Source of the DNA: Clostridia bacterium
GTDB lineage: Bacteria > Bacillota > Clostridia > Oscillospirales > Acutalibacteraceae
Length of the DNA stretch: 64,000 bases
NCBI GenBank assembly: GCA_017452785.1
Contig: JAFTLT010000003.1
Location: forward strand, 17,846-81,845
Direction of reading: 5' to 3'
Shown: piece after piece, positions 1 through 64,000 of the stretch
Layout: every line of letters starts with the position of its first letter
Position numbering within the stretch: position 1 is the stretch's first letter
The notes under the pieces: generated by a model
Seen by the model: the letters and a program-made list of their open reading frames with translations, nothing else
The model's database searches: none
Told to the model about the DNA's origin: nothing
Position numbers and translations under genes: made by a program

Positions 1-140
1 CTTACGAAGGGGAAATATTCTTCCATGGCGGTCATGTCTGTGCCAAGCGCCTGCAGGAACATACCTGAGACAGCATCCATCAGGTCGGTTACAACAGAAC
101 TGACCCATGTGATTATCCCTTCAAATATCCAGTCAAGCAT
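1..140 (-). CDS. VirB6/TrbL-like conjugal transfer membrane protein (5' part only)
   Basis: Only the first 46 codons are in the window; the gene runs off the left edge. The start ATG at 138–140 follows a strong ribosome site (GGAGGTGAT). The visible N-terminus is amphipathic to hydrophobic and contains the phrase LGTDMTAMEEYFPFV, which resembles the start of the VirB6/TrbL-like polytopic channel proteins of Clostridial conjugative elements. It follows the pilin-like gene by 35 nt, the usual order in these elements, so it is probably part of the mating-pair formation complex in the cytoplasmic membrane. The family call rests on a short segment and on context. Confidence 0.6.
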   Translation of the reverse strand, partial: MLDWIFEGIITWVSSVVTDLMDAVSGMFLQALGTDMTAMEEYFPFV

Positions 141-175
141 CGGCTATCACCTCCATCCCTGCTTGACCCGGATGC

Positions 176-568
176 TTAAATGGTGACAGTGCCACCACCG
201 CCGCCACCACCGGGCGAGTAATTTCCGCCGGCGATGAGAGGCTGCAAGTACGCAACGATGAAGCCAAGAGAGTTTAGAATAATCCAAGTGATCACGATTC
301 TCTTGAGCCACTGCGTTGCTTCGTCCACTGCACGCTGATTTCGCGAAACCATTCGGATAATCAGGGCAATGGCGCCCACTGTGACTGCCACGATGGTACT
401 GATCGCTACAATCTGACCGTAAATATCCTGCATAATCGCCGAAAAGCGATCCCAGATAGTTGCGGCCATAACAGGTTGCATCGAAAAAAACATTGCCGAC
501 GCAGCACCAACGAGCGACCAATAGGCGGAATTCAGGTTATTCCTACCCAGCCTGAGTTGCTTGATCAT
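176..568 (-). CDS. VirB2/TrbC-like conjugative pilin or small transfer membrane protein
   Basis: 130 residues. A signal-like segment ends near residue 36 (QPVMAA), followed by a mature part with two hydrophobic segments (about 51–72 and 88–110) separated by a basic loop (RMVSRNQRAVDEATQWLKR). The C-terminus is glycine-rich (seven consecutive Gly). This layout of cleaved leader plus two membrane helices fits the TrbC/VirB2 pilin-like proteins of conjugative type IV secretion. The start at 568 is preceded by AAAGGAGG. It is the first gene after a promoter with an attenuator (603–711) and precedes the VirB6-like gene, so it probably opens the transfer operon. A non-pilin membrane accessory role is possible. 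Confidence 0.6.
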   Translation of the reverse strand: MIKQLRLGRNNLNSAYWSLVGAASAMFFSMQPVMAATIWDRFSAIMQDIYGQIVAISTIVAVTVGAIALIIRMVSRNQRAVDEATQWLKRIVITWIILNSLGFIVAYLQPLIAGGNYSPGGGGGGGTVTI

Positions 569-602
569 GCCTGTGTACCTCCTTTTTCAGAATTCGGGCA
601 AC

Positions 603-647
603 AAAAAAAAGCCGTCTCTTTCAAGCATTTCTGCTAAAAGAAACGGC
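603..647 (-). terminator. Intrinsic terminator in the leader of the transfer operon (attenuator)
   Basis: On the minus strand a GC-containing stem (GCCGTTTC... with ...GAGACGGC), loop GAAA, is followed by eight T. It lies between the promoter at 683–711 and the pilin-like gene at 568. A second hairpin just upstream (666–660 GGGCTCG pairing with 651–645 CGAGGCC) shares the first three bases of the terminator stem, so the two structures exclude each other. This is the layout of a transcription attenuator. What would control the switch is unknown. Confidence 0.7.
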
Positions 648-682
648 CTCGTCTTCACCCGAGCCCACTTTTGGACGATACA

Positions 683-711
683 AGTATAACACATTTTCTT
701 TTGCTTGTCAT
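683..711 (-). promoter_or_regulatory. Sigma-A-type promoter of the transfer operon
   Basis: Minus-strand -35 ATGACA (711–706) and -10 TATACT (688–683) are separated by exactly 17 bp, each with one mismatch to consensus. The -35 lies inside the fifth unit of the 11-bp repeat array at 705–759. Predicted transcripts start near 676 and run through the attenuator at 603–666. Confidence 0.6.
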
Positions 712-759
712 CGGCTATTTGTCGGCTTTTTATAGGCGATTTATAGGCACTTTATAGGC
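705..759 (-). repeat. Five tandem 11-bp repeats (iterons) upstream of the transfer promoter
   Basis: On the minus strand five consecutive 11-mers each begin with GCC: GCCTATAAAGT, GCCTATAAATC, GCCTATAAAAA, GCCGACAAATA, GCCGATGACAA. The first overlaps the stop codon of the upstream gene, and the last overlaps the -35 hexamer. The 11-bp period places each unit on the same face of the helix, as expected for cooperative binding of an activator. The neighbouring gene product (752–1384) is a candidate ligand, by position only. Confidence 0.7.
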
Positions 760-1384
760 TTTCAAACAAGGTAAGCATATCAAGCCAAAAATCCATTCCT
801 GCAACCGGTGTTGACCACAAACGAATTGAAAGAATTGAAATTGCCTGCTGACGAAGCCGATAGTAGACTCTTCCGGACATTCTAAGTTCTTCAAGAATCT
901 CAAGATGCGTCAGTTTGTCTTCACGAATGTATGTCTGATAAATCACGTCATATAGTTTCTGACCATTACCGGGCTTATGTGATAATACAGTCAACGCCTC
1001 GTTTACACGGTCAAAAAGCAATCTGGACTTAAGAATGCCTTCCATACGGTTTTCCATCTTTCTGTTGCCAAGTGCCATTTCAAGGTCCATTTGATCAATC
1101 AACTTGTCCACACCCTCAAATGGTTCATCCAATTCTTCAGCGATGCTAACCGGCAAACACTCCAACAACCAAGCAATATTTCGATAATGCTGCAAAAGAA
1201 GCAGCGTATTGTGATAGCTTTTGCGATTTTTTTCTTGCTGAGCCTTTCGAACCTTTTCATTGTCGATTTGGTGATCACCGAGGATCCCACGCTTTGTCAG
1301 AAGTGAAATAAAAGCGTCTGACTGCGCTAAAATGCGTTCTTCTTGCTGTTCATACAGCGATTTTCCGTCTGTTTGGCGGGTCAT
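752..1384 (-). CDS. Phage late-regulator-like (ArpU/RinA/sigma-region-4-like) protein of the element
   Basis: 210 residues from the ATG at 1384, chosen because AAGGAG stands just upstream; an upstream in-frame start would add seven residues but lacks a ribosome site. The N-terminal half is charged and helical. The C-terminal part (LTHLEILEELRMSGRVYYRL followed by RQQAISILSIRLW) matches the helix-turn-helix pattern shared by sigma-70 region 4 and the ArpU/RinA phage late-transcription regulators, including the ending IRLW. It overlaps the upstream gene by 35 nt, and its stop codon lies inside the 11-bp repeat array. I infer a transcriptional activator of the transfer operon. The family match is by pattern only. 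Confidence 0.5.
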   Translation of the reverse strand: MTRQTDGKSLYEQQEERILAQSDAFISLLTKRGILGDHQIDNEKVRKAQQEKNRKSYHNTLLLLQHYRNIAWLLECLPVSIAEELDEPFEGVDKLIDQMDLEMALGNRKMENRMEGILKSRLLFDRVNEALTVLSHKPGNGQKLYDVIYQTYIREDKLTHLEILEELRMSGRVYYRLRQQAISILSIRLWSTPVAGMDFWLDMLTLFESL

Positions 1385-2441
1385 ATGTAAACATCTCCTT
1401 TGCAATTATCGTTATATCCACAGGCTCACAAGGGCCTCGGATTTTACTCGTATCTATAACAGGAGGGTAATATAAACTCTTACCCTTGCAGTCATATATA
1501 CACTTCTTACAATTCGAGTGAGAAAAATACGCGTGTAATATATATGGGTCAAAAAGTGCAACGCGATTTTGAGCCGAAGTGTTTTCTGCAGATTCGGCAC
1601 AATCTGTAAGAAGAATTCGACTGTACAATGCTATCAGTCTTCCAAGGTTCTCCTGATCGGAACCCACTTTCTGCTCATTCTTTGCCAAAATGCGTATTTC
1701 GGCAATTATACGCTCAATTTTCTCATACTCCGGGATTGAAACCTCTGTATCACGTGGATACAGTTTATTAAAAATGAGGCAACCGAAGGCGCCAGGTAGA
1801 CGTTGCAGCGTAAAAACATCCCCATGTTTTTGAAAGAAACGCCACACTTTAGTCTTTTCCCAGTTCCATCGTTGTCCCAGGGTTTCCAAAGTCAATACGG
1901 CACCGAACTTACCGAACTGTATAGTTGGTGCCAAAAAAGAAAACGCATTTTCCAGATCTTCTGATACCGTGTGGCACCACAGATCCAACCATGCGTCTGC
2001 TTCGTCAAAAGTATAATTTTGCTCAACGAGTCTATTGGTGATGTTGCGAGGAAGGCAGAGGAAACCATATCCTTCTGTTGCGTACACTGAACCATCAAGA
2101 CATTCCTCGCCGGAACACTTCACAACCCAATCCGTTATTTCGTATGTAAGCTTCTTTGTCTTACTGTTTAATGAATATCTGATATAACCGAGCTCAGAGA
2201 GTGCAGAAAGCGCCTCAAGGCTCTGTGCGCGGCTTCTGGAGCTAAGTATACTCTTTAACCCCACAACGCCTCCAGACCACATTCCAGGGCTTACAGCGTT
2301 AATGTGGCCGCAATAAGAAGCTTGTCCCTTACGGAACGCTGCACGGGATGCAAGCTTCGCCCAGGCACTCATGATACCTTTGCCTTCAGGCAGATGATTT
2401 CGGGGTAATTTAACCCACTGATACTTCATCAAGCATTTCAT
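1350..2441 (-). CDS. ICE-encoded DNA-binding / replication-initiator-like protein
   Basis: 363 residues, starting at the ATG at 2441, which has AGGAG nine bases upstream; an in-frame TTG three codons earlier is less likely. Residues about 55–110 (SRSRAQSLEALSALSELGYI) look like a winged-helix domain. A second helix-rich segment contains LETLGQRWNWEKTKVWRFFQ, typical of a second DNA-binding domain in element-borne initiator-like proteins. A four-cysteine group near the C-terminus is incomplete (CKKCIYDCKG), so metal binding is uncertain. It sits between the DUF5348 gene and the regulator. I cannot tell a replication initiator from a transcription regulator by reading alone. Confidence 0.5.
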   Translation of the reverse strand: MKCLMKYQWVKLPRNHLPEGKGIMSAWAKLASRAAFRKGQASYCGHINAVSPGMWSGGVVGLKSILSSRSRAQSLEALSALSELGYIRYSLNSKTKKLTYEITDWVVKCSGEECLDGSVYATEGYGFLCLPRNITNRLVEQNYTFDEADAWLDLWCHTVSEDLENAFSFLAPTIQFGKFGAVLTLETLGQRWNWEKTKVWRFFQKHGDVFTLQRLPGAFGCLIFNKLYPRDTEVSIPEYEKIERIIAEIRILAKNEQKVGSDQENLGRLIALYSRILLTDCAESAENTSAQNRVALFDPYILHAYFSHSNCKKCIYDCKGKSLYYPPVIDTSKIRGPCEPVDITIIAKEMFTYDPPNRRKIAV

Positions 2442-2480
2442 AAGAGACAACTCCTTTCTTTCATTTTTATTTATATAATC

Positions 2481-2699
2481 TTAGTCCTTGATTCTGACAT
2501 GAAGCCCATTGAGGTTCGCAATACGAATTCCTCGTAGATACCAAAAGGACCCCAACTCAATACGAGTAGGGATCCATTCTCCATTAATATTCACTTCGAG
2601 GCATTCTCCGCAATGAAGCCCTCCATAAAAATCCAGTAATCCAAACCGGATATCCATTCGACCACTCTCGTGATCATAAATCAGTACACCTTCTCTCAT
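2481..2699 (-). CDS. DUF5348 family protein
   Basis: 72 residues with the recognisable DUF5348 features: an N-terminal LIYDHESGRMDIRFG segment, the GGLHCGE motif, and a C-terminal WIPTRIE...WYLRGI strand pair. These small proteins are common near the ends of Clostridial conjugative elements and their function is not known. The ATG at 2699 follows GAAAGGAG. It is the gene nearest the spoIVB junction and is read away from it. The 244-bp gap before spoIVB holds its likely leader. Confidence 0.8.
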   Translation of the reverse strand: MREGVLIYDHESGRMDIRFGLLDFYGGLHCGECLEVNINGEWIPTRIELGSFWYLRGIRIANLNGLHVRIKD

Positions 2700-2943
2700 A
2701 CAAGGTCTCCTTTCAAAATGGCAGCTACAAATAAAATAAGCCAGGCAGGGTAGCTAATCCTGTCTGACTTTGTGGCAGTATTGAATTTTTTGCTGGTTGA
2801 ATTGCTATCCTCCTTTGTGATAACATTAGGTTTACAATCTTATCCGCGCAGATAACATCCCTCGTCGTGGTCAATGATTTGGGACAAGCACCGGAAACGC
2901 CCTAATTAACGGGATTTCCTGTGTTGGTCCTATTATAACACAC
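2700..2943 (-). promoter_or_regulatory. Element terminal region with an extended -10 and a hairpin
   Basis: No protein gene is visible. On the minus strand a perfect TATAAT at 2937–2932, preceded by TG one base earlier, forms an extended -10. A weak -35 (TTGTGC) 17 bp upstream lies in spoIVB sequence, so this promoter may be partly made at the junction. Downstream is an inverted repeat at 2893–2919 (GGAAA/TTTCC outside CCC/GGG, loop of eight). A ribosome-site-like AAAGGAGG occurs near 2809–2816 without a following long frame. The region probably leads to the DUF5348 operon. Confidence 0.45.
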
Positions 2944-4020
2944 TCACATACCCTGCACAATACCGCCTGTTTTTTCTATCAGTTCACTGTCTGTTACTTT
3001 TATTACCATATGCTTATTTTCTTTATTCGAGGGCGATATTTTTGTTATTTCGATATCATAATATCGGGCTCCCTTTTCATCAACCGTTGCAATTATCTGA
3101 GCTTTACCGGTTTTCACTTCATAGCTCATTGCAATGGGAACAGCACCGTCAGAGGCAACATTTTTTGTCATAACTCCGTAAACTCCACGGGAGTTGTTGT
3201 CACAAAGAATGCCTATGCTGTCACTTAAAAAGCTGCCGCAGAGCTCACCTGCCTTGCCGCTTTGTCCCTTATAGCAGCCGCTGACCTTTGCTGAAACAAT
3301 ATCTCCGTCACTCAAAGGTAAAATTTCTCCCGTATCAATATCACACACTCCGTGACCGAGACCTGCAAAGATTTTGCTGCCTGGCTCATAAAACGTCAGG
3401 GTACCTATGCCTGCTGCACTGTCTCTTATCCACATGCCCGCCTTATATTTTCCCTCTGAAATGCTGTAAGCGGTATTCAGCACAGTGTTATAATGTACAG
3501 AATTTCTCACATACTCAATTTTGAAGGAGGTCTTGCTGCCTTGTGAAATAAGATTTGACACTTCGTTGCTGCTTGTAACCTTTTTGCTGTCAATTTTCAA
3601 TATTACGTCACCTACTTTAAGGCCTGCATTTTCAGTCGGTGACACATCGCCTGTGGCTGTGTCTACAGTTTCAGCCTTGACGATAACCACGCCTTCAGTG
3701 AAAAGACGCAGACCGAAAATTTCGCCTGAGGGCACAACATAATGTCTGCTGCTGACAGTAAGAGAAGAGTTTTTAATCGGTATGGCTCCTAAAAGACTGA
3801 CACTGACCTTATAGTGCTTTTCTTCATTTTCGCTGCCTTTGATTTCGTGGGCTGTGTCATCACTGTAAGTGACCTTAAACAGGTTGTTTACCCCTATTTC
3901 CTGCCCCTGAAGGGTGTAAATTTCATCAGGCACCGTATAAAAGCCATAAACCGTAAGCGAGAGCGTTAAAACGGTGATAGCTATGATTAAACATTTAAAG
4001 AACTTTATTCCTTTAACCAT
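2944..4020 (-). pseudogene. spoIVB: SpoIVB intramembrane-signalling serine peptidase, cut off before its catalytic Ser
   Basis: 358 residues remain of a protein usually about 420 long. An N-terminal membrane segment (about 5–27) is followed by a PDZ domain (about 105–175) and the SpoIVB peptidase S55 domain. The signature GTLTFYEPGSKIFAGLGHG is present with the catalytic His at residue 223, and the catalytic Asp is residue 344 (VTDSEL). The family then continues GGIVQGMSGSP, where S is the nucleophile; here the frame ends GGIVQGM followed at once by TGA. The Asp-to-Ser spacing (15) matches the Bacillus subtilis enzyme (D363, S378). SpoIVB is made in the forespore and triggers pro-sigma-K processing. 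The missing 3' part should lie at the other end of the element, left of the window. Start: ATG after GGAGGTGAAAA. Confidence 0.9.
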
Positions 4021-4137
4021 TTTTCACCTCCGCTTGCGACTGTTTTTTTCAGCCGCAGTTATATTTTCAGCGAAAGAGCGAAAAATATTATTTATAAAAA
4101 TTAGTAAAAAAAATGTTTTTTGGTACGCAGTTAAGAA

Positions 4138-4162
4138 CGACTAAAAACATCTTTATTAGTCG
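4138..4162. repeat. Perfect 7-bp inverted repeat upstream of spoIVB
   Basis: CGACTAA and TTAGTCG are separated by 11 bases in an AT-rich stretch. It lies about 120 bp upstream of spoIVB, between that gene and the terminator of the envelope operon. It may be an operator or a weak terminator; nothing decides between them. Confidence 0.35.
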
Positions 4163-4202
4163 CCTTGGCTTTTTGTCATACTATCAAAAAGACAAATATA
4201 AC

Positions 4203-4236
4203 AAAAGACCTGCAAAGCAAAATCGCTCAGCAGGCC
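4203..4236 (-). terminator. Terminator after the GT2–TagF gene and GH16 remnant
   Basis: The minus-strand stem GGCCTGC...GCAGGTC (one G–U pair) has a nested AGC/GCT and is followed by TTTTG. It ends the minus-strand envelope gene block. Confidence 0.6.
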
Positions 4237-4331
4237 CTGACTTTATAATAAACTAGTCCTGACGTGTCATTATCTCTGCGGTCAACAACTTCTTTAATGC
4301 AGTGGCTTCCTCGCAATTTATAATTCATAAT

Positions 4332-4524
4332 TTACTTATGCTGATAGCCTCTGACATAATCAACCTTAAATTCAGCAGGCCAGTTTTCTTAGGGAATTTT
4401 GCTAATCACACCTGAGGTCCACACCGTTTTCACAGCTGATCTCACAGAAAAGTATAAGGTATTCGGGATTTTGTGAAACACCGCCGGTAGAAAGTCTGCA
4501 TGTTTCAACACCGTTTTCATTCAC
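4332..4524 (-). pseudogene. Decayed 3' end of a GH16-type beta-glucanase
   Basis: Just past the stop of the TagF-like gene, the minus strand encodes a broken protein tail. One frame reads NPEYLILFCEIS before a stop. After a one-base shift the next frame reads WPAEFKVDYVRGYQHK and stops. In family 16 glycoside hydrolases the C-terminus has exactly this order: a PxYLILxxEI strand, then FPAExxVDYVRVYQ. No catalytic region (ExDxxE) is present, so this is a C-terminal fragment with at least one frameshift and one nonsense codon. It shows that a secreted glucanase gene once lay here or was partly deleted. Confidence 0.65.
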
Positions 4525-7363
4525 CTTTTAATCTTTTTTCTATCACTGCAATAACCTTATCAGTTGCCTTGCCGTCACAGCCGTCCATTTCTCTTTTGCA
4601 AAACTCTGCAATTTTTTCCTTTGAGGAGTTTTCACCTGCTCTTCGAAGTGCAGTGAGAAGCTCATCGCTTGAATAGATAATTTCACCGGGCAGATATTTC
4701 TCATAGTCAAGATAAAACTCACCCTCGTACTTTTTATAGTCAGGTGCATAAAAGACCATAGGCTTGCCCATAAGTGAAGCATCGAACACTATTGAGGAAT
4801 AGTCTGTGATAATTACATCAGCAATGGCAATAAGCTCTGTTGTAGGGTCAGCGGTGTAATCCTTGACCCTTGAATAGAACATACCTTTGATATATTGCTG
4901 ATTCATAAAGGGATGTCGGCAAAGAACAAAAACCTCATCGTCATCAAGCTCATCATTGAGCTTTGCCCACTTGATTTTCGGGTCAAAATCAGCAATCTCA
5001 CCGTCTTCCTCTCTGAAGGTCGGGAAGTAAACATAGACCTTTTTATCTCTGAGAAGAGGGTGCTTTTTGCATATTTCTTCACGCTTATTAGCATACTTTG
5101 TATCTTTTACAATAAGGTCACTTCTCGGCGTACCCGTTGAAGTGGTAATATCCATATCCACACCGAAAGCATGGCTATAAAACTGCCTTACATATTCTGA
5201 GGAAACACACACATCGGTATACTGTGAATGTGCTTTATATTCATCTATAGGTGACACAAGGCTTGATGAGTCAAGACCGAAGCGCCTGAAGGCACCGCCT
5301 GTGTACCATATCTGGATAACACCCTGCTCAGGTCTCAGTCTGCAGGTACGAAGGCAATCAATATAATCATCTGTCACAATAACCTTGCTGGTGAGAATAT
5401 ACTTTCTTATTTTAACAAGATCTTTCAGCTTATGAGGTTTGGTTTTATACAAAGCTGCTTTTTCACCTTCATATGCCGAATAAACAGTGCCAAGATTTTC
5501 AAGGAAATGACCGTCGGCACGTGAGGAATAAAAGAAAACCCTCTGTTTGATTTTTTTCCTTTTATAATATGCTGTTATAAACAGGCCTATATATCTTATA
5601 ATGAGCTGAGTCAGATTTGAAAGAAATTTTTTTGTTTTATCCCCGGCTTTTTTAAGAGTGACCTTTCTGAAATATATGCTCTTATAGGTGCGGTACATTT
5701 TTCTGCATGAGGAAGGCAGAGCCTGCTGATGAGCTTTAAGATAGGCTATTGCTTCATCCTCTGTATAAGGCAGATAAGCACCTCTGTGAGACAGCTTTTT
5801 AAAGCGTGAGTGAGAATAGAGCTTATACATATCCGCCACTGCATTGTTGCTGAAAGAAAAGCGGATGCCGTTGAGATGCTCTGTTCTGAAAAGCTTATTG
5901 CAGAAGAACAAATCGAGAGCATAAGTGTCATCATCATGGTGGGTTCTTGTCTGCTTAATATCGGAATAATAGCTTAAATCCGAAAAAGAATATTCCGAAA
6001 CAGTATTGCCATCAAACTTAGTCAGCGGTGATGTTGAAAAGCCGTATTTATCCTTGCCCTCAAGAACACAGTAATGGCGCATAAGGATTTTCGGGTTGAG
6101 TCTTGCAAAGCCGTCCTGATACATTATGTATTGCGTTCTGCTTTTTTCCAGAGAATTGTCTTTAAATTCACCAAGACATTCAGCCTCAACAAAAACAACA
6201 TTTTCGCTGTTTTTCCATTTCTCAGGAAAAACATCCCTGAGTCTGCTGTCAACGAGCAGCTCAAAAGAAGGCATGGTCTGCATAAATATTGACGAAACCT
6301 GAATTGAGAGTCTGTCAGCCTTATGGTGGCTTTCATCGTCACTCATGCCTATGCACACTGTGGCTTTGGGATTTTCGGCCATTTCTTTTTTAGAGGTAAT
6401 AAGTCTGTCGCCGTAAAAAATATCCTTATTTTTTTCCATTATTGCTCTTTTGCCGGATTTTGAGAGCTTGGAAACAAGGTCTGTTATAGCATCGGCATAT
6501 TTTTTTATTTCCTCTTCACTCAGTGACCAGAAGTGTCTGTAATAGCTGTAAAGCAAAACAGTAATCTCTTTATGATAAATCTGGTCTATATAGCACACAG
6601 ACTGCTTTTTAAGCTCTTTTCTGTCAAAGTGTGTTATCGCTGTTTCTGCTGCGGTATGGAAGGCAGCCTGAGCCAGAGTAATAATATATTCATAGGCATC
6701 AAGATAGTGCTCAATAGGCACATCTGATACACCTTCATTATCAACAGGATTTATGTAAGACACAAGGCCCTTGCTTGAAACTGTTATATTGTCACTTTCA
6801 AAAGCGCAGGGAATTGAAAAAGCTGCTTCTCTTGCCTTGCCGTATTTTCTGAAACGGATACCTTTTTCATCCAGCTTGCTCTTGAGAAAGAGCTTATTGG
6901 TAACGGCAGGGTTCCAGATAATATCCGTGTCAAACTTATCAATTTTCTTTCTTCGTGAGAGTATACCCGTACTTGTGAACTCGTGCTTGCCGTAAATATC
7001 AGAGCTTGCCATAGGGGCAATGCAAAGATCTGCCTGCTCCTGCTCGGCACACTCATAAAGCCTTTTAATGAGATTCTCTGAAAAAATTACATTCTTATCG
7101 CAAAAGGCAACATATTTACCCCTCGCAAGATCTATGCAGTGGTTTCTCGCCTCGGAAATGCTGTTTGTTTCAAGGCGGATATAACGAAAGCGTGAGTCAC
7201 CCAGATATGACTGCATAATTTCTTTTGTTTCATCAGTGCTTCCTGCATCGCACAAAAGGATTTCTATATCACTGAGTGTCTGATTTTTAAGCGAATCAAG
7301 TGCATTTTTAAGGTTTATGCCATAGCTTCTTATAGCTGCAATAACCGTTACCTTCACTGCCAA
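4517..7363 (-). CDS. Two-domain GT2 glycosyltransferase – TagF-like CDP-glycerol glycerophosphotransferase
   Basis: 948 residues. Residues 1–240 form a GT-A (GT2) domain with the start VTVIAAIRSYG, DAGSTD in place of the usual DDGSTD, and DKN (89–91) at the DxD position. A middle region of unclear fold follows. Residues about 600–945 form a TagF/Glyphos_transf domain with the signature TDYSSIVFDASLMGKPMVFY and a CRHPF motif. Such fusions build poly(polyol-phosphate) teichoic or capsular chains at the inner membrane face. In the TagF motif normally WHGxxxFK, residue 687 is Tyr (WYTGGAFRRFG), so the catalytic His is replaced. It follows the S41 homologue by 13 nt. Start: ATG with GGGAGGAAT upstream. 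Confidence 0.8.
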   Translation of the reverse strand: MAVKVTVIAAIRSYGINLKNALDSLKNQTLSDIEILLCDAGSTDETKEIMQSYLGDSRFRYIRLETNSISEARNHCIDLARGKYVAFCDKNVIFSENLIKRLYECAEQEQADLCIAPMASSDIYGKHEFTSTGILSRRKKIDKFDTDIIWNPAVTNKLFLKSKLDEKGIRFRKYGKAREAAFSIPCAFESDNITVSSKGLVSYINPVDNEGVSDVPIEHYLDAYEYIITLAQAAFHTAAETAITHFDRKELKKQSVCYIDQIYHKEITVLLYSYYRHFWSLSEEEIKKYADAITDLVSKLSKSGKRAIMEKNKDIFYGDRLITSKKEMAENPKATVCIGMSDDESHHKADRLSIQVSSIFMQTMPSFELLVDSRLRDVFPEKWKNSENVVFVEAECLGEFKDNSLEKSRTQYIMYQDGFARLNPKILMRHYCVLEGKDKYGFSTSPLTKFDGNTVSEYSFSDLSYYSDIKQTRTHHDDDTYALDLFFCNKLFRTEHLNGIRFSFSNNAVADMYKLYSHSRFKKLSHRGAYLPYTEDEAIAYLKAHQQALPSSCRKMYRTYKSIYFRKVTLKKAGDKTKKFLSNLTQLIIRYIGLFITAYYKRKKIKQRVFFYSSRADGHFLENLGTVYSAYEGEKAALYKTKPHKLKDLVKIRKYILTSKVIVTDDYIDCLRTCRLRPEQGVIQIWYTGGAFRRFGLDSSSLVSPIDEYKAHSQYTDVCVSSEYVRQFYSHAFGVDMDITTSTGTPRSDLIVKDTKYANKREEICKKHPLLRDKKVYVYFPTFREEDGEIADFDPKIKWAKLNDELDDDEVFVLCRHPFMNQQYIKGMFYSRVKDYTADPTTELIAIADVIITDYSSIVFDASLMGKPMVFYAPDYKKYEGEFYLDYEKYLPGEIIYSSDELLTALRRAGENSSKEKIAEFCKREMDGCDGKATDKVIAVIEKRLKGE

Positions 7364-7376
7364 AGATATTCCTCCC

Positions 7377-8549
7377 TTACTGTGTCAGCGATGCTGCTGC
7401 TTTTAAAAATAGCTCATCTTCTTTAAAGCTATCATTTTTTTCTGTACTCTTTACTTCTTCGTCGGGAGTAAGACCCGTATTCTCAAAGCTGACTGTACTG
7501 TAGGGCACAATCTTACCCGTACAAAGAAGCAAGGCACTGCCGTCAGAAAGCTCAAAGGCTTCTCTTACAAGGGCATCACCTGCAGTGGCACTGCCAAAAA
7601 GCCTGCCCTTGGAAAAGCTCCTCATATTATCGGCAAAAAGCTCTGCCGCCGCTGCTGTTGTGTCTGAAACAAGCACACAAACAGGCAGATTAATTTCACC
7701 CGGTGAGGTTGTGTAGCTTTTTATCACGTTGCCCTTTTCGTCGGTCACGCTTGCCGCAGCCTTTTCTTCACCTGTCATAGGCACAAACAAATCAAGGGTT
7801 TTCACTGCATTGTCATAGTTGAGACTGCTGTTATCTCTCAGGTCAATGACCACACCCTTTATGCCTGAAAGCAAAAAGGTGTCAAGTGCTTCACTGACCT
7901 TATCGGCAGTTTCGCTGTAAAATTCACGGAGCTCAATATACCCTATATTTTCATAAACTCCCATGGTGAGAGACTGAGCCTCATAGCCCTTTTTGATTGT
8001 GACATTTGTCTCTTTTTTATCTCTTTTATATATTATATTGACGCTCTGTGTCAGGCTGTCGTCGAGCTTTGAAGACAGCTCATCAAAATTGCTTTTATTC
8101 ACCTCAATGCCGTCAAAGGCTGTGATAATATCGCCTTTTTTAAGACCTGCTGCTTTGGCATTTGAGCCCTCGTAAACGGCTGTGATCTTGATTTTTCCCG
8201 ATGAAGTTTTAGTGTACTCGGCTCCGATACCGTCCATATCGCCCTGCATTTCCCTTTTATATCGGGCATATTCATCCTTTGTCATATACTGTGCATTTTC
8301 ACCGAGAGCATCAACATATCCCTGAGTCAGAGCACGGCGCAGGGTTTCTTCACTGACATTACCGTAATAGTTATTCTCTATAACACCTGCAACCTCGTCA
8401 AAATATTCATATCTCTGCAGCTTTTCGGGCATTCCCTGAAGGACGCTGTCATATTTATCCTTAATAAACAAATAGGTGGCAAAGCAGGAAACAAACATAA
8501 GTATAAGAGTAATACCCAGTGATATTCCCAAGGATATTTTTCTATTCAC
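7377..8549 (-). CDS. S41 family (CtpA/CtpB-like) peptidase homologue lacking catalytic residues
   Basis: 390 residues: a membrane anchor (8–29), a PDZ domain (about 105–185) and a C-terminal S41 domain. The family nucleophile motif SASASE reads TAAAAE here (residues 298–303), so the Ser position is Ala300. The general-base Lys motif (GxxTxGKG) reads GSATAGDAL, with Asp325 in place of Lys. With both Ser and Lys gone the protein should not cleave peptides. S41 proteins with PDZ domains commonly lie next to ftsEX and EnvC-like genes. Here it follows two M23 proteins after a terminator and precedes the TagF-like gene, so a scaffold or adaptor role in the envelope is plausible. The start codon ATG at 8549 follows a GGGAG site. 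Confidence 0.85.
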   Translation of the reverse strand: MNRKISLGISLGITLILMFVSCFATYLFIKDKYDSVLQGMPEKLQRYEYFDEVAGVIENNYYGNVSEETLRRALTQGYVDALGENAQYMTKDEYARYKREMQGDMDGIGAEYTKTSSGKIKITAVYEGSNAKAAGLKKGDIITAFDGIEVNKSNFDELSSKLDDSLTQSVNIIYKRDKKETNVTIKKGYEAQSLTMGVYENIGYIELREFYSETADKVSEALDTFLLSGIKGVVIDLRDNSSLNYDNAVKTLDLFVPMTGEEKAAASVTDEKGNVIKSYTTSPGEINLPVCVLVSDTTAAAAELFADNMRSFSKGRLFGSATAGDALVREAFELSDGSALLLCTGKIVPYSTVSFENTGLTPDEEVKSTEKNDSFKEDELFLKAAASLTQ

Positions 8550-8576
8550 CCTGACATCTCCCTTCAGATAAAATGC

Positions 8577-8605
8577 AAAACCGAGGGATAGGCTTTCTAT
8601 CCCTC
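8577..8605 (-). terminator. Terminator after the second M23 gene
   Basis: Minus-strand stem GAGGGATAG/CTATCCCTC with a five-base loop, followed by GGTTTT. It separates the ftsEX–M23 transcripts from the S41 homologue. Confidence 0.7.
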
Positions 8606-8618
8606 TTAAGGTTTAAGA

Positions 8619-9989
8619 TTATGGCTTTTTAACATAGTTTGACGGATTTTTCTTTTCACCGTAATAACGAATTTCAAAGTGAAGATGAGGACCCGTTACG
8701 TTACCCGTACTGCCGACTCTGCCGACCATCTGACCCTTTGAAACCGTGTCACCAACACTGACATATCTCACAGACATATGTGCATAAAGGCTCGAATAGC
8801 CGTCGCCGTGGTCGATGAGCACATAAATGCCGTAGCCGCTGTTGCTTGTAACAGCCGTAATTACCTTACCTGCTCTTGTGGCATAAACAGGCTTGCCTGT
8901 TATTCCGCCACCTGCAATATCAATGCCGCCGTGGAAGCCCCAGCCTGAAATGCTGGCATCTCTGTAGCCATAGCCTGAGCTGATATAGCATGAAGCACCG
9001 CCAAGAGGCCATGCCCATGATGCATTGGAGTTATATCCCCCACCGCTGCCTGCCGGCTTGGTGGTTGTCGGGTTGGCATTTGCACCTGCAAGAGTGGTGG
9101 ACTGCTGATTTGATGTGGCATAATATTCGCTGAGTATTTTATTGATTTCCTCGTCAGCTGCCTTCTTTTCAGCTTCAAGCTCTTTTATATAATTCTGATA
9201 AGCACTGCTGGTTTTATCAAGTGAAGAAATGTATGTTTCAATTTCCTCATACTTGCCTTCAAGGTCTGCCATAGTGCGCTTGTGCTCAGCCTGCTTGGTG
9301 AGCAGCTCACTCTTTTTCTCAACCTTTTCTTCCTTTTTAAGCTCAAGCTCACTCTTTTTGCCGTCATAGGTCTTCTTATCTTCTTCCAGCTCTTTTTCCT
9401 GCTCACGAAGCTCTGTTACCTTAGCCTTGAAATCATCAATAACCTTTTTTTGATTTTCTGAGGTACGCTTCATCATTTCGAGTCTTGTAAGGAATGAAGC
9501 AAGAGAATCTGCACCCATGAGTATTTTAAGTGTTGACTCATTTGAGCCCATATATGCGGCTCTGAGCTGCTGAGCCAAAAGGTCACTTGTTTCCTCAATA
9601 TTCTTTTTTGTCTTGACAATTTTCTTTTCAATTTTAGAGATTTCTTCCTCAAGAATTGTAATTTCACTGCCAAGCTGCTTAAGACGCTTGTTGAGCTCAT
9701 CAATTTCTTCGTCAACAACGCTTATCTGTGTCTGCAGGTTTGTTGCCTTACTTTCAACAGTTTCAATCTGATCTTCAAGAGTATCAAGATATTCCTTCTG
9801 TGATTCCTTTTTATCCTTAAGCTCTTCCAGCTTCTTTTTGTTAGCCGCAATTTTATCGTCAATCTCGTCTATTTTATCCTCAAGCTCTGTTTTGGTTGCT
9901 GCCGAAGCAGTATTTGAGGGTGCCGAGAAAGCAAGTGCAGTAAACACTAAGGTGAAACACAGCAAAACACACAGTATTTTCTTATTCAC
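8619..9989 (-). CDS. EnvC/PcsB-like coiled-coil M23 (LytM) murein hydrolase, copy 2
   Basis: 456 residues, starting at a GTG with AAGGAG seven bases upstream. A signal peptide (about 1–30, ending SAA/ASAA) is followed by a long charged coiled coil (about 35–280), a linker rich in Asn, Thr, Gly and Ser, and a C-terminal LytM domain (about 330–450). The zinc ligands and catalytic residues are intact: HGGID (H353, D357) and HLH (435–437). EnvC and PcsB proteins are gated by FtsEX to activate or perform septal peptidoglycan cleavage. This gene and its neighbour are tandem paralogues downstream of ftsX; the linker EYYATSNQQSTTLAG is identical in both, showing recent duplication or conversion. Confidence 0.88.
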   Translation of the reverse strand: MNKKILCVLLCFTLVFTALAFSAPSNTASAATKTELEDKIDEIDDKIAANKKKLEELKDKKESQKEYLDTLEDQIETVESKATNLQTQISVVDEEIDELNKRLKQLGSEITILEEEISKIEKKIVKTKKNIEETSDLLAQQLRAAYMGSNESTLKILMGADSLASFLTRLEMMKRTSENQKKVIDDFKAKVTELREQEKELEEDKKTYDGKKSELELKKEEKVEKKSELLTKQAEHKRTMADLEGKYEEIETYISSLDKTSSAYQNYIKELEAEKKAADEEINKILSEYYATSNQQSTTLAGANANPTTTKPAGSGGGYNSNASWAWPLGGASCYISSGYGYRDASISGWGFHGGIDIAGGGITGKPVYATRAGKVITAVTSNSGYGIYVLIDHGDGYSSLYAHMSVRYVSVGDTVSKGQMVGRVGSTGNVTGPHLHFEIRYYGEKKNPSNYVKKP

Positions 9990-10018
9990 CTGATCACTCC
10001 TTAGTTTTATTTTTATTA

Positions 10019-11410
10019 TCAGTTAGGATTTTTAACATAGTTGAGGGGATCTTTCTTTTCGCCGTAATAGCGTATCTCAAAGTGAAGATGAGCACCTTTT
10101 GTGTTGCCCGTGTCACCCACTCTGCCTATCATCTGACCTTTTGTAACAGTGTCGCCGGTGTTGACATATCTTGCTGACATATGACCGTAAAGGCTCGAAT
10201 AACCGTCACCGTGGTCAATAACCACATAAATGCCGTAGCCTCTTGGGTCATAGCTTGTTACAGCGGTAATAACTCTGCCCGATCTTGTGGCATAAACAGG
10301 TGCACCGTGAAGTGCGCCGTTACCGCCGGCTAAATCTATACCTCCGTGGAAGCTCCAACCTGAAATGCTGGCATCTCTGTATCCGTACTTTGAGCTGATA
10401 TAGCACCAACGGTTGCCTATAGGCCACGCCCATGAATCGTTAGTCACATAGTCTGCCTTGCCGCCTGAGGAGCCTCCCCCATTCGGGTTGGCATTTGAGC
10501 CTGCAAGAGTGGTGGACTGCTGATTTGATGTGGCATAATATTCGCTGAGTATTCTGTCGATTTCAGCATCTGCCTCTTTTTTATTTTTTTCCATTTTAGC
10601 TATATAGCCTTTATAAGCTGCACTCGATCTGTCAAGCTCGGCAACATAGCTCTCAATTTTATCATAGCTTGCCTGAAGCTCGGCTCTTGCCTTGTCGTGC
10701 TCAGCCTGCTTTGCTTTCAGGTCTTTTTTCTTTTCAACTGCTTCCTCTTTTTTGATGTCAAGCTCTGTCTTTTTGTCGCTGAGTGCCGCTTTATCTTCCT
10801 CAAGTTTTTTCTTATCCTTTTCAAGCTGAATGACCTTAGCCTTAAACTCATCTATGAGCTTTTTGTCAGCCTCTGAGGTTCTTTTCATCATTTCAAGGCG
10901 TGTCAGGAAGGATGCAAGTGAATCGGCACCTAAAAGTATCTGCAGGTCTGAATCGTCACCCTTCATATATGCCGCGCGTATTCGCTTGGCAAGAAGGCTG
11001 CTCGACTCAGCTATATTGTCTTCAGTTTCTTGAATATTCTTTTCTGTTTTTTCTATATCCTCTTCTATAAGGGCAATTTCACTGCCTAACTGCTTGAGCT
11101 TTTTGTTAAGCTCCTCAATTTCGGCATCAATGGTGCTGACCTGAGTCTGAATGGCAGTTGCCTTTGCCTTCATAACATTTATCTGCTCCTCAAGAGCCTC
11201 AAGATATTCCTGCTGCTTTTCCTTTTTCTCTTTAAGCTCATTGAGCTTATCCTCAGCAGCATCTATCTGCTTGTCATATTCTCTGATATCATCCTCAAGC
11301 TCGGTCTTTGTCTTTGCCGAGGCAGTGAGCACATCGGGAGTGAGAATCAATGAAGTAAGCATCATTATGAAGCAAAGCAAAAGGCATAATATTCTGTTTT
11401 TGGCTTTCAT
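10019..11410 (-). CDS. EnvC/PcsB-like coiled-coil M23 (LytM) murein hydrolase, copy 1
   Basis: 463 residues from the ATG at 11410, which has GGAGG eight bases upstream; a further ATG five codons earlier lies inside that ribosome site and is unlikely. Signal peptide (about 1–30), long coiled coil, the same Asn/Gln/Thr linker as its neighbour, then a LytM domain with intact HGGID and HLH motifs. The protein should be secreted and bind FtsX through the coiled coil while its LytM domain acts on septal peptidoglycan, as for EnvC/PcsB. It lies 29 nt upstream of its paralogue. A long repeat separates it from ftsX, so it may have its own transcript. Confidence 0.88.
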   Translation of the reverse strand: MKAKNRILCLLLCFIMMLTSLILTPDVLTASAKTKTELEDDIREYDKQIDAAEDKLNELKEKKEKQQEYLEALEEQINVMKAKATAIQTQVSTIDAEIEELNKKLKQLGSEIALIEEDIEKTEKNIQETEDNIAESSSLLAKRIRAAYMKGDDSDLQILLGADSLASFLTRLEMMKRTSEADKKLIDEFKAKVIQLEKDKKKLEEDKAALSDKKTELDIKKEEAVEKKKDLKAKQAEHDKARAELQASYDKIESYVAELDRSSAAYKGYIAKMEKNKKEADAEIDRILSEYYATSNQQSTTLAGSNANPNGGGSSGGKADYVTNDSWAWPIGNRWCYISSKYGYRDASISGWSFHGGIDLAGGNGALHGAPVYATRSGRVITAVTSYDPRGYGIYVVIDHGDGYSSLYGHMSARYVNTGDTVTKGQMIGRVGDTGNTKGAHLHFEIRYYGEKKDPLNYVKNPN

Positions 11411-11433
11411 ATCATTTCCTCCCAAAACTTTAT

Positions 11434-11686
11434 TGAATGCAGAATGCTTACTGAATGCAGAATGCAGAGTGCAGAGTGCAGAATTGCGAGTAAGTTTTTA
11501 TCAAAACCAAAGTCTCTGCCCGCCAAATTGGTCAGCAGTGAAGTTTACATAAATCTGAAAGGGGTCACAATCGACGGCAGTGGGTATTTTTACCCGACCG
11601 ACTCTGCAGACGAAAACTATATGCCTGATAAAAGTCAACCTGCGACCACAATTCTGCACTCTGCATTCTGCATTCATAAGGGCACA
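11434..11686 (-). repeat. Composite interspersed repeat, copy D (no cloverleaf)
   Basis: Flanked by inverted heptamer runs: TGCAGAA/TGCAGAG units at 11436–11485 and their complement at 11651–11685. The body, read on the minus strand, has the family blocks GTGGTCGCAGGTTGAC, CTGCCGTCGATTGT and TTTGGCGGGCAGAG. The position where copies A and B carry the cloverleaf is here a short TGTAAACTTCACTGCTGACC junction, so this looks like an empty site. It fills the gap between the first M23 gene and ftsX. Confidence 0.85.
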
Positions 11687-11689
11687 GCT

Positions 11690-11717
11690 TTGCACAAGGA
11701 CGTTCGCCCTTGTGCAA
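11690..11717 (-). terminator. Strong hairpin after ftsX
   Basis: Perfect 10-bp stem TTGCACAAGG/CCTTGTGCAA with an eight-base loop, five bases after the ftsX stop. The T-tract is poor on either side, so it may be a processing or weak termination site. Confidence 0.5.
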
Positions 11718-11721
11718 TAAA

Positions 11722-12681
11722 TTAAATATCGTTAGCTTCGCTGCCCTCTTTTTTAAGATATTTTCTTATAGAAACAAGGCTGCCTATTGAGCCGAGAAGT
11801 ATGCCTGAAACAAAATATCCCAAAATAAGAAGGGGCAGATAATCCATGAGTGATATGCCCTGAGAACCGAACATCTCAAGAAGTGAATTCATTGACATAC
11901 CCTCAAAACGTTCAACTATTATTGTTATTATCAGAGCAAGAGCACCTGAAACTATGCCTATAAAGATACCTTCAATCATAAAGGGCCAACAGATGAACAT
12001 ATTTGTTGCACCAACGCTCTTCATAACCTGAATATCTATCTTTCTTGACACCATCGTGATTCGGATAGTGTTTGAAATAATAAACAGTGAAACTATGCCG
12101 AGCACTATAACGAGAACTAAGCATATAGCAGTAACTGAGCTTTGCAGTGTAGAAATCTGATTGACGAGCTCGTGGCTCTCACGCACGCTCTGCACATTTT
12201 CCGTTGCTTCAATAACGGCAAGGGTTGAGTTGAAGTTCTCTAAGTTACCCACTGAAATTCTGTAGGAATGAGGCAGAGGATTTTCAATAATGCCGTCAAA
12301 AAGACCTTCGTCAACGCCGAACTCTTCAAGCTGCTCCTCATAGCCCTGCTCCCTTGAAACAAACTCAACAGCAATAACATCGGGGATAGCCTTTAAGTCC
12401 TCGCCCACCTTAACAACGGCGGCATCGTCAATATTTTCTTCAACGAACGCCACAACAACATTCTGCTTTTCCATATCCTTAACAAGGGTCTGGATGTTGA
12501 GAAGTATAATCAGTGACAGACCCACGAGCAGCAAGCATGCAGTCAGCACGCTGACAGATGACACTGACATGCTGCGGTTGGCTATCATGTTGTGAATACC
12601 CATTTTGGTCAAATAGTTTGTGTTAAGACCGCCTGAGGTTCTGCGCTTATGCTTATGGTTTTTCTTTTTGTTATCAGCCAT
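11722..12681 (-). CDS. ftsX: Cell-division ABC transporter permease FtsX
   Basis: 319 residues with the FtsX layout: a cytoplasmic N-terminus rich in Lys, TM1 (about 42–66), a large extracellular loop (about 67–195) that binds the peptidoglycan-hydrolase partner, and three further TM segments including the FtsX-type phrase IIRITMVSRKIDIQVMKSVGA-like stretch near 205–225. It overlaps ftsE by eight bases (ATGGCTGA), so the two are translationally coupled. FtsX carries the signal from FtsE ATP hydrolysis to EnvC/PcsB-type proteins outside, two of which are encoded next. Confidence 0.95.
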   Translation of the reverse strand: MADNKKKNHKHKRRTSGGLNTNYLTKMGIHNMIANRSMSVSSVSVLTACLLLVGLSLIILLNIQTLVKDMEKQNVVVAFVEENIDDAAVVKVGEDLKAIPDVIAVEFVSREQGYEEQLEEFGVDEGLFDGIIENPLPHSYRISVGNLENFNSTLAVIEATENVQSVRESHELVNQISTLQSSVTAICLVLVIVLGIVSLFIISNTIRITMVSRKIDIQVMKSVGATNMFICWPFMIEGIFIGIVSGALALIITIIVERFEGMSMNSLLEMFGSQGISLMDYLPLLILGYFVSGILLGSIGSLVSIRKYLKKEGSEANDI

Positions 12682-13558
12682 TTTCGCTTACCTCCGGGGT
12701 TTCATTTTCTTTGTACGCATCTGAGTTTTCGTCAGTCGGCACATCCGTTTTTGCCACTTCTGCCTTGGTGCTGTCTTCTTCGAGCTCATTTGCCGGCTCT
12801 GCAACTTCAGCTAATGGCACATCCTTCACGGGTACAGCAGCCTTAAGAGCTGAAGCATCAGGTCTGTGAGGCACAGCCTTTGCCTTGCTGCCCGCAGGAA
12901 TATCGGAAATAATCTTTCCGTTTTCAATTGTAACAACTCTGTGGTCAAACTGATGCACGAGCTCAAGGTCGTGAGTAACAACCACCACTGTTGCACCAAG
13001 TGAATTGATTTTGTCAAAAAGCCCCATAATATCGCTTGAAAGCACAGGGTCAAGGTTACCCGTAGGCTCATCGGCAATAATAACGTGAGGATTGTTAACA
13101 AGAGCTCTTGCTATGGCAACACGCTGTCTTTCACCTGTGGATAACTGATTGGGGAAACAGTCATGCTTGTCCGAAAGGTCAACGAGCTTTAAAACATAGC
13201 GAACCCTCTTTGTGATTTTCTTTTCACCCATACCAATAACTCGAAGGGCGAAAGCAACATTATCATAAACGGTCATTTTCGGAATAAGACGGAAATCCTG
13301 AAAGACAATGCCCAGCATACGGCGAAGATAGGGAAGATCCCTTTTCTTCATACGCTGAAGATTATAATGTCCCACAGTTACAGAACCTGCGTCAACATTT
13401 TCCTGACCCATAATTACATTAAGAAACGAACTTTTACCGGCACCCGAAGCACCGACTATAAAGACAAATTCACCGTCACCGATTTTGACATTGACATTAT
13501 CAAGGGCAACCGCACCGTTTGTCTTATATCGCATTGATACACCGTTAAATTCTATCAT
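12674..13558 (-). CDS. ftsE: Cell-division ATP-binding protein FtsE with an acidic C-terminal tail
   Basis: 294 residues; the usual FtsE is about 225–230, and the extra ~65 residues form an Ala/Val/Pro/Glu-rich tail. Walker A is GASGAGKS (36–43), the Q-loop VFQDFR, Walker B VIIADEPTGNLDP, and the H-loop VVTHD. The signature motif is LSTGERQR instead of LSGGEQQR, so the second Gly is Thr. FtsE is the cytoplasmic ATPase of FtsEX, which times septal peptidoglycan hydrolysis. The gene precedes and overlaps ftsX. Start: ATG after AGAGAGAG. Confidence 0.95.
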   Translation of the reverse strand: MIEFNGVSMRYKTNGAVALDNVNVKIGDGEFVFIVGASGAGKSSFLNVIMGQENVDAGSVTVGHYNLQRMKKRDLPYLRRMLGIVFQDFRLIPKMTVYDNVAFALRVIGMGEKKITKRVRYVLKLVDLSDKHDCFPNQLSTGERQRVAIARALVNNPHVIIADEPTGNLDPVLSSDIMGLFDKINSLGATVVVVTHDLELVHQFDHRVVTIENGKIISDIPAGSKAKAVPHRPDASALKAAVPVKDVPLAEVAEPANELEEDSTKAEVAKTDVPTDENSDAYKENETPEVSENG

Positions 13559-13582
13559 ACTATTCTCTCTCTCTTTAATCTT

Positions 13583-13702
13583 GGTTGAAGTGCCTTATTA
13601 TTATAATCGACGGCACTCACCTCTTATGAGTTCTTCCTCTGCGGAAAGAATATTAACAATGGACTGCGGTCAACCTGCGACCGCAATTCTGCATCCTGCA
13701 TT
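13583..13702 (-). repeat. Composite interspersed repeat, short copy K
   Basis: On the minus strand it begins with TGCAGGATGCAGAATTGC heptamers, then GGTCGCAGGTTGACC and TGCCGTCGATTATAA, the family blocks in order with the middle shortened. Its first bases touch the stop codon of the CdaR-like gene at 13701. It fills the gap before ftsE. Confidence 0.7.
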
Positions 13703-14786
13703 AATATTTAACCGGCTTAGCATCAAGATACTTCTTTACCATTAAAGCAACTTTAAATACAATGGCATCGTCAAACTCACGAAGGTCAAGACCGGTGAGC
13801 TTTTTGATCTTTTCAAGTCTGTAAACAAGAGTGTTTCTGTGAACAAATAGCTTTCTTGATGTTTCTGAAACATTAAGGTTATTTTCAAAGAATTTCTGTA
13901 TTGTGAAAAGTGTTTCGTGATCAAGACCGACAATTGAGCCCTTCTTGAATATTTCCTTAAGGAACATTTCACAAAGAGTTGTGGGAAGCTGATAAATAAG
14001 TCTTGCAATGCCAAGATTTTCATAGGTAACAATTGTCTTTTCGGTGTCAAATACCTTACCGACCTCAAGAGCAATCTGTGATTCCTTAAAGGAACGGGGA
14101 AGATCCTTGATTGTATTTACAATTGTGCCTATGCCGATAACAGCATTGATGTAGTATTCTGTATGAAGTGAGTCTGCAATGCTTCTTGCAAGCTTTTCAA
14201 GGTCTTTGATATCGTTGCCTGAGCGTACCTCTTTAACAAGAGCAATATCTGTTTCATTGATATTGATAACGAAATCCTTATTCTTATCAGGGAAAAGAGC
14301 CTGAATTGACTCGCTGACAGAAATTTCGGATCTTTCTGCCGTTCTGATTAAAAGAGCACAGCGTGAAACCTCGTTGTTAAAGCCGAGCTCACGGGTCTTG
14401 AGATAAATGTCACCGGGCAGAATATTGTCAAGAATAACATTCTTAACGAAATTGCTTCTGTCAAACTTAACATCATAATACTGCTTGATACCGCCGAGTG
14501 AAATTGAAATAAGGCGTGCAAAGGAAGCAGCACTCTCATCGTTGCCGTCAACAAAAATAGCACTGTCGGGATGATTGTTTGTGCCTATAGCAAGGTAGGT
14601 TTTGCCGCCGATAACCTTCACATCTGCTGACATGAGAACATCTTTCATATCGGCAACACCGTTTTCGCCTATTCTGCTAAGGTCACTGCAACAAACGATT
14701 GTGCCTGTTGAGTCAACCACACCGATAGTACGGTCAATAGCATCCTTCATCTGATGGATAATTCCCTGAAATAACCTGTTAGACAT
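13701..14786 (-). CDS. CdaR/PucR-family transcriptional regulator
   Basis: 361 residues from the ATG at 14786, which follows GGGGGGA; an upstream extension of 31 codons has no ribosome site. The N-terminal half is a diacid/sugar-sensing-like domain (GVVDSTGTIVCCSD). The C-terminal half is the PucR/CdaR helix-turn-helix: FFENNLNVSETSRKLFVHRN followed by TLVYRLEKIKKLTGLDLREF, the hallmark of the HTH_30 family. Regulators of this group respond to carbon or nitrogen metabolites. It is transcribed toward ftsEX, 142 bp away across a repeat, and away from yfmF, so its target is not evident from context. Confidence 0.85.
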   Translation of the reverse strand: MSNRLFQGIIHQMKDAIDRTIGVVDSTGTIVCCSDLSRIGENGVADMKDVLMSADVKVIGGKTYLAIGTNNHPDSAIFVDGNDESAASFARLISISLGGIKQYYDVKFDRSNFVKNVILDNILPGDIYLKTRELGFNNEVSRCALLIRTAERSEISVSESIQALFPDKNKDFVININETDIALVKEVRSGNDIKDLEKLARSIADSLHTEYYINAVIGIGTIVNTIKDLPRSFKESQIALEVGKVFDTEKTIVTYENLGIARLIYQLPTTLCEMFLKEIFKKGSIVGLDHETLFTIQKFFENNLNVSETSRKLFVHRNTLVYRLEKIKKLTGLDLREFDDAIVFKVALMVKKYLDAKPVKY

Positions 14787-15193
14787 ATTTAATGTCCCCC
14801 CAACTTTAAAATTCGTGTTATTGGATATTTTGACTACCGTCATTTTTACCATTATACACAATCTATCGGCATTTTGCAATATAAACAGGCGATTTTTTTG
14901 GATATTTTTTCAAAAAATTAATTTCAGAGCTATATTTTTTGTGATTTTCAGCATTTATAGACTGATTTTCAGCCTATTTTCCGTCAAAATAACATTGTGA
15001 ATTTTAACCAAATAAAGCGTTTAAAAATCACAAACAGCAGAAAAACACGCAATTTTGTTGTTAATTTAGCCAAAAACAACAAATGAATATAAAATGCAAA
15101 CCGCAGCTCCTGACTACTGACTCTGACTCTTGCATAATACCCTTTCTTTGTGATATAATTATAAAGATTATTTTAATCTTACGGAGGTAAGTT
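14787..15193. other. 407-bp divergent intergenic region
   Basis: AT-rich spacer between the divergent CdaR-like gene and yfmF. The part near 15130–15159 is the yfmF promoter; upstream of that I see only AT-rich sequence with A/T runs and no gene, repeat copy or clear hairpin. Confidence 0.6.
15130..15159 (+). promoter_or_regulatory. Sigma-A promoter of yfmF–yfmH
   Basis: -35 TTGCAT (15130–15135), 18-bp spacer, -10 TATAAT (15154–15159). The start codon at 15194 has GGAGGT upstream. Confidence 0.7.
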
Positions 15194-16468
15194 ATGGAAA
15201 GAAAGAAAATTGCGGCAGGAGTAACACTCTGCACTCACAAAACAAATCAGTTCAAAACCTCTGCCGTATCAGTGAATATTATTACTCCCCTTGAAGAAAA
15301 TGTGAGCGAAAAGGCTCTGCTTGTGCATCTGCTTGCAAGAACAAATAAAGACTGTGCCACACTGACACAAATGAACAGACGCCTTGCATCACTTTACGGT
15401 GCAGTGCTTTCACCAAACGCAATGAAACTGGGTGAAGCTCAGGTGCTCACACTGACTCTTGTGACAATAGATGACCGTTTTGCCCTTAAAAGCGAAAGCA
15501 TTCTTAAAGAGGGCATAAAACTCCTTATGAGCTGTCTTTTCACCCCCGATATTACGCCCGAAGGCTTCAAAAAAGAAAACCTTGAAAGAGAAAAGCGACT
15601 TCTTTCTGAGCGTATTGACAGCGAAAACGATGACAAGATTGCCTATGCCTTAAAGCGTATGACAGAGGAAATGTGCTGCGATGAAACCTACTCAGCTTCA
15701 CCTCTGGGCACAAAAGAGAGAATAAGTGAAGTAACCGGCAAGGAAGTTTTTGAGGTGTGGAAAAAGCTCCTTCTTACCTGCCCGGTGCAGATTAATGTTA
15801 CAGGCAGCTTTGATGAGGACAAGCTCACCGGTATTATCAGACCTTATTTTGAGCGCCTTGAAAGAAAAGACAGCGATATAGTTTACCCTCACACCGAGTT
15901 TATCTCAGAGAGCTACGGCACTAAGACTGTGACAGAAAAGCAGAAGGTGCAGCAAGGCAAGCTGGTTATCGGCTTCAGAGCCGGCATGACCTATGATATG
16001 GATAACTTTGCCGCCATCAAGGTGATGACCGCCATTTTCGGCAGCGGTACCTTCTCAAAGCTGTTTATGAATGTCAGAGAAAAAATGAGCCTTTGCTATT
16101 ACTGTAGTGCAAGACTTATTTCACAAAAGGGCATCATTGCCGTGCAAAGCGGTGTTGAAACAGAAAACACTCAGAAGGCACTTGAGGCAATACGCCACGA
16201 GCTCGACGAGGTAAGACAAGGCAATTTCACCGATGAAACCCTTGAAGCGGCAAAGCTCAGCCTTAAGGAAGGATACCTCAGTGTCAGCGACAGCGTGCTG
16301 TCAATTGACGGATGGTTCACCTCACAGTGTCTCTCAGGTGACTTTACGGCACCTGAGCAGTACATTGCCATGACAGATACAGTCAGCCGTGAAGAGATAA
16401 TTGTTGCTGCAAATATGGTGACAGAAGACACGGTCTATATTTTAGAGAGTGAAAAGGAGGCAGAATAA
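15194..16468 (+). CDS. yfmF: M16-like non-catalytic insulinase-family protein (YfmF type)
   Basis: 424 residues with the two-lobed M16 fold pattern, including the C-lobe segment GFRAGMTYDMDNFAAIKVMT and FGSGTFSKLFMNVREKMSLCYY. The N-lobe lacks the HxxEH zinc motif (the region reads LLVHLLARTNKD), so this is the inactive partner. In Firmicutes YfmF and YfmH are encoded as a pair and are thought to form a heterodimeric M16 peptidase. The stop and the next start overlap by one base, supporting a single translational unit. The exact substrate is not known. Confidence 0.85.
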   Translation: MERKKIAAGVTLCTHKTNQFKTSAVSVNIITPLEENVSEKALLVHLLARTNKDCATLTQMNRRLASLYGAVLSPNAMKLGEAQVLTLTLVTIDDRFALKSESILKEGIKLLMSCLFTPDITPEGFKKENLEREKRLLSERIDSENDDKIAYALKRMTEEMCCDETYSASPLGTKERISEVTGKEVFEVWKKLLLTCPVQINVTGSFDEDKLTGIIRPYFERLERKDSDIVYPHTEFISESYGTKTVTEKQKVQQGKLVIGFRAGMTYDMDNFAAIKVMTAIFGSGTFSKLFMNVREKMSLCYYCSARLISQKGIIAVQSGVETENTQKALEAIRHELDEVRQGNFTDETLEAAKLSLKEGYLSVSDSVLSIDGWFTSQCLSGDFTAPEQYIAMTDTVSREEIIVAANMVTEDTVYILESEKEAE

Positions 16469-17736
16469 TGAACTGTGAACTCAGAAAAAATGAGCTTTTA
16501 AATGAGCAGTATTATGAAATCGACCATGACAGCGGTCTTAAGATATTCGTTATGGAAAAGCCTGACTATTCAGGCGCCTTCGCAATGTTCGGCACAAAAT
16601 ACGGCAGTGTTGACACCTGCTTCAGAATAAAAGGCGAAGATGAATTTACAAGCGTACCTGAGGGAATTGCCCACTTTTTAGAGCATAAATTATTTGAAAG
16701 TGAAGAGCTTGATGCCTTCGAGCGTTTCAGTAAAACAGGTGCAAACGCAAATGCCTTCACATCCTTTGACCGTACCTGCTATATCTTTCAGTGCAACGGC
16801 AACTTCAAAGAGAATTTAGAGATACTTCTTGACTTTGTCAAGGCTCCCTATTTCACTGAAGAAACAGTGCAGAAGGAGCAGGGCATCATCGGGCAGGAAA
16901 TCAGAATGTATCAGGATAACCCCGACTGGCAGGTGCTGTTTAACCTTCTCAGAGGCATTTATCATAATAATCCCGTGAGAATTGACATTGCAGGCACAAT
17001 TGAGTCTATAGCCGAAATTAATGCAGAGCTTCTCTACTCCTGCTACAACACCTTCTATAACCTTAGCAATATGGCACTCTCTGTTGCAGGCAATGTAACT
17101 AAAGATGAGGTTATTGCGATTGCAGATAAAATGCTCAAAAAAGAAGACAAGGTTGAATTTGAGCAGATTATTCCCGAAGAAGACAAAAATGTAGCTCAGA
17201 GCTGTATTGAAGAAGCTCTCGGTGTGGATATTGAGAAATTTGCTCTCGGCTTTAAAGAAAGCTACACCTCACCCGTAAGAACAGCCAAAGAAACACTGCT
17301 TATGAATATTGCCCTTGAGATTATTGCAGGCAAGGTTTCACCTCTTTACAGCCGTCTTATGGAAGAAGGGCTTATCAACACCAACTTCGGCAAAGAGTAC
17401 TTCACCGGCAGAGGCTTCTCACTTCCTATTTTCACAGGCGAAAGCCACAATCCCGAAAAGGTAAGGGATGAAATTATAAAGGCAATCGAAAGCATAAAGC
17501 AAAACGGCATATCTGACGAAGACTTTGATGTAGCAGTGAAAAAGCTTTACGGTGCCGAAATTTACCGCTATAACGATGTTGACGACTTAGCAGGCAATAT
17601 GCTTGATGCCTACTTTAACGGCTCAGACTTATTTGAAAACATCACTCTTTATAAAAGCGTGACGAAGGAAGATGTTGAAAAGCTCATGGCAGTCAGCTTT
17701 GATGTGAGTAACTGCTGCCTGTCAGTGATAAAATAA
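16468..17736 (+). CDS. yfmH: M16 zinc peptidase (YfmH type)
   Basis: 422 residues. The inverse zinc motif HFLEH is at about residues 68–72, and the downstream Glu (EQGIIGQEIRMY, about residue 149) completes the M16 active site. The C-lobe contains GKEYFTGRGFS and the YNDVDDL segment. This is the catalytic partner of the preceding YfmF-type protein and probably a cytosolic processing or clearance peptidase. GAAAAGGAGGCAG just before the ATG is a strong ribosome site inside the end of yfmF. Confidence 0.9.
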   Translation: MNCELRKNELLNEQYYEIDHDSGLKIFVMEKPDYSGAFAMFGTKYGSVDTCFRIKGEDEFTSVPEGIAHFLEHKLFESEELDAFERFSKTGANANAFTSFDRTCYIFQCNGNFKENLEILLDFVKAPYFTEETVQKEQGIIGQEIRMYQDNPDWQVLFNLLRGIYHNNPVRIDIAGTIESIAEINAELLYSCYNTFYNLSNMALSVAGNVTKDEVIAIADKMLKKEDKVEFEQIIPEEDKNVAQSCIEEALGVDIEKFALGFKESYTSPVRTAKETLLMNIALEIIAGKVSPLYSRLMEEGLINTNFGKEYFTGRGFSLPIFTGESHNPEKVRDEIIKAIESIKQNGISDEDFDVAVKKLYGAEIYRYNDVDDLAGNMLDAYFNGSDLFENITLYKSVTKEDVEKLMAVSFDVSNCCLSVIK

Positions 17737-17889
17737 GAATTAGCAATTAGTAATTAGCAATTAGCAATTGTGGTCGCAGGTTGACTCTTGTCTGATATAC
17801 AGTTTTCATCTGCAGACACGGTCGGTTAAAATAACTTCTGCCGTCAATTGTAACTGTCAACTGTAGGCTTGCGCAAAAGGGAAGTTGGC

Positions 17890-17966
17890 GGCGGCTCCAC
17901 AGAAGCACAAAGTGCTTCGGGCGACCTGTGGTCGCTTGCCGAATAGAATTCGGCAGTGGAGCCGCC
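17890..17966 (+). repeat. Cloverleaf element, copy 1 (77 bp)
   Basis: Outer stem GGCGGCTCCAC (17890–17900) pairs with GTGGAGCCGCC (17956–17966). Inside are three perfect hairpins: GAAGCAC/GTGCTTC (17902–17918), GCGACC/GGTCGC (17921–17935) and TGCCGAAT/ATTCGGCA (17937–17955), each with a three-base loop. Nearly all bases are paired. It contains no open frame of interest and lacks tRNA consensus boxes. Confidence 0.9.
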
Positions 17967-18032
17967 CACCGCTGACTGATTTGGCGGGTAGGGAGTTTTG
18001 TTTATTTGCAAAACTGCAAACGGATTTGTTTC

Positions 18033-18141
18033 GGAGCTTTGCTCCCCACAACTTTTGCCCTCAGGCAAAAACTTCACTAACCGAAGGTGAGCTTCACTTG
18101 CCTTGGGCATGCTTCACTTCGACTTCAGCCGAAACTTCACT
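18033..18141 (+). repeat. Hairpin array with CTTCACT spacers
   Basis: Short hairpins GGAGC/GCTCC, TTTTGCC/GGCAAAA, ACC/GGT and TGCC/GGCA follow one another. The heptamer CTTCACT recurs at 18072, 18092, 18112 and 18135, about every 20 bp. The same idea with another heptamer appears at 22055–22140. Confidence 0.7.
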
Positions 18142-18195
18142 TTTTCCACTCTCAACCGAATACCAATAAATCGTTAATCAAAAAGGAGAAATATT

Positions 18196-20367
18196 ATGTC
18201 TAAAACACTCGTGCTTGCCGAAAAGCCCTCAGTTGCAAGAGATATTGCAAGAGTTCTCGGCTGCAAACAAAAAGGTGACGGATGTATAATCGGCCCCAAT
18301 TATATAGTTACATGGGCTCTCGGTCATCTTGTAACCCTTGCCGACCCTGATGCATATGACGACAGATATAAGGCATGGCGTCTTGAAGACCTACCCATGC
18401 TTCCTGACAAAATGAAGCTCGTTACAATCAAGCAGACCTCCAAGCAGTACCGCATAGTTTCTGCCCTTATGAAGCGTGAGGATGTGGATAAGTTAGTTAT
18501 TGCCACTGACGCAGGGCGTGAGGGTGAGCTAGTTGCAAGATGGATAATGATGAAGGCTCACTGCAAAAAGCCTGCCTACAGACTCTGGATTTCGTCACAG
18601 ACCGACAGGGCAATAAAAGAGGGCTTTCAGAATCTGAGGCCTGCTAAGGAATATGATAACCTTTATTATTCTGCTCAGGCAAGAGCCGAAGCTGACTGGC
18701 TTGTCGGTCTTAACACAACAAGAGCTCTCACCTGCAAATATAACGCTCAGTTATCAGCAGGCAGAGTGCAGACCCCTACCCTTGCACTGATTGTTAAACG
18801 AGAAGAAGAAATTCTCGCCTTTCAGCCTAAGGATTATTACAGCGTTCAGGCTGTTTTCAAGGGCTTTAATGCCACCTTCAGAGACAAGAAAAACAACACC
18901 CGCTTTTCAGATAAAGCATTTGCCGAAAAGATAGCCGAAGCTGCAAAGGGCAAAAAAGGCACCGTGGCTAAGGTGGAAAAAACTGCAAAGAAAACTCCCC
19001 CACCTGCCGCCTATGACCTGACAGAGCTTCAGCGTGACGCAAACAAAAAATACGGCTACAGCGCTAAACAGACCCTTTCGCTTATGCAGAGCCTTTATGA
19101 ATACCACAAGGTACTCACCTATCCACGAACTGACTCACGCTATATCACCGATGACATAGTTGCAACCATTCCCGAAAGACTCAGAGCTATGGCGGTGGGA
19201 CCCTATCAGTCTCAGGCTATGAAGTTCGCAAGAGGCAAAATCGAAACAAAATATATCGTCAACAACGCCAAGGTCAGCGACCACCACGCTATTATCCCCA
19301 CAGAGCAGTCACCTAATCTTTCCAAGCTCAGTTTTGAAGAAAGAAACGTCTACGACCTTGTTGTCAGACGCTTTATGGCGGTACTGAGTGAGCCTATGGA
19401 ATATGATGAAGTGAAGCTACAGATTGACATTGGCGAAAACAGCTTCTATGCCAAGGGCAAAACCGTCAAGAGTCAGGGATGGAAGGAGTTTTACGGCAAC
19501 CTTGACGATGAGGATGAAGAGGAAGCAGAAAACCGTTCGCAGGTTCTTCCCGAAATTCGGCAGGGTACACAGCTCGATGTGCTGAACACAAAAATCATCA
19601 GCGGCAAAACAAGACCTCCTGCAAGGTACACGGAGGCAACCCTACTCTCAGCCATGGAAAACCCGTCAGGTCAGATTGAGGATAAAAACCTCAAGAAGGT
19701 CATTGCCTTAACAAGCGGTCTCGGTACCCCGGCAACAAGAGCAGACATTATTGAAAAGCTCTTTGACAACTTTTCAATCGAGCGTGTGGGCAAGGAAATT
19801 CACCCCACAGCAAAGGGCAAGCAGCTAATTAAGATAGTGCCGCCTGACCTGAAATCAGCCGAGCTGACAGCAAAATGGGAGCAGCAGCTCCAGAACATAA
19901 GCAAGGGCACAGCAAGTATGAAAACCTTTATAGGCGAGATGAGAGATTACTCAACCTCACTCGTTTCAATGGTGATTGCAAGCAGTGCCCAGTACACTCA
20001 CGATAATATGACAAAAGAGAAATGCCCCGTCTGTGGAAAATATCTGCTTGATGTCAACGGCAAAAAAGGCAAAATGCTTATCTGTCAGGATAGAGAATGC
20101 GGCTACCGAAAGGGACTTACACAAGTGACAAATGCACGCTGCCCCGAATGCCACAAAAAGATGGAGCTTCGTGGTGAAGGCGACAAAAAGATGTTCACCT
20201 GCGTCTGCGGCTACAGAGAGCGCCTCAGTGACTTCAATAAGCGCAGAGAAGACAAAGGTGCCGGCAAAGCAGACGTAATGTCCTATATGAGAAAGCAGCA
20301 GGCACAGCAAAAGAAAGAAGCAAACGATAATCCCTTTGCAGATTTATTAAAGAATTGGAACAACTGA
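18196..20367 (+). CDS. topB: DNA topoisomerase III (type IA)
   Basis: 723 residues. The TOPRIM domain starts LVLAEKPSVARDIARVLG and includes ATDAGREGEL. The catalytic Tyr lies in LTYPRTDSRYIT (about residues 311–322). The C-terminus carries two four-cysteine zinc ribbons (CPVCGK...CQDREC and CPECHK...CVC). The enzyme relaxes and decatenates DNA by single-strand passage in the cytoplasm. GGAGAAATATT precedes the ATG. TopB homologues also occur on conjugative elements, but nothing else here is element-like and the flanks are the same chromosomal repeats as elsewhere, so this copy looks chromosomal. Confidence 0.95.
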   Translation: MSKTLVLAEKPSVARDIARVLGCKQKGDGCIIGPNYIVTWALGHLVTLADPDAYDDRYKAWRLEDLPMLPDKMKLVTIKQTSKQYRIVSALMKREDVDKLVIATDAGREGELVARWIMMKAHCKKPAYRLWISSQTDRAIKEGFQNLRPAKEYDNLYYSAQARAEADWLVGLNTTRALTCKYNAQLSAGRVQTPTLALIVKREEEILAFQPKDYYSVQAVFKGFNATFRDKKNNTRFSDKAFAEKIAEAAKGKKGTVAKVEKTAKKTPPPAAYDLTELQRDANKKYGYSAKQTLSLMQSLYEYHKVLTYPRTDSRYITDDIVATIPERLRAMAVGPYQSQAMKFARGKIETKYIVNNAKVSDHHAIIPTEQSPNLSKLSFEERNVYDLVVRRFMAVLSEPMEYDEVKLQIDIGENSFYAKGKTVKSQGWKEFYGNLDDEDEEEAENRSQVLPEIRQGTQLDVLNTKIISGKTRPPARYTEATLLSAMENPSGQIEDKNLKKVIALTSGLGTPATRADIIEKLFDNFSIERVGKEIHPTAKGKQLIKIVPPDLKSAELTAKWEQQLQNISKGTASMKTFIGEMRDYSTSLVSMVIASSAQYTHDNMTKEKCPVCGKYLLDVNGKKGKMLICQDRECGYRKGLTQVTNARCPECHKKMELRGEGDKKMFTCVCGYRERLSDFNKRREDKGAGKADVMSYMRKQQAQQKKEANDNPFADLLKNWNN

Positions 20368-20387
20368 AGAAGCGGAAAACTCCGCTT

Positions 20388-20690
20388 CTTCAGAGTGCAG
20401 AATGCAGAATTGTGGTCGCAGGTTTACTCTTGTCTGATATACAGTTTTCGTCTGCAGAGTCAGCTGGGCTGAGATACCTTCTGCCGTCGATTGTAACTGT
20501 CGACTGTAGTCTTGCACAAAAGGGAAGTTGGCGGCGGCTCCACAGAAGCACAAAGTGCTTCGGGCGACCTATGGTCGCTTGCCGAATAGAATTCGGCAGT
20601 GGAGCCGCCCACCGCTGACTGATTTGGCGGGCAGGGAGTTTGGTTTTTAACAAAACTTCCTCGCAATTCTGCACTCTGCATTCTGCATTC
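20388..20690 (+). repeat. Composite interspersed repeat, copy B (with cloverleaf)
   Basis: Closed by inverted heptamer runs: TGCAGAA-type at 20395–20420 and their complement at 20667–20690. The body has GTGGTCGCAGGTTTAC, CTGATATACAGTTTTCGTC, CTGCCGTCGATTGTAAC, the cloverleaf at 20533–20609, then CTGACTGATTTGGCGGG. It is closely similar to copy A across the whole body. It ends directly at the terminator at 20691–20715. Confidence 0.88.
20533..20609 (+). repeat. Cloverleaf element, copy 2 (77 bp)
   Basis: Same outer stem and same three internal stems as copy 1; the only change I see is in the loop of the second hairpin (TAT for TGT). The stem bases are unchanged. Confidence 0.9.
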
Positions 20691-20715
20691 AAAAAAGCCC
20701 TTCCGGGCTTTTTTT
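20691..20715 (+). terminator. Terminator downstream of topB
   Basis: AAAAAAGCCC TTCC GGGCTTTTTTT: a short GC stem with flanking A and T tracts, likely active in both directions. Confidence 0.8.
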
Positions 20716-20770
20716 AGCACCTTATATAAAATATTGTATAGGTTTTTATGTATTTTTTACTCATAAGCAC

Positions 20771-20799
20771 TTGAAAAAAATGCCATAATAATATAAAAT
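20771..20799 (+). promoter_or_regulatory. Sigma-A promoter of pgk
   Basis: -35 TTGAAA (20771–20776), 17-bp spacer, -10 TAAAAT (20794–20799), about 65 bp before the pgk start. The ribosome site is GAAAGGAAAG. Confidence 0.6.
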
Positions 20800-20863
20800 G
20801 GCAGATGGTGTATTTTTATACTTAGTTTAAAATTTAAAGCTATATAAGAAAGGAAAGACACAC

Positions 20864-22054
20864 ATGAACGTATTAAACAAGAAATCAGTTGAAGACATTG
20901 ACGTAAAAGGCAAAAAAGTCCTTATCCGTTGCGACTTCAACGTAAAGATGGAAGACGGCGTAATCACAAGCGACAAGAGAATCGTTGCTTCACTTCCCAC
21001 AATCAAGTATCTTCTTGATAACGGTGCAAAGGTTATCGCTTGCTCACATCTCGGCAGACCCAAGGGTGAATTCAAGCCCGAATTTTCACTTGCTCCCGTT
21101 GCAGTAAGACTCGGCGAGCTCCTCGGCATCGAAGTTAAGATGGCAAAGGACGTTGTTGGTGAAAGCGCACAGGCTCTGGCTGCAGACCTTAAGGAAGGCG
21201 AAGTTCTTCTTCTTGAAAACGTTCGTTTCCACAAAGAAGAAACAAAGAATGATCCCGAATTCTCAAGGGCTCTTGCTTCACTTGCAGAGATCTATGTAAA
21301 CGATGCTTTCGGTTCAGCTCACAGAGCTCACAGCTCAACAACAGGTGTTGCTGACTATCTTCCCGCAGTTGGTGGCTATCTTATCCGTAAGGAACTCGAA
21401 TATATCGGTGGCGCACTTGAAAATCCCAAGAGACCTCTCGTTGCTATTCTCGGCGGTGCAAAGGTATCAGATAAGATCGGTGTTATCACAAACCTTATGG
21501 AAAAGGTTGACACACTCATCGTTGGCGGCGGTATGGCTTACACATTCTTTGCTGCTCAGGGTCACACAGTAGGCACATCAATCTGCGAAGAAGATAAGAT
21601 TGAGCTTGCTAAGGAAATGATGGAAACAGCTAAAGCTAAGGGCGTTAACTTCCTTATCCCCATTGACAACAGAGTAGGTCTTGAATATAAAGAAGACACT
21701 GAATGCAAGATTGTTGATTCAGACGACATTCCCGACGGCTGGATGGGTCTTGACATCGGACCCAAGACAGAAGAGCTCTTTGCAAATGCTATCAAGGGCG
21801 CAGGCACAGTTATCTGGAACGGCCCCATGGGTGTTTCCGAATGGAAAAACTTCGCTTCAGGTACTATTGCAGTTGCTACAGCTATTGCAGAAAGCGGCGC
21901 AATTTCAATCGTTGGCGGCGGTGACTCAGCTGCAGCTGTTCAGAAGCTCGGCTTTGCTGACAAGATGAGCCATATCTCAACAGGCGGCGGCGCATCACTT
22001 GAATTCCTCGAAGGTAAGGACCTTCCCGGTGTTGTTGCTCTAAACGACAAATAA
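20864..22054 (+). CDS. pgk: Phosphoglycerate kinase
   Basis: 396 residues, normal length. N-terminal signature [15 protein letters not shown]; substrate-binding SHLGRPKGE and ENVRFHKEE; nucleotide-binding region [11 protein letters not shown] and the C-terminal GGGDSAAAV...[13 protein letters not shown]. Converts 1,3-bisphosphoglycerate and ADP to 3-phosphoglycerate and ATP in the cytosol. Heads the pgk–tpiA–gpmI set of lower glycolysis; gap is not in the window. Codon use is strongly biased, as expected for a highly expressed gene. Confidence 0.98.
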
Positions 22055-22140
22055 TGAAGCGTAAGCTTCAATTCATGGCGTAAGCCAATTCATGCATTTA
22101 TGCAATTCATGACCGCAGGTCAATTCATTGCACCTGCGGT
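22055..22140 (+). repeat. Hairpin array with AATTCAT spacers between pgk and tpiA
   Basis: Starting at the base after the pgk stop: TGAAGC-GTAA-GCTTCA, TGGC-GTAA-GCCA, TGCAT-TT-ATGCA and TGACC-GCA-GGTCA, separated by AATTCAT at 22070, 22087, 22104 and 22122 (period 17–18 bp). Stem sequences differ but each is self-complementary, and the spacer is constant. Its place suggests effects on mRNA 3' ends or differential expression. Confidence 0.85.
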
Positions 22141-22171
22141 ATCAAATTAAAAATAAAAGGAGCTACTTAAA

Positions 22172-22942
22172 ATGAACAAAGCAACCCGTAAAGCAGTTAT
22201 CGCAGGTAACTGGAAAATGAATATGACTCCCTCACAGGCTACAGCTCTCATTAATGAAATGAAACCCCTCGTTGCAGGTGCTGACTGTGAAGTTGTTCTC
22301 TGCGTACCTTTCGTAGACATCCCCGCAGCTCTTGAAGCAGCTAAGGGTTCAAACATCAAAATCGGTGCTGAAAATGTGCACTTCAAGCAGTCAGGCGCAT
22401 ACACAGGTGAAATTTCAGCTGATATGCTCAAGGAGCTTGGCGTTGAATATGTTGTTGTAGGTCACAGCGAAAGAAGACAGTACTTCGGTGAAACAGACCA
22501 GACTGTTAACCTTCGTTCGCTTGCAGCACTCGGCGCAGGTCTTAAGCCCATCATCTGCGTTGGTGAAACTCTTGAGCAGAGAGAGCTCGGCTACACAGAA
22601 ACTCTTCTTAAGTATCAGACAAAGATGGCTCTTACAAACGTAACAGCAGACCAGCTTAAGGATGTTGTTATCGCTTACGAACCCGTTTGGGCTATCGGCA
22701 CAGGCGTTACAGCAACAGCTGATCAGGCTGACGAAGGCAACGGATATTGCCGTGCAGCTATTGCAGAAGCATACGGTGCTGATGTTGCTGAAACAGTAAC
22801 AATTCAGTACGGCGGTTCAATGAACGCAAAGAACGCTGCTGAACTCGTTTCAAAGGTAAATGTTGACGGCGGTCTTATCGGTGGCGCATCGCTCAAGGCT
22901 GCAGACTTCTCAGTTATCGTTAAGGCAGCTTCAGAAGCTTAA
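22172..22942 (+). CDS. tpiA: Triosephosphate isomerase
   Basis: 256 residues. AGNWKMNMTPSQA start, catalytic His in VVGHSERRQYFGE, catalytic Glu in AYEPVWAIGTGVTAT, and the phosphate-binding QYGGSMNAKNA and GGLIGGASL loops. Interconverts dihydroxyacetone phosphate and glyceraldehyde-3-phosphate. It lies 117 nt after pgk across the hairpin array and is followed by its own terminator. AAAAGGAGC precedes the ATG. Confidence 0.98.
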   Translation: MNKATRKAVIAGNWKMNMTPSQATALINEMKPLVAGADCEVVLCVPFVDIPAALEAAKGSNIKIGAENVHFKQSGAYTGEISADMLKELGVEYVVVGHSERRQYFGETDQTVNLRSLAALGAGLKPIICVGETLEQRELGYTETLLKYQTKMALTNVTADQLKDVVIAYEPVWAIGTGVTATADQADEGNGYCRAAIAEAYGADVAETVTIQYGGSMNAKNAAELVSKVNVDGGLIGGASLKAADFSVIVKAASEA

Positions 22943-22943
22943 T

Positions 22944-22968
22944 AAAAAGGGCTCTTTGAGCCCTTTTT
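22944..22968 (+). terminator. Terminator after tpiA
   Basis: AAAAAGGGCTC TTT GAGCCCTTTTT: a perfect 11-bp stem ending in T5, directly after the stop codon. Confidence 0.9.
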
Positions 22969-22969
22969 A

Positions 22970-23236
22970 TCAATTAGTAATTAGTAATTAGCAATTAGCA
23001 ATTGTGGTCGCAGATTGACTTTTATCAATATTGCGGTCTTTACCCGCAGACTCAGTCGGGTTGAGATACCCGCTATCGTCGATTATAGACCTCTCCGCCC
23101 TTCGGGCACCTCGTCTTTCAGGAGAGGTGAGTTACCTTTGCGGGATGAAACTTTATCCTTTTTGCAAACCGAAACGGATATAATCGGAGCTTTGCTCCCC
23201 ACAATTGCTAATTGCTAATTGCTAATTGATAATTAT
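22970..23236 (+). repeat. Composite interspersed repeat, copy C (no cloverleaf)
   Basis: Long inverted ends of TTAGCAA/TTAGTAA heptamers (22970–23003, complement at 23200–23234). Left body GTGGTCGCAGATTGAC and GTCGGGTTGAGATACC match the family; the middle contains the hairpin CACCTCTCCTGAAAG-like region (ACCTCTCC...GGAGAGGT, 23087–23129) instead of the cloverleaf. It fills the gap between tpiA and gpmI. Confidence 0.85.
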
Positions 23237-23275
23237 TACATCCCCAACTTAATTTTTTGAAAGGAACTACAATTT

Positions 23276-24808
23276 ATGAAAAAGCCCGTATTATTATGCA
23301 TCATGGACGGTTTCGGCAAGAACCCCTCAGATTACGGTAATGCTATTGTAGCAGCCGAGACTCCCAACCTTGATAAAATTATGAAAGAAAATCCCATGAC
23401 CTTTATAGGCGCATCAGGTATGGATGTAGGTCTGCCTGACGGTCAGATGGGTAACAGCGAAGTTGGTCACACCAATATCGGTGCAGGCCGTGTTGTTTAT
23501 CAGGAGCTCACAAGAATCACAAAGTCAATCAAGGACGGTGACTTCTTCCAGAACGAAGCTCTCGTAGGCGCTGTTCAGAACTGCCTTGACAAGGGCACAG
23601 CTCTTCACCTTATGGGTCTTATGTCAGACGGCGGCGTTCACTCACACGACACTCATATGCTTGCCATTGTGAAGCTGGCTAAGGAAATGGGGCTTGAGAA
23701 GGTTTACGTTCACTGCTTCCTTGACGGCAGAGATGTACCCCCTGCATCAGGTGCTGACTATGTTGAAAAGACCTGCAAGGCTCTTGAAGCAATAGGCGTA
23801 GGCAAGGTTGCCACAGTTATGGGCAGATACTACGCAATGGACAGAGACAACCGTTGGGAAAGAGTCAGCAAGGCTTATGCAGCTATGGTTTACGGCGAAG
23901 GCAATAAGGCTGAGTGCCCTGTTGCTGCAATCAGAAAGTCATATGAAACTCTCGACAGCGAAGGCAAGTACCTGACAGACGAATTCGTTATCCCCACAGT
24001 TTGCCTTGAGGGTGCAACAGTTAAAGCAAATGACAGCGTTGTTTTCTTCAACTTCCGCCCTGACAGAGCAAGAGAAATCACAAGAACCTTTGTTGATGAG
24101 TCATTCACAGGCTTTGAGAGAAAGAACGGCTTCTTCCCTCTCTATTACGTCTGCATGACACAGTACGACGCAACTATGCCTAACGTGCACGTTGCATTCA
24201 AGCCTCAGACCCTTGAAAACACCTTCGGTGAGTACCTTGCCAAAATGGGCAAGACTCAGCTGAGAATTGCAGAGACCGAGAAGTACGCTCATGTAACCTT
24301 CTTCTTTAACGGTGGTGTTGAAAAGCAGTACGACGGCGAAGACAGAATTCTTGTTGCTTCACCCAAGGTTGCAACCTATGACCTTCAGCCCGAAATGAGT
24401 GCTTATGAAGTAACCGACAAGGTAGTTGACGCTATCAAGTCAGGCAAGTACGATGCTATTATTCTCAACTTCGCTAACTGCGATATGGTTGGTCACACAG
24501 GCATTTTTGATGCTGCTAAGGCTGCCGTTGAGGCTGTTGACAAGTCAGTTGGCAAGGTTTATGATGCTGTTATGGAAATGCAGGGCGTTATGCTTATCAC
24601 TGCTGACCACGGCAACGCTGACAAGATGTATGAGGAAGACGGCTCACCCTTCACAGCTCACACCACTTTCCCTGTACCCTTTGTAGTTTGCGGCTATGAC
24701 TGCACACTTCGTGAGGGTGGCAAGCTTTGCGATATTGCCCCCACAATGCTTAAGATTATGGGCCTCGAACAGCCGGCAGAGATGGACGGAGAGAGCATTG
24801 CACTGTGA
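23276..24808 (+). CDS. gpmI: Cofactor-independent phosphoglycerate mutase
   Basis: 510 residues, usual length. Metal-binding CIMDGFGKNP, phospho-Ser motif GQMGNSEVGHTNIGAGR (Ser around residue 62), and the alkaline-phosphatase-fold metal site ITADHGNADKM near the C-terminus. Interconverts 3- and 2-phosphoglycerate using two Mn ions. Third glycolytic gene of the block; separated from tpiA by a repeat copy, so probably transcribed separately. GAAAGGAACT precedes the ATG. Confidence 0.98.
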   Translation: MKKPVLLCIMDGFGKNPSDYGNAIVAAETPNLDKIMKENPMTFIGASGMDVGLPDGQMGNSEVGHTNIGAGRVVYQELTRITKSIKDGDFFQNEALVGAVQNCLDKGTALHLMGLMSDGGVHSHDTHMLAIVKLAKEMGLEKVYVHCFLDGRDVPPASGADYVEKTCKALEAIGVGKVATVMGRYYAMDRDNRWERVSKAYAAMVYGEGNKAECPVAAIRKSYETLDSEGKYLTDEFVIPTVCLEGATVKANDSVVFFNFRPDRAREITRTFVDESFTGFERKNGFFPLYYVCMTQYDATMPNVHVAFKPQTLENTFGEYLAKMGKTQLRIAETEKYAHVTFFFNGGVEKQYDGEDRILVASPKVATYDLQPEMSAYEVTDKVVDAIKSGKYDAIILNFANCDMVGHTGIFDAAKAAVEAVDKSVGKVYDAVMEMQGVMLITADHGNADKMYEEDGSPFTAHTTFPVPFVVCGYDCTLREGGKLCDIAPTMLKIMGLEQPAEMDGESIAL

Positions 24809-24945
24809 GTGCAGAGTGCAGAACGCAGAGTGCAGAATGGCGGGAAAGTTTAGTCAAAGGATGAAACGAGATACAGCCAAACAGCAACGCGTTTTTGATT
24901 CTTTTTGCGCGGCAGCAAAAAGAATGCCTGCCCGGCGAGGGCAAT
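24806..24945 (+). repeat. Repeat remnant, copy J
   Basis: Starts in the last codon of gpmI with TGCAGAG/TGCAGAA heptamers, then an unrelated-looking stretch containing GATTCTTTTTGCGCGGCAGC with a CTTTTTGC/GCAAAAAG inverted repeat (24901–24922), typical of small palindromic filler in this genome. Only the heptamer end clearly belongs to the family. Confidence 0.6.
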
Positions 24946-24957
24946 AAAAGAAGATAA

Positions 24958-24985
24958 GACCTGCAAGTTGCAGGTCTTTATTTTT
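24958..24985 (+). terminator. Terminator after gpmI
   Basis: GACCTGCAA G TTGCAGGTC followed by TTTATTTTT. Perfect 9-bp stem. Confidence 0.85.
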
Positions 24986-25037
24986 GATACATGATATGAT
25001 ATAATGAAATTAACAAATAAAAAAAGAGGTGAAAGTT

Positions 25038-25862
25038 GTGGCAAAACAAAAGAAAAAGAAGTATAAACACAAGAAAAGCTATCCACCACTATCAAAACTC
25101 GATAAAGCTACATATTATTTCTTGGCTATAATTCCTGAAATTTTGCTATTTGGTATCCCTTTGGGATATGAATGGTTTTCGCCTTATTTTATTTTTAAAA
25201 ACAGCGAAGCTTTAGCTTTCTGTTCAACAGCCCATTTCTGGCGCATTATACCATTCTTATTTGTAATTCTTGTATTGTTTATAATTTCAGGAGAGCGATT
25301 AACCAGTAAAAAGCCTATTTTCGGCAATAAAAAAATCGACTATTATAATACAACTTTATATAAATTTATACTCCCACCTTTTGATAAGCGATATATAAAA
25401 AAATTCTGGACTAAAGATAGAATCAAAAAAACTTTGATTAAAGCTATTATAGCAGCAATCATAATAATTGTTCCCTTTGTTTATGGCATCGGGGGTGTTA
25501 TCAGCAGATGGGAAATAACCAACTCACAGATTTTTAAATACGGAACCGATAACAAAATAGAAGAAAGCTACACATACGATGATATTTCATCCTATAAAGT
25601 ATATTCGACTTTAAGCAATACTGTCGGCAGAGTAAAGACCTATTATCCTGAATTAGGTTTGATTATTACCTTGAATAACGGTGAAGAACTTAATTTTAAT
25701 TTAGACTCTATAAACAGTGGAATAGCAGGTCTTTATAAGCTTGATAACTCGCTCAATGGAATCAATAAAACTGTTGATGACGATCAGCTTGAACGATATA
25801 TTGAGCAATATTCACCTAATGCTGATGAACTAAGAATGCTCAATGAAATATATGATCAATAA
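25038..25862 (+). CDS. Uncharacterised three-helix membrane protein
   Basis: 274 residues from the GTG at 25038, which has GAGGTG at good spacing; a GTG three codons upstream overlaps that site. The N-terminus is very basic (KQKKKKYKHKKS). Hydrophobic segments lie at about 28–45, 68–88 and 144–165, followed by a soluble tail (about 170–274) with strands such as DISSYKVYSTL and LGLIITLNNGEELNFNL that suggest a small PH-like or beta domain. AT-richer and with different codon use from the glycolytic genes, so possibly acquired. I do not recognise the family. TATAAT at 25000–25005 is a possible -10. Confidence 0.7.
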   Translation: MAKQKKKKYKHKKSYPPLSKLDKATYYFLAIIPEILLFGIPLGYEWFSPYFIFKNSEALAFCSTAHFWRIIPFLFVILVLFIISGERLTSKKPIFGNKKIDYYNTTLYKFILPPFDKRYIKKFWTKDRIKKTLIKAIIAAIIIIVPFVYGIGGVISRWEITNSQIFKYGTDNKIEESYTYDDISSYKVYSTLSNTVGRVKTYYPELGLIITLNNGEELNFNLDSINSGIAGLYKLDNSLNGINKTVDDDQLERYIEQYSPNADELRMLNEIYDQ

Positions 25863-25865
25863 GAT

Positions 25866-25909
25866 AATCCACCTGTTTTTTTAATAAGTTCAGGTGGATT
25901 TAAGTTTTG
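25866..25909. terminator. Bidirectional terminator between convergent genes
   Basis: AATCCACCTG and CAGGTGGATT form a 10-bp stem with a 15-base loop, followed by TTAAGTTTT. It lies between the membrane-protein gene and thiN, which converge. Confidence 0.75.
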
Positions 25910-25912
25910 CAT

Positions 25913-26530
25913 CTAAATTTTATACACAACAAGCAGCGCTCCCTTTTTAACGCAGATAAATGCCTCTTTCCCTATAAACTCATTGCTCACACCAATGGGC
26001 ATATATGAATGCAAGACGGCATCTTCGAGGGTATATTTAAGGTTTTCGATAGTCACTCCCCTGCTCTCATCTGTGAGAGAAAAAACAGAGATATAACCCT
26101 TAAGGTCACTGTCAAGTGTCAGACTTCCCTTAGAAAAAGCAGTGAAAACCTCATCACCGTGGTATATAGTCCCTCTTGCTCCCTTTGATGCAATATAGTG
26201 AAGCAGCTGAATGTTGGCCACCGAATGGTCGTTTCTTTCGCCGCCGAGGGCACCGAGAAGCACAAAATCACGGTAGCCTTTGTCATATCCGAGATTAACA
26301 GCAAGCATCATATCTGTTTCGTCTTTTTCGCAGGGGGCAACTATCTTATTGTCTGTGTCAGGGACTTCGCCGAGAGAATCAAAATCACCCACAACAAGGT
26401 CGCACTCTCTGCCCAAAAGAGTATGGTGTTTATATCCGCCGTCAGCGCAGATTATAAGGTCTTCTGCCGTGACAGTGATATGTGGGTCGGTCATGTCACC
26501 GGCACCGATTATGTAGCAGGTTTTGCTCAT
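25913..26530 (-). CDS. thiN: Thiamine diphosphokinase
   Basis: 205 residues. N-terminal YIIGAGD; the substrate site ICADGGYKHH; VVGDFDSLG with metal-binding acidic residues; DETDMMLA; GALGGERNDHSVANIQLL; and the C-terminal small beta domain ending GALLVVYKI. These are the conserved blocks of the TPK family. Transfers pyrophosphate from ATP to thiamine, giving the active cofactor. It stands alone here with a repeat upstream; in many Firmicutes it follows rpe or rsgA, which are not in the window. The start at 26530 has AAAAGGAG upstream. Confidence 0.93.
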   Translation of the reverse strand: MSKTCYIIGAGDMTDPHITVTAEDLIICADGGYKHHTLLGRECDLVVGDFDSLGEVPDTDNKIVAPCEKDETDMMLAVNLGYDKGYRDFVLLGALGGERNDHSVANIQLLHYIASKGARGTIYHGDEVFTAFSKGSLTLDSDLKGYISVFSLTDESRGVTIENLKYTLEDAVLHSYMPIGVSNEFIGKEAFICVKKGALLVVYKI

Positions 26531-26552
26531 AGCTGAAACTCCTTTTCAGTTA

Positions 26553-26778
26553 ATTAGGAATGAGGAATTAGGAGTGCAGAGTGCAGAATTGTGGTCGCAG
26601 ATTGACTCTTGTCAGACAGACAGTTTTCGTCCGCAGAGTCAGTCAGGCTGAGATACCCTCTGCCGTCGATTGTAAACCCTCATAGGTTATGCAAACTTCA
26701 CTTTGACTGATTTGGCGGATAGAGAGTTTGGCTTTTGACAAAACTCCCCCGCAATTCTGCACTCTGCATTCTGCATTC
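26553..26778 (+). repeat. Composite interspersed repeat, copy E (no cloverleaf)
   Basis: Left end mixes both heptamer kinds (ATTAGGAATGAGGAATTAGG then GTGCAGAGTGCAGAATTG); right end is the TGCAGAA complement (26752–26778). Body: GTGGTCGCAGATTGAC, CTGCCGTCGATTGTAA, then directly TGCAAACTTCACTTTGACTG and ATTTGGCGGATAGAGAG. Copies A and B carry the cloverleaf at that point, so this is an empty site. Confidence 0.85.
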
Positions 26779-26800
26779 AAAAAGTCCTTCAGGACTTTTT
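26779..26800 (-). terminator. Terminator overlapping the end of the DUF896 gene
   Basis: Minus-strand AAAAAGTCCT GA AGGACTTTTT; the stop codon of the gene is inside the hairpin. Confidence 0.8.
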
Positions 26801-26995
26801 GGTAACTTTTCTCTTGTTGCCTTTTTCGTCAACGATGTAGGTGTTTTCAAGCTGACCCACAAGGCTTGCCTTGAATGAGTCAATATAAGCTCGTCTGAGA
26901 ATGTCTCTTTCCTTCAGCTCTTCCTCTGTGAGACCCTCTGTCTTTGCTTTTCTTGCAAGCTCGTTAATTCTGTCAATCTGTGCCTGTGTAACCAT
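26789..26995 (-). CDS. DUF896 (YnzC/UPF0291) family protein
   Basis: 68 residues from the ATG at 26995, whose first base overlaps the upstream stop (TAATG). The phrase IDRINELARKAKTEGLTEEE followed by LKERDILRRAYIDSFKASLV is the DUF896 core. These small helical proteins are widespread in Firmicutes; B. subtilis YnzC is in the SOS regulon, and the molecular role is unsettled. An upstream in-frame extension of twelve codons overlaps the preceding gene and is not needed. Confidence 0.88.
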   Translation of the reverse strand: MVTQAQIDRINELARKAKTEGLTEEELKERDILRRAYIDSFKASLVGQLENTYIVDEKGNKRKVTKKS

Positions 26996-27345
26996 TATTC
27001 CTTCTCCCATTCTTTCCATATTTCGGGGCAATAGCCTAAGGTGGCTTTCTTGCCGTTTCTGACTATAGGTGTTTTAAACAGCTCCTGATTTTCAAGGAGC
27101 TTTTCTTCCTTTGCCTCGTCTGAGGCAAGATACTTAATAAAGCTGCTGTCATACTTCTTGCTCTTTTCATTGACAAGGTCATCGACTTTCATTTTAAGGG
27201 CAGTTTTTATTGAGTTATATTCACCCTTGCTCATGCCGTACTTTGCCAAATCAACAAACTGAAACTTTATGTTTCTCTCTTTGAAATAACGCTGAGCTTT
27301 TTTTGTGTCAAAGCACTTTGCAGTGCCGTAAATCTGTATATTCAT
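26995..27345 (-). CDS. ArsC/Spx-like thioredoxin-fold protein
   Basis: 116 residues with the ArsC-family layout: IQIYGTAKCFDTKKAQRYF (single Cys near residue 11, no CxxC), the IKFQFVDL strand, and a C-terminal block KTPIVRNGKKATLGYCPEIW. The order of the Cys motif and the conserved Pro (TPIV) fits arsenate-reductase-like or Spx/MgsR-like proteins. With one N-terminal Cys it is closer to the uncharacterised YffB/ArsC-like group than to true Spx (CxxC). It is translationally linked to the DUF896 gene. Function not assigned. Confidence 0.8.
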   Translation of the reverse strand: MNIQIYGTAKCFDTKKAQRYFKERNIKFQFVDLAKYGMSKGEYNSIKTALKMKVDDLVNEKSKKYDSSFIKYLASDEAKEEKLLENQELFKTPIVRNGKKATLGYCPEIWKEWEKE

Positions 27346-27357
27346 AATCTCAATTCC

Positions 27358-28536
27358 TCATAATTCATAATTTCTGATGTATTCGAGAAACTTATCCTCT
27401 GCTTTGAAGCTTTCTGCACGCTTGCGGCAGTTTTCCTTTGTGAAGAGGTTATTTTCCTTAAGTCGGATAATCGCTTTTCTCAGAGCTTCGGTGTCATTTT
27501 TCGGCACCTTTATTCCACAGCTTTCGTCTATTATCTCACCGCTGCCGCCTGTGTCAAAGGTCACAACAGGTGTGCCGCAGGCAAGAGCCTCAATATTAAC
27601 CGTTGGGAATGTATCTTCTCTTGTTGCATTGACAAAAACATCACAAGCTGAATATATCTCCGAGAGCTCTTTCTGATTTTCGGTTCTGTCTATTGCTATA
27701 ATACCGTCAGGCAGGCTCCTTCTCACTGTTTCATTTGTGCCTATGAGCACTATGCGGCAATCCTTCGGCAGAGTACGGGAAAGCTCAGTGAAAACATCAA
27801 GACCCTTTCTTTCATCCCAGTTAAAGGCAACACCGAGAATGAGGAATTCATCTTGTGGGGCGTGCTTTTGTCTGAAGGTGCTTTGTCTCGGAGTGAACAC
27901 ATCAAGGTCAATGCCGTTATTTATGACTCTGACCTCATACTCACTGAGAAAGGATTTTTTAACAAGACCTGCAAGCCACTGTGAGGGCGTGATAATTGTC
28001 AAATCAAGACCGCTGAACAGCTCTTTTTTCTTATTATATAACTTTTCACTTTTATCAAAAAAGAAGCTGTATGCCCCTTTTTGAGGGCAATTTTTGCACA
28101 GAGTCTGCCACTTGTCACAGCCTGCCATATCAAAGTGTGGGCAATATCCTGTGAATGCCCAGCAATCGTGAAAGGTCCAGTAGAGCTTTATTTTTTTCTC
28201 TCTGAAATAGCTGAAAAGTATTGTCAGGTTACAGCCGTGACCGTGAAGATTGTGAAGATGGACTATATCCGGCTCTATTTTGTCAAGCTCTTTTATCAGA
28301 GCTCTTGTTATGGCGGCGGAATTGAAGCCGTAATTGCCCAGCAGTCTTGATTTCACAGCCTGCAGCTTTATGTTGAATTCATCAGTATATTTAATGCCGT
28401 ATTCATAGTCGCTTTCACCCTCTGAATAAAGGATGTAGTTTTCCACTCCCCTATCCCATAGAAGCTTGCTAACGGCAAGGCAGATTTTTCCCGTGCTGCC
28501 TGAGCCGCAGGTAACATTGAGCTGAACTATTTTCAT
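27358..28536 (-). CDS. GT4 glycosyltransferase (WcaC-like)
   Basis: 392 residues, GT-B fold. N-terminal IVQLNVTCGSGSTGKICL start, typical of WcaC-type colanic-acid glycosyltransferases, plus the HLHNLHGHGCN and YWTFHDCWAFTGYC motifs with a Cys-rich segment (CDKWQTLCKNCPQ). The C-terminal domain has the GT4 pocket E-x7-E equivalent in VNIEALACGTPVVTFDTGG. It should add a sugar from a nucleotide donor onto a lipid-linked or capsular intermediate at the cytoplasmic membrane. Third gene of a minus-strand set of three glycosyltransferases; its start is four bases after the stop of the GT2 gene. Confidence 0.88.
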   Translation of the reverse strand: MKIVQLNVTCGSGSTGKICLAVSKLLWDRGVENYILYSEGESDYEYGIKYTDEFNIKLQAVKSRLLGNYGFNSAAITRALIKELDKIEPDIVHLHNLHGHGCNLTILFSYFREKKIKLYWTFHDCWAFTGYCPHFDMAGCDKWQTLCKNCPQKGAYSFFFDKSEKLYNKKKELFSGLDLTIITPSQWLAGLVKKSFLSEYEVRVINNGIDLDVFTPRQSTFRQKHAPQDEFLILGVAFNWDERKGLDVFTELSRTLPKDCRIVLIGTNETVRRSLPDGIIAIDRTENQKELSEIYSACDVFVNATREDTFPTVNIEALACGTPVVTFDTGGSGEIIDESCGIKVPKNDTEALRKAIIRLKENNLFTKENCRKRAESFKAEDKFLEYIRNYEL

Positions 28537-28540
28537 TTTG

Positions 28541-29533
28541 TCACCTCATAAACAGTGTCATATACACCTTTTTCATAAGACTTCTTATTTTAGCTTTGAG
28601 CTTTAGCTTTCTTTTGGTACTGAGTAAAAGTGATGCCTTATCCGGTGCAATTCTCTGTGCAAATGAAAAGGCTTCTTCACCCTCTTTGTCTCTTGTTTTT
28701 GCATAGGCATTTGAGCCGAAAAGATAAAAGACTTCAAAGTTATCAGGGCAATTTTCTTTGAGATAGCCAAGACTTCTGCCCCAAAGCGTATCCTGCTCAC
28801 TGTTGTGATAAGAAAAGCCTATGCTTCGTGAAATCTGGCCTGAATGAATTCTGCCTATTGTCAGAGCCTCACTCATATAGTGAAGCTTATAGGAGCCCAT
28901 ATAGACCCTTGACCACATATCAAGGTCATTGATAAGTCTTAGTTTTTCATCGAAGGCACCTATTTCTTCAAAGACCTTTTTATTCACAAGGCAGCCGCAG
29001 CCGTAAAAGTTATACTTTGTCGGCTCTGCTATAAGATATTCATTGCCCTTAAGGTTTGCAATATGAGCTGAGAGTGCCTGCTCCTTTTCGGGCTTACTTT
29101 TCTTTATAACCTTGCCTTCACCGTTAATATAGTCACAGGCTGTAAAAAGCACCTGCTTATAAAGGTCAGCTTCACTAACGCCTTCACTGAGAAGCATATT
29201 AAGATATTCAACCTGCTTTCTGACCTTATCGGGATAATAAAGGTCGTCGTGGCTCAGCCATGAGAACCACTCACCCTTCATTTCGGCAATGCCCTTATTG
29301 AGAGCTGATGAAGATCCGCCGTTTTCTTTTGGGAAATATCTTATTTTATCACCATAACTTTTTGCTATGGCATCACTTTTGCCGTCATCCCTTGAGCCGT
29401 CATTGACAAGGATGACCTCGATATTTTCATAAGTCTGTGAAAGTGCACTGTCTATAGCCTCTGCCATATAATTGCTGCCGTTATAAACGGGAATAACAAT
29501 GCTCACAAGAGGCATATATTTCATTTCTGCCAT
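28541..29533 (-). CDS. GT2 glycosyltransferase
   Basis: 330 residues from the ATG at 29533 with AAAGGTGA upstream; a start three codons earlier is possible. GT-A fold: VSIVIPVYNGSNYMAEAI, LVNDGSRDDG, NGGSSSALNKGI and a DxD-type SHDD in FSWLSHDDLYYP; the acceptor-side motif INDLDMWSRV follows. Family 2 enzyme for a surface polysaccharide. It lies 12 nt after the EpsD-like GT4 gene and is probably co-transcribed. C-terminal ~60 residues are basic and may contact the membrane. Confidence 0.88.
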   Translation of the reverse strand: MAEMKYMPLVSIVIPVYNGSNYMAEAIDSALSQTYENIEVILVNDGSRDDGKSDAIAKSYGDKIRYFPKENGGSSSALNKGIAEMKGEWFSWLSHDDLYYPDKVRKQVEYLNMLLSEGVSEADLYKQVLFTACDYINGEGKVIKKSKPEKEQALSAHIANLKGNEYLIAEPTKYNFYGCGCLVNKKVFEEIGAFDEKLRLINDLDMWSRVYMGSYKLHYMSEALTIGRIHSGQISRSIGFSYHNSEQDTLWGRSLGYLKENCPDNFEVFYLFGSNAYAKTRDKEGEEAFSFAQRIAPDKASLLLSTKRKLKLKAKIRSLMKKVYMTLFMR

Positions 29534-29545
29534 TATATTCACCTT

Positions 29546-30688
29546 TTAAATGTTATATATTTCTTTCATATAGCCTTCGATAATTTTAATATCGTAGTCC
29601 TTACTTTTTTCATAAGCCTCAGCCGCCATAGCTTTACGCATATCCTCATTCTGAATGAGTGCTTCTATAGCCTGCCTAAAGGCATCAGCATCAGCTGCAG
29701 AGCAGATTATGCCCGATTTATCATCAATCAGGTCAACATTGCCTCTTATATCAGAGCATACGCAGGGCAGTGAGCAAGCCATAGCTTCCATCAGAGCAAC
29801 GGGCAAGCCCTCCTGAAGTGAGGGGAAAATAAATATGTCTGCGCTTTTCATCAATTCAGCTATATCTGTTCTGAAGCCTAAGAGATGAACTCTGTCTTCC
29901 ACCTGAAGCTCCTTTGCAAGGGCACGGAATTCACTCTCTTTTTCTCCCCTGCCTGCAATAACAAGGTGCGCCTTGCTCTCTTTTAGTTCTGCAAGAGCCT
30001 TTATTGAAACGCTGTGATTTTTTCTCTGACTGAGTTCACCCACACCAAGAAGTATTATGCTGTCTTCATCGGCGGCAATTTCCTTTAAAAGCTCATCTCT
30101 TTTTTCCCGTGTACCGCCGAAAGCCTCTGTGTCAACACCAACCCCCGGCACGTAACAGACTTTTTTAGCATGGAGCTTAGTCTGAGCATTGTTGAAATCC
30201 TCTTTGTTTATGGTGATAAGCGTGTCAGTGAAAAATGAGCAAAGCCACTCGGCTGTGAAATAAATAAGCCAGTTGATAAGTGGTGCACCCTTAAAAAAAT
30301 GGAAACCGTGGGCAGTGTAAATAACTTTGGTACCGTGCTTCTTTCTGCTCTTTGCCGCTGCAAGCCTTGTGAGTATGCCGCCGACAGGTGTGTGGCAGTG
30401 TATAAGGGAGAACCTTTCTGAGTCAATAAGTTTTTTCAGAGCCATAAATGCCTTAAGATTCTGCGGCTTCAAGGGATTACGCTGAAAAGGTATATTGTGA
30501 TATTTCACACCCATTGCAGTGAGCTTATCTTTAAGAGCACTGACCTTTTCATCACTCAGTGAGCTTCTGTCATCAAAATTGCAGGCAACCTGCACCTCAT
30601 AGCCCATAGTCTGCAAAAGACGGATATTAGGTATATTAAACATCTCAATTGCATAAGCAACATGCGCTGTCATAAGAGCTTTTTTCAT
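29546..30688 (-). CDS. GT4 glycosyltransferase (EpsD/CapM-like)
   Basis: 380 residues from the ATG at 30688, with AAAGGAG nine bases upstream; a start three codons earlier lies too close to that site. N-domain: HVAYAIEMFNIPNIRLLQTM and VIYTAHGFHFFKGAP, found in EpsD/CapM/TuaC-like enzymes. C-domain: GVGELSQRKNHS and FIFPSLQEGLPVALMEAMAC, the GT4 nucleotide-sugar pocket. First of three clustered glycosyltransferases, so likely an early step in an exopolysaccharide, cell-wall polysaccharide or glycolipid. No polymerase or flippase gene is adjacent, so the product is not known. Confidence 0.88.
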   Translation of the reverse strand: MKKALMTAHVAYAIEMFNIPNIRLLQTMGYEVQVACNFDDRSSLSDEKVSALKDKLTAMGVKYHNIPFQRNPLKPQNLKAFMALKKLIDSERFSLIHCHTPVGGILTRLAAAKSRKKHGTKVIYTAHGFHFFKGAPLINWLIYFTAEWLCSFFTDTLITINKEDFNNAQTKLHAKKVCYVPGVGVDTEAFGGTREKRDELLKEIAADEDSIILLGVGELSQRKNHSVSIKALAELKESKAHLVIAGRGEKESEFRALAKELQVEDRVHLLGFRTDIAELMKSADIFIFPSLQEGLPVALMEAMACSLPCVCSDIRGNVDLIDDKSGIICSAADADAFRQAIEALIQNEDMRKAMAAEAYEKSKDYDIKIIEGYMKEIYNI

Positions 30689-30861
30689 AGGGCACATCTC
30701 CTTTACACATTCTTATTTAGTATAGCACATAAACTGCAAAATGCAAAGTAAAAATGATTAATTTATCATTTTGGGCTGCGAATTCTATTCTCAGCTTGCC
30801 AATAACAACTTTGTTCATATAATTAATAAATTATTAATTATATATTTTTTTCATTTTCATA

Positions 30862-30891
30862 TTGCAAAGTAATATTCTTTTTTGCTATAAT
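30862..30891 (+). promoter_or_regulatory. Sigma-A promoter of the 27-residue peptide gene
   Basis: -35 TTGCAA (30862–30867), 18-bp spacer, -10 TATAAT (30886–30891), 46 bp before the start codon. No other gene follows on this strand, so the promoter serves the small gene. Confidence 0.65.
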
Positions 30892-30936
30892 GAGCTTGCA
30901 GGAAAGACCTGACAAAACTTTAAGGAGATGTTATTA

Positions 30937-31020
30937 ATGCTTTTCACTTTCGTTTTCACAACAATCGTTACAGCACTTACTAAGGCTTTCACAAAGGCAT
31001 GGCTTCACATTGTTTTCTAA
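30937..31020 (+). CDS. 27-residue hydrophobic/amphipathic peptide
   Basis: A short frame reads MLFTFVFTTIVTAL then TKAFTKAWLHIVF and stops with TAA. It has a consensus promoter, a strong ribosome site (AAGGAG, 9 bases before ATG) and a terminator 19 bp after the stop: all the parts of a stand-alone gene. The peptide is hydrophobic with two Lys and ends in aromatic and aliphatic residues, as seen in small membrane toxins or small transmembrane regulators. No antitoxin RNA or immunity gene is evident, and no family is recognised. Confidence 0.6.
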   Translation: MLFTFVFTTIVTALTKAFTKAWLHIVF

Positions 31021-31038
31021 TCAGAAATATAATCACAA

Positions 31039-31073
31039 AGAGAGTTGGTGTCAAAAACCGGCTCTCTTTTTTT
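31039..31073 (+). terminator. Terminator of the small peptide gene
   Basis: AGAGAGTTGGT pairs with ACCGGCTCTCT (two G–T pairs), then T7. A near copy is at 36416–36451 and a related one at 38806–38848, so this terminator sequence is itself dispersed. Confidence 0.9.
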
Positions 31074-31108
31074 GCCGTTTATTCAGCTTGTGCAAACTTG
31101 TAGCCGGC

Positions 31109-31186
31109 GGCGGCTCCACTTAAATCGCCATAGCGATTTAACGGCAAATTTTGCCGAGCCGAACATTGTTCGGCTGTGGAGCCGCC
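31109..31186 (+). repeat. Cloverleaf element, copy 3 (78 bp)
   Basis: Same outer stem (31109–31119 with 31176–31186). All three internal stems differ from copies 1 and 2 but remain perfectly paired: TTAAATCGC/GCGATTTAA (31120–31141), CGGCAA/TTGCCG (31142–31156) and AGCCGAAC/GTTCGGCT (31157–31175). This is direct evidence that pairing, not sequence, is kept. Confidence 0.9.
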
Positions 31187-31372
31187 TGCCACCGCATACT
31201 TCCCTCTTTGCAAAAGAAAGTAAAAAACAGGCAGGCAACCACCCATACGGTAGAAACCTGCCTCATATTAAGATTGATAAAACTCCAAGCTTCGCAAAAC
31301 CGCCTCTGCGGGTAACAACTTACGTTAGCAGAAAGTAAACCTGCGACCGCAATTCTAATTACTAATTGCTAA

Positions 31373-33778
31373 TTATAAAAGCTGCAGCACTTCCCTGATA
31401 GGCCCGATAAAGCATTCCTCGCCCTCAGGCAGCTTGCCGCTGATATTTTTGATAAAAGGCTCAAATTTAACCTTTTTCAGGTTAACTGCCATCTGATACT
31501 TTGTTACAAGGTCAATAATCTGCTCTTTTTTGTCACGGTTTTCTCTTTCGGCTATTCCTGTGAGAACAATCCTGATTTCACTCTTTGGCGAAATGTCGTT
31601 GAGGAAAATATACAGCTTTCTGTCAGTGATTTTATTCTCAGCCTTTATCTTTTTGCCGTCAACAAGAACTTGAATACTCTTAGCATCCGATACATTTTCA
31701 AAAATGAAGTCATAGCTTCTCTTTTTGGGCAGAGTGCTTATGTTTCCTTCGGCAGGGTACACGGTGAAGCTGAGCTCTTTATTAAGCTCACTTACCGCCA
31801 AACGGGTCACGGAGAAATTGCCGTCTTTATATGCATTTGTTTCACCGTCGTCCTCATAAAGGGAGAATTCGCCCTTGCCGCTGAAAATGCGTATAACCAT
31901 ATCCTTCGGGTTAGTCCAATCGTTATTGATATTGTCTTTTGACATAGGGATAATTGCACCCTGCTTTGCAAAAACGGGAATTGACTCAATGCCACGGTAC
32001 ATGGTGATTGTTTTGTCACCTTCATAAACTGCGCCGGAATAAATATCAGTCCACTTACCTTTGGGGAGCCAGACGTCAACCTTTGCAAGATTGGTTTTAG
32101 GGTCGAGCTTTTCCGTTATGGGGCAGACCATAAGCTCTGAGCCGAAGAAGAACTGATTTTTCACATTATATGCTTCATCCTCTTCGGGATAGGGATAATA
32201 CATAGGCTCACAAAGAGCAAGGCTATGCTTATGGGTTCTGTAGTTCATTGAATAGAGATAGGGAATGAGTGCGTGACGCTCACGAAGAGTTTTAACAGCA
32301 AGCTGCTCAGCCTGCCAGCAGTGCTTCCACGGCTCTTTGCCCATAAACTCATTGCTCGTTGAGTGAAGACGCATAATAGGCGAATACAGACCATACTGCA
32401 CCCAGCGGATATAAAGCTCGTCATCCTTTGCACCCATATGGTGACCGCCAATATCATGGCTCCACCATGTGTAGCCAACATTAGTTGCGGTAGATGTGAA
32501 ATAGGGCTGAAACTTCAGGCAGGGCCAGCATATCTTAGTGTCACCGCTGAAGCCTAAGGGATATCGGTGCGAGCCTATCTCTGCAAAGCGTGAGAGAATA
32601 AGAGGTCTTTTATCCTCCACTGCATTTGCAAGGGTGTGATAGTGATTGAGTGCCCATAAGGGGTCAAGGTTTTTCAGCTTTGTGTTTTTGCCCTGCTGCC
32701 AGTCAATCCACCAGAAGTCAACACCGTCGTTTTCATAAGGCTTATGCAGAATATTGAAGTATGCATCAATATAGTCAGGGTCAGTTATGTCAAAGGGTAT
32801 TCTCTTTTTGGTTTTCGGGTCGGTGCCCATTCTCACTGCAAACTCCTCATACATATCCTCAAAGAAGCGTACACCCTGAGCAGGATGAAGATTGACTGTT
32901 ATCTTATAGTTTTTGCTGTGAAGCCACTTAAGAAACGCCTTATAGTCAGGAAAAAGCTCTGTGTTCCAGCTGTAGCCTGTCCAGCCGTCACCGTCAAAGA
33001 GCTTATCTGCCACGCCGGGAATAGGTGAGCTTTTCAGTCCGAAGCGTTTCTGCACATCAACCCAGTGCCAGTCCATATCAATTGTTGCAACGGTTATAGG
33101 AATTTCCTTTTCAATGAATTTTTCCATAAGGGACATATATTCACTCTGAGTGTATGCCTTATATCTGCTCCACCAGTTACCAAGAGCATATCTCGGCACC
33201 AGAGGCACTTCACCTGAAAGTGAGAAGAAGTCCTTGAGACAGCCTCTGTAATCGTGATTATAGGCGAAGTAATATTCATCCCTGAGTGTCTTGCTTCTTT
33301 CTGAAAGAGTGCCGTCTGCGTTTAAAATAAGACTCTTGCTGTCATCGAGCACTGCAACGCCGTTTCTTGACATAAGACCGTCTCCCAAGGGAATTTCGCC
33401 TACGGTCCGGTCAAGAGTTCTATAGGTACCCTTTAAGTTGCCGGATTTATATTCAGTGAGGTTCTTGCCCCCACGAAGTGATATGCCTGTCATAGCCTCT
33501 TTTTTAGTGTCATATCTGAAAATAGTTTTAGTGGTGATAATGATAAGTGTGTCACCGTCTTCAATAACCTTAAACTGAGGCGAAGCAAAATTACGGCAGA
33601 TAACGCACTGAGTGGGCGCATCGGTGAAGTTGTCTTTTTTTGTTACCTCAACACGAAGGAGTCTGTCTGTCAGAAGTGAAAGTCTGACACGGTTCTTTTT
33701 TATTATGAAGCTGTCATCTGTTTTGCTTTCACTTTTCCATGAGAAGGTGTCTTTAAAATATTTGCAGGGCTCTTTCAT
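31373..33778 (-). CDS. GH31 alpha-glucosidase / alpha-xylosidase
   Basis: 801 residues: N-terminal beta-sandwich (about 1–190), a (beta/alpha)8 barrel and C-terminal beta domains. The GH31 nucleophile region reads DFWWIDWQQG (WID Asp), and the acid/base region GFSGDTKICW. The metal-free substrate loop IDMDWHWVDVQ and HDIGGHHMG are also typical. No signal peptide, so it acts in the cytoplasm on imported oligosaccharide. It is divergent from a GPH sugar symporter gene (33997) with 218 bp between, so the two likely form an uptake-and-hydrolysis pair for an alpha-linked sugar. Exact specificity cannot be read. Confidence 0.9.
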   Translation of the reverse strand: MKEPCKYFKDTFSWKSESKTDDSFIIKKNRVRLSLLTDRLLRVEVTKKDNFTDAPTQCVICRNFASPQFKVIEDGDTLIIITTKTIFRYDTKKEAMTGISLRGGKNLTEYKSGNLKGTYRTLDRTVGEIPLGDGLMSRNGVAVLDDSKSLILNADGTLSERSKTLRDEYYFAYNHDYRGCLKDFFSLSGEVPLVPRYALGNWWSRYKAYTQSEYMSLMEKFIEKEIPITVATIDMDWHWVDVQKRFGLKSSPIPGVADKLFDGDGWTGYSWNTELFPDYKAFLKWLHSKNYKITVNLHPAQGVRFFEDMYEEFAVRMGTDPKTKKRIPFDITDPDYIDAYFNILHKPYENDGVDFWWIDWQQGKNTKLKNLDPLWALNHYHTLANAVEDKRPLILSRFAEIGSHRYPLGFSGDTKICWPCLKFQPYFTSTATNVGYTWWSHDIGGHHMGAKDDELYIRWVQYGLYSPIMRLHSTSNEFMGKEPWKHCWQAEQLAVKTLRERHALIPYLYSMNYRTHKHSLALCEPMYYPYPEEDEAYNVKNQFFFGSELMVCPITEKLDPKTNLAKVDVWLPKGKWTDIYSGAVYEGDKTITMYRGIESIPVFAKQGAIIPMSKDNINNDWTNPKDMVIRIFSGKGEFSLYEDDGETNAYKDGNFSVTRLAVSELNKELSFTVYPAEGNISTLPKKRSYDFIFENVSDAKSIQVLVDGKKIKAENKITDRKLYIFLNDISPKSEIRIVLTGIAERENRDKKEQIIDLVTKYQMAVNLKKVKFEPFIKNISGKLPEGEECFIGPIREVLQLL

Positions 33779-33996
33779 ATTTACATCCTACTTTCCAATA
33801 TAGATATAACAATGATATAATATTTTTGTGCTGGTTTCAACTCAATGAAAAACTTTCGGCAAAAGGCACAAAAAACAGCCTTTATTTTCTACACTTAAAT
33901 TTTTTTAATTATTGGTTTATCTCGTAGAAAAAAACAGCTGAATATGTTAAAATATGTCAAAAGAATGTGCATTTTTGCACCTAAGGAGGTTCCTTT

Positions 33997-35484
33997 ATGG
34001 AAGAGAAAAAATATGTGCCTAAAAAAGAAGTGACAACCTATGCCATTGCTGCTTTGGGTCAGGGTCTTGTTTACAGTTGCATGTCAAGCTATGTAACAGA
34101 CTATTACATGAACGTTCTGACTCTTAATGCAATGTTCGTTATCCTTCTTATGCTTCTTGCCCGTGTGTGGGACGCAATCAATGACCCGATGATGGGTATG
34201 ATTATGGACCGTTTCAGCACTAAGAGAGGCAGAATGAAGCCCTACCCCATCTGGACTGCAATTCCTATTGCCGTTCTCACCATTCTCATGTTTGTCAACC
34301 CCGGTTTTGACACAGACAACAAATCAATCTGGCTTTATGTTTTCGTTGCTGTTGTTTATGTACTGTGGGGAATGACCTACACCGTCAGTGATGTTCCCTT
34401 CTGGAGCATGCCCAACGTTATGACTCCTAACCCCAAAGAAAGAGGTAACATCATCTCCTACGGTAAAACAGTTGGAGGTATCGGCTCTGCTGTTACAGTT
34501 GCTCTGCCTATTATTGTCGGCTTCATCGTTGCAGATATGGATGTTGAAAAGGCAAACATCCTCAAGTACGCAATAATGGCAATTTCAATGGCAGTTATCG
34601 GCATGCCTCTTTTCTCACTGTCATCCTTTGGCATCAAAGAGAGAATTGAGCTTCCCAACGCAACAAAGAGAGCACCCGGTGAGCCCTCTGCTCTTAAGAG
34701 AATTTTCTCATGTAAGCCCCTGATGCTTGTTGTAATTTCAGGTATGCTTTCCTTTGGCCGTTATATGCTTCAGGCTGCTGCACCTCATGTTGCACGTTAT
34801 TCAGGCTTCTATATCGGCTCAAAGCCCACAACCGTTGCAGAATATAACTCAAATATCTCAACTGTTGCTCTTGTTATTCAGGTCTGTGCAGCTGTCGGCA
34901 TGTTCGGCGCCATGCTCTTCCTGCCCAAGCTCTACAAGAAATTTGAATATAAGCAGATTATGATCGTTTCATGCATCGGCGGTTTTATTGCAAGCTGCTT
35001 TACTCTCGTTATCGGCTGGACAACAAAAAATCTGCTTATCTGCATTCCCTTTATGCTTATTTCAAGCATTCCTCTTGGTGTTATCAATAATGTTTCATTT
35101 GCAATGGTCTGCGATTGCCTCGACTTCCTTGAATGGAAAACAGGCTTCAGAAATACAGGTCTCGGTTCAGCCTGCCAGAGCTTTGTAAATAAAATCGGTA
35201 ACGCATTTGCAACAGTTATGATCATAGTTATGTATATGGTAGTTAACATTGACGTAAGCAACCTTAATGTCGGCTCAGGTCAGCAGGTTGTTGACGCTAT
35301 CAATTCACTTTCATCAACACAAAACTTTGCTATGTTCTCACTTGTTACAATAGTACCCGGCATAAGCCTTCTCCTCTGTGCAATTCCCCTGTTCTTCTAT
35401 GATCTCACAGGCAAGAAAAAGCAGAAGGTATTTGATGAGCTTGCAGTGCTCAGAAAAGAAAGAGGCATTGAAATCGAAGACTGA
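33997..35484 (+). CDS. GPH-family sugar:cation symporter
   Basis: 495 residues with about 12 membrane segments. The N-terminal GLVYSCMSSYVTDYYMNVL and the WDAINDPMMGMIMDRFSTKR block are the signature of the glycoside–pentoside–hexuronide symporters (MelB, XylP, YicJ type). Imports a glycoside with Na+ or H+ across the cytoplasmic membrane. Next to a GH31 enzyme on the opposite strand, which suggests an alpha-xyloside or alpha-glucoside such as isoprimeverose or isomaltose. The start follows AAGGAGGTTCC. No regulator is adjacent. Confidence 0.9.
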   Translation: MEEKKYVPKKEVTTYAIAALGQGLVYSCMSSYVTDYYMNVLTLNAMFVILLMLLARVWDAINDPMMGMIMDRFSTKRGRMKPYPIWTAIPIAVLTILMFVNPGFDTDNKSIWLYVFVAVVYVLWGMTYTVSDVPFWSMPNVMTPNPKERGNIISYGKTVGGIGSAVTVALPIIVGFIVADMDVEKANILKYAIMAISMAVIGMPLFSLSSFGIKERIELPNATKRAPGEPSALKRIFSCKPLMLVVISGMLSFGRYMLQAAAPHVARYSGFYIGSKPTTVAEYNSNISTVALVIQVCAAVGMFGAMLFLPKLYKKFEYKQIMIVSCIGGFIASCFTLVIGWTTKNLLICIPFMLISSIPLGVINNVSFAMVCDCLDFLEWKTGFRNTGLGSACQSFVNKIGNAFATVMIIVMYMVVNIDVSNLNVGSGQQVVDAINSLSSTQNFAMFSLVTIVPGISLLLCAIPLFFYDLTGKKKQKVFDELAVLRKERGIEIED

Positions 35485-35647
35485 TAAAATTTGATTTGCA
35501 TTGGGATTTGTCGCTCAGATAAGCCCCTGACAGCAAAGACCCCTTGACAATATAAATAATCAACCTACTACTTATCTTAATATTCAGACTGTACATTTTA
35601 TGAGAACCGATGTTGTAATTAATTTTATTATGTAAGGAGAATTTATT

Positions 35648-36346
35648 ATGACAACTTTAATGTACGCTTCATGTGCTGCAGGTGCAGTCCTTCTCGGTGT
35701 TTATATTGCTTTATGCAGAAACCAAAGAAATGTTAAGGGTCTTTTTGTCAAGAGCTTCGTCAGCGTTTGCTATCTGCTTGCAGGTGCCTTCGCAATTCTT
35801 TCAAATCCCGACAGTGTCTTTTACGGCATTCCCGTGCTTATTGCAGGTGTTTTAGGTCTTAAGGGTGACATCTATCTCGACCAGAAATGGATGTATGAGG
35901 AGCACAAAGACAACTATCTCAGAATAGGCTTTATCTGTTTCGGTCTCGGTCACTTTTTCTATATGTGGTCACTGCATCAAAAAATTGAGCTGACTGCACC
36001 CGAGCACCTTATTCCCGTAGGATTTGGCATCTTTATGGTGGTCTTTAACCTTGTTATGGAAAAGCCCACTCATCAGGAATTCGGCAAATTCAAGAGCTTT
36101 GTCAGTGCATATTCTCTTGTTCTCGGTTACACAACAGCACTTGCAGTTATGATTTATATTAAAACAGATGCCGTTTTCGCTCTGATTTTTGCAATAGGCT
36201 GTGTTTCATTCATGGCTTCAGACCTTGAGCTTTCACAGATGTATTTTGCAAAAGGAAAGAACAATGCAGTGAGATTTACAATCAACATCATCACTTATTA
36301 TCTTGCTCAGTTCCTCATTGCTATCACACCGGCGTTTGTTGAATAA
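35648..36346 (+). CDS. YhhN-like (lysoplasmalogenase/TMEM86 family) membrane protein
   Basis: 232 residues with eight predicted membrane helices. The conserved YhhN features are GLKGDIYL (first acidic pair), GLGHFFYM, the ASDLELS motif and a C-terminal TYYLAQFLIA. Some members hydrolyse the vinyl-ether bond of lysoplasmalogen; plasmalogens are common in anaerobic Clostridia, so the activity would fit. The position after a sugar symporter (163 bp gap) suggests separate expression. Start: ATG after TAAGGAGAA. Confidence 0.78.
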   Translation: MTTLMYASCAAGAVLLGVYIALCRNQRNVKGLFVKSFVSVCYLLAGAFAILSNPDSVFYGIPVLIAGVLGLKGDIYLDQKWMYEEHKDNYLRIGFICFGLGHFFYMWSLHQKIELTAPEHLIPVGFGIFMVVFNLVMEKPTHQEFGKFKSFVSAYSLVLGYTTALAVMIYIKTDAVFALIFAIGCVSFMASDLELSQMYFAKGKNNAVRFTINIITYYLAQFLIAITPAFVE

Positions 36347-36664
36347 TTAGCAATTAGTAATGAGCAATTGTGGTCGCAGGTCGACTACTTGCTGATAAGA
36401 AAATTTAATCCTCAAAGAGAGTTGGTATTAAATACCGGCTCTCTTCTTTTTATGTTGCTGTTTATTGGGTTTGTGCAGGACTTGCAGGCGGGCGACTCCC
36501 CTCTTTGCAAAAGAAAGCAAAAAACAGGCAGGCAGCTACCTACGCAGTAGCAACCTGCCTCATATTAAGATTGATAAAAATTTAAGCTTCTGAGCTTTTG
36601 CTCTGTGGGTAATAACTAAAGATTAGTCAGCAGTAAATCCGCAACCACAATTGCTAATTGCTAA
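36347..36664 (+). repeat. Composite interspersed repeat, copy G (cloverleaf absent)
   Basis: Inverted TTAGCAA heptamers at both ends (36344–36368 and 36646–36664). Contains GTGGTCGCAGGTCGAC, the terminator at 36416–36451, TTTGTGCAGGACTTGCAGG, then directly CCCTCTTTGCAAAAGAAAG, GGCAGGC...AACCTGCC and ATTAAGATTGATAAAA. It matches copy F on both sides of the cloverleaf, so F and G are a filled/empty pair. Confidence 0.85.
36416..36451 (+). terminator. Terminator within repeat copy G
   Basis: AGAGAGTTGGTATT pairs with AATACCGGCTCTCT, then TCTTTTT. Ends transcripts from the YhhN-like gene. Confidence 0.85.
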
Positions 36665-36665
36665 T

Positions 36666-38018
36666 TTATTTCTCCTCTGCTTTAAAGCCTTTTTTGTTGA
36701 GCAGCAAAATCGGCACGAGTACAAAAACAGAAACCACAGCTGCATAAAGGAACATGCTTGTTGAGGGAACCAGCTTCTCTACACCGTATTCAACAATTGT
36801 CAGGTTTGATGTACGACAAGCGATGTCGCCTATCCAAGGACCAACAACCATGGGTATAAGCACAGCGAATATCATTCTGATGCCTTGGAAAAGTCCTACC
36901 TTATCCTCAGGGATAAAGTCACGCACTGATGCGCTGAGCTGAATCTGAAGCACAACATAGCCTATAAGTGTGGGAGCAATACCGATAAGTACCACTATCA
37001 TGCTTGTTGAGGTTGAGAGAATTGCAAGGCCCACAACAAAGAGAATGATTGTAGGAATATATGCCTTAAACTTATTTTTATTTGCAACCTTAAGCAGAAT
37101 TATAATGCCTGCAACAAGAGCTGCAACAGCAATGACAGCAACAACTATTGTCTTTGCATCAAAAACTACGCCGGGAAGAATAACCTTTTCAAGATAGACA
37201 AAAAGATAGGGGAAGAAAACCTGAACAGCTATACTGTAAATGCATACAGCTGCAAGAGCAAGATAGAGCTTTGAATTTTCTTTGACAACAGAAGGTCTGA
37301 AGCCGTAAAAAAGGTCACTCCAATAGTTTGATTTAGTTTTTTCGCCTTTGATTTCAGGTTCCTGAAGGGTAAACAGACCCGCAACACCGCAGACTGTAAC
37401 AACAAGGCCAAGACCGAGGAAAAATGCCTTGTAGGTGACAACACCTGCCTGAGCAAGAGAGCCAACGCCCATAACAGCAATCATAGCAAAGAAGCCTACG
37501 AACATAAGAACAGTTTCAACCTGAGGTCTGACAACGGGGTTTGTAACGTCAGTGACCCATGCATTAAAGGCTGAGTCGTTACTGGTTGAACCCATGAATG
37601 TCATAACCATATCCATAATGATAACTGCCCAGACAGAGAAAGCAAGAATTTTAACCTCATCTGAAAGTCCGAAAACTGCAGCAACGTTTTCTCTTGAGAT
37701 AAAACCGAAGGCTGCTGTGATAACACCCCAGATTATGTAACCAACTGAAATGAAAACCTTACGCTTTTTCATCTTTTCACTGAGAGTGCCCATAATGAAG
37801 GTTGTAACAACTGCCGTAACAGCAGACAGTGCAACCATGCGGCTTATTGCCGTTGTGGGCGCCATAACACCTGCCAGAGCTTCAGCGGAAACGCCTTCAT
37901 AAATTGAGCCGTAAAGGAAGGTGTTGAAATACATGTTTTCAAGGTTCCATGCAACACCACCCATAAGGCTGAAAATAATAATATTCAGCCAGACACGCTT
38001 TGAGAGTTTGTTTTCCAT
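36666..38018 (-). CDS. MFS transporter
   Basis: 450 residues with about 12 membrane segments. The loop GTLSEKMKKRKVFISVGYI matches the MFS motif A (GxxSDxxGRR-like), and a second domain begins near residue 245 (SKLYLALAAVCIYSIAVQVF). Substrate not identifiable; GPH-like sugar carriers and drug-type MFS are both possible. It lies downstream of queT on the same strand (74 bp gap), and its 3' end meets repeat copy G. ATG at 38018 follows AAAGGAGACAAA. Confidence 0.82.
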   Translation of the reverse strand: MENKLSKRVWLNIIIFSLMGGVAWNLENMYFNTFLYGSIYEGVSAEALAGVMAPTTAISRMVALSAVTAVVTTFIMGTLSEKMKKRKVFISVGYIIWGVITAAFGFISRENVAAVFGLSDEVKILAFSVWAVIIMDMVMTFMGSTSNDSAFNAWVTDVTNPVVRPQVETVLMFVGFFAMIAVMGVGSLAQAGVVTYKAFFLGLGLVVTVCGVAGLFTLQEPEIKGEKTKSNYWSDLFYGFRPSVVKENSKLYLALAAVCIYSIAVQVFFPYLFVYLEKVILPGVVFDAKTIVVAVIAVAALVAGIIILLKVANKNKFKAYIPTIILFVVGLAILSTSTSMIVVLIGIAPTLIGYVVLQIQLSASVRDFIPEDKVGLFQGIRMIFAVLIPMVVGPWIGDIACRTSNLTIVEYGVEKLVPSTSMFLYAAVVSVFVLVPILLLNKKGFKAEEK

Positions 38019-38092
38019 AAATTTGTCTCCTTTTATTGTTTGTTGTAATGCGTAAAAGCTACTCTACTATTATAGCAGAGCAGCCGCAAAAA

Positions 38093-38626
38093 TCAAATAC
38101 TATTAAGATATTTTTCTAATTTTTTATTTTTTATTACTTTGACAAGCAACAAACCGAGAGTTAAACACACTGTCAGCTCACCTAAAGCTACAAATCCTGC
38201 CTGAGTGAGAAAGCTGATAAAATTGAAAGAACCCTCTATAAAAAACATCTCGATTTCAACTCCGATGATTATGCCGTTAAAAATTGCAGGCATTAAAGCT
38301 GACAAAATCGGCAAGCCCTTGAAGCAGATGTTTTTTGTCTTATAGATGCACACCGCCGCAATAAAGGACGCAAATGTACCCATGAGCATATCAATCGGTA
38401 ATGCTCCCGCCGACACAATATTTGCCAGCAGACACCCGACTGTGAGTCCGGGAATTGCATAAGGGGTGAAAACACAAAGCATTGTCATAGCTTCACTAAG
38501 ACGGAATTGCACTGCCATTGAGGCACTGCCGGGGAAAATTGCTTCCTGAGCATAGGTCAGGGCAACATAGAGCGCAGCAATAACAGATCCGACCGCTATG
38601 CCATAGGTCTTTTTTGGGATATTCAT
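38093..38626 (-). CDS. queT: QueT-type queuosine-precursor transporter
   Basis: 177 residues, five or six membrane helices. The signature AVQFRLSEAMTMLCVFTPYAIPGLTVGCLL-like block (about 39–68) and the start YGIAVGSVIAALYVALTY identify the QueT family, the substrate-binding subunit of an ECF transporter for preQ1 or related precursors. The structured leader upstream (38640–38719) fits known preQ1 control of this family. Start: ATG after AAAGGAGACTT. Confidence 0.9.
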   Translation of the reverse strand: MNIPKKTYGIAVGSVIAALYVALTYAQEAIFPGSASMAVQFRLSEAMTMLCVFTPYAIPGLTVGCLLANIVSAGALPIDMLMGTFASFIAAVCIYKTKNICFKGLPILSALMPAIFNGIIIGVEIEMFFIEGSFNFISFLTQAGFVALGELTVCLTLGLLLVKVIKNKKLEKYLNSI

Positions 38627-38639
38627 TTTTAAGTCTCCT

Positions 38640-38719
38640 TTAGTTTTGATTTTAAAGAAACAAGTGCACCTTGTTCCTTTAGGTCAGGAAGGTCTCGAAC
38701 TGACCGCCCGTCTTAGGGC
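38640..38719 (-). promoter_or_regulatory. Candidate preQ1 riboswitch in the queT leader
   Basis: From the predicted start near 38719 the minus-strand leader forms three stems: GCCC/GGGC, GGTCAG/CTGACC and a long AAAGGAACAAG/CTTGTTTCTTT hairpin, followed by AAAGGAG and the queT start. The 5' end (CTCCT) is complementary to the ribosome site, a possible sequestering pair. preQ1-III riboswitches are known in Ruminococcaceae upstream of queT; I cannot confirm the class from memory of the consensus. Confidence 0.5.
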
Positions 38720-38725
38720 AGGAGT

Positions 38726-38754
38726 ATTATACTACAAGCAAAATAAAAATGCAA
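38726..38754 (-). promoter_or_regulatory. Sigma-A promoter of queT
   Basis: Minus-strand -35 TTGCAT (38754–38749), 17-bp spacer, perfect -10 TATAAT (38731–38726). Confidence 0.75.
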
Positions 38755-38805
38755 GAAAAAAATAGGAAAAGAAATAAGGTACGCTCTTCATAGTTATTAA
38801 ACAAA

Positions 38806-38848
38806 ATAAATAAATCAAGAGAGTTGGTATCTTCTACCAACCCTCTTT
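38806..38848 (-). terminator. Terminator of the cmk–ispH-rpsA transcript
   Basis: Minus-strand AAGAGGGTTGGTA GAAGA TACCAACTCTCTT (one mismatch), then TGATTTATTTTG. Its stem is related to the dispersed GAGAGTTGGT terminators at 31039 and 36416. Confidence 0.75.
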
Positions 38849-38870
38849 GCGTATAACTTAAAAATCTGAA

Positions 38871-40931
38871 TTATTCAGCGTCTGTTGCCTCTGCAGCTTC
38901 AATAGCAGCCTCAACAGCTTCTTCTACTGTTTCTTCTGCTTCGGGAGCGTACTCTTCGAGACCCTCAACCTCTGTGTTTTCATCCTTTTCGATAAGAGCA
39001 CGGATTGAAAGGCTTACACGCTTTCTGTCATAGTCGATTTCTGTGATCTTAGCCTTAACAACATCACCGATTGAGAGAACCTCTTTGGGAGAAGCGATGT
39101 GTCTGTCAGCAATCTGTGAAATATGGATAAGACCCTTAACATCGTCAATAATCTTTGCAAATGCACCGAATGTTGCAAGACCCTGAATTTCAACGTCTGC
39201 AACGTCACCTACAGCATACTTGCTTGTGAAGATCTGCCAGGGATCGTCCTCGATCTTCTTGTAGCCGAGTGAAATCTTTTTCTTTTCGTCATCCTTAACT
39301 TCGATTGACTTGATGTAAACTTCAACAGTGTCACCAACATTAACAATCTCTGAGGGATGCTTGATCTTTGACCATGAAAGCTCTGAAATATGAATCATGC
39401 CTTCAACGCCGCCAAGATCAACGAATGCACCATAGCTTGTGAGTGACTTAACTGTACCTGTGTAAGTCTTGCCTTCCTCTGCTGTTGCCCAGAAAGCATC
39501 TGCTGCAGCCTTACGAGCTTCAGCTGTTACGCTGCGGATTGAACCGATAACACGTCTTCTTCTCTCATCAATGTCGATGATGCGGAACTGAACCTTCTGC
39601 TTAACAAGTACGTCAAGCTCTTCGTTTCTTGCAAGACCTGTGAGTGAAGCGGGAATGAACACTCTTGAGCCCATGGGGTAAGCAATAACGCCGCCCTTAA
39701 CAGCCTCTGAAACAACTGCTTCAAGAACAGTTTCGTTTTCTTTAGCGTCAAGGATTGTCTGCCATGATGCTTTTCTGTCATAAATGCGCTTTGAAAGCTT
39801 CATTGTGCCTTCGCTGTCATTTGTTGACATGATGGTGAGGTTCAGCTTGTCGCCGATCTTGAGTTCCTGCATGGGATCTGCAGTGGGGTCATTACTGTAT
39901 TCGTCTCTGGGAATGAAGCCGGCATACTTTCTGCCGATATCAACCTGAATCTCGTTGGGTGCGATACTAACAACAACGCCAACAACATTCTGACTTGTGC
40001 TTGTATTATCCATGCTGTCTACTGCAGCTAAGAAAAGCTCCTGATCCTGTGTCTCCTTCGATTTATTTGTTTGCATTTCGTTAAAGTTCTCTGTCATAAT
40101 AACTTTAACCTCCTTTATAATTCGTGCAGGTGTGGATGCGCCTGCTGTTATACCAATTTTTTTGCAGCCCATGAAATCTATAGGCTGTAAATCCTGCACC
40201 CTCTCGATAAGATAAGTCACTGCATTTTCACTGCAGACATTTTTAAGCTTAACAGTGTTTGAGCTGAAAGTGCCGCCGATAACGAGCATGGCATCAGCCC
40301 ACTGTGACAAGTGTTCTGCTTCATCCTGTCTTTCTTGGGTAGCTCTACATATTGTATCAAAATAAATTGAATTTGTACATAGTTTTTCAATAATTTTTAA
40401 GCTTTTTTTCCACTCTTTTACGGAAAAAGTTGTCTGCGCAAGCAAAATTTTATTTTTATTTGCGAAATTGGAATTTGACTCAAGTATTTCTGCAAGCTCA
40501 TCAGCTGTTTTAAAGGTGTAGGACTTCCCTTTGCAATGGCTACGAAAGCCGCATACCTCAGGGTGATTGCCGTCGCCTGCAATTAAAACTATATCATCTT
40601 CACTTGTTTGCTGTTTGATAATTTTGTGAATTTTCAGTACGTACGGACAGGTGGCATCAGTATAAGGAATTTTTCTTTCCTCAAGCTCACCGAGAGTTTC
40701 TTTTGTTATACCGTGAGCTCTGATGACAACCTCATAACCTTCCGGTACCTCTGAGGGTGAAGCAACAGCTTTTACTCCCCTGTTTTCAAGATCCTCAATA
40801 ACCTGCGGATTATGAATAATGGGACCAAGTGTGCAGACCTGTCTGCCCTCATCTATCATTTTATAAAGCATATCAACTGCTCTGTTGACACCAAAGCAAA
40901 AGCCTGCCGTCTCAGCTACTTTAATTTCCAT
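38871..40931 (-). CDS. ispH: IspH (HMBPP reductase) fused to a ribosomal-protein-S1-like protein
   Basis: 686 residues. Residues 1–278 are IspH, the last MEP-pathway enzyme, with the three [4Fe-4S] ligands Cys12 (GFCFGV), Cys95 (TDATCPYV) and Cys195 (DTICRATQ). Residues about 315–645 hold four S1 RNA-binding domains (near 315–381, 400–467, 487–556 and 573–644), followed by an acidic tail. This fusion is known in Clostridia. At the junction the DNA has a perfect AAAGGAGG followed 11 bases later by ATG (Met279, 40097), so a separate S1 protein of 408 residues could also be made. It lies two bases after cmk. Start: ATG at 40931 following the cmk stop. Confidence 0.95.
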   Translation of the reverse strand: MEIKVAETAGFCFGVNRAVDMLYKMIDEGRQVCTLGPIIHNPQVIEDLENRGVKAVASPSEVPEGYEVVIRAHGITKETLGELEERKIPYTDATCPYVLKIHKIIKQQTSEDDIVLIAGDGNHPEVCGFRSHCKGKSYTFKTADELAEILESNSNFANKNKILLAQTTFSVKEWKKSLKIIEKLCTNSIYFDTICRATQERQDEAEHLSQWADAMLVIGGTFSSNTVKLKNVCSENAVTYLIERVQDLQPIDFMGCKKIGITAGASTPARIIKEVKVIMTENFNEMQTNKSKETQDQELFLAAVDSMDNTSTSQNVVGVVVSIAPNEIQVDIGRKYAGFIPRDEYSNDPTADPMQELKIGDKLNLTIMSTNDSEGTMKLSKRIYDRKASWQTILDAKENETVLEAVVSEAVKGGVIAYPMGSRVFIPASLTGLARNEELDVLVKQKVQFRIIDIDERRRRVIGSIRSVTAEARKAAADAFWATAEEGKTYTGTVKSLTSYGAFVDLGGVEGMIHISELSWSKIKHPSEIVNVGDTVEVYIKSIEVKDDEKKKISLGYKKIEDDPWQIFTSKYAVGDVADVEIQGLATFGAFAKIIDDVKGLIHISQIADRHIASPKEVLSIGDVVKAKITEIDYDRKRVSLSIRALIEKDENTEVEGLEEYAPEAEETVEEAVEAAIEAAEATDAE
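40095..40116 (-). promoter_or_regulatory. Internal Shine–Dalgarno and start for a free S1 protein
   Basis: AAAGGAGG (40116–40109) and ATG (40097–40095) lie in frame inside the ispH–S1 gene, exactly at the domain boundary. The encoded residues around it (KEVKVIM) are at the end of IspH. Confidence 0.6.
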
Positions 40932-40933
40932 AG

Positions 40934-41605
40934 TTAAATTCTGTCCTTGATTATCTTGATTATTAAATCGATAGACTGTTGAAGATCTATATCGCTTGTG
41001 TCGGCAAGCACTGCATCATCAGCCTGCTTTAAGGGTGCAATTGCTCTGTGCGAATCATCATAGTCACGCTTTATCATATCACTGAGTACATCCTCATACT
41101 TTACATCCATGCCCTTTTCCTTAAGCTCTTTATAGCGTCTTTCAGCTCTTGCCTCAGGTGTAGCTGTGAGAAAAATTTTCACATCAGCGTCAGGGAGCAC
41201 AACAGTGCCTATATCTCTGCCGTCCATAATGCAGTTGTTTTCTTTTGCAAGCTGCTTCTGCAAATCAAAAAGGAATTTTCTCACCTCAGGCACTGCTGAA
41301 GTTTTTGATGCGGCTGAAGATACTTCGGGAGTTCTGATTTTATCGGAAACATCCTCACCGCAAAGGAACATTCTCTGCTCACCGTCAATAAATCTGAGCT
41401 CAACCTTAAGCTCATCTGTGAGAGTGGCAATAACCGACTGGGGATCATTTATATCTGCACCTTTTCTCAGAGCATTAAGACCGACAGTTCTGTAAAGAGC
41501 ACCTGTATCGATATAGATAAAGCCGAGCTCTGCAGCAGCCTTTCTTGAAATTGTGCTTTTGCCTGCACCTGCAGGACCGTCAATTGCTACGTTGATTACT
41601 TTCAT
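40934..41605 (-). CDS. cmk: Cytidylate kinase
   Basis: 223 residues. P-loop GPAGAGKSTISRKAA; IDTGALYRTVGL substrate motif; MDGRDIGTVVLPDADVKIFL and the RRYKEL segment of the NMP-binding region; DDSHRAIAPLKQADDAVLAD near the C-terminus. Phosphorylates CMP and dCMP. The order cmk–ispH–rpsA is conserved in Clostridia. ATG at 41605 follows TAAGGAGAAAAAAC. Confidence 0.96.
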   Translation of the reverse strand: MKVINVAIDGPAGAGKSTISRKAAAELGFIYIDTGALYRTVGLNALRKGADINDPQSVIATLTDELKVELRFIDGEQRMFLCGEDVSDKIRTPEVSSAASKTSAVPEVRKFLFDLQKQLAKENNCIMDGRDIGTVVLPDADVKIFLTATPEARAERRYKELKEKGMDVKYEDVLSDMIKRDYDDSHRAIAPLKQADDAVLADTSDIDLQQSIDLIIKIIKDRI

Positions 41606-41635
41606 AGTTTTTTCTCCTTAAAATATTTAATATAA

Positions 41636-41905
41636 TACCTTATCCTTGGCTCCCCTGAAAGGGGAGCTGGCACGAGTGCATTTATGTGCTCGTGACTGAG
41701 GGGTTAATAAACTTTCCTCTTTATCCCTGTTTCACAAAACGGATAATGTCACGAAGTAACCGAGAATTTTTTATTTCAATTGTCCACGCCGGACAGGCAT
41801 TACTTTTGCTGTTGCGCAAAAGTAATCAAAAAGCGATCAGTTATTTGACGGCATCAGGTTTTATCGTTCAATAAAGCTTCCCCGCAATTCTGCACTCTGC
41901 ACTCA
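41636..41905 (+). repeat. Palindromic filler and repeat end, copy I
   Basis: 300-bp gap without a gene. It begins with a nested hairpin GGCTCCCC/GGGGAGC and CACGAG/CTCGTG (41649–41694), then ACTTTTGC/GCAAAAGT (41801–41822) and ends with CCCGCAATTCTGCACTCTGC (heptamer end of the composite family). Only the last part matches the other copies. Confidence 0.65.
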
Positions 41906-43138
41906 TTATATACTATTTGCGGCACACATAGCCGTTGAAAATGCTATCTGCAAGTTAAAGCCGCCCGTGTACGCGTCAACATCGATAACCTCGCCTGCAA
42001 AATACAGTCCGCCAAGGCACTTTGACTCCATTGTTTTCGGGTCAATCTCTTTGACACTGACACCGCCTGAGGTAATTATGGCTTCTTCTATGGGACGAAG
42101 TGACATAACGGTCACTTTCAGGTCTTTGAGAATATTGACGAGCTTTGCCCTCATTTCTTTAGTAACCTGATTAACCTTTGTTGAAGGCTTGATACCTGTG
42201 AGCCTGACTATTACAGGCACTATCTTTTTGGGCAGAAGTGCATCAAGAGCATTGATGAAATTCTTGTTGGCATTTTCGAGAAAGTCTCTTTGTATACGCT
42301 TGTCCAGCTGTTCATAGGTGAGAGCCGGCTTTAAGTCAATGTGTATTTCATATTTTCTCGGTTTGACATCCTTCATATGTGAGCTTGCGCTTAAAATAAG
42401 GGGACCTGACACACCGAAGTGAGTAAATAGCATTTCACCGAAGTCTCTGTAAACCTCTTTATAGGAATTCATATCCATTACGCTGATTTCAACATTGCGA
42501 AGAGATAAGCCCTGAAGATCCATACAAAATCCTTCATGGCAGTTAAGGGGTACCAAAGAAGGCTTAGGCTCTGTAACAGTGTGACCTGCCTGCTTAGCAA
42601 GCTCATAACCGTCACCCGTTGAACCTGTGAGAGGATAAGACTTGCCGCCTGTTGCAATGAGCACAGCATCTGAGAAGTGTTCACTGCCGTCTTCGAGACG
42701 CACACCCTTGAGCTCACCGTCAGTTATAATCAGCTCGGTAACTCTGCCTTTTATTCGCTTTACGCCTGCATCCTGACTGTAGGCATTGAGGGCATCAACT
42801 ATATCCACAGCCTTATCCGAAACAGGGAAGACTCTGTTGCCACGCTCAACCTTTAAAGGCACGCCCATATCTTCAAAGAAGTCTATAGTGTCGCTTGGCA
42901 TAAACTTTGAAAAGGCACCGTATAAAAATCTGCCGTTAACGGGTACATTGGCTATAAGGTCATTTATGAGGCTCACATTGTTGGTCACATTGCAGCGACC
43001 CTTGCCCGTAATCATAACCTTGCGTGCAACCTTATCGTTTCTTTCAATAAGAAGCACATCATAGCCTTTTTCGCCTAAGGTGCCCGAAGCCATAAGACCT
43101 GCCGCACCTGCACCCACAACAATAACTTTTTTGCTCAT
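41906..43138 (-). CDS. HI0933/YhiN-type FAD-dependent flavoprotein
   Basis: 410 residues. N-terminal dinucleotide fold VIVVGAGAAGLMASGTLGEKG; the family motif RKVMITGKGRCNVTNN; ATGGKSYPLTGSTGDGYELA; and the C-terminal LYFAGEVIDVDAYTGGFNLQ that closes the FAD site. Members of COG2081 are soluble flavoproteins; the related BaiN was proposed to act on bile acids in gut Clostridia, but most members have no proven reaction. It is next to cmk–ispH, the usual Clostridial context. ATG at 43138 follows AGGAGATATAAA. Confidence 0.9.
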   Translation of the reverse strand: MSKKVIVVGAGAAGLMASGTLGEKGYDVLLIERNDKVARKVMITGKGRCNVTNNVSLINDLIANVPVNGRFLYGAFSKFMPSDTIDFFEDMGVPLKVERGNRVFPVSDKAVDIVDALNAYSQDAGVKRIKGRVTELIITDGELKGVRLEDGSEHFSDAVLIATGGKSYPLTGSTGDGYELAKQAGHTVTEPKPSLVPLNCHEGFCMDLQGLSLRNVEISVMDMNSYKEVYRDFGEMLFTHFGVSGPLILSASSHMKDVKPRKYEIHIDLKPALTYEQLDKRIQRDFLENANKNFINALDALLPKKIVPVIVRLTGIKPSTKVNQVTKEMRAKLVNILKDLKVTVMSLRPIEEAIITSGGVSVKEIDPKTMESKCLGGLYFAGEVIDVDAYTGGFNLQIAFSTAMCAANSI

Positions 43139-43250
43139 TTTATATCTCCTGAAATAAAATATACATCTAAATTATAATTATATATTAAAAGCATTGCGAT
43201 TTCAATAGAAAAGAAAGAAAATTAAAGTGAATTAAATCAGATAATATATA

Positions 43251-43280
43251 TTGACAGCCAATATATCCACAATATATAAT
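43251..43280 (+). promoter_or_regulatory. Sigma-A promoter of the secreted-protein gene
   Basis: Consensus -35 TTGACA (43251–43256), 18-bp spacer, consensus -10 TATAAT (43275–43280). About 100 bp of leader follows before the start at 43388, which has GAAAGGAG. Confidence 0.75.
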
Positions 43281-43387
43281 TAAGATGTAAATTATATAAA
43301 AGAGGTGATACCCATGTTTCGATAAAATCCGGTCTTGCTACAATTATAGTAATCACTATTACTATAAGTTCGAAAGGAGACTATATT

Positions 43388-44409
43388 ATGAAAAAGATAT
43401 TAACCTTAACTATTGCAACACTGTTTATCATTTCGTTATTACCCTTTTCATCCTTAGCTTCCTTCAGTGAAGACTTAGATATTGAAACAAAAGAAGTATT
43501 TACAAATGTTAGTTTTTCAAATAAAACAGATGAAGAGATTTTTGAAGAAAAAATGGAAGCATTTTCTCTTTCAGATAAAATGCGTGATATGATAAAAAAG
43601 CAAGCCCTTGATGCTGTTGTTGAATCTAACTCAATTACTGCAACAAAAACTCCTATTTTATAGAAAGTCACAGCAATTTAATCCAAACTGATAAGAACAC
43701 ATATAAAAACAGAGTTGAAACAGTAAAAGCCGAAAAAGAGCAAGTTTTTAATACTTTGCAAAATTTGGATTTGAGCTATAGAACTCTTGCAACAAGCAGC
43801 ACAGCATCAACCAGTCCCGATGTTACATATTCTGTTGATTCAGGAACACTGAATATGACTATAATGCTGATAACCTCAGATAACATTAATTACACATGTT
43901 TAGGTGTTTTTCAATGGGAAACAATGCCCATAAGTCGATATAAAGATGCCTTTGGACTTACAAGAGGCACCAATTTATCAATCGTAAATAATAGTGCATC
44001 CGGTGCCATTACAGAATACTATAGCGAAATTAATACATCCTTATCAGGCACTACTACTATCCCTCATCAAAACGATGTATCTTATAACTACCAAGATCTC
44101 GAACATTCGTCAGACGGACATGCTATGGAGTTTAATATTCCTGTTAGCTATGTGATACCATCTTCCTCAACACAATCACTAAGTATTATTTATAACGAAA
44201 TGTTAGGTTGTATTTCATATAATGGCATGATAGGTTTAGATAACATTGTTTCAGCGAATCATTTTTCTGTTTACGCCCATAAAATTAAAACAGTCTCTTT
44301 GCAATACATTGATTTTTCTGTGTCTTTCCCAACTAGTTTTACAATAGGAGGATTTGCCATTACAGATACGTACATACAAAGATCCACAAATCACACTTGG
44401 ATAAGATAA
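43388..44409 (+). pseudogene. Secreted protein of unknown function, split by one frameshift
   Basis: The first frame (43388–43663, 91 residues) starts with a clear signal peptide (MKKILTLTIATLFIISLLPF) and stops at TAG. In the -1 frame coding continues without a break: YFIESHSNLIQTDKNTYKNR, then VETVKAEKEQVF, into the frame ending at 44409. Joined, the product is about 340 residues: signal peptide, charged helical region, then a Ser/Thr-rich beta-type domain. A one-base loss near 43655 explains it, or a sequencing error. I do not recognise the family. AT-rich codon use differs from its neighbours, suggesting acquisition. It may form an operon with the small membrane protein that follows. Confidence 0.7.
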
Positions 44410-44426
44410 AATTAAGGAGCCTAACT

Positions 44427-44624
44427 ATGAGTACTATACTGTCACTATTAATCTATGCACCAATAATCATATGTCCTTTTACAACAATCTATTTTCTGGT
44501 CCTTGCTATTAAAGCAATAACAGACAAAGACACTTCGGAAAGTTGGAAAAAATACACATACATATCAGGGATTTCGTTATCATTGTGTATTTCAGTTATT
44601 TTCTTTCTTTTTGCTCTAAAATAA
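44427..44624 (+). CDS. Small two-helix membrane protein
   Basis: 65 residues from the ATG at 44427, which has AAGGAG eight bases upstream; a ten-codon upstream extension overlaps the preceding gene. Two membrane helices (about 3–27 and 42–62) flank a short charged loop (ITDKDTSESWKKYT). It follows the split secreted-protein gene by 17 bases and ends at a terminator, so the two are one transcript. No family recognised; a membrane partner or immunity-like role is conjecture. Confidence 0.65.
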   Translation: MSTILSLLIYAPIIICPFTTIYFLVLAIKAITDKDTSESWKKYTYISGISLSLCISVIFFLFALK

Positions 44625-44630
44625 AGCAAA

Positions 44631-44665
44631 GCAGGTCATTACATCAGTAGTGACCTGCATTTTTT
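44631..44665 (+). terminator. Terminator after the small membrane protein
   Basis: GCAGGTCATTAC ATCA GTAGTGACCTGC then ATTTTTT. Nearly the same stem occurs at 55925–55965 in repeat copy H. Its T-tract overlaps the stop of the convergent dipeptidase gene. Confidence 0.85.
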
Positions 44666-45521
44666 AGTTCTGAAATATCAACCCGGCATTTTCATAAAAC
44701 ACTTTTGCTACCACTTCTTCACTCATTCCCCTTGCAATAAGATAATCATAAAGTCTCTCCACATCATCCGCCGTTTTCAACTCATCACTCATATCAGCTC
44801 CGTCAAAGTCACTGCCGAGAGCTATGGAGTTTTCACCGCCGAGAGAAAGCAGATATTCAATATTATCCCTGACCCTCTCAAATACACTCCCCTTACCTAA
44901 AAACGGCGGATAAAAATTGAGGGCTATTAGTCCGCCTCTGGAAATTATCTCCTTAACTTGCCACTGCTTTAAGTTGCGTTTATGAGGGCATATGTCATAG
45001 CAATTGCTGTGTGAGGCTATAAAAGGCTTAGTTGCAATACTACAAACATCACGAAAGCCTTCTTCGTTAAGGTGAGAGACATCAACTATAATTTCGCAGT
45101 TTTCCATTTCTTTCACTGCTTCTTTTCCAAAAGGCTTCAAGTCGCCCTTTGCGTTCACTCCCGAAGCAAGGTCATTTTCACCGTTCCATGTAAGACTCAT
45201 CATTTTTACTCCTTGTTTTTTAAAATAGGCTATATTGTTTAAGTTGCCGCCGAGAGATGAAGCATTTTCAATTGTAAGGTTGGGCGTTATCCCACACTCT
45301 TTTATTTTTTCTTCATTTGCCTTATAAAAGCTGAGAAGCTCTTTGCAATAAGAAAAAGCAGGCTCCCCGTGAAGCTTGTCATCAAGCCACAATGCGAAGC
45401 ACTGCTCACGCTTTATAAATTTGTCCGAGCCGATTTTCACGGCAAGGGTACCACTGAAAAGGCTTATATTTTCACGGTACGCCTTGGTTACACTGTCACA
45501 GTGAAGATCAGAATACATCAT
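44664..45521 (-). CDS. Membrane dipeptidase (peptidase M19)
   Basis: 285 residues from the ATG at 45521 (a second ATG follows at once), inside the end of yraN and preceded by GGGAGG. Zinc motif DLHCDS near the N-terminus, the middle VDVSHLNEEGF and ASHSN blocks carrying zinc-binding His, and IALGSDFDGAD near the C-terminus. Renal-dipeptidase family enzyme that splits dipeptides, including D-residue substrates. No signal peptide, so it is cytosolic despite the family name. Overlap with yraN indicates co-expression. Confidence 0.9.
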   Translation of the reverse strand: MMYSDLHCDSVTKAYRENISLFSGTLAVKIGSDKFIKREQCFALWLDDKLHGEPAFSYCKELLSFYKANEEKIKECGITPNLTIENASSLGGNLNNIAYFKKQGVKMMSLTWNGENDLASGVNAKGDLKPFGKEAVKEMENCEIIVDVSHLNEEGFRDVCSIATKPFIASHSNCYDICPHKRNLKQWQVKEIISRGGLIALNFYPPFLGKGSVFERVRDNIEYLLSLGGENSIALGSDFDGADMSDELKTADDVERLYDYLIARGMSEEVVAKVFYENAGLIFQN

Positions 45522-45897
45522 AGCTGCCGGAAAAATCCTCCCCCTGAAATGCGCCTTCAATAAGCTCGAATTTTACAATTTCTCCGCCACTTTGCCACAG
45601 CTCAAACACATCAAAGCGTGGCTGTTTGTCCCTGTCATTTTCACTGAGATATTTCATTGCTGTCAGAGTCAGCTTTTTGATTTTTGCCCTGCCTACGCTG
45701 CTTGCAGGTCTTTCAATAGCTTTCACACTTCGGGTTTTGACCTCACAGAAAACCACATAAAAGTCGTTTTCGGCAATGACATCAATCTCACCGTAGCGTG
45801 AATGATAGTTTCGTGCCACTATCTCATAGTCCTTGCTTTTATAGTACTCTGCCGCAAAGCTTTCACCCAGAGCACCTGTTTTCTGAGTAGCGCCCAT
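45508..45897 (-). CDS. yraN: YraN/UPF0102 family endonuclease-like protein
   Basis: 129 residues; the ATG at 45897 (MGATQKTG) is preferred to a GTG three codons earlier. The family motifs are clear: GALGESFAAEYYKSKDYEIV, NYHSRYGEIDVIAEND and VVFCEVKTRS, the last two forming a restriction-endonuclease-like (PD-(D/E)xK) core. Precise function in bacteria is unresolved. Almost always next to rnhB, as here. Its stop lies inside the dipeptidase start region. Confidence 0.92.
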   Translation of the reverse strand: MGATQKTGALGESFAAEYYKSKDYEIVARNYHSRYGEIDVIAENDFYVVFCEVKTRSVKAIERPASSVGRAKIKKLTLTAMKYLSENDRDKQPRFDVFELWQSGGEIVKFELIEGAFQGEDFSGSYDVF

Positions 45898-45898
45898 A

Positions 45899-46498
45899 TC
45901 ATTCACCCAATATCTTTTTAAGGAAGGTGCGTCTGTGCTCAGGGCAGATGCCGTGCTCGGCTATCATCTCATAATGGAGCTTTGTGCCGTAGCCCTTGTG
46001 CTTTGCAAACTGATATTCGGGGTACTTTTCGTCCATTTCCAAACAATATCTGTCTCGTGTCACTTTTGCAAGTATTGATGCTGCCGCAATTGAAATGCTC
46101 TTTGCATCACCCTTAATTAAAGTACGCTCCTCAATAGAAAGACCCGGTTTACCGTTACCGTCTATAAGAGCTATGTCAGGTTTCAGAGAAAGACCCTCAA
46201 CAGCCTCACGCATAGCCTTGAATGTAGCCTGCAAGATGTTGATTTCGTCAATAGTCGCCGCATCTACCATTACTACAGAATATGCCAGAGCCTTATCTTT
46301 TATGATGTCATAAAGCATATCACGCTTTTTTTCGCTGAGCTTTTTTGAGTCATTGATACCCTCAATTTCACAGTCGAGAGGCAAAATTACAGCTGCAGCA
46401 CAAACAGGACCGCAAAGAGGCCCTCTGCCTGCCTCGTCAACACCGCAGACAACATTGAAGCCCTCTGCAATTGCTTGCTTTTCGTATTCGTATGTCAT
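45899..46498 (-). CDS. rnhB: Ribonuclease HII
   Basis: 199 residues. Catalytic acidic residues in GVDEAGRGPLCGPV (Asp and Glu), LIDGNGKPG (Asp) and the later AKVTRDRYCLEMDEKYP segment; the HKGYGTKLHYE tail is typical. Removes RNA primers and misincorporated ribonucleotides from DNA. It overlaps the first codons of yraN and heads a three-gene minus-strand unit rnhB–yraN–dipeptidase. Start: ATG after GAGGAAACAAAA. Confidence 0.95.
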   Translation of the reverse strand: MTYEYEKQAIAEGFNVVCGVDEAGRGPLCGPVCAAAVILPLDCEIEGINDSKKLSEKKRDMLYDIIKDKALAYSVVMVDAATIDEINILQATFKAMREAVEGLSLKPDIALIDGNGKPGLSIEERTLIKGDAKSISIAAASILAKVTRDRYCLEMDEKYPEYQFAKHKGYGTKLHYEMIAEHGICPEHRRTFLKKILGE

Positions 46499-46519
46499 TT
46501 TTGTTTCCTCGCTTTTCCC

Positions 46520-46846
46520 TTATTCTTTTATAAAAGCCTTGTCTTTTTCAGGCACACCGTCAGATATATAACGCTCAACTTTCATATGAAGATCATACTT
46601 TTCCCGAAGCTCAAGAATTTTTCTCATCATAGGTGACTTGTGGTGAATATCAAGTGCCTCCTGATTTATCCAGCTGTCAATTAAAAGCACCGTTTCGCTG
46701 TCGTTCATAGGAAAGAAATATTCATAGCGAAGGTTGCCTCTTTCCTTTCGGATTTCATCTACGGTTCCTGTGGAAATCATTTCTTCGGCAAACTTTCTTG
46801 CATTACCATTTTCACCTTTATAATAGATATTAACTGTTATAGCCAT
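46520..46846 (-). CDS. Antibiotic-biosynthesis-monooxygenase (ABM) fold protein
   Basis: 108 residues with the ferredoxin-like dimeric ABM pattern: MAITVNIYYKG strand, EMISTGTVDEIRKERGNLRYEYFF-type middle with the conserved Asn/Arg region, and LLIDSWINQEALDIHHKSP, whose W...H segment is diagnostic. Such small proteins act as quinol or haem monooxygenases or have no proven role. Upstream of rnhB by 21 bp on the same strand. Start has a weak ribosome site. Confidence 0.8.
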   Translation of the reverse strand: MAITVNIYYKGENGNARKFAEEMISTGTVDEIRKERGNLRYEYFFPMNDSETVLLIDSWINQEALDIHHKSPMMRKILELREKYDLHMKVERYISDGVPEKDKAFIKE

Positions 46847-46867
46847 AATCTACCTCTGTCTTTAATC

Positions 46868-46942
46868 AAACTTCCCTTAGCGGGAAAAGAGCTGTTTCCT
46901 CAGCCACACTCCCCCGCAATTCATAATTCCTAATTCATAATT
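46868..46942 (-). repeat. Repeat end, copy L
   Basis: CCCGCAATTCATAATTCCTA followed by ATTCATAATTATAA, a degenerate heptamer end of the composite family, between the ABM gene and the terminator at 46943. Confidence 0.5.
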
Positions 46943-46969
46943 ATAAAGCTGCCGCTTTCGCGACAGCTT
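46943..46969 (-). terminator. Terminator of the P-loop protein gene
   Basis: Minus-strand AAGCTGTCGC GAAA GCGGCAGCTT with one G–T pair, then TATAATT. Confidence 0.75.
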
Positions 46970-46980
46970 CGTGTTTGTTA

Positions 46981-47400
46981 TTATTCAAGAACTGTGCAGT
47001 AGTTGAAGATTGCTGCGGGAAGTTCGTCCTTATCAGCTGAGATTGTGAAAACGAAGTTCTTTTCGTGTGCTGATGAAAGCTCGTAAATCTTCTCAAGGAA
47101 TTCAGCAAGAGCTTCGTAGTTTCTGCCACCGATGCGAAGAGTTGCGTCAACGAGAACATCTGTGATGTCGTGGTTGCCTGCACATACACCTGCAAGGAAG
47201 CCGAAGAATGAAGCGTAGCCCTTAATCTCGTAATCGTCAGTTGCAATAAGTCTTGCCTGATAATTAACATCATATGTTAACTTGGTTTCTTTCTCCACGC
47301 AAACTACATTGCCCTTTGAAGTTTCAACGGCCTGGTTTACGCAAGAAATCAAGCGCTTAGTCTTTCCTGAACCTTTGTGTCCTAAAATAATAGAAATCAT
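46981..47400 (-). CDS. Small P-loop ATPase-like protein of unknown function
   Basis: 139 residues. Walker A GHKGSGKT (residues 7–14) at the very N-terminus; a Walker-B-like ITDVLVDATLRI in the middle. No further domain. Proteins like this are conserved in Clostridia and are sometimes mislabelled PilT; there is no pilus gene here. It lies downstream of pgi on the same strand (75 bp gap). Probably a cytosolic nucleotide-binding protein. ATG at 47400 follows AAAGGAGGAATTATAA. Confidence 0.8.
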   Translation of the reverse strand: MISIILGHKGSGKTKRLISCVNQAVETSKGNVVCVEKETKLTYDVNYQARLIATDDYEIKGYASFFGFLAGVCAGNHDITDVLVDATLRIGGRNYEALAEFLEKIYELSSAHEKNFVFTISADKDELPAAIFNYCTVLE

Positions 47401-47475
47401 TTATAATTCCTCCTTTTATTTATTGCTTCACAGGTGCTTTCAGGGCACCTGCTATTCAATTACACCTTTATTATA

Positions 47476-48816
47476 TCACTTACTGAGTCTTTCTTCAAGT
47501 ACTTCTTTCTCATTTTCATAGCCGGGTTTGCCTAAAAGTGCAAACATATTTCTCTTATAGCTTTCAACACCGGGCTGGTCAAAGGGATTTATGCCTAAAA
47601 CATAGCCTGAAATTGCGCAAGCCTTCTCAAAGAAATAAATGAGATAGCCAAGTGATGTTTCTGTCATGTCATCAGCCTTGATGATAATGTTGGGAACGCC
47701 GCCGTCATTGTGAGCGAGAACCGTACCCTGATATGCCTTTTCGTTAACGAAGGAAATACTCTTGCCTGTCAGGAAGTTAAGACCGTCAACATTTTCCGGA
47801 TCTTCCTTGATGAAGATTTCCTGCTTGGGCTTTTTGAAGGAAACAACTGTCTCAAACATAATTCTTTCGCCCTCCTGGATATACTGACCCAGTGAGTGAA
47901 GATCTGTTGAAAAAATTGCTGAAGTGGGGAAAAGTCCCTTGTTTTCCTTGCCTTCGCTTTCGCCGAAAAGCTGCTTGAGCCACTCATTCATCATTGTGAA
48001 GCAAGGCTCATAGCTGATGAACATTTCTGTTTTCTTGCCCTTATTGTAAAGAGCGTTTCTGATTGCTACATATTTATAGCAGTCATTTTCGTTTATATCA
48101 GTGCTCATAAGCTCTGCTCTTGCATTTGCAGCACCGAGCATAAGAGCATCAATATCAATTCCTGCCGCAGCAATGGGAAGAAGACCAACTGCTGTTAGCA
48201 CAGAGTATCTGCCGCCTACATCGTCGGGTACAACAAAGGTTTCATAGCCCTCTCTGTCAGCAAGGCTTTTAAGGGTACCCTTAGCTTTATCTGTGGTGAC
48301 AAAAATTCTTTCTGCAGCGCCCTCTTTGCCGTACTTCTCAGTGAGCATCTCACGGAAAATTCTGAAAGCGATTGCAGGCTCTGTGGTTGTGCCTGATTTT
48401 GAAATAACGTTGACGCTGAAATCTTTGCCGTCACAAATTTCAATAAGCTCACTGAGAGATGAGGATGAAATGCTGTTACCTGAGAAATAAATTGCAGGTG
48501 TGCCTTTGCGAAGATCGTTATAATTCTGACTCTTGATAAATTCAATTGCTGCTCTTGCACCGAGATATGAACCGCCGATGCCTATAACGATGAGAACGTC
48601 GCTGTTTTTCTTTATCTTTTCTGCTGCTGCCTTGATTCTTGCGAATTCTTCCTTGTCATAATCAACGGGAAGGTCAACCCAGCCTGTGAAATCGGAGCCT
48701 GCACCTGTTTTGCCGTGCAGAGCCTCGTGGGCCAATGTGATTTTATCCTGATATGAAAGGATTTCTTCGTCGCTTACAAAAGCAGAAACATACTTTTTCT
48801 TAAATTCTAATGACAT
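47476..48816 (-). CDS. pgi: Glucose-6-phosphate isomerase
   Basis: 446 residues, the short Firmicute form. [17 protein letters not shown] phosphate loop, [35 protein letters not shown] with the catalytic-site Arg, and [15 protein letters not shown]. The C-terminal [19 protein letters not shown] completes the active site with Lys. Interconverts glucose- and fructose-6-phosphate. It links upper glycolysis to the pgk–tpiA–gpmI genes elsewhere in the window. The start follows AGGAGTCCGGTTTA. Confidence 0.97.
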
Positions 48817-48900
48817 TAAACCGGACTCCTAAATTAGTATATCTATTTGTTGTATTTTAATATAATTTTGACGATTTGTCAACCGATTGAACGATAATTA

Positions 48901-50052
48901 TTATGCACTTTTTGCAAGTGAGCGTAAAAATCTCACCATAATGTGCGTTATTTTTGTTTTTTCGACATTATTTTGGCTTATGAGATTATATTCACTTATG
49001 ACCTCTTCACCTATTTTCAGCTGTACTCTGCCGAGGATCTGATTTTTCTCCACGGGCGCCTCAACATCCTCACTTAAGGTTATAACTGTTTCTATTTTAC
49101 TCTTCTGCCCTGATGGCAGTGTAACAGACCCAAGGCCCTGAATCATAGGCTTTATGCTATCTTCAACACCTCTTAAAACTTTGACCTCACCAAATAAGGA
49201 GGAGTCTATCTGCGGTGTAAATGTTTCAAAATTTGCAAAGCCCCAGTTAAGCATTGCCTTTGCACCCTCGAAGCGGTCTGTGCTGTTCTGAGCTCCCATA
49301 ACCACGGCTATAAGATGAAGACCGTCTCTTTCGGCAGAAGCACTCAGGCAGTGACCTGCCTTTGATGTGGTGCCTGTTTTCAGTCCCGTGGTGCCACTGT
49401 AAAAGCGGACTAATTTATTTGTGTTGACAAGCTGTGTTTCTCCGCCACGAAGTGAATCCATCCACACTGTTGTGTAGGTTTTTATTCTCTCGTGAGAGAG
49501 CAGCTCCTTTGACATTATTGCAATATCCATAGCCGTTGTCAGGTGCTCTGTGGTGTCATCGTCAAGACCTGAGCAGTTAACAAAGTGAGTGTTTGTCATA
49601 CCCAGCTCAGCAGCCCTGTCATTCATCATTTTAACGAAGGCTTCTTCACTGCCTGCTATATGCTCACCTAAAGCCGTGCAGGCATCATTTGCACTGGCTA
49701 TTGCCGTGGCACGAAGAAGCTCGTCAACTGTCATAGTTTCACCCTCTTTGAGCCAGATCTGGCTGCCGCCTTTGCCTGCGGCAACATTGCTTGCCGTAAC
49801 TGTATCTGTCAGTGACATTTTGCCGCTGTCAAGAGCTTCCATAAATAAAAGCAGGGGCATTATCTTTGTCACCGATGCAGGATATAGCTTTTCGTTTTCA
49901 TTGAGACTATAGAGCACCTCACCGGTGGAAGCATCCATAAGCACGGCTGACTTTGCTTTGACATCAATAACAGTTTCCCCTTCGGCCTGTGAAATAATAC
50001 TAAAGGGCAGAATTAAAATTAAACACAGTAACATTAAGAAAAGTTTTTTCAC
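48901..50052 (-). CDS. D-Ala-D-Ala carboxypeptidase (DacF-like, PBP5 family)
   Basis: 383 residues. Signal peptide (1–23, QAEG), SxxK motif ASVTKI (about 60–65), SxN motif in AIASANDACTALGEHIAG, and KTG in GLKTGTTSKAGHC. C-terminal beta domain and an amphipathic end (about 365–383) likely to anchor the protein at the outer membrane face. Trims the terminal D-Ala of peptidoglycan stem peptides. DacF-type proteins act in spore cortex or vegetative wall; which applies here cannot be told. Start: ATG after TGAGGTGATATAAGT. Confidence 0.92.
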   Translation of the reverse strand: MKKLFLMLLCLILILPFSIISQAEGETVIDVKAKSAVLMDASTGEVLYSLNENEKLYPASVTKIMPLLLFMEALDSGKMSLTDTVTASNVAAGKGGSQIWLKEGETMTVDELLRATAIASANDACTALGEHIAGSEEAFVKMMNDRAAELGMTNTHFVNCSGLDDDTTEHLTTAMDIAIMSKELLSHERIKTYTTVWMDSLRGGETQLVNTNKLVRFYSGTTGLKTGTTSKAGHCLSASAERDGLHLIAVVMGAQNSTDRFEGAKAMLNWGFANFETFTPQIDSSLFGEVKVLRGVEDSIKPMIQGLGSVTLPSGQKSKIETVITLSEDVEAPVEKNQILGRVQLKIGEEVISEYNLISQNNVEKTKITHIMVRFLRSLAKSA

Positions 50053-50164
50053 TTATATCACCTCAATTATAAATATGAGAGTTTAAAAGCAAATAAAACT
50101 TGACCTTTAATCAATCGTGATATATAATTTCCATTGTATTATTAAGATCAACGAGGCTGAATAA

Positions 50165-51463
50165 ATGAAAGTAAAATTCTTTACCCTTGGCTGTAAGGTT
50201 AACCAGTATGAAACTCAGGCAATGGGCGAGGCACTGAAAAAATGGGGATATGAAACGGTAAACGGTGATGAAGATGCTGACATTTTTATTGTCAATTCCT
50301 GCACCGTTACGGCAGAGTCCGACAGAAAAACCCGTCAGGCTGTGCGCCGCTTTAAAAGGCAAAACCCAAACGGCATTGTTGTGCTCACGGGCTGTATGCC
50401 TCAGGCTTATCCCGAAAAGGCAAATGAGCTTATTGAAGCTGATATAATCCTCGGCAATAAGAATAATAAAGACCTGCCCGGAATGCTTGACAGATATATA
50501 AAATACGGCTCAAGAGTTTTTGAGGTCAGCGTACACAAAACGGGCGACAGATTTCAGGGTAACACCATATCAGGCTTTGATGAAAGAACAAGAGCCTATG
50601 TGAAAATTCAGGACGGCTGTAACCGCTTCTGCTCTTACTGCATTATCCCCTATTCACGCGGCAGAGTACGCTCAAAGCCACTTAGTGAGCTTAAAACAGA
50701 GCTTGAGGCTCTGAGCAAAAACGGATATAAGGAAGTAGTGCTCGTCGGCATCAACCTTTCCTCTTATGGTTCAGATATAGGCTGCACATTCCCTGAGGCA
50801 GTGAAAATTGCAAATGACACCGAGGGAATACTCCGTGTTCGCCTGGGCTCACTTGAACCTGACCACCTGACAGATGAGGTTATTGAAGCTCTCTCAGAGT
50901 GCAAAAAGCTCTGCCCTCAGTTTCACATTTCACTGCAAAGCGGCTGTGACAAGACACTAAAGGCAATGAACCGCCATTACACCGTCGATGAATATCGCTC
51001 AATTGCAAACAAGCTGCGTGAGTGTTTTCCTGACTGCACCCTCACAACAGATATTATGGTCGGCTTTGCCGGCGAAAGTGAGGAAGATTTCAATGAAAGT
51101 CTCTCTTTTGCAAAAGAGATTGCCTTTGAAAAGGTGCACATCTTCCCCTATTCTATAAGAAAAGGTACCCGTGCTGAAAAGCTGACAGGTCATCTTGACA
51201 AGCAGATTAAGGATGAACGCTGCAAAATACTCACCGCAGAAACGGATAAAATTAGAAGAGACTTCTTTAAAAAGCAAATCGGCAAAACCTACAGTGTGCT
51301 TATAGAGAGCAAAACCGATAACGATGGATATTACACAGGTCACACTGCAAACTATATCCCCGTAAAAGTAAAACTGCCACAGGATTTCTGCGGCAGCGTA
51401 GTTGATGTGATTATAACCGAAGTCAGCACTGACGATTGCTGCATAGGCAAATTCAAACAGTGA
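50165..51463 (+). CDS. mtaB: tRNA (t6A37) methylthiotransferase MtaB
   Basis: 432 residues. N-terminal MTTase domain with three cluster Cys (LGCKVNQYE, NSCTVT, TGCMPQ); radical-SAM cluster CNRFCSYCIIPYSRGRVRS; C-terminal TRAM domain (about 365–430). Adds a methylthio group to t6A at position 37 of ANN-decoding tRNAs. The start has only a weak ribosome site (ACGAGG). Divergent from the carboxypeptidase gene and convergent with tmcAL, the two stops being two bases apart. Confidence 0.95.
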   Translation: MKVKFFTLGCKVNQYETQAMGEALKKWGYETVNGDEDADIFIVNSCTVTAESDRKTRQAVRRFKRQNPNGIVVLTGCMPQAYPEKANELIEADIILGNKNNKDLPGMLDRYIKYGSRVFEVSVHKTGDRFQGNTISGFDERTRAYVKIQDGCNRFCSYCIIPYSRGRVRSKPLSELKTELEALSKNGYKEVVLVGINLSSYGSDIGCTFPEAVKIANDTEGILRVRLGSLEPDHLTDEVIEALSECKKLCPQFHISLQSGCDKTLKAMNRHYTVDEYRSIANKLRECFPDCTLTTDIMVGFAGESEEDFNESLSFAKEIAFEKVHIFPYSIRKGTRAEKLTGHLDKQIKDERCKILTAETDKIRRDFFKKQIGKTYSVLIESKTDNDGYYTGHTANYIPVKVKLPQDFCGSVVDVIITEVSTDDCCIGKFKQ

Positions 51464-51465
51464 TT

Positions 51466-52635
51466 TTATCTGACAACTGTAACAGAGTGTGTTTCCTCAA
51501 GGTGACACACTCCTATTTTTTGGCTCATAAGTGAGAAAAGATCCGTGTTTCTGCACTCGGCTTCATAGATTTCCTTCGCTCTGAGAGTGAGTTTTTCAGC
51601 CTCGGCATGCTTTGTTATTATGGGCAGTGATGTCTTATCTTTAGCCTCAGCCAAAAGAGAGAGGCCTCTTTCATTCGCGGCAAGAATTTTGATATATGGC
51701 GGCAGGCCCTCACTCCACTGTCTTTTCACGCCGAGATAAGCATTAAGCACTTCTCTGCGTACTCTTGACATTGTAAAATTTTTGCTCTTTGCTTTATCAT
51801 ATAAGCTGACAAGGCTGTCTGCAGTTTTTGCAGCCTGATAAATGCGTGAAGCAAGACCTGTGTCATCGCTGACATAAAGAGCGTATTCTTCCTTCGGCAT
51901 ACTCCTCAGGCGTGAAAGTATAGCTCTTTCACTATAGGCGAGTGAATAAGGCTCATAAGCATCATATAAACCGAAAAGCTCTAGCGGCACATAAGTCTTC
52001 CACTTTTCACCAAAGGGTAGGCGCCTCAATTTTGAGGCACTTGCAAAGCTGCCGCTTGTTTTTTCACTGTCATGATCTGCACCCTGACGCTTTATAGGGA
52101 TTATGCAGTTTTCTTTGCCGTAAAGACTCAACTGCCTAATATATTCCACTGCAAGAGTGTTGTTAGGTGAAGCGATTGCTTCAGCGCAGCTTTCACCGTA
52201 AAGACTGCTTATTGCTTTTTGCATTGCGGCAGGATAAGTTGCACCCTTTGCAGTTTCACTTTTTATTATGTCGGCAGCAGCCTTATCCTCTGCAGCCTCA
52301 GCACATTTTATAAGAAGCTCTTTATCCTCGTCTTCACAGCCGAAGGACAGCATATCAACGCCGAAATTCATCAGAAGCCCTACGCTGCCCCTTGCAAAGG
52401 TTTCAGCCGAAGCACAGCTGAAAGGCGTTGGCAGCTCTATAACAACATCTGCACCGCACAGCACGGCTGCTTTTGCTCTGAGCCACTTGTCAACGTGGGC
52501 ACATTCCCCTCTTTGCACAAAATTGCCGCTCATAACGCAGACTATAAAGTCCGCACCGGCTTCACGGGTCTTTTTTATATGATAAAGATGCCCGTTATGA
52601 AAAGGGTTATATTCACATACAATACCTGCTATCAT
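51466..52635 (-). CDS. tmcAL: tRNA(Met) cytidine acetate ligase-type nucleotidyltransferase
   Basis: 389 residues. N-terminal nucleotidyltransferase HIGH-like motif AGIVCEYNPFHNGHLYHI; SGNFVQRGE, and VIELPTPFSCASAETFA typical of the YlbM/TmcAL family; C-terminal helical region. The enzyme activates acetate with ATP and acetylates C34 of elongator tRNA-Met. Its partner gene mtaB, also a tRNA modifier, faces it. Start: ATG after AAAGGAGGCATCGGC. Confidence 0.93.
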   Translation of the reverse strand: MIAGIVCEYNPFHNGHLYHIKKTREAGADFIVCVMSGNFVQRGECAHVDKWLRAKAAVLCGADVVIELPTPFSCASAETFARGSVGLLMNFGVDMLSFGCEDEDKELLIKCAEAAEDKAAADIIKSETAKGATYPAAMQKAISSLYGESCAEAIASPNNTLAVEYIRQLSLYGKENCIIPIKRQGADHDSEKTSGSFASASKLRRLPFGEKWKTYVPLELFGLYDAYEPYSLAYSERAILSRLRSMPKEEYALYVSDDTGLASRIYQAAKTADSLVSLYDKAKSKNFTMSRVRREVLNAYLGVKRQWSEGLPPYIKILAANERGLSLLAEAKDKTSLPIITKHAEAEKLTLRAKEIYEAECRNTDLFSLMSQKIGVCHLEETHSVTVVR

Positions 52636-52753
52636 GCCGATGCCTCCTTTAATTTGCTATATCTAATCTTATATATTTTTGCTCACCATGTCAAGAATAA
52701 AATTAAGGACCGCCCCGAAAGACAGTCCTGTAATTTCATCATAGCCCTTGCTA

Positions 52754-52924
52754 TTAGCCTTCGCTGATTGCTTCAACGGGGCATGAACCTGCACAAGCAC
52801 CACATTCAATGCATGTATCAGCATCGATTACATACTTGCCGTCTCCCTCGCTGATTGCCTCAACAGGGCAGTCTGCTGCGCATGCGCCGCATGCAACGCA
52901 GTTGTCACCAATTACGTATGCCAT
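52754..52924 (-). CDS. 2[4Fe-4S] clostridial-type ferredoxin
   Basis: 56 residues with two CxxCxxCxxxCP motifs (CVACGACAADCP and CIECGACAGSCP), each followed by the same VEAISEG, the internal repeat of clostridial ferredoxins. Carries electrons for pyruvate oxidation, hydrogenase and other low-potential reactions in the cytosol. Start ATG follows TAAGGAGGAAACATAA. It stands alone between tmcAL and holB. Confidence 0.96.
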   Translation of the reverse strand: MAYVIGDNCVACGACAADCPVEAISEGDGKYVIDADTCIECGACAGSCPVEAISEG

Positions 52925-53086
52925 TTATGTTTCCTCCTTATAAATGTTTATCGTGATTTCATTTTAACACATAAAATAAAAATATCAATACCTTTTTCAA
53001 GGTTTTATGTGATTTTTATAAAAAAATTTTGTAATATTATGCATTTATTTTCTAAATTGTAAATTTATGCTTTTGTGCCGACGAGT

Positions 53087-53102
53087 GTTAGTTTTTACTA
53101 AC
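53087..53102. promoter_or_regulatory. Operator-like perfect inverted repeat upstream of holB
   Basis: GTTAGT TTTT ACTAAC, with imperfect extension to AGTGTTAGT/ACTAACCAACACT. It lies 30 bp upstream of the holB -35. A regulator site is possible. Confidence 0.4.
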
Positions 53103-53132
53103 CAACACTTATAAAAAATTAGTTTTTTGCTA

Positions 53133-53161
53133 TTGTAAAAACAATTATTTTATTGTATAAT
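53133..53161 (+). promoter_or_regulatory. Sigma-A promoter of holB–ricT
   Basis: -35 TTGTAA (53133–53138), 17-bp spacer, perfect -10 TATAAT (53156–53161). Confidence 0.65.
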
Positions 53162-53196
53162 AATTTGGAGTATGAATAAATATGTGAGGAATAAGT

Positions 53197-54078
53197 GTGT
53201 TTGAAGATATAAATATAACCCCGTCTCTTAAGAATACATTGCAGAATGCCCTTGACAATTCAAGGCTTTCCCATGCTCTTATACTTGAAGGCTCGGATGA
53301 AGCAACAAGGCTAAAGACAGCAAAGGCAATTGCCATGCACCTGCTGTGCAAAGGCAACAAACGACCCTGCGGTGTGTGCTCATCATGCATAAAGGTCATT
53401 GGTTCTTCTCACCCCGATCTTCACATACTCACCAAAGATGAAAAAAGCGCAATGATAAAGGTGGACACAGTCAGAGACATTAAGGCTAAGGCCACTGTGC
53501 TGCCAAACGACGGCGACAAGAGCGTGTTTATAATTACTGAAGCTCAGCTTATGAATGTGCAGGCTCAGAACGCACTGCTTAAAATTTTTGAGGAGCCCTC
53601 AAGACATGTCAGCTTTATACTTACCTGCCCATCAAAATCCTCGCTTCTTGAAACCATCACCTCAAGAGCAACTGCATACACTCTCGGTGAAGAAATAAGC
53701 ACCTTCTCGGATGAAAAATACAGTGAAGCTAAACAAACTGCAGCTGAACTGCTTGAGTGCTTCATAAGCGAAAACGAATTGCAGTTTATTAAAAAGACAG
53801 CAGTTTTCCGCAAGGATAAAAGCTATTTTCTGTTGACACTCAAAGCGGCACTGCCGATTATAAGAGATGCCCTTGTGCTCGCAAGCGGCGGCAGGGTACC
53901 AATAAGCGATAAGCAGGAAACAGCTAAAAAACTAAAAAGTGCCATGACTCAGAAAAAGCTGATGGAGCTTCTTGAGGTTACGGAAAAAATCATAGAAAAC
54001 ACCGAAAATGCGGCTAACCATAATTTAAGCATAACAAGACTCAGTGCCGTGTTTTACTCTATAAAGCAGAAAGGATAA
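53197..54078 (+). CDS. holB: DNA polymerase III delta' subunit
   Basis: 293 residues, starting at a GTG with GAGGAA upstream. The AAA+ clamp-loader layout is seen: SHALILEGSDE (degenerate P-loop, as expected for delta'), zinc module CxxxC...CGVCSSC...C, the sensor-type VFIITEAQLMNVQAQNALLK and the TSRA motif. Part of the clamp loader that places the sliding clamp on DNA. The usual Firmicute neighbour ricT follows by six bases; tmk, often upstream, is absent here. Confidence 0.92.
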   Translation: MFEDINITPSLKNTLQNALDNSRLSHALILEGSDEATRLKTAKAIAMHLLCKGNKRPCGVCSSCIKVIGSSHPDLHILTKDEKSAMIKVDTVRDIKAKATVLPNDGDKSVFIITEAQLMNVQAQNALLKIFEEPSRHVSFILTCPSKSSLLETITSRATAYTLGEEISTFSDEKYSEAKQTAAELLECFISENELQFIKKTAVFRKDKSYFLLTLKAALPIIRDALVLASGGRVPISDKQETAKKLKSAMTQKKLMELLEVTEKIIENTENAANHNLSITRLSAVFYSIKQKG

Positions 54079-54084
54079 TAAATT

Positions 54085-54954
54085 ATGGCAGAGGTAATAT
54101 CAGTCAGATTTAAAGAGGTGGGCAAAAACTACTATTTTGACCCGCAGGGAAAAGTATATAAAAACGGTGACAAGGTTATTGTTGAAACGGCAAGAGGGCT
54201 TGAGTTCGGTGAGGTTTCAATCGGCAACAGAGAAATTCCCGATGAAGAAATAACTGCACCCTTAAAGCCCGTTGTGCGTCCTGCAACGCAAAAGGATTTT
54301 TCCACCGTTGAGGAAAACAAGAAAAAGGAAAAAGAGGCTTTTGATATCTGCCATAAAAAAATTGCAGAGCACAAGCTGCTTATGAAGCTTGTCGACGTTG
54401 AATATACCTTTGACAGAAATAAGATTCTTTTCTACTTCACAGCTGATAACAGAGTGGATTTCAGAGAGCTTGTCAAGGATCTTGCATCCATTTTTCACAC
54501 AAGAATTGAGCTTCGTCAGATAGGTGTCAGAGACGAAAGCAAAAAGGTAGGCGGCCTCGGCATTTGCGGCAGACCCTTCTGCTGCAGTACCTTCCTTGGC
54601 TCATTTCAGCCTGTTTCAATCAAAATGGCAAAGGAACAGAGTCTTTTCCTCAGCACCGCAAAAATCAGCGGCACCTGCGGCAGACTTATGTGCTGCCTTA
54701 AATATGAGCAAGAAGCCTACGAACACCTTCTCAGAGTAACACCTAAAAACGGTGCTGTTGTGGACACTGCCGAGGGCAGAGGCACTGTTGTTGATTTTAA
54801 TCTGCTCACAGGCAGGCTGAAGGTTTCTCTTGATAAAAGACCTGAGGCTGCACCGATTGAAGTGAACAGAAAAGAAGTCAAGCTGATAAAAGACAATCAG
54901 ATCAAGGTCGACCAAAAGGATATTGAAGAGCTCGGCGCAATGGAAGGCAACTGA
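54085..54954 (+). CDS. ricT: PSP1-domain protein RicT (YaaT)
   Basis: 289 residues. PSP1 domain KVIVETARGLEFGEVSIG, followed by GLGICGRPFCCSTFL and ISGTCGRLMCCLKYE, the Cys-rich motifs that bind an Fe–S cluster in the RicAFT complex. In B. subtilis the complex promotes RNase Y-dependent mRNA maturation and affects sporulation and competence. Conserved partner of holB. Start ATG six bases after the holB stop. Confidence 0.93.
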   Translation: MAEVISVRFKEVGKNYYFDPQGKVYKNGDKVIVETARGLEFGEVSIGNREIPDEEITAPLKPVVRPATQKDFSTVEENKKKEKEAFDICHKKIAEHKLLMKLVDVEYTFDRNKILFYFTADNRVDFRELVKDLASIFHTRIELRQIGVRDESKKVGGLGICGRPFCCSTFLGSFQPVSIKMAKEQSLFLSTAKISGTCGRLMCCLKYEQEAYEHLLRVTPKNGAVVDTAEGRGTVVDFNLLTGRLKVSLDKRPEAAPIEVNRKEVKLIKDNQIKVDQKDIEELGAMEGN

Positions 54955-55133
54955 TATTAAGAAACCCGACAAGGTTTAACGGAGCATATTTTCACTGTAG
55001 CTGTGTTAAAAAGCCTTTAAAGGCACGAGTATTGCGAGGCGAAAAAATCAACAAAGGCGGCATAAATCGAGCATTTCAGACTTGTTGTGTTCGACTACCG
55101 CCAACTTACAGACGAAAGGAAAGGAAAAATCAA

Positions 55134-55808
55134 ATGGAAAATGTATTCTCAGGTGAAATTTTAAATATTACCCCCTTCAAGAAAGGCTTTGTTTTTGCCA
55201 CAAAAAGCGTGGCTGCAGACGGCAGATTAAAAGCAAATTTTTACGGCTATGATGCTGTGAACGATAAATTCACTCACATTAAAAAGTCTGTTTATCTTAA
55301 AATCAAATTCGGCTATGAGTATGAAGAAATTGCCGAGCAGTTGGGCGACTATGTTTCATGTGATGTGGGTGTGCTCAATGACAACAGAATTATGGCTATA
55401 TTCCCCAGCGGTGAATATAATATCTTTAACACTGACGGCACTCTCAATGTTTCATCACTGCTGACATATCACGGTGCCCCTGTTTGCGATATAGCTGTTG
55501 ACGGTGCCTATGTCTGGTGTGCAGTGCCCACAGAGAATGCAATTATCAAATATTCACCCCGTGAGGGCAGAATTCTTCTTCGTGTTGGCGGCGGTGATGC
55601 AACTGCCTTTGAAACACCTTGTGCAGTTACACTTCACGGCAGCACCCTTTATATCTGCAATCAGAGCTCTAAAAAAATCCGTACCCTTAACATTCAGACC
55701 AATTCAGTAAGAGACTACCGTGTTTTCAATGAAAAGGTTTATAAGTATATCAATGTTATGGGCAGAGAGTTTGTCTGGCTCAAATCAGGACTATATATCT
55801 TAGATTAA
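55134..55808 (+). CDS. Uncharacterised beta-propeller-like protein
   Basis: 224 residues from the ATG at 55134, which has GAAAGGA upstream; a 34-codon upstream extension has no ribosome site and low-quality sequence. Repeated strands such as VGVLNDNRIMAIFPSGEYNI, VCDIAVDGAYVWCAVP and VTLHGSTLYICNQSSKKIRT resemble NHL/six-bladed propeller blades, about 40 residues each. No signal peptide. I do not recognise a specific family. It follows ricT by about 180 bp, so its own transcript is likely. A binding or scaffold role would fit but is not shown. Confidence 0.65.
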   Translation: MENVFSGEILNITPFKKGFVFATKSVAADGRLKANFYGYDAVNDKFTHIKKSVYLKIKFGYEYEEIAEQLGDYVSCDVGVLNDNRIMAIFPSGEYNIFNTDGTLNVSSLLTYHGAPVCDIAVDGAYVWCAVPTENAIIKYSPREGRILLRVGGGDATAFETPCAVTLHGSTLYICNQSSKKIRTLNIQTNSVRDYRVFNEKVYKYINVMGREFVWLKSGLYILD

Positions 55809-55810
55809 TA

Positions 55811-56074
55811 CAGAATGCAGAGTGCAGAATTGTAGTCGCACTTTTACCACTCACAAACCTTAAGTTTCTCCCCGCAGAACTGAAGCTCGAAAGAGAACAA
55901 TTTTATCAATCTTAATTAAGAACGGCAGGTTACTACCAAATCGGTAGTGACCTGCTGAATTTTTATAATTGCGAGAGGCGGATTTGATACCAACCCACTC
56001 TGCAGGTAAAATACTTGCTTATCAATTAGAAGCAAACACACGACCGCAATTCTGCACTCTGCCTTCTGCACTTT
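55811..56074 (-). repeat. Composite interspersed repeat, copy H (F/G type, no cloverleaf)
   Basis: Inverted TGCAGAG heptamers at 55812–55829 and 56047–56072. Read on the minus strand it carries GCAATTGCGGTCGTG-like start (AATTGCGGTCG), TACCTGCAGAGTGGGTTGGT, the GCAGGTCACTACC hairpin and TTAATTAAGATTGATAAAA, the F/G-type blocks. Contains the terminator at 55925–55965. Confidence 0.8.
55925..55965 (+). terminator. Terminator within repeat copy H
   Basis: GCAGGTTACTACC AAATC GGTAGTGACCTGC with one G–T pair, then TGAATTTTTAT. Serves the propeller-like gene. Confidence 0.8.
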
Positions 56075-56091
56075 AAATGCAATTTTGCATT

Positions 56092-56661
56092 TTACTTCGG
56101 GAACAGCTCTGTAGCTTTGCTCACCGGCTTTTCGGTCGGCTCAATTTCACTGAGATAAGTGTTATAAACCGTCACCTGACACACAAGAGGTGTGGAATAA
56201 TAAACAAAATAGAAATTGCCCTGCTGTTTTGTCAGCTCGCCCTCTTTCAAAAAGGAGCTGAGTTCACCAAGGGAAAATTCACCGATGATCGCATCGGCAG
56301 CGTACCTGTCAAAAGAGCAGAAGGTCTGGAGTGTGTTTTTTAGTATGGAAAGAAATTTTTTACTGTCTGCAGAAATATTTTCACTTTGCTCACCTTTTTC
56401 ATTGAGCTTTGTCATCATCACCCTGCACTCCATAATTTTGCCGTCGGGAGCTTCTTTGAGGGTGAGAAGAACATTGCCGTTTATGAGCTTAAATTCCCTG
56501 CTTTCCTGCTGAATGAAGATAAAATCCGTTAAATCTATATCACTGTCCGCCACCTCATTGTAAGAGGCAACAAAGCCGCTTAAATCCATAAACTGACTTT
56601 TTGAGCAGGCTGTGAGCATAATAATTAATATCAGGCAAAACGGCAACCTAAAATGTCTCAT
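56092..56661 (-). CDS. Lipoprotein of unknown function
   Basis: 189 residues. A lipoprotein signal peptide with lipobox LTAC (Cys19), then a mature domain of about 170 residues with alternating strands and helices (FVASYNEVADSDIDLTDFIF; QQGNFYFVYYSTP). No motif identifies a family. Anchored on the outer face of the membrane. Divergent from the deo operon and ending in repeat copy H. ATG follows AAGGGTGATGTT. Confidence 0.75.
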   Translation of the reverse strand: MRHFRLPFCLILIIMLTACSKSQFMDLSGFVASYNEVADSDIDLTDFIFIQQESREFKLINGNVLLTLKEAPDGKIMECRVMMTKLNEKGEQSENISADSKKFLSILKNTLQTFCSFDRYAADAIIGEFSLGELSSFLKEGELTKQQGNFYFVYYSTPLVCQVTVYNTYLSEIEPTEKPVSKATELFPK

Positions 56662-56713
56662 AACATCACCCTTATATCTTTATGAAAAGTTAAGGGGAAT
56701 TATATCATTATGT

Positions 56714-56742
56714 TTGACTTTTTATGCTTATGGATGTAATAT
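56714..56742 (+). promoter_or_regulatory. Sigma-A promoter of the deo operon
   Basis: -35 TTGACT (56714–56719), 17-bp spacer, -10 TAATAT (56737–56742). A second TATAAT lies ten bases further down. No operator is obvious. Confidence 0.55.
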
Positions 56743-56772
56743 TAAGATATAATATTTAGTGAGGTATCAGTT

Positions 56773-57438
56773 ATGGATATTAAAGAAATTTTATCAAAGG
56801 TTGACCATACTCTCCTCTCGCAGAGTGCAACATGGAATGAGATTAAAGCTATATGTGATGACGGCATAAAATACGGCTGTGCAAGCGTTTGCATTCCCCC
56901 GTCATATGTAAAAAAGGCAAAGGATTATGTGGGAAACAGCCTTAAAATATGCACAGTTATCGGCTTTCCCAACGGATATAGCACCACTGCAGTTAAATGT
57001 TTTGAGGCTGCCGAAGCAGTAAAAGAGGGTGCCGATGAAATCGATATGGTTATCAATATCGGTATGCTCAAAGATAAAAGATATGAGGATGTGCTCGGTG
57101 AAATCAAAGCAATAAAAGACAGCTGCAGCGGCAAACTGCTTAAGGTTATTATTGAAACCTGCCTTCTCAGTGAAGAAGAGAAAATTAAAATGTGCGAAAT
57201 CGTGTCAAAAAGCGGTGCCGACTATATCAAAACCTCAACAGGCTTTTCCACGGGCGGTGCAACAAGAGAGGATATTGCTCTTTTCAAAGCCAATGTAGAG
57301 CCTCACCTTAATATCAAGGCTGCAGGTGGCATTGCAAGCATAAAGGATGCAGAGGATATGCTGTCTCTGGGAGCAAACAGACTTGGCACCAGCAGAATAG
57401 TTAAAATAGTCAAAAACGAAGAAGGCTTCGGCTATTAA
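56773..57438 (+). CDS. deoC: Deoxyribose-phosphate aldolase
   Basis: 221 residues. Signature KVDHTLLSQSATWNEI, GFPNGYSTTAVKCFEA, EIDMVINIGML, the Schiff-base Lys in LLKVIIETCLL and DYIKTSTGFSTGGAT, and GAN-RLGTSR phosphate site. Splits deoxyribose-5-phosphate into acetaldehyde and glyceraldehyde-3-phosphate, feeding glycolysis. First gene of a five-gene nucleoside-salvage operon with very short gaps (11, 4, 1 and 4 bases). GAGGTATCAGTT precedes ATG. Confidence 0.97.
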   Translation: MDIKEILSKVDHTLLSQSATWNEIKAICDDGIKYGCASVCIPPSYVKKAKDYVGNSLKICTVIGFPNGYSTTAVKCFEAAEAVKEGADEIDMVINIGMLKDKRYEDVLGEIKAIKDSCSGKLLKVIIETCLLSEEEKIKMCEIVSKSGADYIKTSTGFSTGGATREDIALFKANVEPHLNIKAAGGIASIKDAEDMLSLGANRLGTSRIVKIVKNEEGFGY

Positions 57439-57449
57439 GGAGGATAATT

Positions 57450-58175
57450 ATGTCAGTTTCAACACCTCACATCTGCCTGCCTGAGGGCGTCAGTTTTGCA
57501 AAAACCGTGCTTATGCCCGGTGACCCTCTCAGAGCAAAAATGATTGCAGAAACATTTCTTGAAAATCCCACCCTCATCAATAACATAAGAGGTATTCAGG
57601 GATATAACGGCACCTATAAGGGTCACAAGGTCAGTGTTATGGCAAGCGGTATGGGTATGCCGTCTATAGGAATATATTCCTATGAGCTTTATAATTTCTT
57701 CGGCGTTGAAAATATTATCCGTGTGGGCTCTGCAGGCGGTCTTAGTGATGAAGTAAAGCTTCGTGACATTGTTGCAGGCATAGGCGCCAACACTAACTCT
57801 AATTTCGGTGCTCAATACGGTGTTACGGGCACTATTGCTCCCACCTGCTCTTATGCCCTGCTCACTGCCGCTGTGGACTCTGCCGAAGACTTGGGTCTTT
57901 CTCTCAAGGTTGGCAATCTCTTTTCAAGTGACACATTTTATGATGCTGACCCTGATTGCCACAGAAAGTGGAAGGATGTGGGCTCACTCGCTGTTGAAAT
58001 GGAAGCGGCGGCACTTTATCTCACAGCTATGAAAGCAGGCAAAAACGCTCTTGCAATCTGCACTATATCCGATATACCTGCCAAAGGTGAAGGCTGCAGT
58101 GCCGAGGAGAGACAGAACACCTTTACGGATATGATGAAAATTGCCCTTGAGACGGCAATAAGAATGGATAAGTGA
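57450..58175 (+). CDS. deoD: Purine-nucleoside phosphorylase (DeoD, hexameric)
   Basis: 241 residues, NP-I family. MPGDPLRAKMIAE phosphate-binding start, SGMGMPSIGIYSYEL, RVGSAGGL, EMEAAAL substrate site and the catalytic Asp in TISDIPAKGE. Converts purine (deoxy)ribonucleosides to free base and sugar-1-phosphate, which DeoB then uses. GGAGGATAATT precedes the ATG. Confidence 0.96.
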   Translation: MSVSTPHICLPEGVSFAKTVLMPGDPLRAKMIAETFLENPTLINNIRGIQGYNGTYKGHKVSVMASGMGMPSIGIYSYELYNFFGVENIIRVGSAGGLSDEVKLRDIVAGIGANTNSNFGAQYGVTGTIAPTCSYALLTAAVDSAEDLGLSLKVGNLFSSDTFYDADPDCHRKWKDVGSLAVEMEAAALYLTAMKAGKNALAICTISDIPAKGEGCSAEERQNTFTDMMKIALETAIRMDK

Positions 58176-58179
58176 TTTA

Positions 58180-59349
58180 ATGATTAAACGAGTCTTTTTA
58201 ATTGTGCTCGACTCCTTCGGCATAGGTGAAATGCCTGACAGCAGTCTTTACGGTGATAAGGGAAGTAACACACTTCACTCATGCTTTTTGCAGGATAGCT
58301 TCCGTGTACCTAATATGGCTAAGCTCGGTCTATATAATATTGACGGAGTTTCCTTTGGCGAAAAGCAGAAAAAGCCCCTTGGTGCATATGGCAGAATGAC
58401 CGAAAAAAGCAAAGGCAAAGACACCACAACCGGTCATTGGGAAATTGCAGGGCTTATATCCGAAAAGGCATTTCCAACTTATCCTGATGGCTTTCCCGAC
58501 GAAATAATATGTGAATTTGAAAGAAAAACGTGCAGAAAAGTCCTTTGCAATAGGCCTTATTCAGGCACTAAGGTTATCGAGGATTACGGCAAAGAGCACA
58601 TTGAAAGCGGAGCTCTTATAGTTTACACGTCAGCTGACAGTGTCTTTCAGATAGCTGCCCACGAAAATGTTGTTCCTATAGAAACACTCTATGAATACTG
58701 CCGGATCGCAAGAGAAATTCTCACCGGTGACCACGCTGTGGGCAGAGTTATTGCAAGACCCTTTGACGGTGAATATCCCCATTTCAGGCGTACACCGAGA
58801 CGCCACGATTTTTCACTTGTGCCCCCTCATAACACTCTGCTTGATGAAATGAATACTGATGGGTTTAAGGTTATTCCCATAGGCAAAATATACGATATTT
58901 TTGCAGGAAAGAGCCTTGAAAAATCCTTTCCCACCGAAAGCAACAAGCAGGGTATGGAGCTGACAATGAAGGCTCTTTATGAGGATTTCACCGGTCTGTG
59001 CTTCACAAACCTTGTTGACTTTGATATGCTTTACGGTCACAGAAACGATGCGGCAGGGTACGCTAAGGCACTGAGTGAATTTGATTTATGGCTCGGTGAC
59101 TTTATAAACGAAATGAAAGACAGTGACCTGCTTATGATAACTGCCGACCACGGCTGTGACCCACTCACAGAAAGCACCGACCATTCAAGAGAATACACTC
59201 CCCTGCTTATTTTTGGCAGCAAGGTTAAAAATATAAATCTCGGCACAAGAGGCAGCTTTTCGGATATAGGAAAAACAATTGCTGACATTTTTGCCATAAA
59301 CTCAAAAATCAGCGGCAAGAGCTTCATAAATGAAATATTGGAGAAATAA
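58180..59349 (+). CDS. deoB: Phosphopentomutase
   Basis: 389 residues of the alkaline-phosphatase superfamily. Metal-binding IVLDSFGIGEMPD, the phospho-Thr region GKDTTTGHWEIAG, and the second metal set in ITADHGCDP and TDHSREYTPLL. Converts (deoxy)ribose-1-phosphate to the 5-phosphate, linking DeoD and Pdp to DeoC. Starts four bases after deoD, on the ribosome site inside the end of that gene. Confidence 0.97.
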   Translation: MIKRVFLIVLDSFGIGEMPDSSLYGDKGSNTLHSCFLQDSFRVPNMAKLGLYNIDGVSFGEKQKKPLGAYGRMTEKSKGKDTTTGHWEIAGLISEKAFPTYPDGFPDEIICEFERKTCRKVLCNRPYSGTKVIEDYGKEHIESGALIVYTSADSVFQIAAHENVVPIETLYEYCRIAREILTGDHAVGRVIARPFDGEYPHFRRTPRRHDFSLVPPHNTLLDEMNTDGFKVIPIGKIYDIFAGKSLEKSFPTESNKQGMELTMKALYEDFTGLCFTNLVDFDMLYGHRNDAAGYAKALSEFDLWLGDFINEMKDSDLLMITADHGCDPLTESTDHSREYTPLLIFGSKVKNINLGTRGSFSDIGKTIADIFAINSKISGKSFINEILEK

Positions 59350-59350
59350 A

Positions 59351-59752
59351 ATGACAGAACTCGAACTTATAAAAAAAGCAAAAGAGGCAGCAAAAATGGC
59401 ATATGTGCCCTATTCACATTTTACTGTAGGTGCGGCACTTCTTTGCAAGAACGGCAAAATTTACACCGGCTGCAACATTGAAAACGCTGCCTACTCCCCC
59501 ACAAACTGCGCAGAGAGAACTGCATTTTTCAAAGCAATCAGCGAGGGCGAAAAAAATTTTGAAGCTATTGCAATTGTTGGAGGAAAAAGCTGCAATTTCA
59601 CCGATTACTGCACCCCTTGCGGAGTTTGCAGGCAGGTTATGGCTGAATTCTGCAGCAAGGATTTCAGAGTTATTCTTGGCAAAAACGGTGAGGATTTCAG
59701 GGTTATAACCCTTCGCAATCTGCTTCCCGACAGTTTCACCTTAAAGGAGTAA
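59351..59752 (+). CDS. cdd: Cytidine deaminase
   Basis: 133 residues from the ATG at 59351, one base after the deoB stop; GGAGAAATAAA is the ribosome site. Zinc site: CAERTAFFKAI (Cys and catalytic Glu) and PCGVCRQ. Substrate motif CNIENAAYSPT. Converts cytidine and deoxycytidine to the uridine forms, which Pdp then phosphorolyses. Confidence 0.97.
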   Translation: MTELELIKKAKEAAKMAYVPYSHFTVGAALLCKNGKIYTGCNIENAAYSPTNCAERTAFFKAISEGEKNFEAIAIVGGKSCNFTDYCTPCGVCRQVMAEFCSKDFRVILGKNGEDFRVITLRNLLPDSFTLKE

Positions 59753-59756
59753 AAAA

Positions 59757-61055
59757 ATGAGAATTTACGATATAATTGCAAAAAAGCGTGACGGCTATGA
59801 GCTGACAGATGAAGAAATAGGCTTTTTTGTGCGTGAACTTACCAATGAAAAAATAATGGATTATCAGGCAACTGCACTTCTGATGGCAATATATATCAGA
59901 GGTATGTCTGACAGAGAAATGATAACTCTCACAAAAGAAATGGCAGTGTCAGGTGACACCCTTGACCTAAGTGAGCTTGGCATCACTGCCGACAAACATT
60001 CAACAGGCGGTGTGGGCGATAAAACCACTCTCGTAGTTGCACCTTTAATCGCATCCCTTGGCATAAATGTTGCTAAAATGTCAGGCAGAGGTCTTGGTCA
60101 CACGGGTGGAACAGTTGACAAGTTAGAGTCAATCAGAGGCTTCAAAGTCAGCCTTAGCCCCGATGATTTCATCTCTCAGGTGAAAAAAATCGGCATTGCC
60201 GTTGTTGGGCAGACAGGCAGGCTCGCCCCTGCGGATAAGATTATTTACTCCCTTCGTGATGCCACTGCCACCGTCGGCAGTGTACCGCTTATAGCATCAA
60301 GCATTATGTCAAAAAAACTGGCAGCAGGCAGCAAGACTATAGTTCTCGATGTAAAATACGGCAGTGGTGCCTTTATGAAAACCACTGAGGATGCCGAGGC
60401 TCTTTCAAAAAAAATGGTGGATATCGGAAAAGCTGCAGGCAGGCGCATGGCAGCTGTTATAAGTGATATGGACACACCCCTTGGCACAAACATAGGCAAT
60501 GCTCTTGAAGTAAAAGAAGCGGTTGCCGTGCTCAGAGGTGAAGGCAGCGAAGATTTAAAAGAGGTCTCTCTCACACTTGCAGCTAACATTGTGGCTCTGT
60601 CTCTCGGTGATGATATAGCCGCTGCAAGAAAGAAGGTAGAAGCTGCCCTTGAAAGCGGCAAGGCATATGAAAAGTTCAAGGAGTTTATAACTACTCAGGG
60701 CGGTGACATTTCACAGATTGAAAACACTGACAAGCTGCCAAAAGCAAAAACGGTTTATCAGCTTTTATCACCTGAAAGTGGATATATCAGCAAAATGCAG
60801 GCTGAAGATATCGGCTCAGCAAGTGTTATCCTCGGTGCAGGCAGACTAACAAAAGAAGACACCATAGACTATTCCGCAGGCATTATCCTTAATAAAAAAA
60901 CAGGCGACAAGGTGCAACGGGGCGACGTTTTAGCTGAGCTTCACACAAATAACAGCGGCAAAATTAAGGATGCTGAAAAGCTGTTTTTGTCTGCTTTATC
61001 CTTCAGCAGTGAAAAGCCTGAAAGAAATCCACTCATTTATAAAACAATTCTTTAA
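59757..61055 (+). CDS. pdp: Pyrimidine-nucleoside phosphorylase
   Basis: 432 residues. Phosphorylase signature STGGVGDKTTLVVAPLIASL and SGRGLGHTGGTVDKLESIRG; phosphate-site Lys and Ser in LDVKYGSGAFMKT. Splits uridine, deoxyuridine and thymidine to base and sugar-1-phosphate. Last gene of the operon; AAAGGAG with close spacing precedes the ATG. With the four upstream genes it allows growth on DNA and nucleosides. Confidence 0.97.
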   Translation: MRIYDIIAKKRDGYELTDEEIGFFVRELTNEKIMDYQATALLMAIYIRGMSDREMITLTKEMAVSGDTLDLSELGITADKHSTGGVGDKTTLVVAPLIASLGINVAKMSGRGLGHTGGTVDKLESIRGFKVSLSPDDFISQVKKIGIAVVGQTGRLAPADKIIYSLRDATATVGSVPLIASSIMSKKLAAGSKTIVLDVKYGSGAFMKTTEDAEALSKKMVDIGKAAGRRMAAVISDMDTPLGTNIGNALEVKEAVAVLRGEGSEDLKEVSLTLAANIVALSLGDDIAAARKKVEAALESGKAYEKFKEFITTQGGDISQIENTDKLPKAKTVYQLLSPESGYISKMQAEDIGSASVILGAGRLTKEDTIDYSAGIILNKKTGDKVQRGDVLAELHTNNSGKIKDAEKLFLSALSFSSEKPERNPLIYKTIL

Positions 61056-61251
61056 CAGATAAACCAGTTTTTATCACCGTGATATTATTGCAACTTGGAT
61101 ATACTTATTTGTTGTTTTAAAACCAAAACACAATAAACTGATTATTGACTATAAAAAAGAAATTATGATATAATCCCACACGATGCTTCATGCTACGACT
61201 TAAAAAAGCCATAACATGGAGCTATTATTTTATGTTTTCGGAGGATATCAG

Positions 61252-61824
61252 ATGAACCAAAATGAAAAAACGGGCTTTAGACTTTTACATAAGCCCCCAA
61301 AAGGCAAGGTACCTGCTCTTTGTCTTGTGTTTTTATGGATTGCGCTGTGGAATGTAATTTTTCAGGCGCTTCACGACGTAATGCCCCACGAAGGTCTCAG
61401 AATTATAAACTGGGCATTCTTCATCAGCGTTGCTGTTTTCTTTTTGCAGGAAGAACTCTCCTACAAAGACCGCTTCTGGTACACCCTTTGCGGCGGTGCA
61501 GTAGGTCTTCTTTTGGCAGCACTTGTCAGTCTCGGTGCAAAGTCACTGATGGGTATTGGCCTCAGCCACTTCGTTGCAGTTTGCATTCCCCTTGTTATCA
61601 TTATCGGTGTGCTTATTCTCACAAGACCTTTCATTCCCATGTTTTTTAACGATGTCGGCTTTGTTTATCTTATCTGCTCATTTATTGAGAGTGACAAGAT
61701 GATAGAGAATCTTCCCAGCCATCTGCTTTCACTTCTGCTTGGCTCAATTATTCTCAACCTCGGTGCAAGCGGAATTATTATGCTTTACAAAAAAGCTATG
61801 GCTAAAAAAGCGGCAAAAAAATAA
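61252..61824 (+). CDS. Polytopic membrane protein of unknown function
   Basis: 190 residues from the ATG at 61252 with GGAGGATATCAG upstream; a twelve-codon upstream extension lies in that leader. Five hydrophobic segments (about 23–42, 52–68, 76–100, 107–129 and 150–175) with a basic tail (KKAMAKKAAKK). Conserved-looking polar positions in the first two loops (QALHDVMPHEGLRI). It follows the deo operon by 196 bp, which contains AT-rich sequence with a TATAAT-like -10 near 61167. Family not recognised; a small transport subunit is possible. Confidence 0.75.
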   Translation: MNQNEKTGFRLLHKPPKGKVPALCLVFLWIALWNVIFQALHDVMPHEGLRIINWAFFISVAVFFLQEELSYKDRFWYTLCGGAVGLLLAALVSLGAKSLMGIGLSHFVAVCIPLVIIIGVLILTRPFIPMFFNDVGFVYLICSFIESDKMIENLPSHLLSLLLGSIILNLGASGIIMLYKKAMAKKAAKK

Positions 61825-61840
61825 GATGCACATAGCAAAA

Positions 61841-61866
61841 CTCCCCGATTGATGTCGGGGAGTAAA
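61841..61866. terminator. Bidirectional terminator between convergent genes
   Basis: CTCCCCGA TTGATG TCGGGGAG, flanked by AAAA on the left and TAAATTTTATTT on the right; serves both the membrane protein and the anti-sigma-like gene. Confidence 0.9.
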
Positions 61867-61868
61867 TT

Positions 61869-63092
61869 TTATTTGACTATGATTTTATAAACCGCAGTGC
61901 CTCTGTGCTGAGTGAGAGGCTGGAAGGAATCTGAAATTTCTTCATAAAGCACATAACAGCTGTTTACTTTGTCAAGTCTGGTTGTGTCAAGTTTTACTTT
62001 AAGGTTTGTCTGATTTTCTTCGCTTGTTACAACATCAATATAGCTCTTGCCATCAAAAACAGACATAAGCTCATTATTTACATAAAGGCTGAGTCTGTAA
62101 GTACCGCCGTCGCCGAGAAGAGAAATTGTAAGCTCTTCGTCTTCGCCTGACTTTGTATACATTCTTGTGTGGAAGCCGTCATCCACAAAGCACTTATCAA
62201 TGTCACTATACATAAAGGCATAGAACTCTGCTTCCATTTCAGTATAGCTTTTAATCACTCTATTATCAGCAGGAATAACTGTTTTTCCGCTGAAATCATC
62301 TGCAATGAGTGTCTCATAGGGAGCATCAACATTCATAATAACCTTATTATAGCCGATATCGATTACATCGTGATGATGCGACACCATTTCATCCGCATCA
62401 CCCTTTTCTTTAAGCTCAGCATCGGGATTATACATAAGATACGTTGTCATCTGAAGCTCATCACCTGCTTTGCCCACATTGGGTGTGAATGAAATATAGA
62501 TTTTCTTTTCTGTCAAAGGCTTCACATCAAACTTATAAAGCATTGTGTTTTCGGTTGTTTCGCCGTCACATTTTGCAGTAAACTCCTGTCTGATGCCGTC
62601 GAGAGTAATAAGAATTGCCTGCTGCTTAAACATTGGTTCTTCCTCACCTGCAATGGTAAAGACAGCCTTTATTTCACCGCCGTCATAGCTTAAAACATCA
62701 AGCTCACGTTCCTCATATGTTTCGGGAACAACGGTGAAGGTTCCGTCCTTATTATCCCATATCGCCTCGGGTATTTTAATGTCAGCGTTAGTTGTTTCTG
62801 CACCCTCAACATCATAATTAATTGTTCCTGTTCCAAGAAGAACTGTGGCGGCGCCTGCTGAAAGCGTGAGGCAAATCATCAGCACCGCTGCAATAAGTGC
62901 AGCAAACTTCACTCTGGGTCTTTTTCTGACATAAGCTGTCTTAGCGTTTTCGCTTACAAGAAGTGTGTCCATTTCCTTTTGGAATTTGCCGGAATAGGGT
63001 CTTATAATCTGCTTTTCCTGAGGAAGTGAATTCAATTCAATTTTTGCCGCTTCCTCCAATGCTTTTTTAAGCGTGGTATTCTCTTTTTTCAT
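61869..63092 (-). CDS. Anti-sigma-like membrane protein with an extracytoplasmic domain
   Basis: 407 residues: a cytoplasmic N-terminus (1–60), one membrane helix (about 62–85, AALIAAVLMICLTLSAGAAT) and a large outside domain (about 90–407) with beta-rich segments resembling the DUF4179-type sensors of Clostridial ECF anti-sigma proteins. It overlaps the sigma gene by 26 bases, so the two are translationally coupled, which is the classic sigma/anti-sigma arrangement. It should bind the sigma factor inside and sense an envelope signal outside. No zinc-binding ZAS motif is present, so the cytoplasmic contact differs from RsrA-type proteins. Confidence 0.75.
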   Translation of the reverse strand: MKKENTTLKKALEEAAKIELNSLPQEKQIIRPYSGKFQKEMDTLLVSENAKTAYVRKRPRVKFAALIAAVLMICLTLSAGAATVLLGTGTINYDVEGAETTNADIKIPEAIWDNKDGTFTVVPETYEERELDVLSYDGGEIKAVFTIAGEEEPMFKQQAILITLDGIRQEFTAKCDGETTENTMLYKFDVKPLTEKKIYISFTPNVGKAGDELQMTTYLMYNPDAELKEKGDADEMVSHHHDVIDIGYNKVIMNVDAPYETLIADDFSGKTVIPADNRVIKSYTEMEAEFYAFMYSDIDKCFVDDGFHTRMYTKSGEDEELTISLLGDGGTYRLSLYVNNELMSVFDGKSYIDVVTSEENQTNLKVKLDTTRLDKVNSCYVLYEEISDSFQPLTQHRGTAVYKIIVK

Positions 63093-63609
63093 AAGTGTCT
63101 TCCTCCTTTTTAATAAGGTTAATCAGTTTTTGTCTGCCTCTGAAAAGCTGCTGTTTGACAGTGTTTTCTCTTGTGCTCGTCAAAGCGGCAATTTCAGAAA
63201 CTGAAAGGTCGTTAAGATAATAGAAAGTCAGCACATCACGGTATCTGTCTTCGAGCCTGAGAATTGCCGACACTATTTCTTTATAGCTTTCTCTGCGGCA
63301 GATTTCGTCAAGCAGACTCTCATCTCTTTCAGCCACTGCTTCATCAAGAGGCGTTTCTTTTTCAGGCAGTCCCATTCTCACAATATTGAGTGCTCTGCTT
63401 CTTGCTGCTTTTATCATGTACGCTGCCGTGCTGACTGAGTCAACATCTTTTATTTTATCGAGATGCTTTGAAACAGCTATAAAGGCATCGTGCACTGCAT
63501 CCTCTGCTCTTTGTGGATCACGAAGGACCTTGCAGGCAGTTATATACATTCTGTTTTTATATTTGTCATAAAGCTGTCTGAGTTTTTCTCTGTCATAATC
63601 GCTGTGCAT
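63067..63609 (-). CDS. ECF-type RNA polymerase sigma factor
   Basis: 180 residues from the ATG at 63609, with GGAGGTGAT upstream; a 21-codon upstream extension overlaps this site. Region 2: LYDKYKNRMYITACKVLRDP and QRAEDAVHDAFIAVSKHL (EDAVHDAF is the core-binding motif). Region 4: LEDRYRDVLTFYYLNDLSVSEIAA with TSTRENTVKQQLFRGRQKL, the helix-turn-helix. Two-domain ECF sigma acting with the overlapping anti-sigma-like gene. Target promoters are unknown. No matching promoter in front can be called with confidence. Confidence 0.93.
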   Translation of the reverse strand: MHSDYDREKLRQLYDKYKNRMYITACKVLRDPQRAEDAVHDAFIAVSKHLDKIKDVDSVSTAAYMIKAARSRALNIVRMGLPEKETPLDEAVAERDESLLDEICRRESYKEIVSAILRLEDRYRDVLTFYYLNDLSVSEIAALTSTRENTVKQQLFRGRQKLINLIKKEEDTYEKREYHA

Positions 63610-63699
63610 ATCTATTATCACCTCCGTCACTGTTTTAAAAGGCCTTTCACTAATATAGACACAGTTTAGCATATTAAGGTTACGGGATTATGAAAAAAG

Positions 63700-64000
63700 T
63701 CTGATAAAATTTATAGTTGGGCTTACTGGCGATTAACGGAAGTCTCACAAAAAAGGCAGGCGGCTCCACTGCCGAATTTCATTCGGCAAGCGACCGCAGG
63801 TCGCCCAAAATCGCAAAGCGATTTTTGTGGAGCCGCCGGGCGCACCGATATATGAAACTCAATCACCAACCACGCCCGAAAGGACGTGGTTTGGATAATA
63901 ACCCTATAAGGGTAAACAATACCAGCGGTGCCTGAAGGCACATCTAAGCGACACCAACTGCAGGTGTTGCTTTTACTTTTCTATGAGATGAGCAAATGGA
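63700..64000 (+). repeat. Repeat region at the right edge (with cloverleaf copy 4)
   Basis: About 390 bp upstream of the sigma gene with no protein gene. Contains the cloverleaf (63759–63837), then the inverted pairs CCACG.../...CGTGG (63869–63891) and ACCCTATAAGGGT (63901–63913), and GCGGTGCCTGAAGGCAC hairpins (63925–63941). Unlike copies A, B and F there is no recognisable heptamer end inside the window. Confidence 0.7.
63759..63837 (+). repeat. Cloverleaf element, copy 4 (79 bp, opposite orientation)
   Basis: Same outer stem (63759–63769 with 63827–63837). Internal stems, in order: TGCCGAAT/ATTCGGCA, GCGACC/GGTCGC and AAAATCGC/GCGATTTT. Reversed, it matches copies 1 and 2 in its last two hairpins and differs in the first, so it lies in inverted orientation and one hairpin has been changed while staying paired. 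Confidence 0.9.

Follow-up and report, generated by a model that had tools for sequence, protein, structure and literature searches.

A short repeat folding into a three-hairpin cloverleaf in four Clostridia species of a single genus, probably a MITE/REPIN-like DNA element selected for its fold

The 64-kb stretch of a Clostridia genome analysed here (the window; the genome, 90% complete, is called G000) holds four dispersed copies of a 77 to 79 nt element, each with the exact 11-bp outer stem GGCGGCTCCAC/GTGGAGCCGCC around three hairpins, and the question they raise is what these cloverleaves are and what keeps them folded. The initial annotation had located them by their letters, and both their positions and their outer stem were recovered from sequence, from predicted folding and by a structural scanner blind to sequence (an outer stem of 8 bp or longer and three adjacent hairpins, by default with up to 3 unpaired bases between hairpins), which reported exactly these four copies in the window and none in three shuffled versions of it. 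The copies and the features around them are as follows:

17737..18179, no strand: intergenic stretch of 443 bp that contains copy 1 together with other repeats; this gene pair is separated by 9 bp in the related genome G008 and by none unmatched in G025
17890..17966, + strand: cloverleaf copy 1, 77 nt; outer stem 17890-17900/17956-17966, hairpins A 17902-17918, B 17920-17936 and C 17937-17955 (sequence, fold)
20368..20710, no strand: stretch of 343 bp between topB and pgk matches, with copy 2; G025 has 54 bp there
20533..20609, + strand: cloverleaf copy 2, 77 nt; outer stem 20533-20543/20599-20609, hairpins A 20545-20561, B 20563-20579 and C 20580-20598 (sequence, fold, covariance-model match)
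31086..31099, + strand: candidate left terminal motif of copy 3, a weak match (9/13) to GTTTGYGSNRRAGG
31109..31186, + strand: cloverleaf copy 3, 78 nt; outer stem 31109-31119/31176-31186, hairpins A 31120-31141, B 31142-31156 and C 31157-31175 (sequence, fold, covariance-model match)
31202..31215, - strand: candidate right terminal motif of copy 3, inverted, a weak match (9/13)
63759..63837, - strand: cloverleaf copy 4, 79 nt; outer stem 63759-63769/63827-63837, on the + strand hairpins C 63770-63788, B 63790-63804 and A 63807-63825 (sequence, fold, covariance-model match)

Copies 1 and 2 are nearly identical, as had been noticed (1 of 77 bases differs, within a loop), and copy 4 does lie in the opposite orientation. 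The three hairpins of copy 3, which had been described as all different, are so only in part: the middle one is the most divergent, whereas A and C belong, as variants, to the AAATCGC and GCCGAA types that other copies show. Copy 1 scores 75.7 bits against covariance model R1, and the predicted folds of eight G000 copies, on both strands, lie between -46.5 and -54.4 kcal/mol. The reported lack of a tRNA consensus agrees with the absence of ARAGORN tRNA genes in the window; Rfam gave no gathering match either there or in 10 loci of the four carrier genomes.

What the copies share is a form, in which an outer stem of about 8-13 bp closes three perfect or near-perfect hairpins. Their loops are mostly of 3 nt, and they follow one another with few unpaired bases. 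Stem sequence varies nearly freely between copies and species. The sequence-blind scan of 1.03 Mb of carrier DNA yielded 70 three-hairpin folds, 4 weak two-hairpin folds and no four-hairpin fold, against 0, 1 and 0, respectively, in 3.09 Mb of block-shuffled control, with densities biased by the choice of many G025 and some G000 stretches for a copy found with the three-hairpin model. Under relaxed settings, genome G034 gave low-scoring, chance-like folds (9 two-hairpin ones with scores up to 34.5, 3 additional three-hairpin ones scoring up to 41, and none with four hairpins), and decayed forms in this genome comprise the one-hairpin L411 and the partial L396.

The family extends well beyond the window: G000 has 21 copies by covariance-model search (42 rows, each place on both strands), of which the scanner retained 16, and its two close relatives have 6 places in one and at least 65 copies in the other. 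A more distant species, G034 (98% complete), has at least 9 copies (8 at default scanner settings, 9 at relaxed ones), with unrelated letters and the same form. The carriers thus number 4 of the 35 genomes of the genus (G000, G008, 72% complete, G025 and G034); none of the 31 others gave a copy in the searches made, where the structural scan covered a total of about 630 kb (about 4.5-40 kb per genome). In another 173 kb, taken from topB and Y1_Tnp regions of G008, G025 and other members, it revealed no cloverleaf. The exact outer-stem pattern matched 1 of 99 genomes, although the carriers G008, G025 and G034 were among them, and G034 was missed by the covariance model and then found by the sequence-blind scan, so that sequence search overlooks a family in which mainly shape is conserved. 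Among the matches listed for the outer-stem pattern in wider bacterial contigs (at least 80 loci), the clean three-hairpin folds all came from JAGBSR01, that is, G025 (Clostridia bacterium RGIG9411, yak cecum); L157 and L158, which passed a loose cut with three hairpins and 71% pairing, look like chance palindromes and were discarded. A viral origin was likewise discarded, the outer-stem pattern having led to two viral contigs, both with chance folds, and a second such pattern to none. The end-motif pattern led to 70 viral stretches (646 kb) free of any two-, three- or four-hairpin fold, and neither plasmid nor phage records matched one 141-base query each. As judged by titles and the opening of abstracts, a search of the literature found no description of such an element, a weak negative of incomplete coverage.

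Genuine compensatory change maintains the fold, as the initial annotation had proposed, and the covariation statistics far exceed those of shuffles in both alignments used. When the 21 copies of G000 were aligned with MAFFT, blind to structure, 89.7% of cells were paired (82.1 ± 0.7% in shuffles) and the covariation score was 0.242, compared with 0.120 ± 0.010 in shuffles, 0 of 500 being as high, and with at most 0.087 for slid partners; one of five measures, further pair types, was weaker (23 of 500 shuffles as high). In the alignment fitted to the covariance model (90 rows, 12 of them reverse duplicates), 28 of 33 pairs had changed on both sides, with a score of 0.626 against 0.150 ± 0.007. 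Among 2,534 pairs in 78 distinct copies, 2,434 were Watson-Crick, 26 G-U (1.0%) and 74 of other kinds. Moreover, identical stems carry loops in both directions: CGAAC with GAA 4 times and TTC 5, CGAAT with GAA 7 and TTC 5, and ATCGC with AAA 7 and TTT 7. For the loops obtained from 67 of the 78 copies, permutations were as extreme in 0 of 5,000 cases for hairpins A and C and in 166 of 5,000 for B.

At three sites, different species have a copy in the same location (L063/L232, L008/L243 and L064/L071, the last two supported by one flank only). The whole element is inverted between L063 and L232, and hairpin B is entirely different between L008 and L243. At L064/L071, the stems differ at 2 of 68 positions, the unpaired bases at 5 of 11 and the nearest flank at 38 of 148 (over 500 nt of flank, partly coding, at 74 of 496), which makes stem divergence about nine times lower than that of the nearest flank (p = 1.9e-5) in a test of one orthologous pair with a single alignable flank. 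Selection or a mechanism copying hairpins had been suggested as the cause of the pairing, and there is some support for both, from the stem constraint at this site and from the flipped loops. Some sites are empty in relatives, such as the stretches holding copies 1 and 2, the alignments of G000 and G025 at empty sites being mostly too diverged for exact ends.

In most comparisons of two copies (656 of 792 to the left of the cloverleaf, 719 of 792 to its right), similarity is lost within 10 bp rather than at the short inverted end motif that lies on each side, often just inside a T-rich stretch. This motif, with the consensus GTTTGYGSNRRAGG, was defined post hoc from G034 and one G025 copy, and most flanks outside G034 match it poorly. 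At 10/13 or better, it occurs on near versus far control sides in 12 versus 1 of 42 in G000, 43 versus 2 of 127 in G025, 3 versus 0 of 10 in G008 and 13 versus 1 of 18 in G034, an enrichment in all four species that is strong in G034 and weak in G000. Searched alone in the 35 genomes, the motif pair was found at 3 places, all in G034 and each with a three-hairpin fold, one known and two new. Of the 25 sites in G034 with a single end, only 9 lie next to a cloverleaf. There was no clear target-site duplication in the 38 copies with both ends at 9/13 or better, where the ends are approximate and a short duplication could be missed (exact duplications, observed versus expected: 1 versus 3.85 of 2 nt, 3 versus 1.58 of 3 nt, 1 versus 0.42 of 4 nt, none of 5-9 nt). 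By eye, no recurrent transposase-like family was seen among 402 ORFs near copies. The idea that a larger MITE with TGCARAA-type ends carries the cloverleaf was abandoned, such ends or GTGGTCGC lying beside only 1-3 of the 21 G000 copies.

Relative to tandem genes, the orientation of the copies is random, with 22 of 42 scored copies in the same direction and 20 in the opposite one (17 and 16 in G025, 5 and 3 in G000), once 21 of 91 copies overlapping an ORF of at least 80 aa and 6 at contig edges had been dropped. The median distance is 69 nt to gene 3′ ends and 140.5 nt to 5′ ends (overlapping ORFs below 600 nt ignored; 3 overlaps and 11 edges of the 91 set aside). In G025 and G008, the two genomes covered by this count, a terminator-like hairpin with a T-run is present on 14 of 63 sides facing gene 3′ ends and on 3 of 59 facing 5′ ends, and T-runs that lack a hairpin are frequent on either kind of side (34 and 27, respectively). 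The idea that inward T-runs belong to the element was set aside on these counts, which explain the T-richness in part. Promoter-like sites occur in 31 of 56 gaps between a copy and its downstream gene, and in 12 of 56 on the other strand. Copies thus tend to be located between terminators and promoters.

A structured RNA made from intergenic transcripts, whether a regulator or a processing or stability element, would agree with the very stable predicted fold, the strong covariation and the greater closeness to gene 3′ ends. However, the scarcity of G-U pairs, the random orientation among scorable copies, the distribution of terminator-like and promoter-like sites and the absence of Rfam matches make this reading very unlikely, and the RNA processing signal first suggested is not supported. 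Few G-U pairs, inverted loops, random orientation and a place between terminator and promoter suggest instead that pairing looks to be at the DNA level, as a DNA hairpin or a cruciform, the latter having been offered as the other option. The RAYT link that came with that option is not supported. A REP/REPIN family moved by a RAYT (an IS200/IS605-like HUH transposase) recognising a folded single strand would also be intergenic, short, palindromic, lineage-specific and without clear target-site duplication, and REPINs are outlined in PMC3116915 as miniature, extragenic, hairpin-forming and RAYT-linked. But the IS200/RAYT-type domain Y1_Tnp (PF01797) has no match in three of the four carriers, the incomplete G000 (90%) and G008 (72%) and the 98%-complete G034, has two partial matches in G025 and is present in 20 of the 31 non-carriers, while within 8 nt outside the outer stem the REP tags GTAG and CGTC appear on 5 and 1 of 172 sides, so that a RAYT origin seems most improbable.

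The persistence of copies at the three shared sites (two by one flank), the stem constraint at one of them and the location in spacers could also be expected of a chromosomal DNA structure useful to the host, such as a BIME-like nucleoid, gyrase or supercoiling site maintained by host selection. The strongly unequal copy numbers in close species (6 places, 21 and at least 65), the lack of copies in 31 other genomes of the genus in the searches made and the empty sites argue against this, and we regard it as unlikely. A purely mutational origin, in which template switching between short inverted repeats would homogenise arms and invert spacers with no selection on shape, would account for the inverted loops, the inverted whole element and the near absence of intermediates, which fit signatures presented in PMC8604942 and PMC8794818. 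It leaves unexplained the fixed number of three hairpins, the same form with unrelated letters in G034 and the low stem divergence at one site, and is quite unlikely as the whole explanation.

Compared with known systems, the cloverleaf is like REPIN/REP elements with their RAYTs in being short, intergenic, palindromic, present in many copies, patchy among species and likely recognised as DNA hairpins. A REP element is summarised in PMC3733652 as a palindrome of 20-40 bp, one end of which bears an unpaired GTAG or CGTC tag, whereas the cloverleaf nests three hairpins in an outer stem of free sequence and nearly lacks the tag. REPINs consist of two REPs in inverted order, in a genome with an associated RAYT (Y1_Tnp) gene. 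BIMEs (bacterial interspersed mosaic elements) are intergenic as well, with several palindromes (PMC2817692), but the cloverleaf is a closed unit of three hairpins within an outer stem. Arm-complementary double changes and loop inversion are shared with the hairpins maintained by template switching of the two reports above, although those represent a mutational process, not an element family, and one that does not fix hairpin number. Bacterial MITEs are likewise small and non-coding, with presence or absence between species and with inverted end motifs, for which the cloverleaf has candidates; it departs from them in lacking a clear target-site duplication and in an inner part conserved as shape, and by eye no autonomous partner was seen among the ORFs beside copies. 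Integron attC sites are folded DNA strands recognised mainly by shape while their sequence varies, each forming a single long, imperfect hairpin associated with gene cassettes, and are defined by core GTTRRRY/RYYYAAC boxes, extrahelical bases and an integrase. They offer an analogy only, as the cloverleaf has three hairpins and no cassettes or known integrase link.

The cloverleaf is thus probably a short, non-coding, non-autonomous MITE/REPIN-like DNA repeat whose fold is under selection, occurring in four species of a single Clostridia genus. The folded DNA, either a single-strand hairpin or a cruciform, would be recognised by a putative protein when the element spreads or acts. Template switching between arms during replication would be the main mutational route, keeping arms complementary and flipping loops, and the arms are probably kept perfect partly in this way, while selection would remove most copies without three good hairpins. 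Against this reading stand the lack of a clear target-site duplication and, by eye, of a recurrent transposase-like gene beside copies, the loss of similarity short of the end motif and the poor match of most flanks to it, the different hairpin B at L008/L243 and the decayed forms in G034; movement of the element is presumed. More tentatively, shape may be the heritable identity of the family: a three-hairpin DNA cloverleaf could be spread by a putative structure-specific protein that hardly reads sequence, in which case stem letters would drift freely between copies and species, and the fold and short end motifs would persist.

Catalogues of mobile and palindromic repeats in bacteria are built on sequence and overlook a family whose conservation lies mainly in shape. 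The element offers a natural test of whether perfect hairpins are kept up by selection or by template switching, and of whether proteins recognising only the fold drive repeats in bacteria without RAYTs.

The initial annotation described four copies of a cloverleaf, an outer stem closing three hairpins (A, B and C), and all four were recovered in the window (copies 1 to 4, starting at 17890, 20533, 31109 and 63759), each with an exact 11-bp outer stem around three hairpins. A scanner blind to sequence and reading form only (n neighbouring hairpins enclosed by an outer stem of 8 bp or more) returned exactly these four in the window and no cloverleaf in three shuffled versions of it. ARAGORN found nothing in the window, in line with the lack of a tRNA consensus already described, and Rfam gave no match there. 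In the window's own genome (G000), exact outer arms located 8 copies, and one mismatch per arm added more, including arms with CAT/ATG ends replacing CAC/GTG. A covariance model built from 21 G000 copies matched 21 places in that genome, each on both strands. Searched against 60 relatives, as the initial annotation had proposed, it gave a total of three positive genomes, all belonging to the same genus: besides G000 itself, G008 with six places and G025 with 69 rows, part of which are one place on both strands.

G025, a MAG from yak cecum (JAGBSR01, Clostridia bacterium RGIG9411), also contains 72 matches to GGCTCCN{50,80}GGAGCC versus 5 for a control pattern. Many copies of G008 and G025 have different outer stems and different hairpins, with few mismatches. 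A second model, applied with strict filters to 398 genomes of the family, matched G000 only, with seven genomes of its own genus among the 21 listed. The strongest single result is that the sequence-blind scan, run on 394 kb of 14 further genus members, found one cloverleaf, which lies in G034 and has unrelated letters. Scanning another 279 kb of G034 (bringing its total to 299 kb) yielded four more cloverleafs, every one different in sequence, and 256 kb from 18 additional genomes of the genus gave none. Together with the model searches, these scans place the carriers, by present evidence, at 4 of the 35 genomes.

The number of hairpins seems to be a fixed trait. Applied to carrier DNA (1.03 Mb), the scanner detected 70 folds with three hairpins, the lowest at a score of 54, and four with two hairpins (scores 24-28, chance-like and for the most part AT-rich); it detected none with four. 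The sample is biased toward three, as many stretches were picked for a copy found by the three-hairpin model. Block-shuffled sequence (3.09 Mb) gave one two-hairpin fold and neither three- nor four-hairpin folds. The G034 stretches, not picked for a cloverleaf, contained at default settings five three-hairpin, two weak two-hairpin and no four-hairpin folds. The fraction of hairpins with a 3-nt loop is 37/48 in G000, 138/195 in G025, 9/15 in G008 and 24/24 in G034, and the unpaired bases between hairpins total 0-3 in 92 of 94 copies, the scanner permitting 3 per gap. An outlier cloverleaf in G025 (L211:9238-9331) shows a wholly different outer stem (GCGGTGGCGGTG) and includes an 11-bp hairpin. 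G034 harbours decayed forms, either partial (locus L396) or with a single hairpin (locus L411), the latter, near 1480-1600, being a derivative with end motif, outer stem and one hairpin that is useful for the study of cloverleaf decay.

The initial description of covarying hairpins held up in a structure-blind MAFFT alignment of the 21 G000 copies, where the named structure scored above every one of 500 shuffles on four of the five measures, and above all slid versions. In a larger, model-fitted alignment, both partners have changed in 28 of the 33 pairs. The pairs of 78 distinct copies comprise 2,434 Watson-Crick, 26 G-U and 74 other combinations, so that G-U makes up 1% of all pairs. Its share of the exceptions, about a quarter, only slightly exceeds the one sixth that would result if mismatches were all alike. 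An RNA under selection for its fold usually accepts more G-U, and the pairing is therefore most simply read at the DNA level.

The 3-nt loops of hairpins A and C occur as reverse complements inside an identical stem (GAA 4 and TTC 5 in CGAAC; GAA 7 and TTC 5 in CGAAT; AAA 7 and TTT 7 in ATCGC). Column permutations were as extreme as the observed flipping in 0 of 5,000 for A and C and in 166 of 5,000 for B. The whole cloverleaf is inverted between the orthologous loci L063 (G000) and L232 (G025). Spacer inversion with arm homogenisation is described as the hallmark of template switches that join short inverted repeats (PMC8604942, PMC8794818). In the case of the orthologues L064 (G000) and L071 (G008), a single pair of which only one flank aligns, 2 of 68 stem bases and 5 of 11 unpaired bases differ, as do 38 of 148 positions in the nearest 150 bp of flank (stems versus this flank, p = 1.9e-5) and 74 of 496 over 500 nt of it, partly coding. 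A slowing of the stems this strong would not be expected from arm copying alone. In another orthologous pair (L008/L243) the cloverleaf occupies the same place in two species with an entirely different middle hairpin, upstream of a gene that looks like pyrE by eye.

Comparison of spacers indicates presence and absence at the same sites. The spacer between the M16 peptidase gene and topB measures 443 bp in the window, including copy 1, and 9 bp in G008, and the matched parts abut or overlap in G025, G011, G014 and G033. The topB-pgk spacer, 343 bp with copy 2 in the window, is short in G025 (54 bp). Conversely, locus L218 of G025 combines a terminator-like hairpin and a cloverleaf with end motifs, and its G000 counterpart (L332) has the terminator-like hairpin only. 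The borders in the window are approximate, because these stretches carry other repeats too:

20391-20412 and 20664-20685, window numbering: 22-nt inverted ends of TGCAGAA heptamers, belonging to a separate repeat that encloses copy 2
17737-17780, window numbering: a series of AATTAGC heptamers and then AATTGTGGTCGC; other spacers of G000 contain matches to this stretch

Several genomes of the genus have short matches to the TGCAGAA-type ends, and the topB-pgk spacer of G008 contains another element whose ends resemble them, with TGCAAAA repeats and GTGGTCGC. The AATTAGC/AATTGTGGTCGC stretch is probably another small repeat family. Cloverleafs of unrelated sequence lie upstream of pgk in both G034 (L313:16383-16463) and the window (20533-20609), which may reflect chance or an old shared site. 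At least three contigs of a Rhabdochlamydiaceae MAG (DAHXNQ01; L105, L115, L122) carry an 82-nt palindrome that shares the GGCGGCTCC arms of the cloverleaf but has two hairpins, possibly an unrelated repeat family.

The likeness among G034 copies resides in the flanks, not the stems, where GTTTGTGCAGGAGG borders one side and the complementary sequence the opposite side. When only these paired ends were searched for across the genus, the hits were three places of G034 (a control pattern gave none), and all contain a three-hairpin cloverleaf, two of them new and one previously known that had contributed to the motif definition. Single ends (at most one mismatch) occur at 25 sites of G034, nine of them adjoined by a cloverleaf, including two additional new copies. 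The sides on which GTTTGYGSNRRAGG is present, at 10 or more of 13 positions and within 40 nt of the outer stem, number 12/42 (G000), 43/127 (G025), 3/10 (G008) and 13/18 (G034), versus 1, 2, 0 and 1, respectively, in a control segment farther out, which weighs more than the absolute counts because the motif was defined after looking. Copy-to-copy similarity ends within 10 bp of the cloverleaf in 656 (left) and 719 (right) of 792 pairs.

Three of the 91 copies share more than 30 bp with an ORF of 600 nt or longer, and 11 are situated at contig edges. When ORFs from 80 aa upward are counted, the number of overlapping copies is 21; most of the ORFs concerned are short and likely spurious. The median distance to genes is 69 nt for 3' ends (80 sides) versus 140.5 nt for 5' ends (74 sides). 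A terminator-like hairpin with T-run separates gene and copy on 14 of 63 3'-facing and 3 of 59 5'-facing sides (G025, G008), and a promoter-like site lies in the gap to the downstream gene in 31 of 56 cases versus 12 of 56 on the other strand. Relative to tandem genes, the A-B-C order is the same in 22 cases and opposite in 20 (G025 17/16, G000 5/3, G008 0/1). These counts indicate that copies tend to sit between transcription units, in either orientation.

A last question is related to the mover; recognition by a transposase or RAYT-like nuclease had been suggested. Y1_Tnp (PF01797) is the domain of IS200/IS605 and RAYT transposases. It was not found in G000, G008 or the 98%-complete G034; G025 has it in partial form and 20 of the 31 non-carriers possess it, which argues against the RAYT link. 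Nor was a recurrent transposase-like family seen by eye in the 25 largest clusters of 402 ORFs near copies. The defining features of REP/REPIN elements are a tag and a RAYT (PMC3116915, PMC3733652), and the cloverleaf fails on both counts. It also differs from classical MITEs, since 38 copies with both ends show no clear target-site duplication, as far as approximate ends allow, and it is thus filed as a member of neither class. A literature search of incomplete coverage found no description of the cloverleaf. In its behaviour it resembles a selfish, non-autonomous repeat or a DNA structure that is retained, one in which the fold is important.
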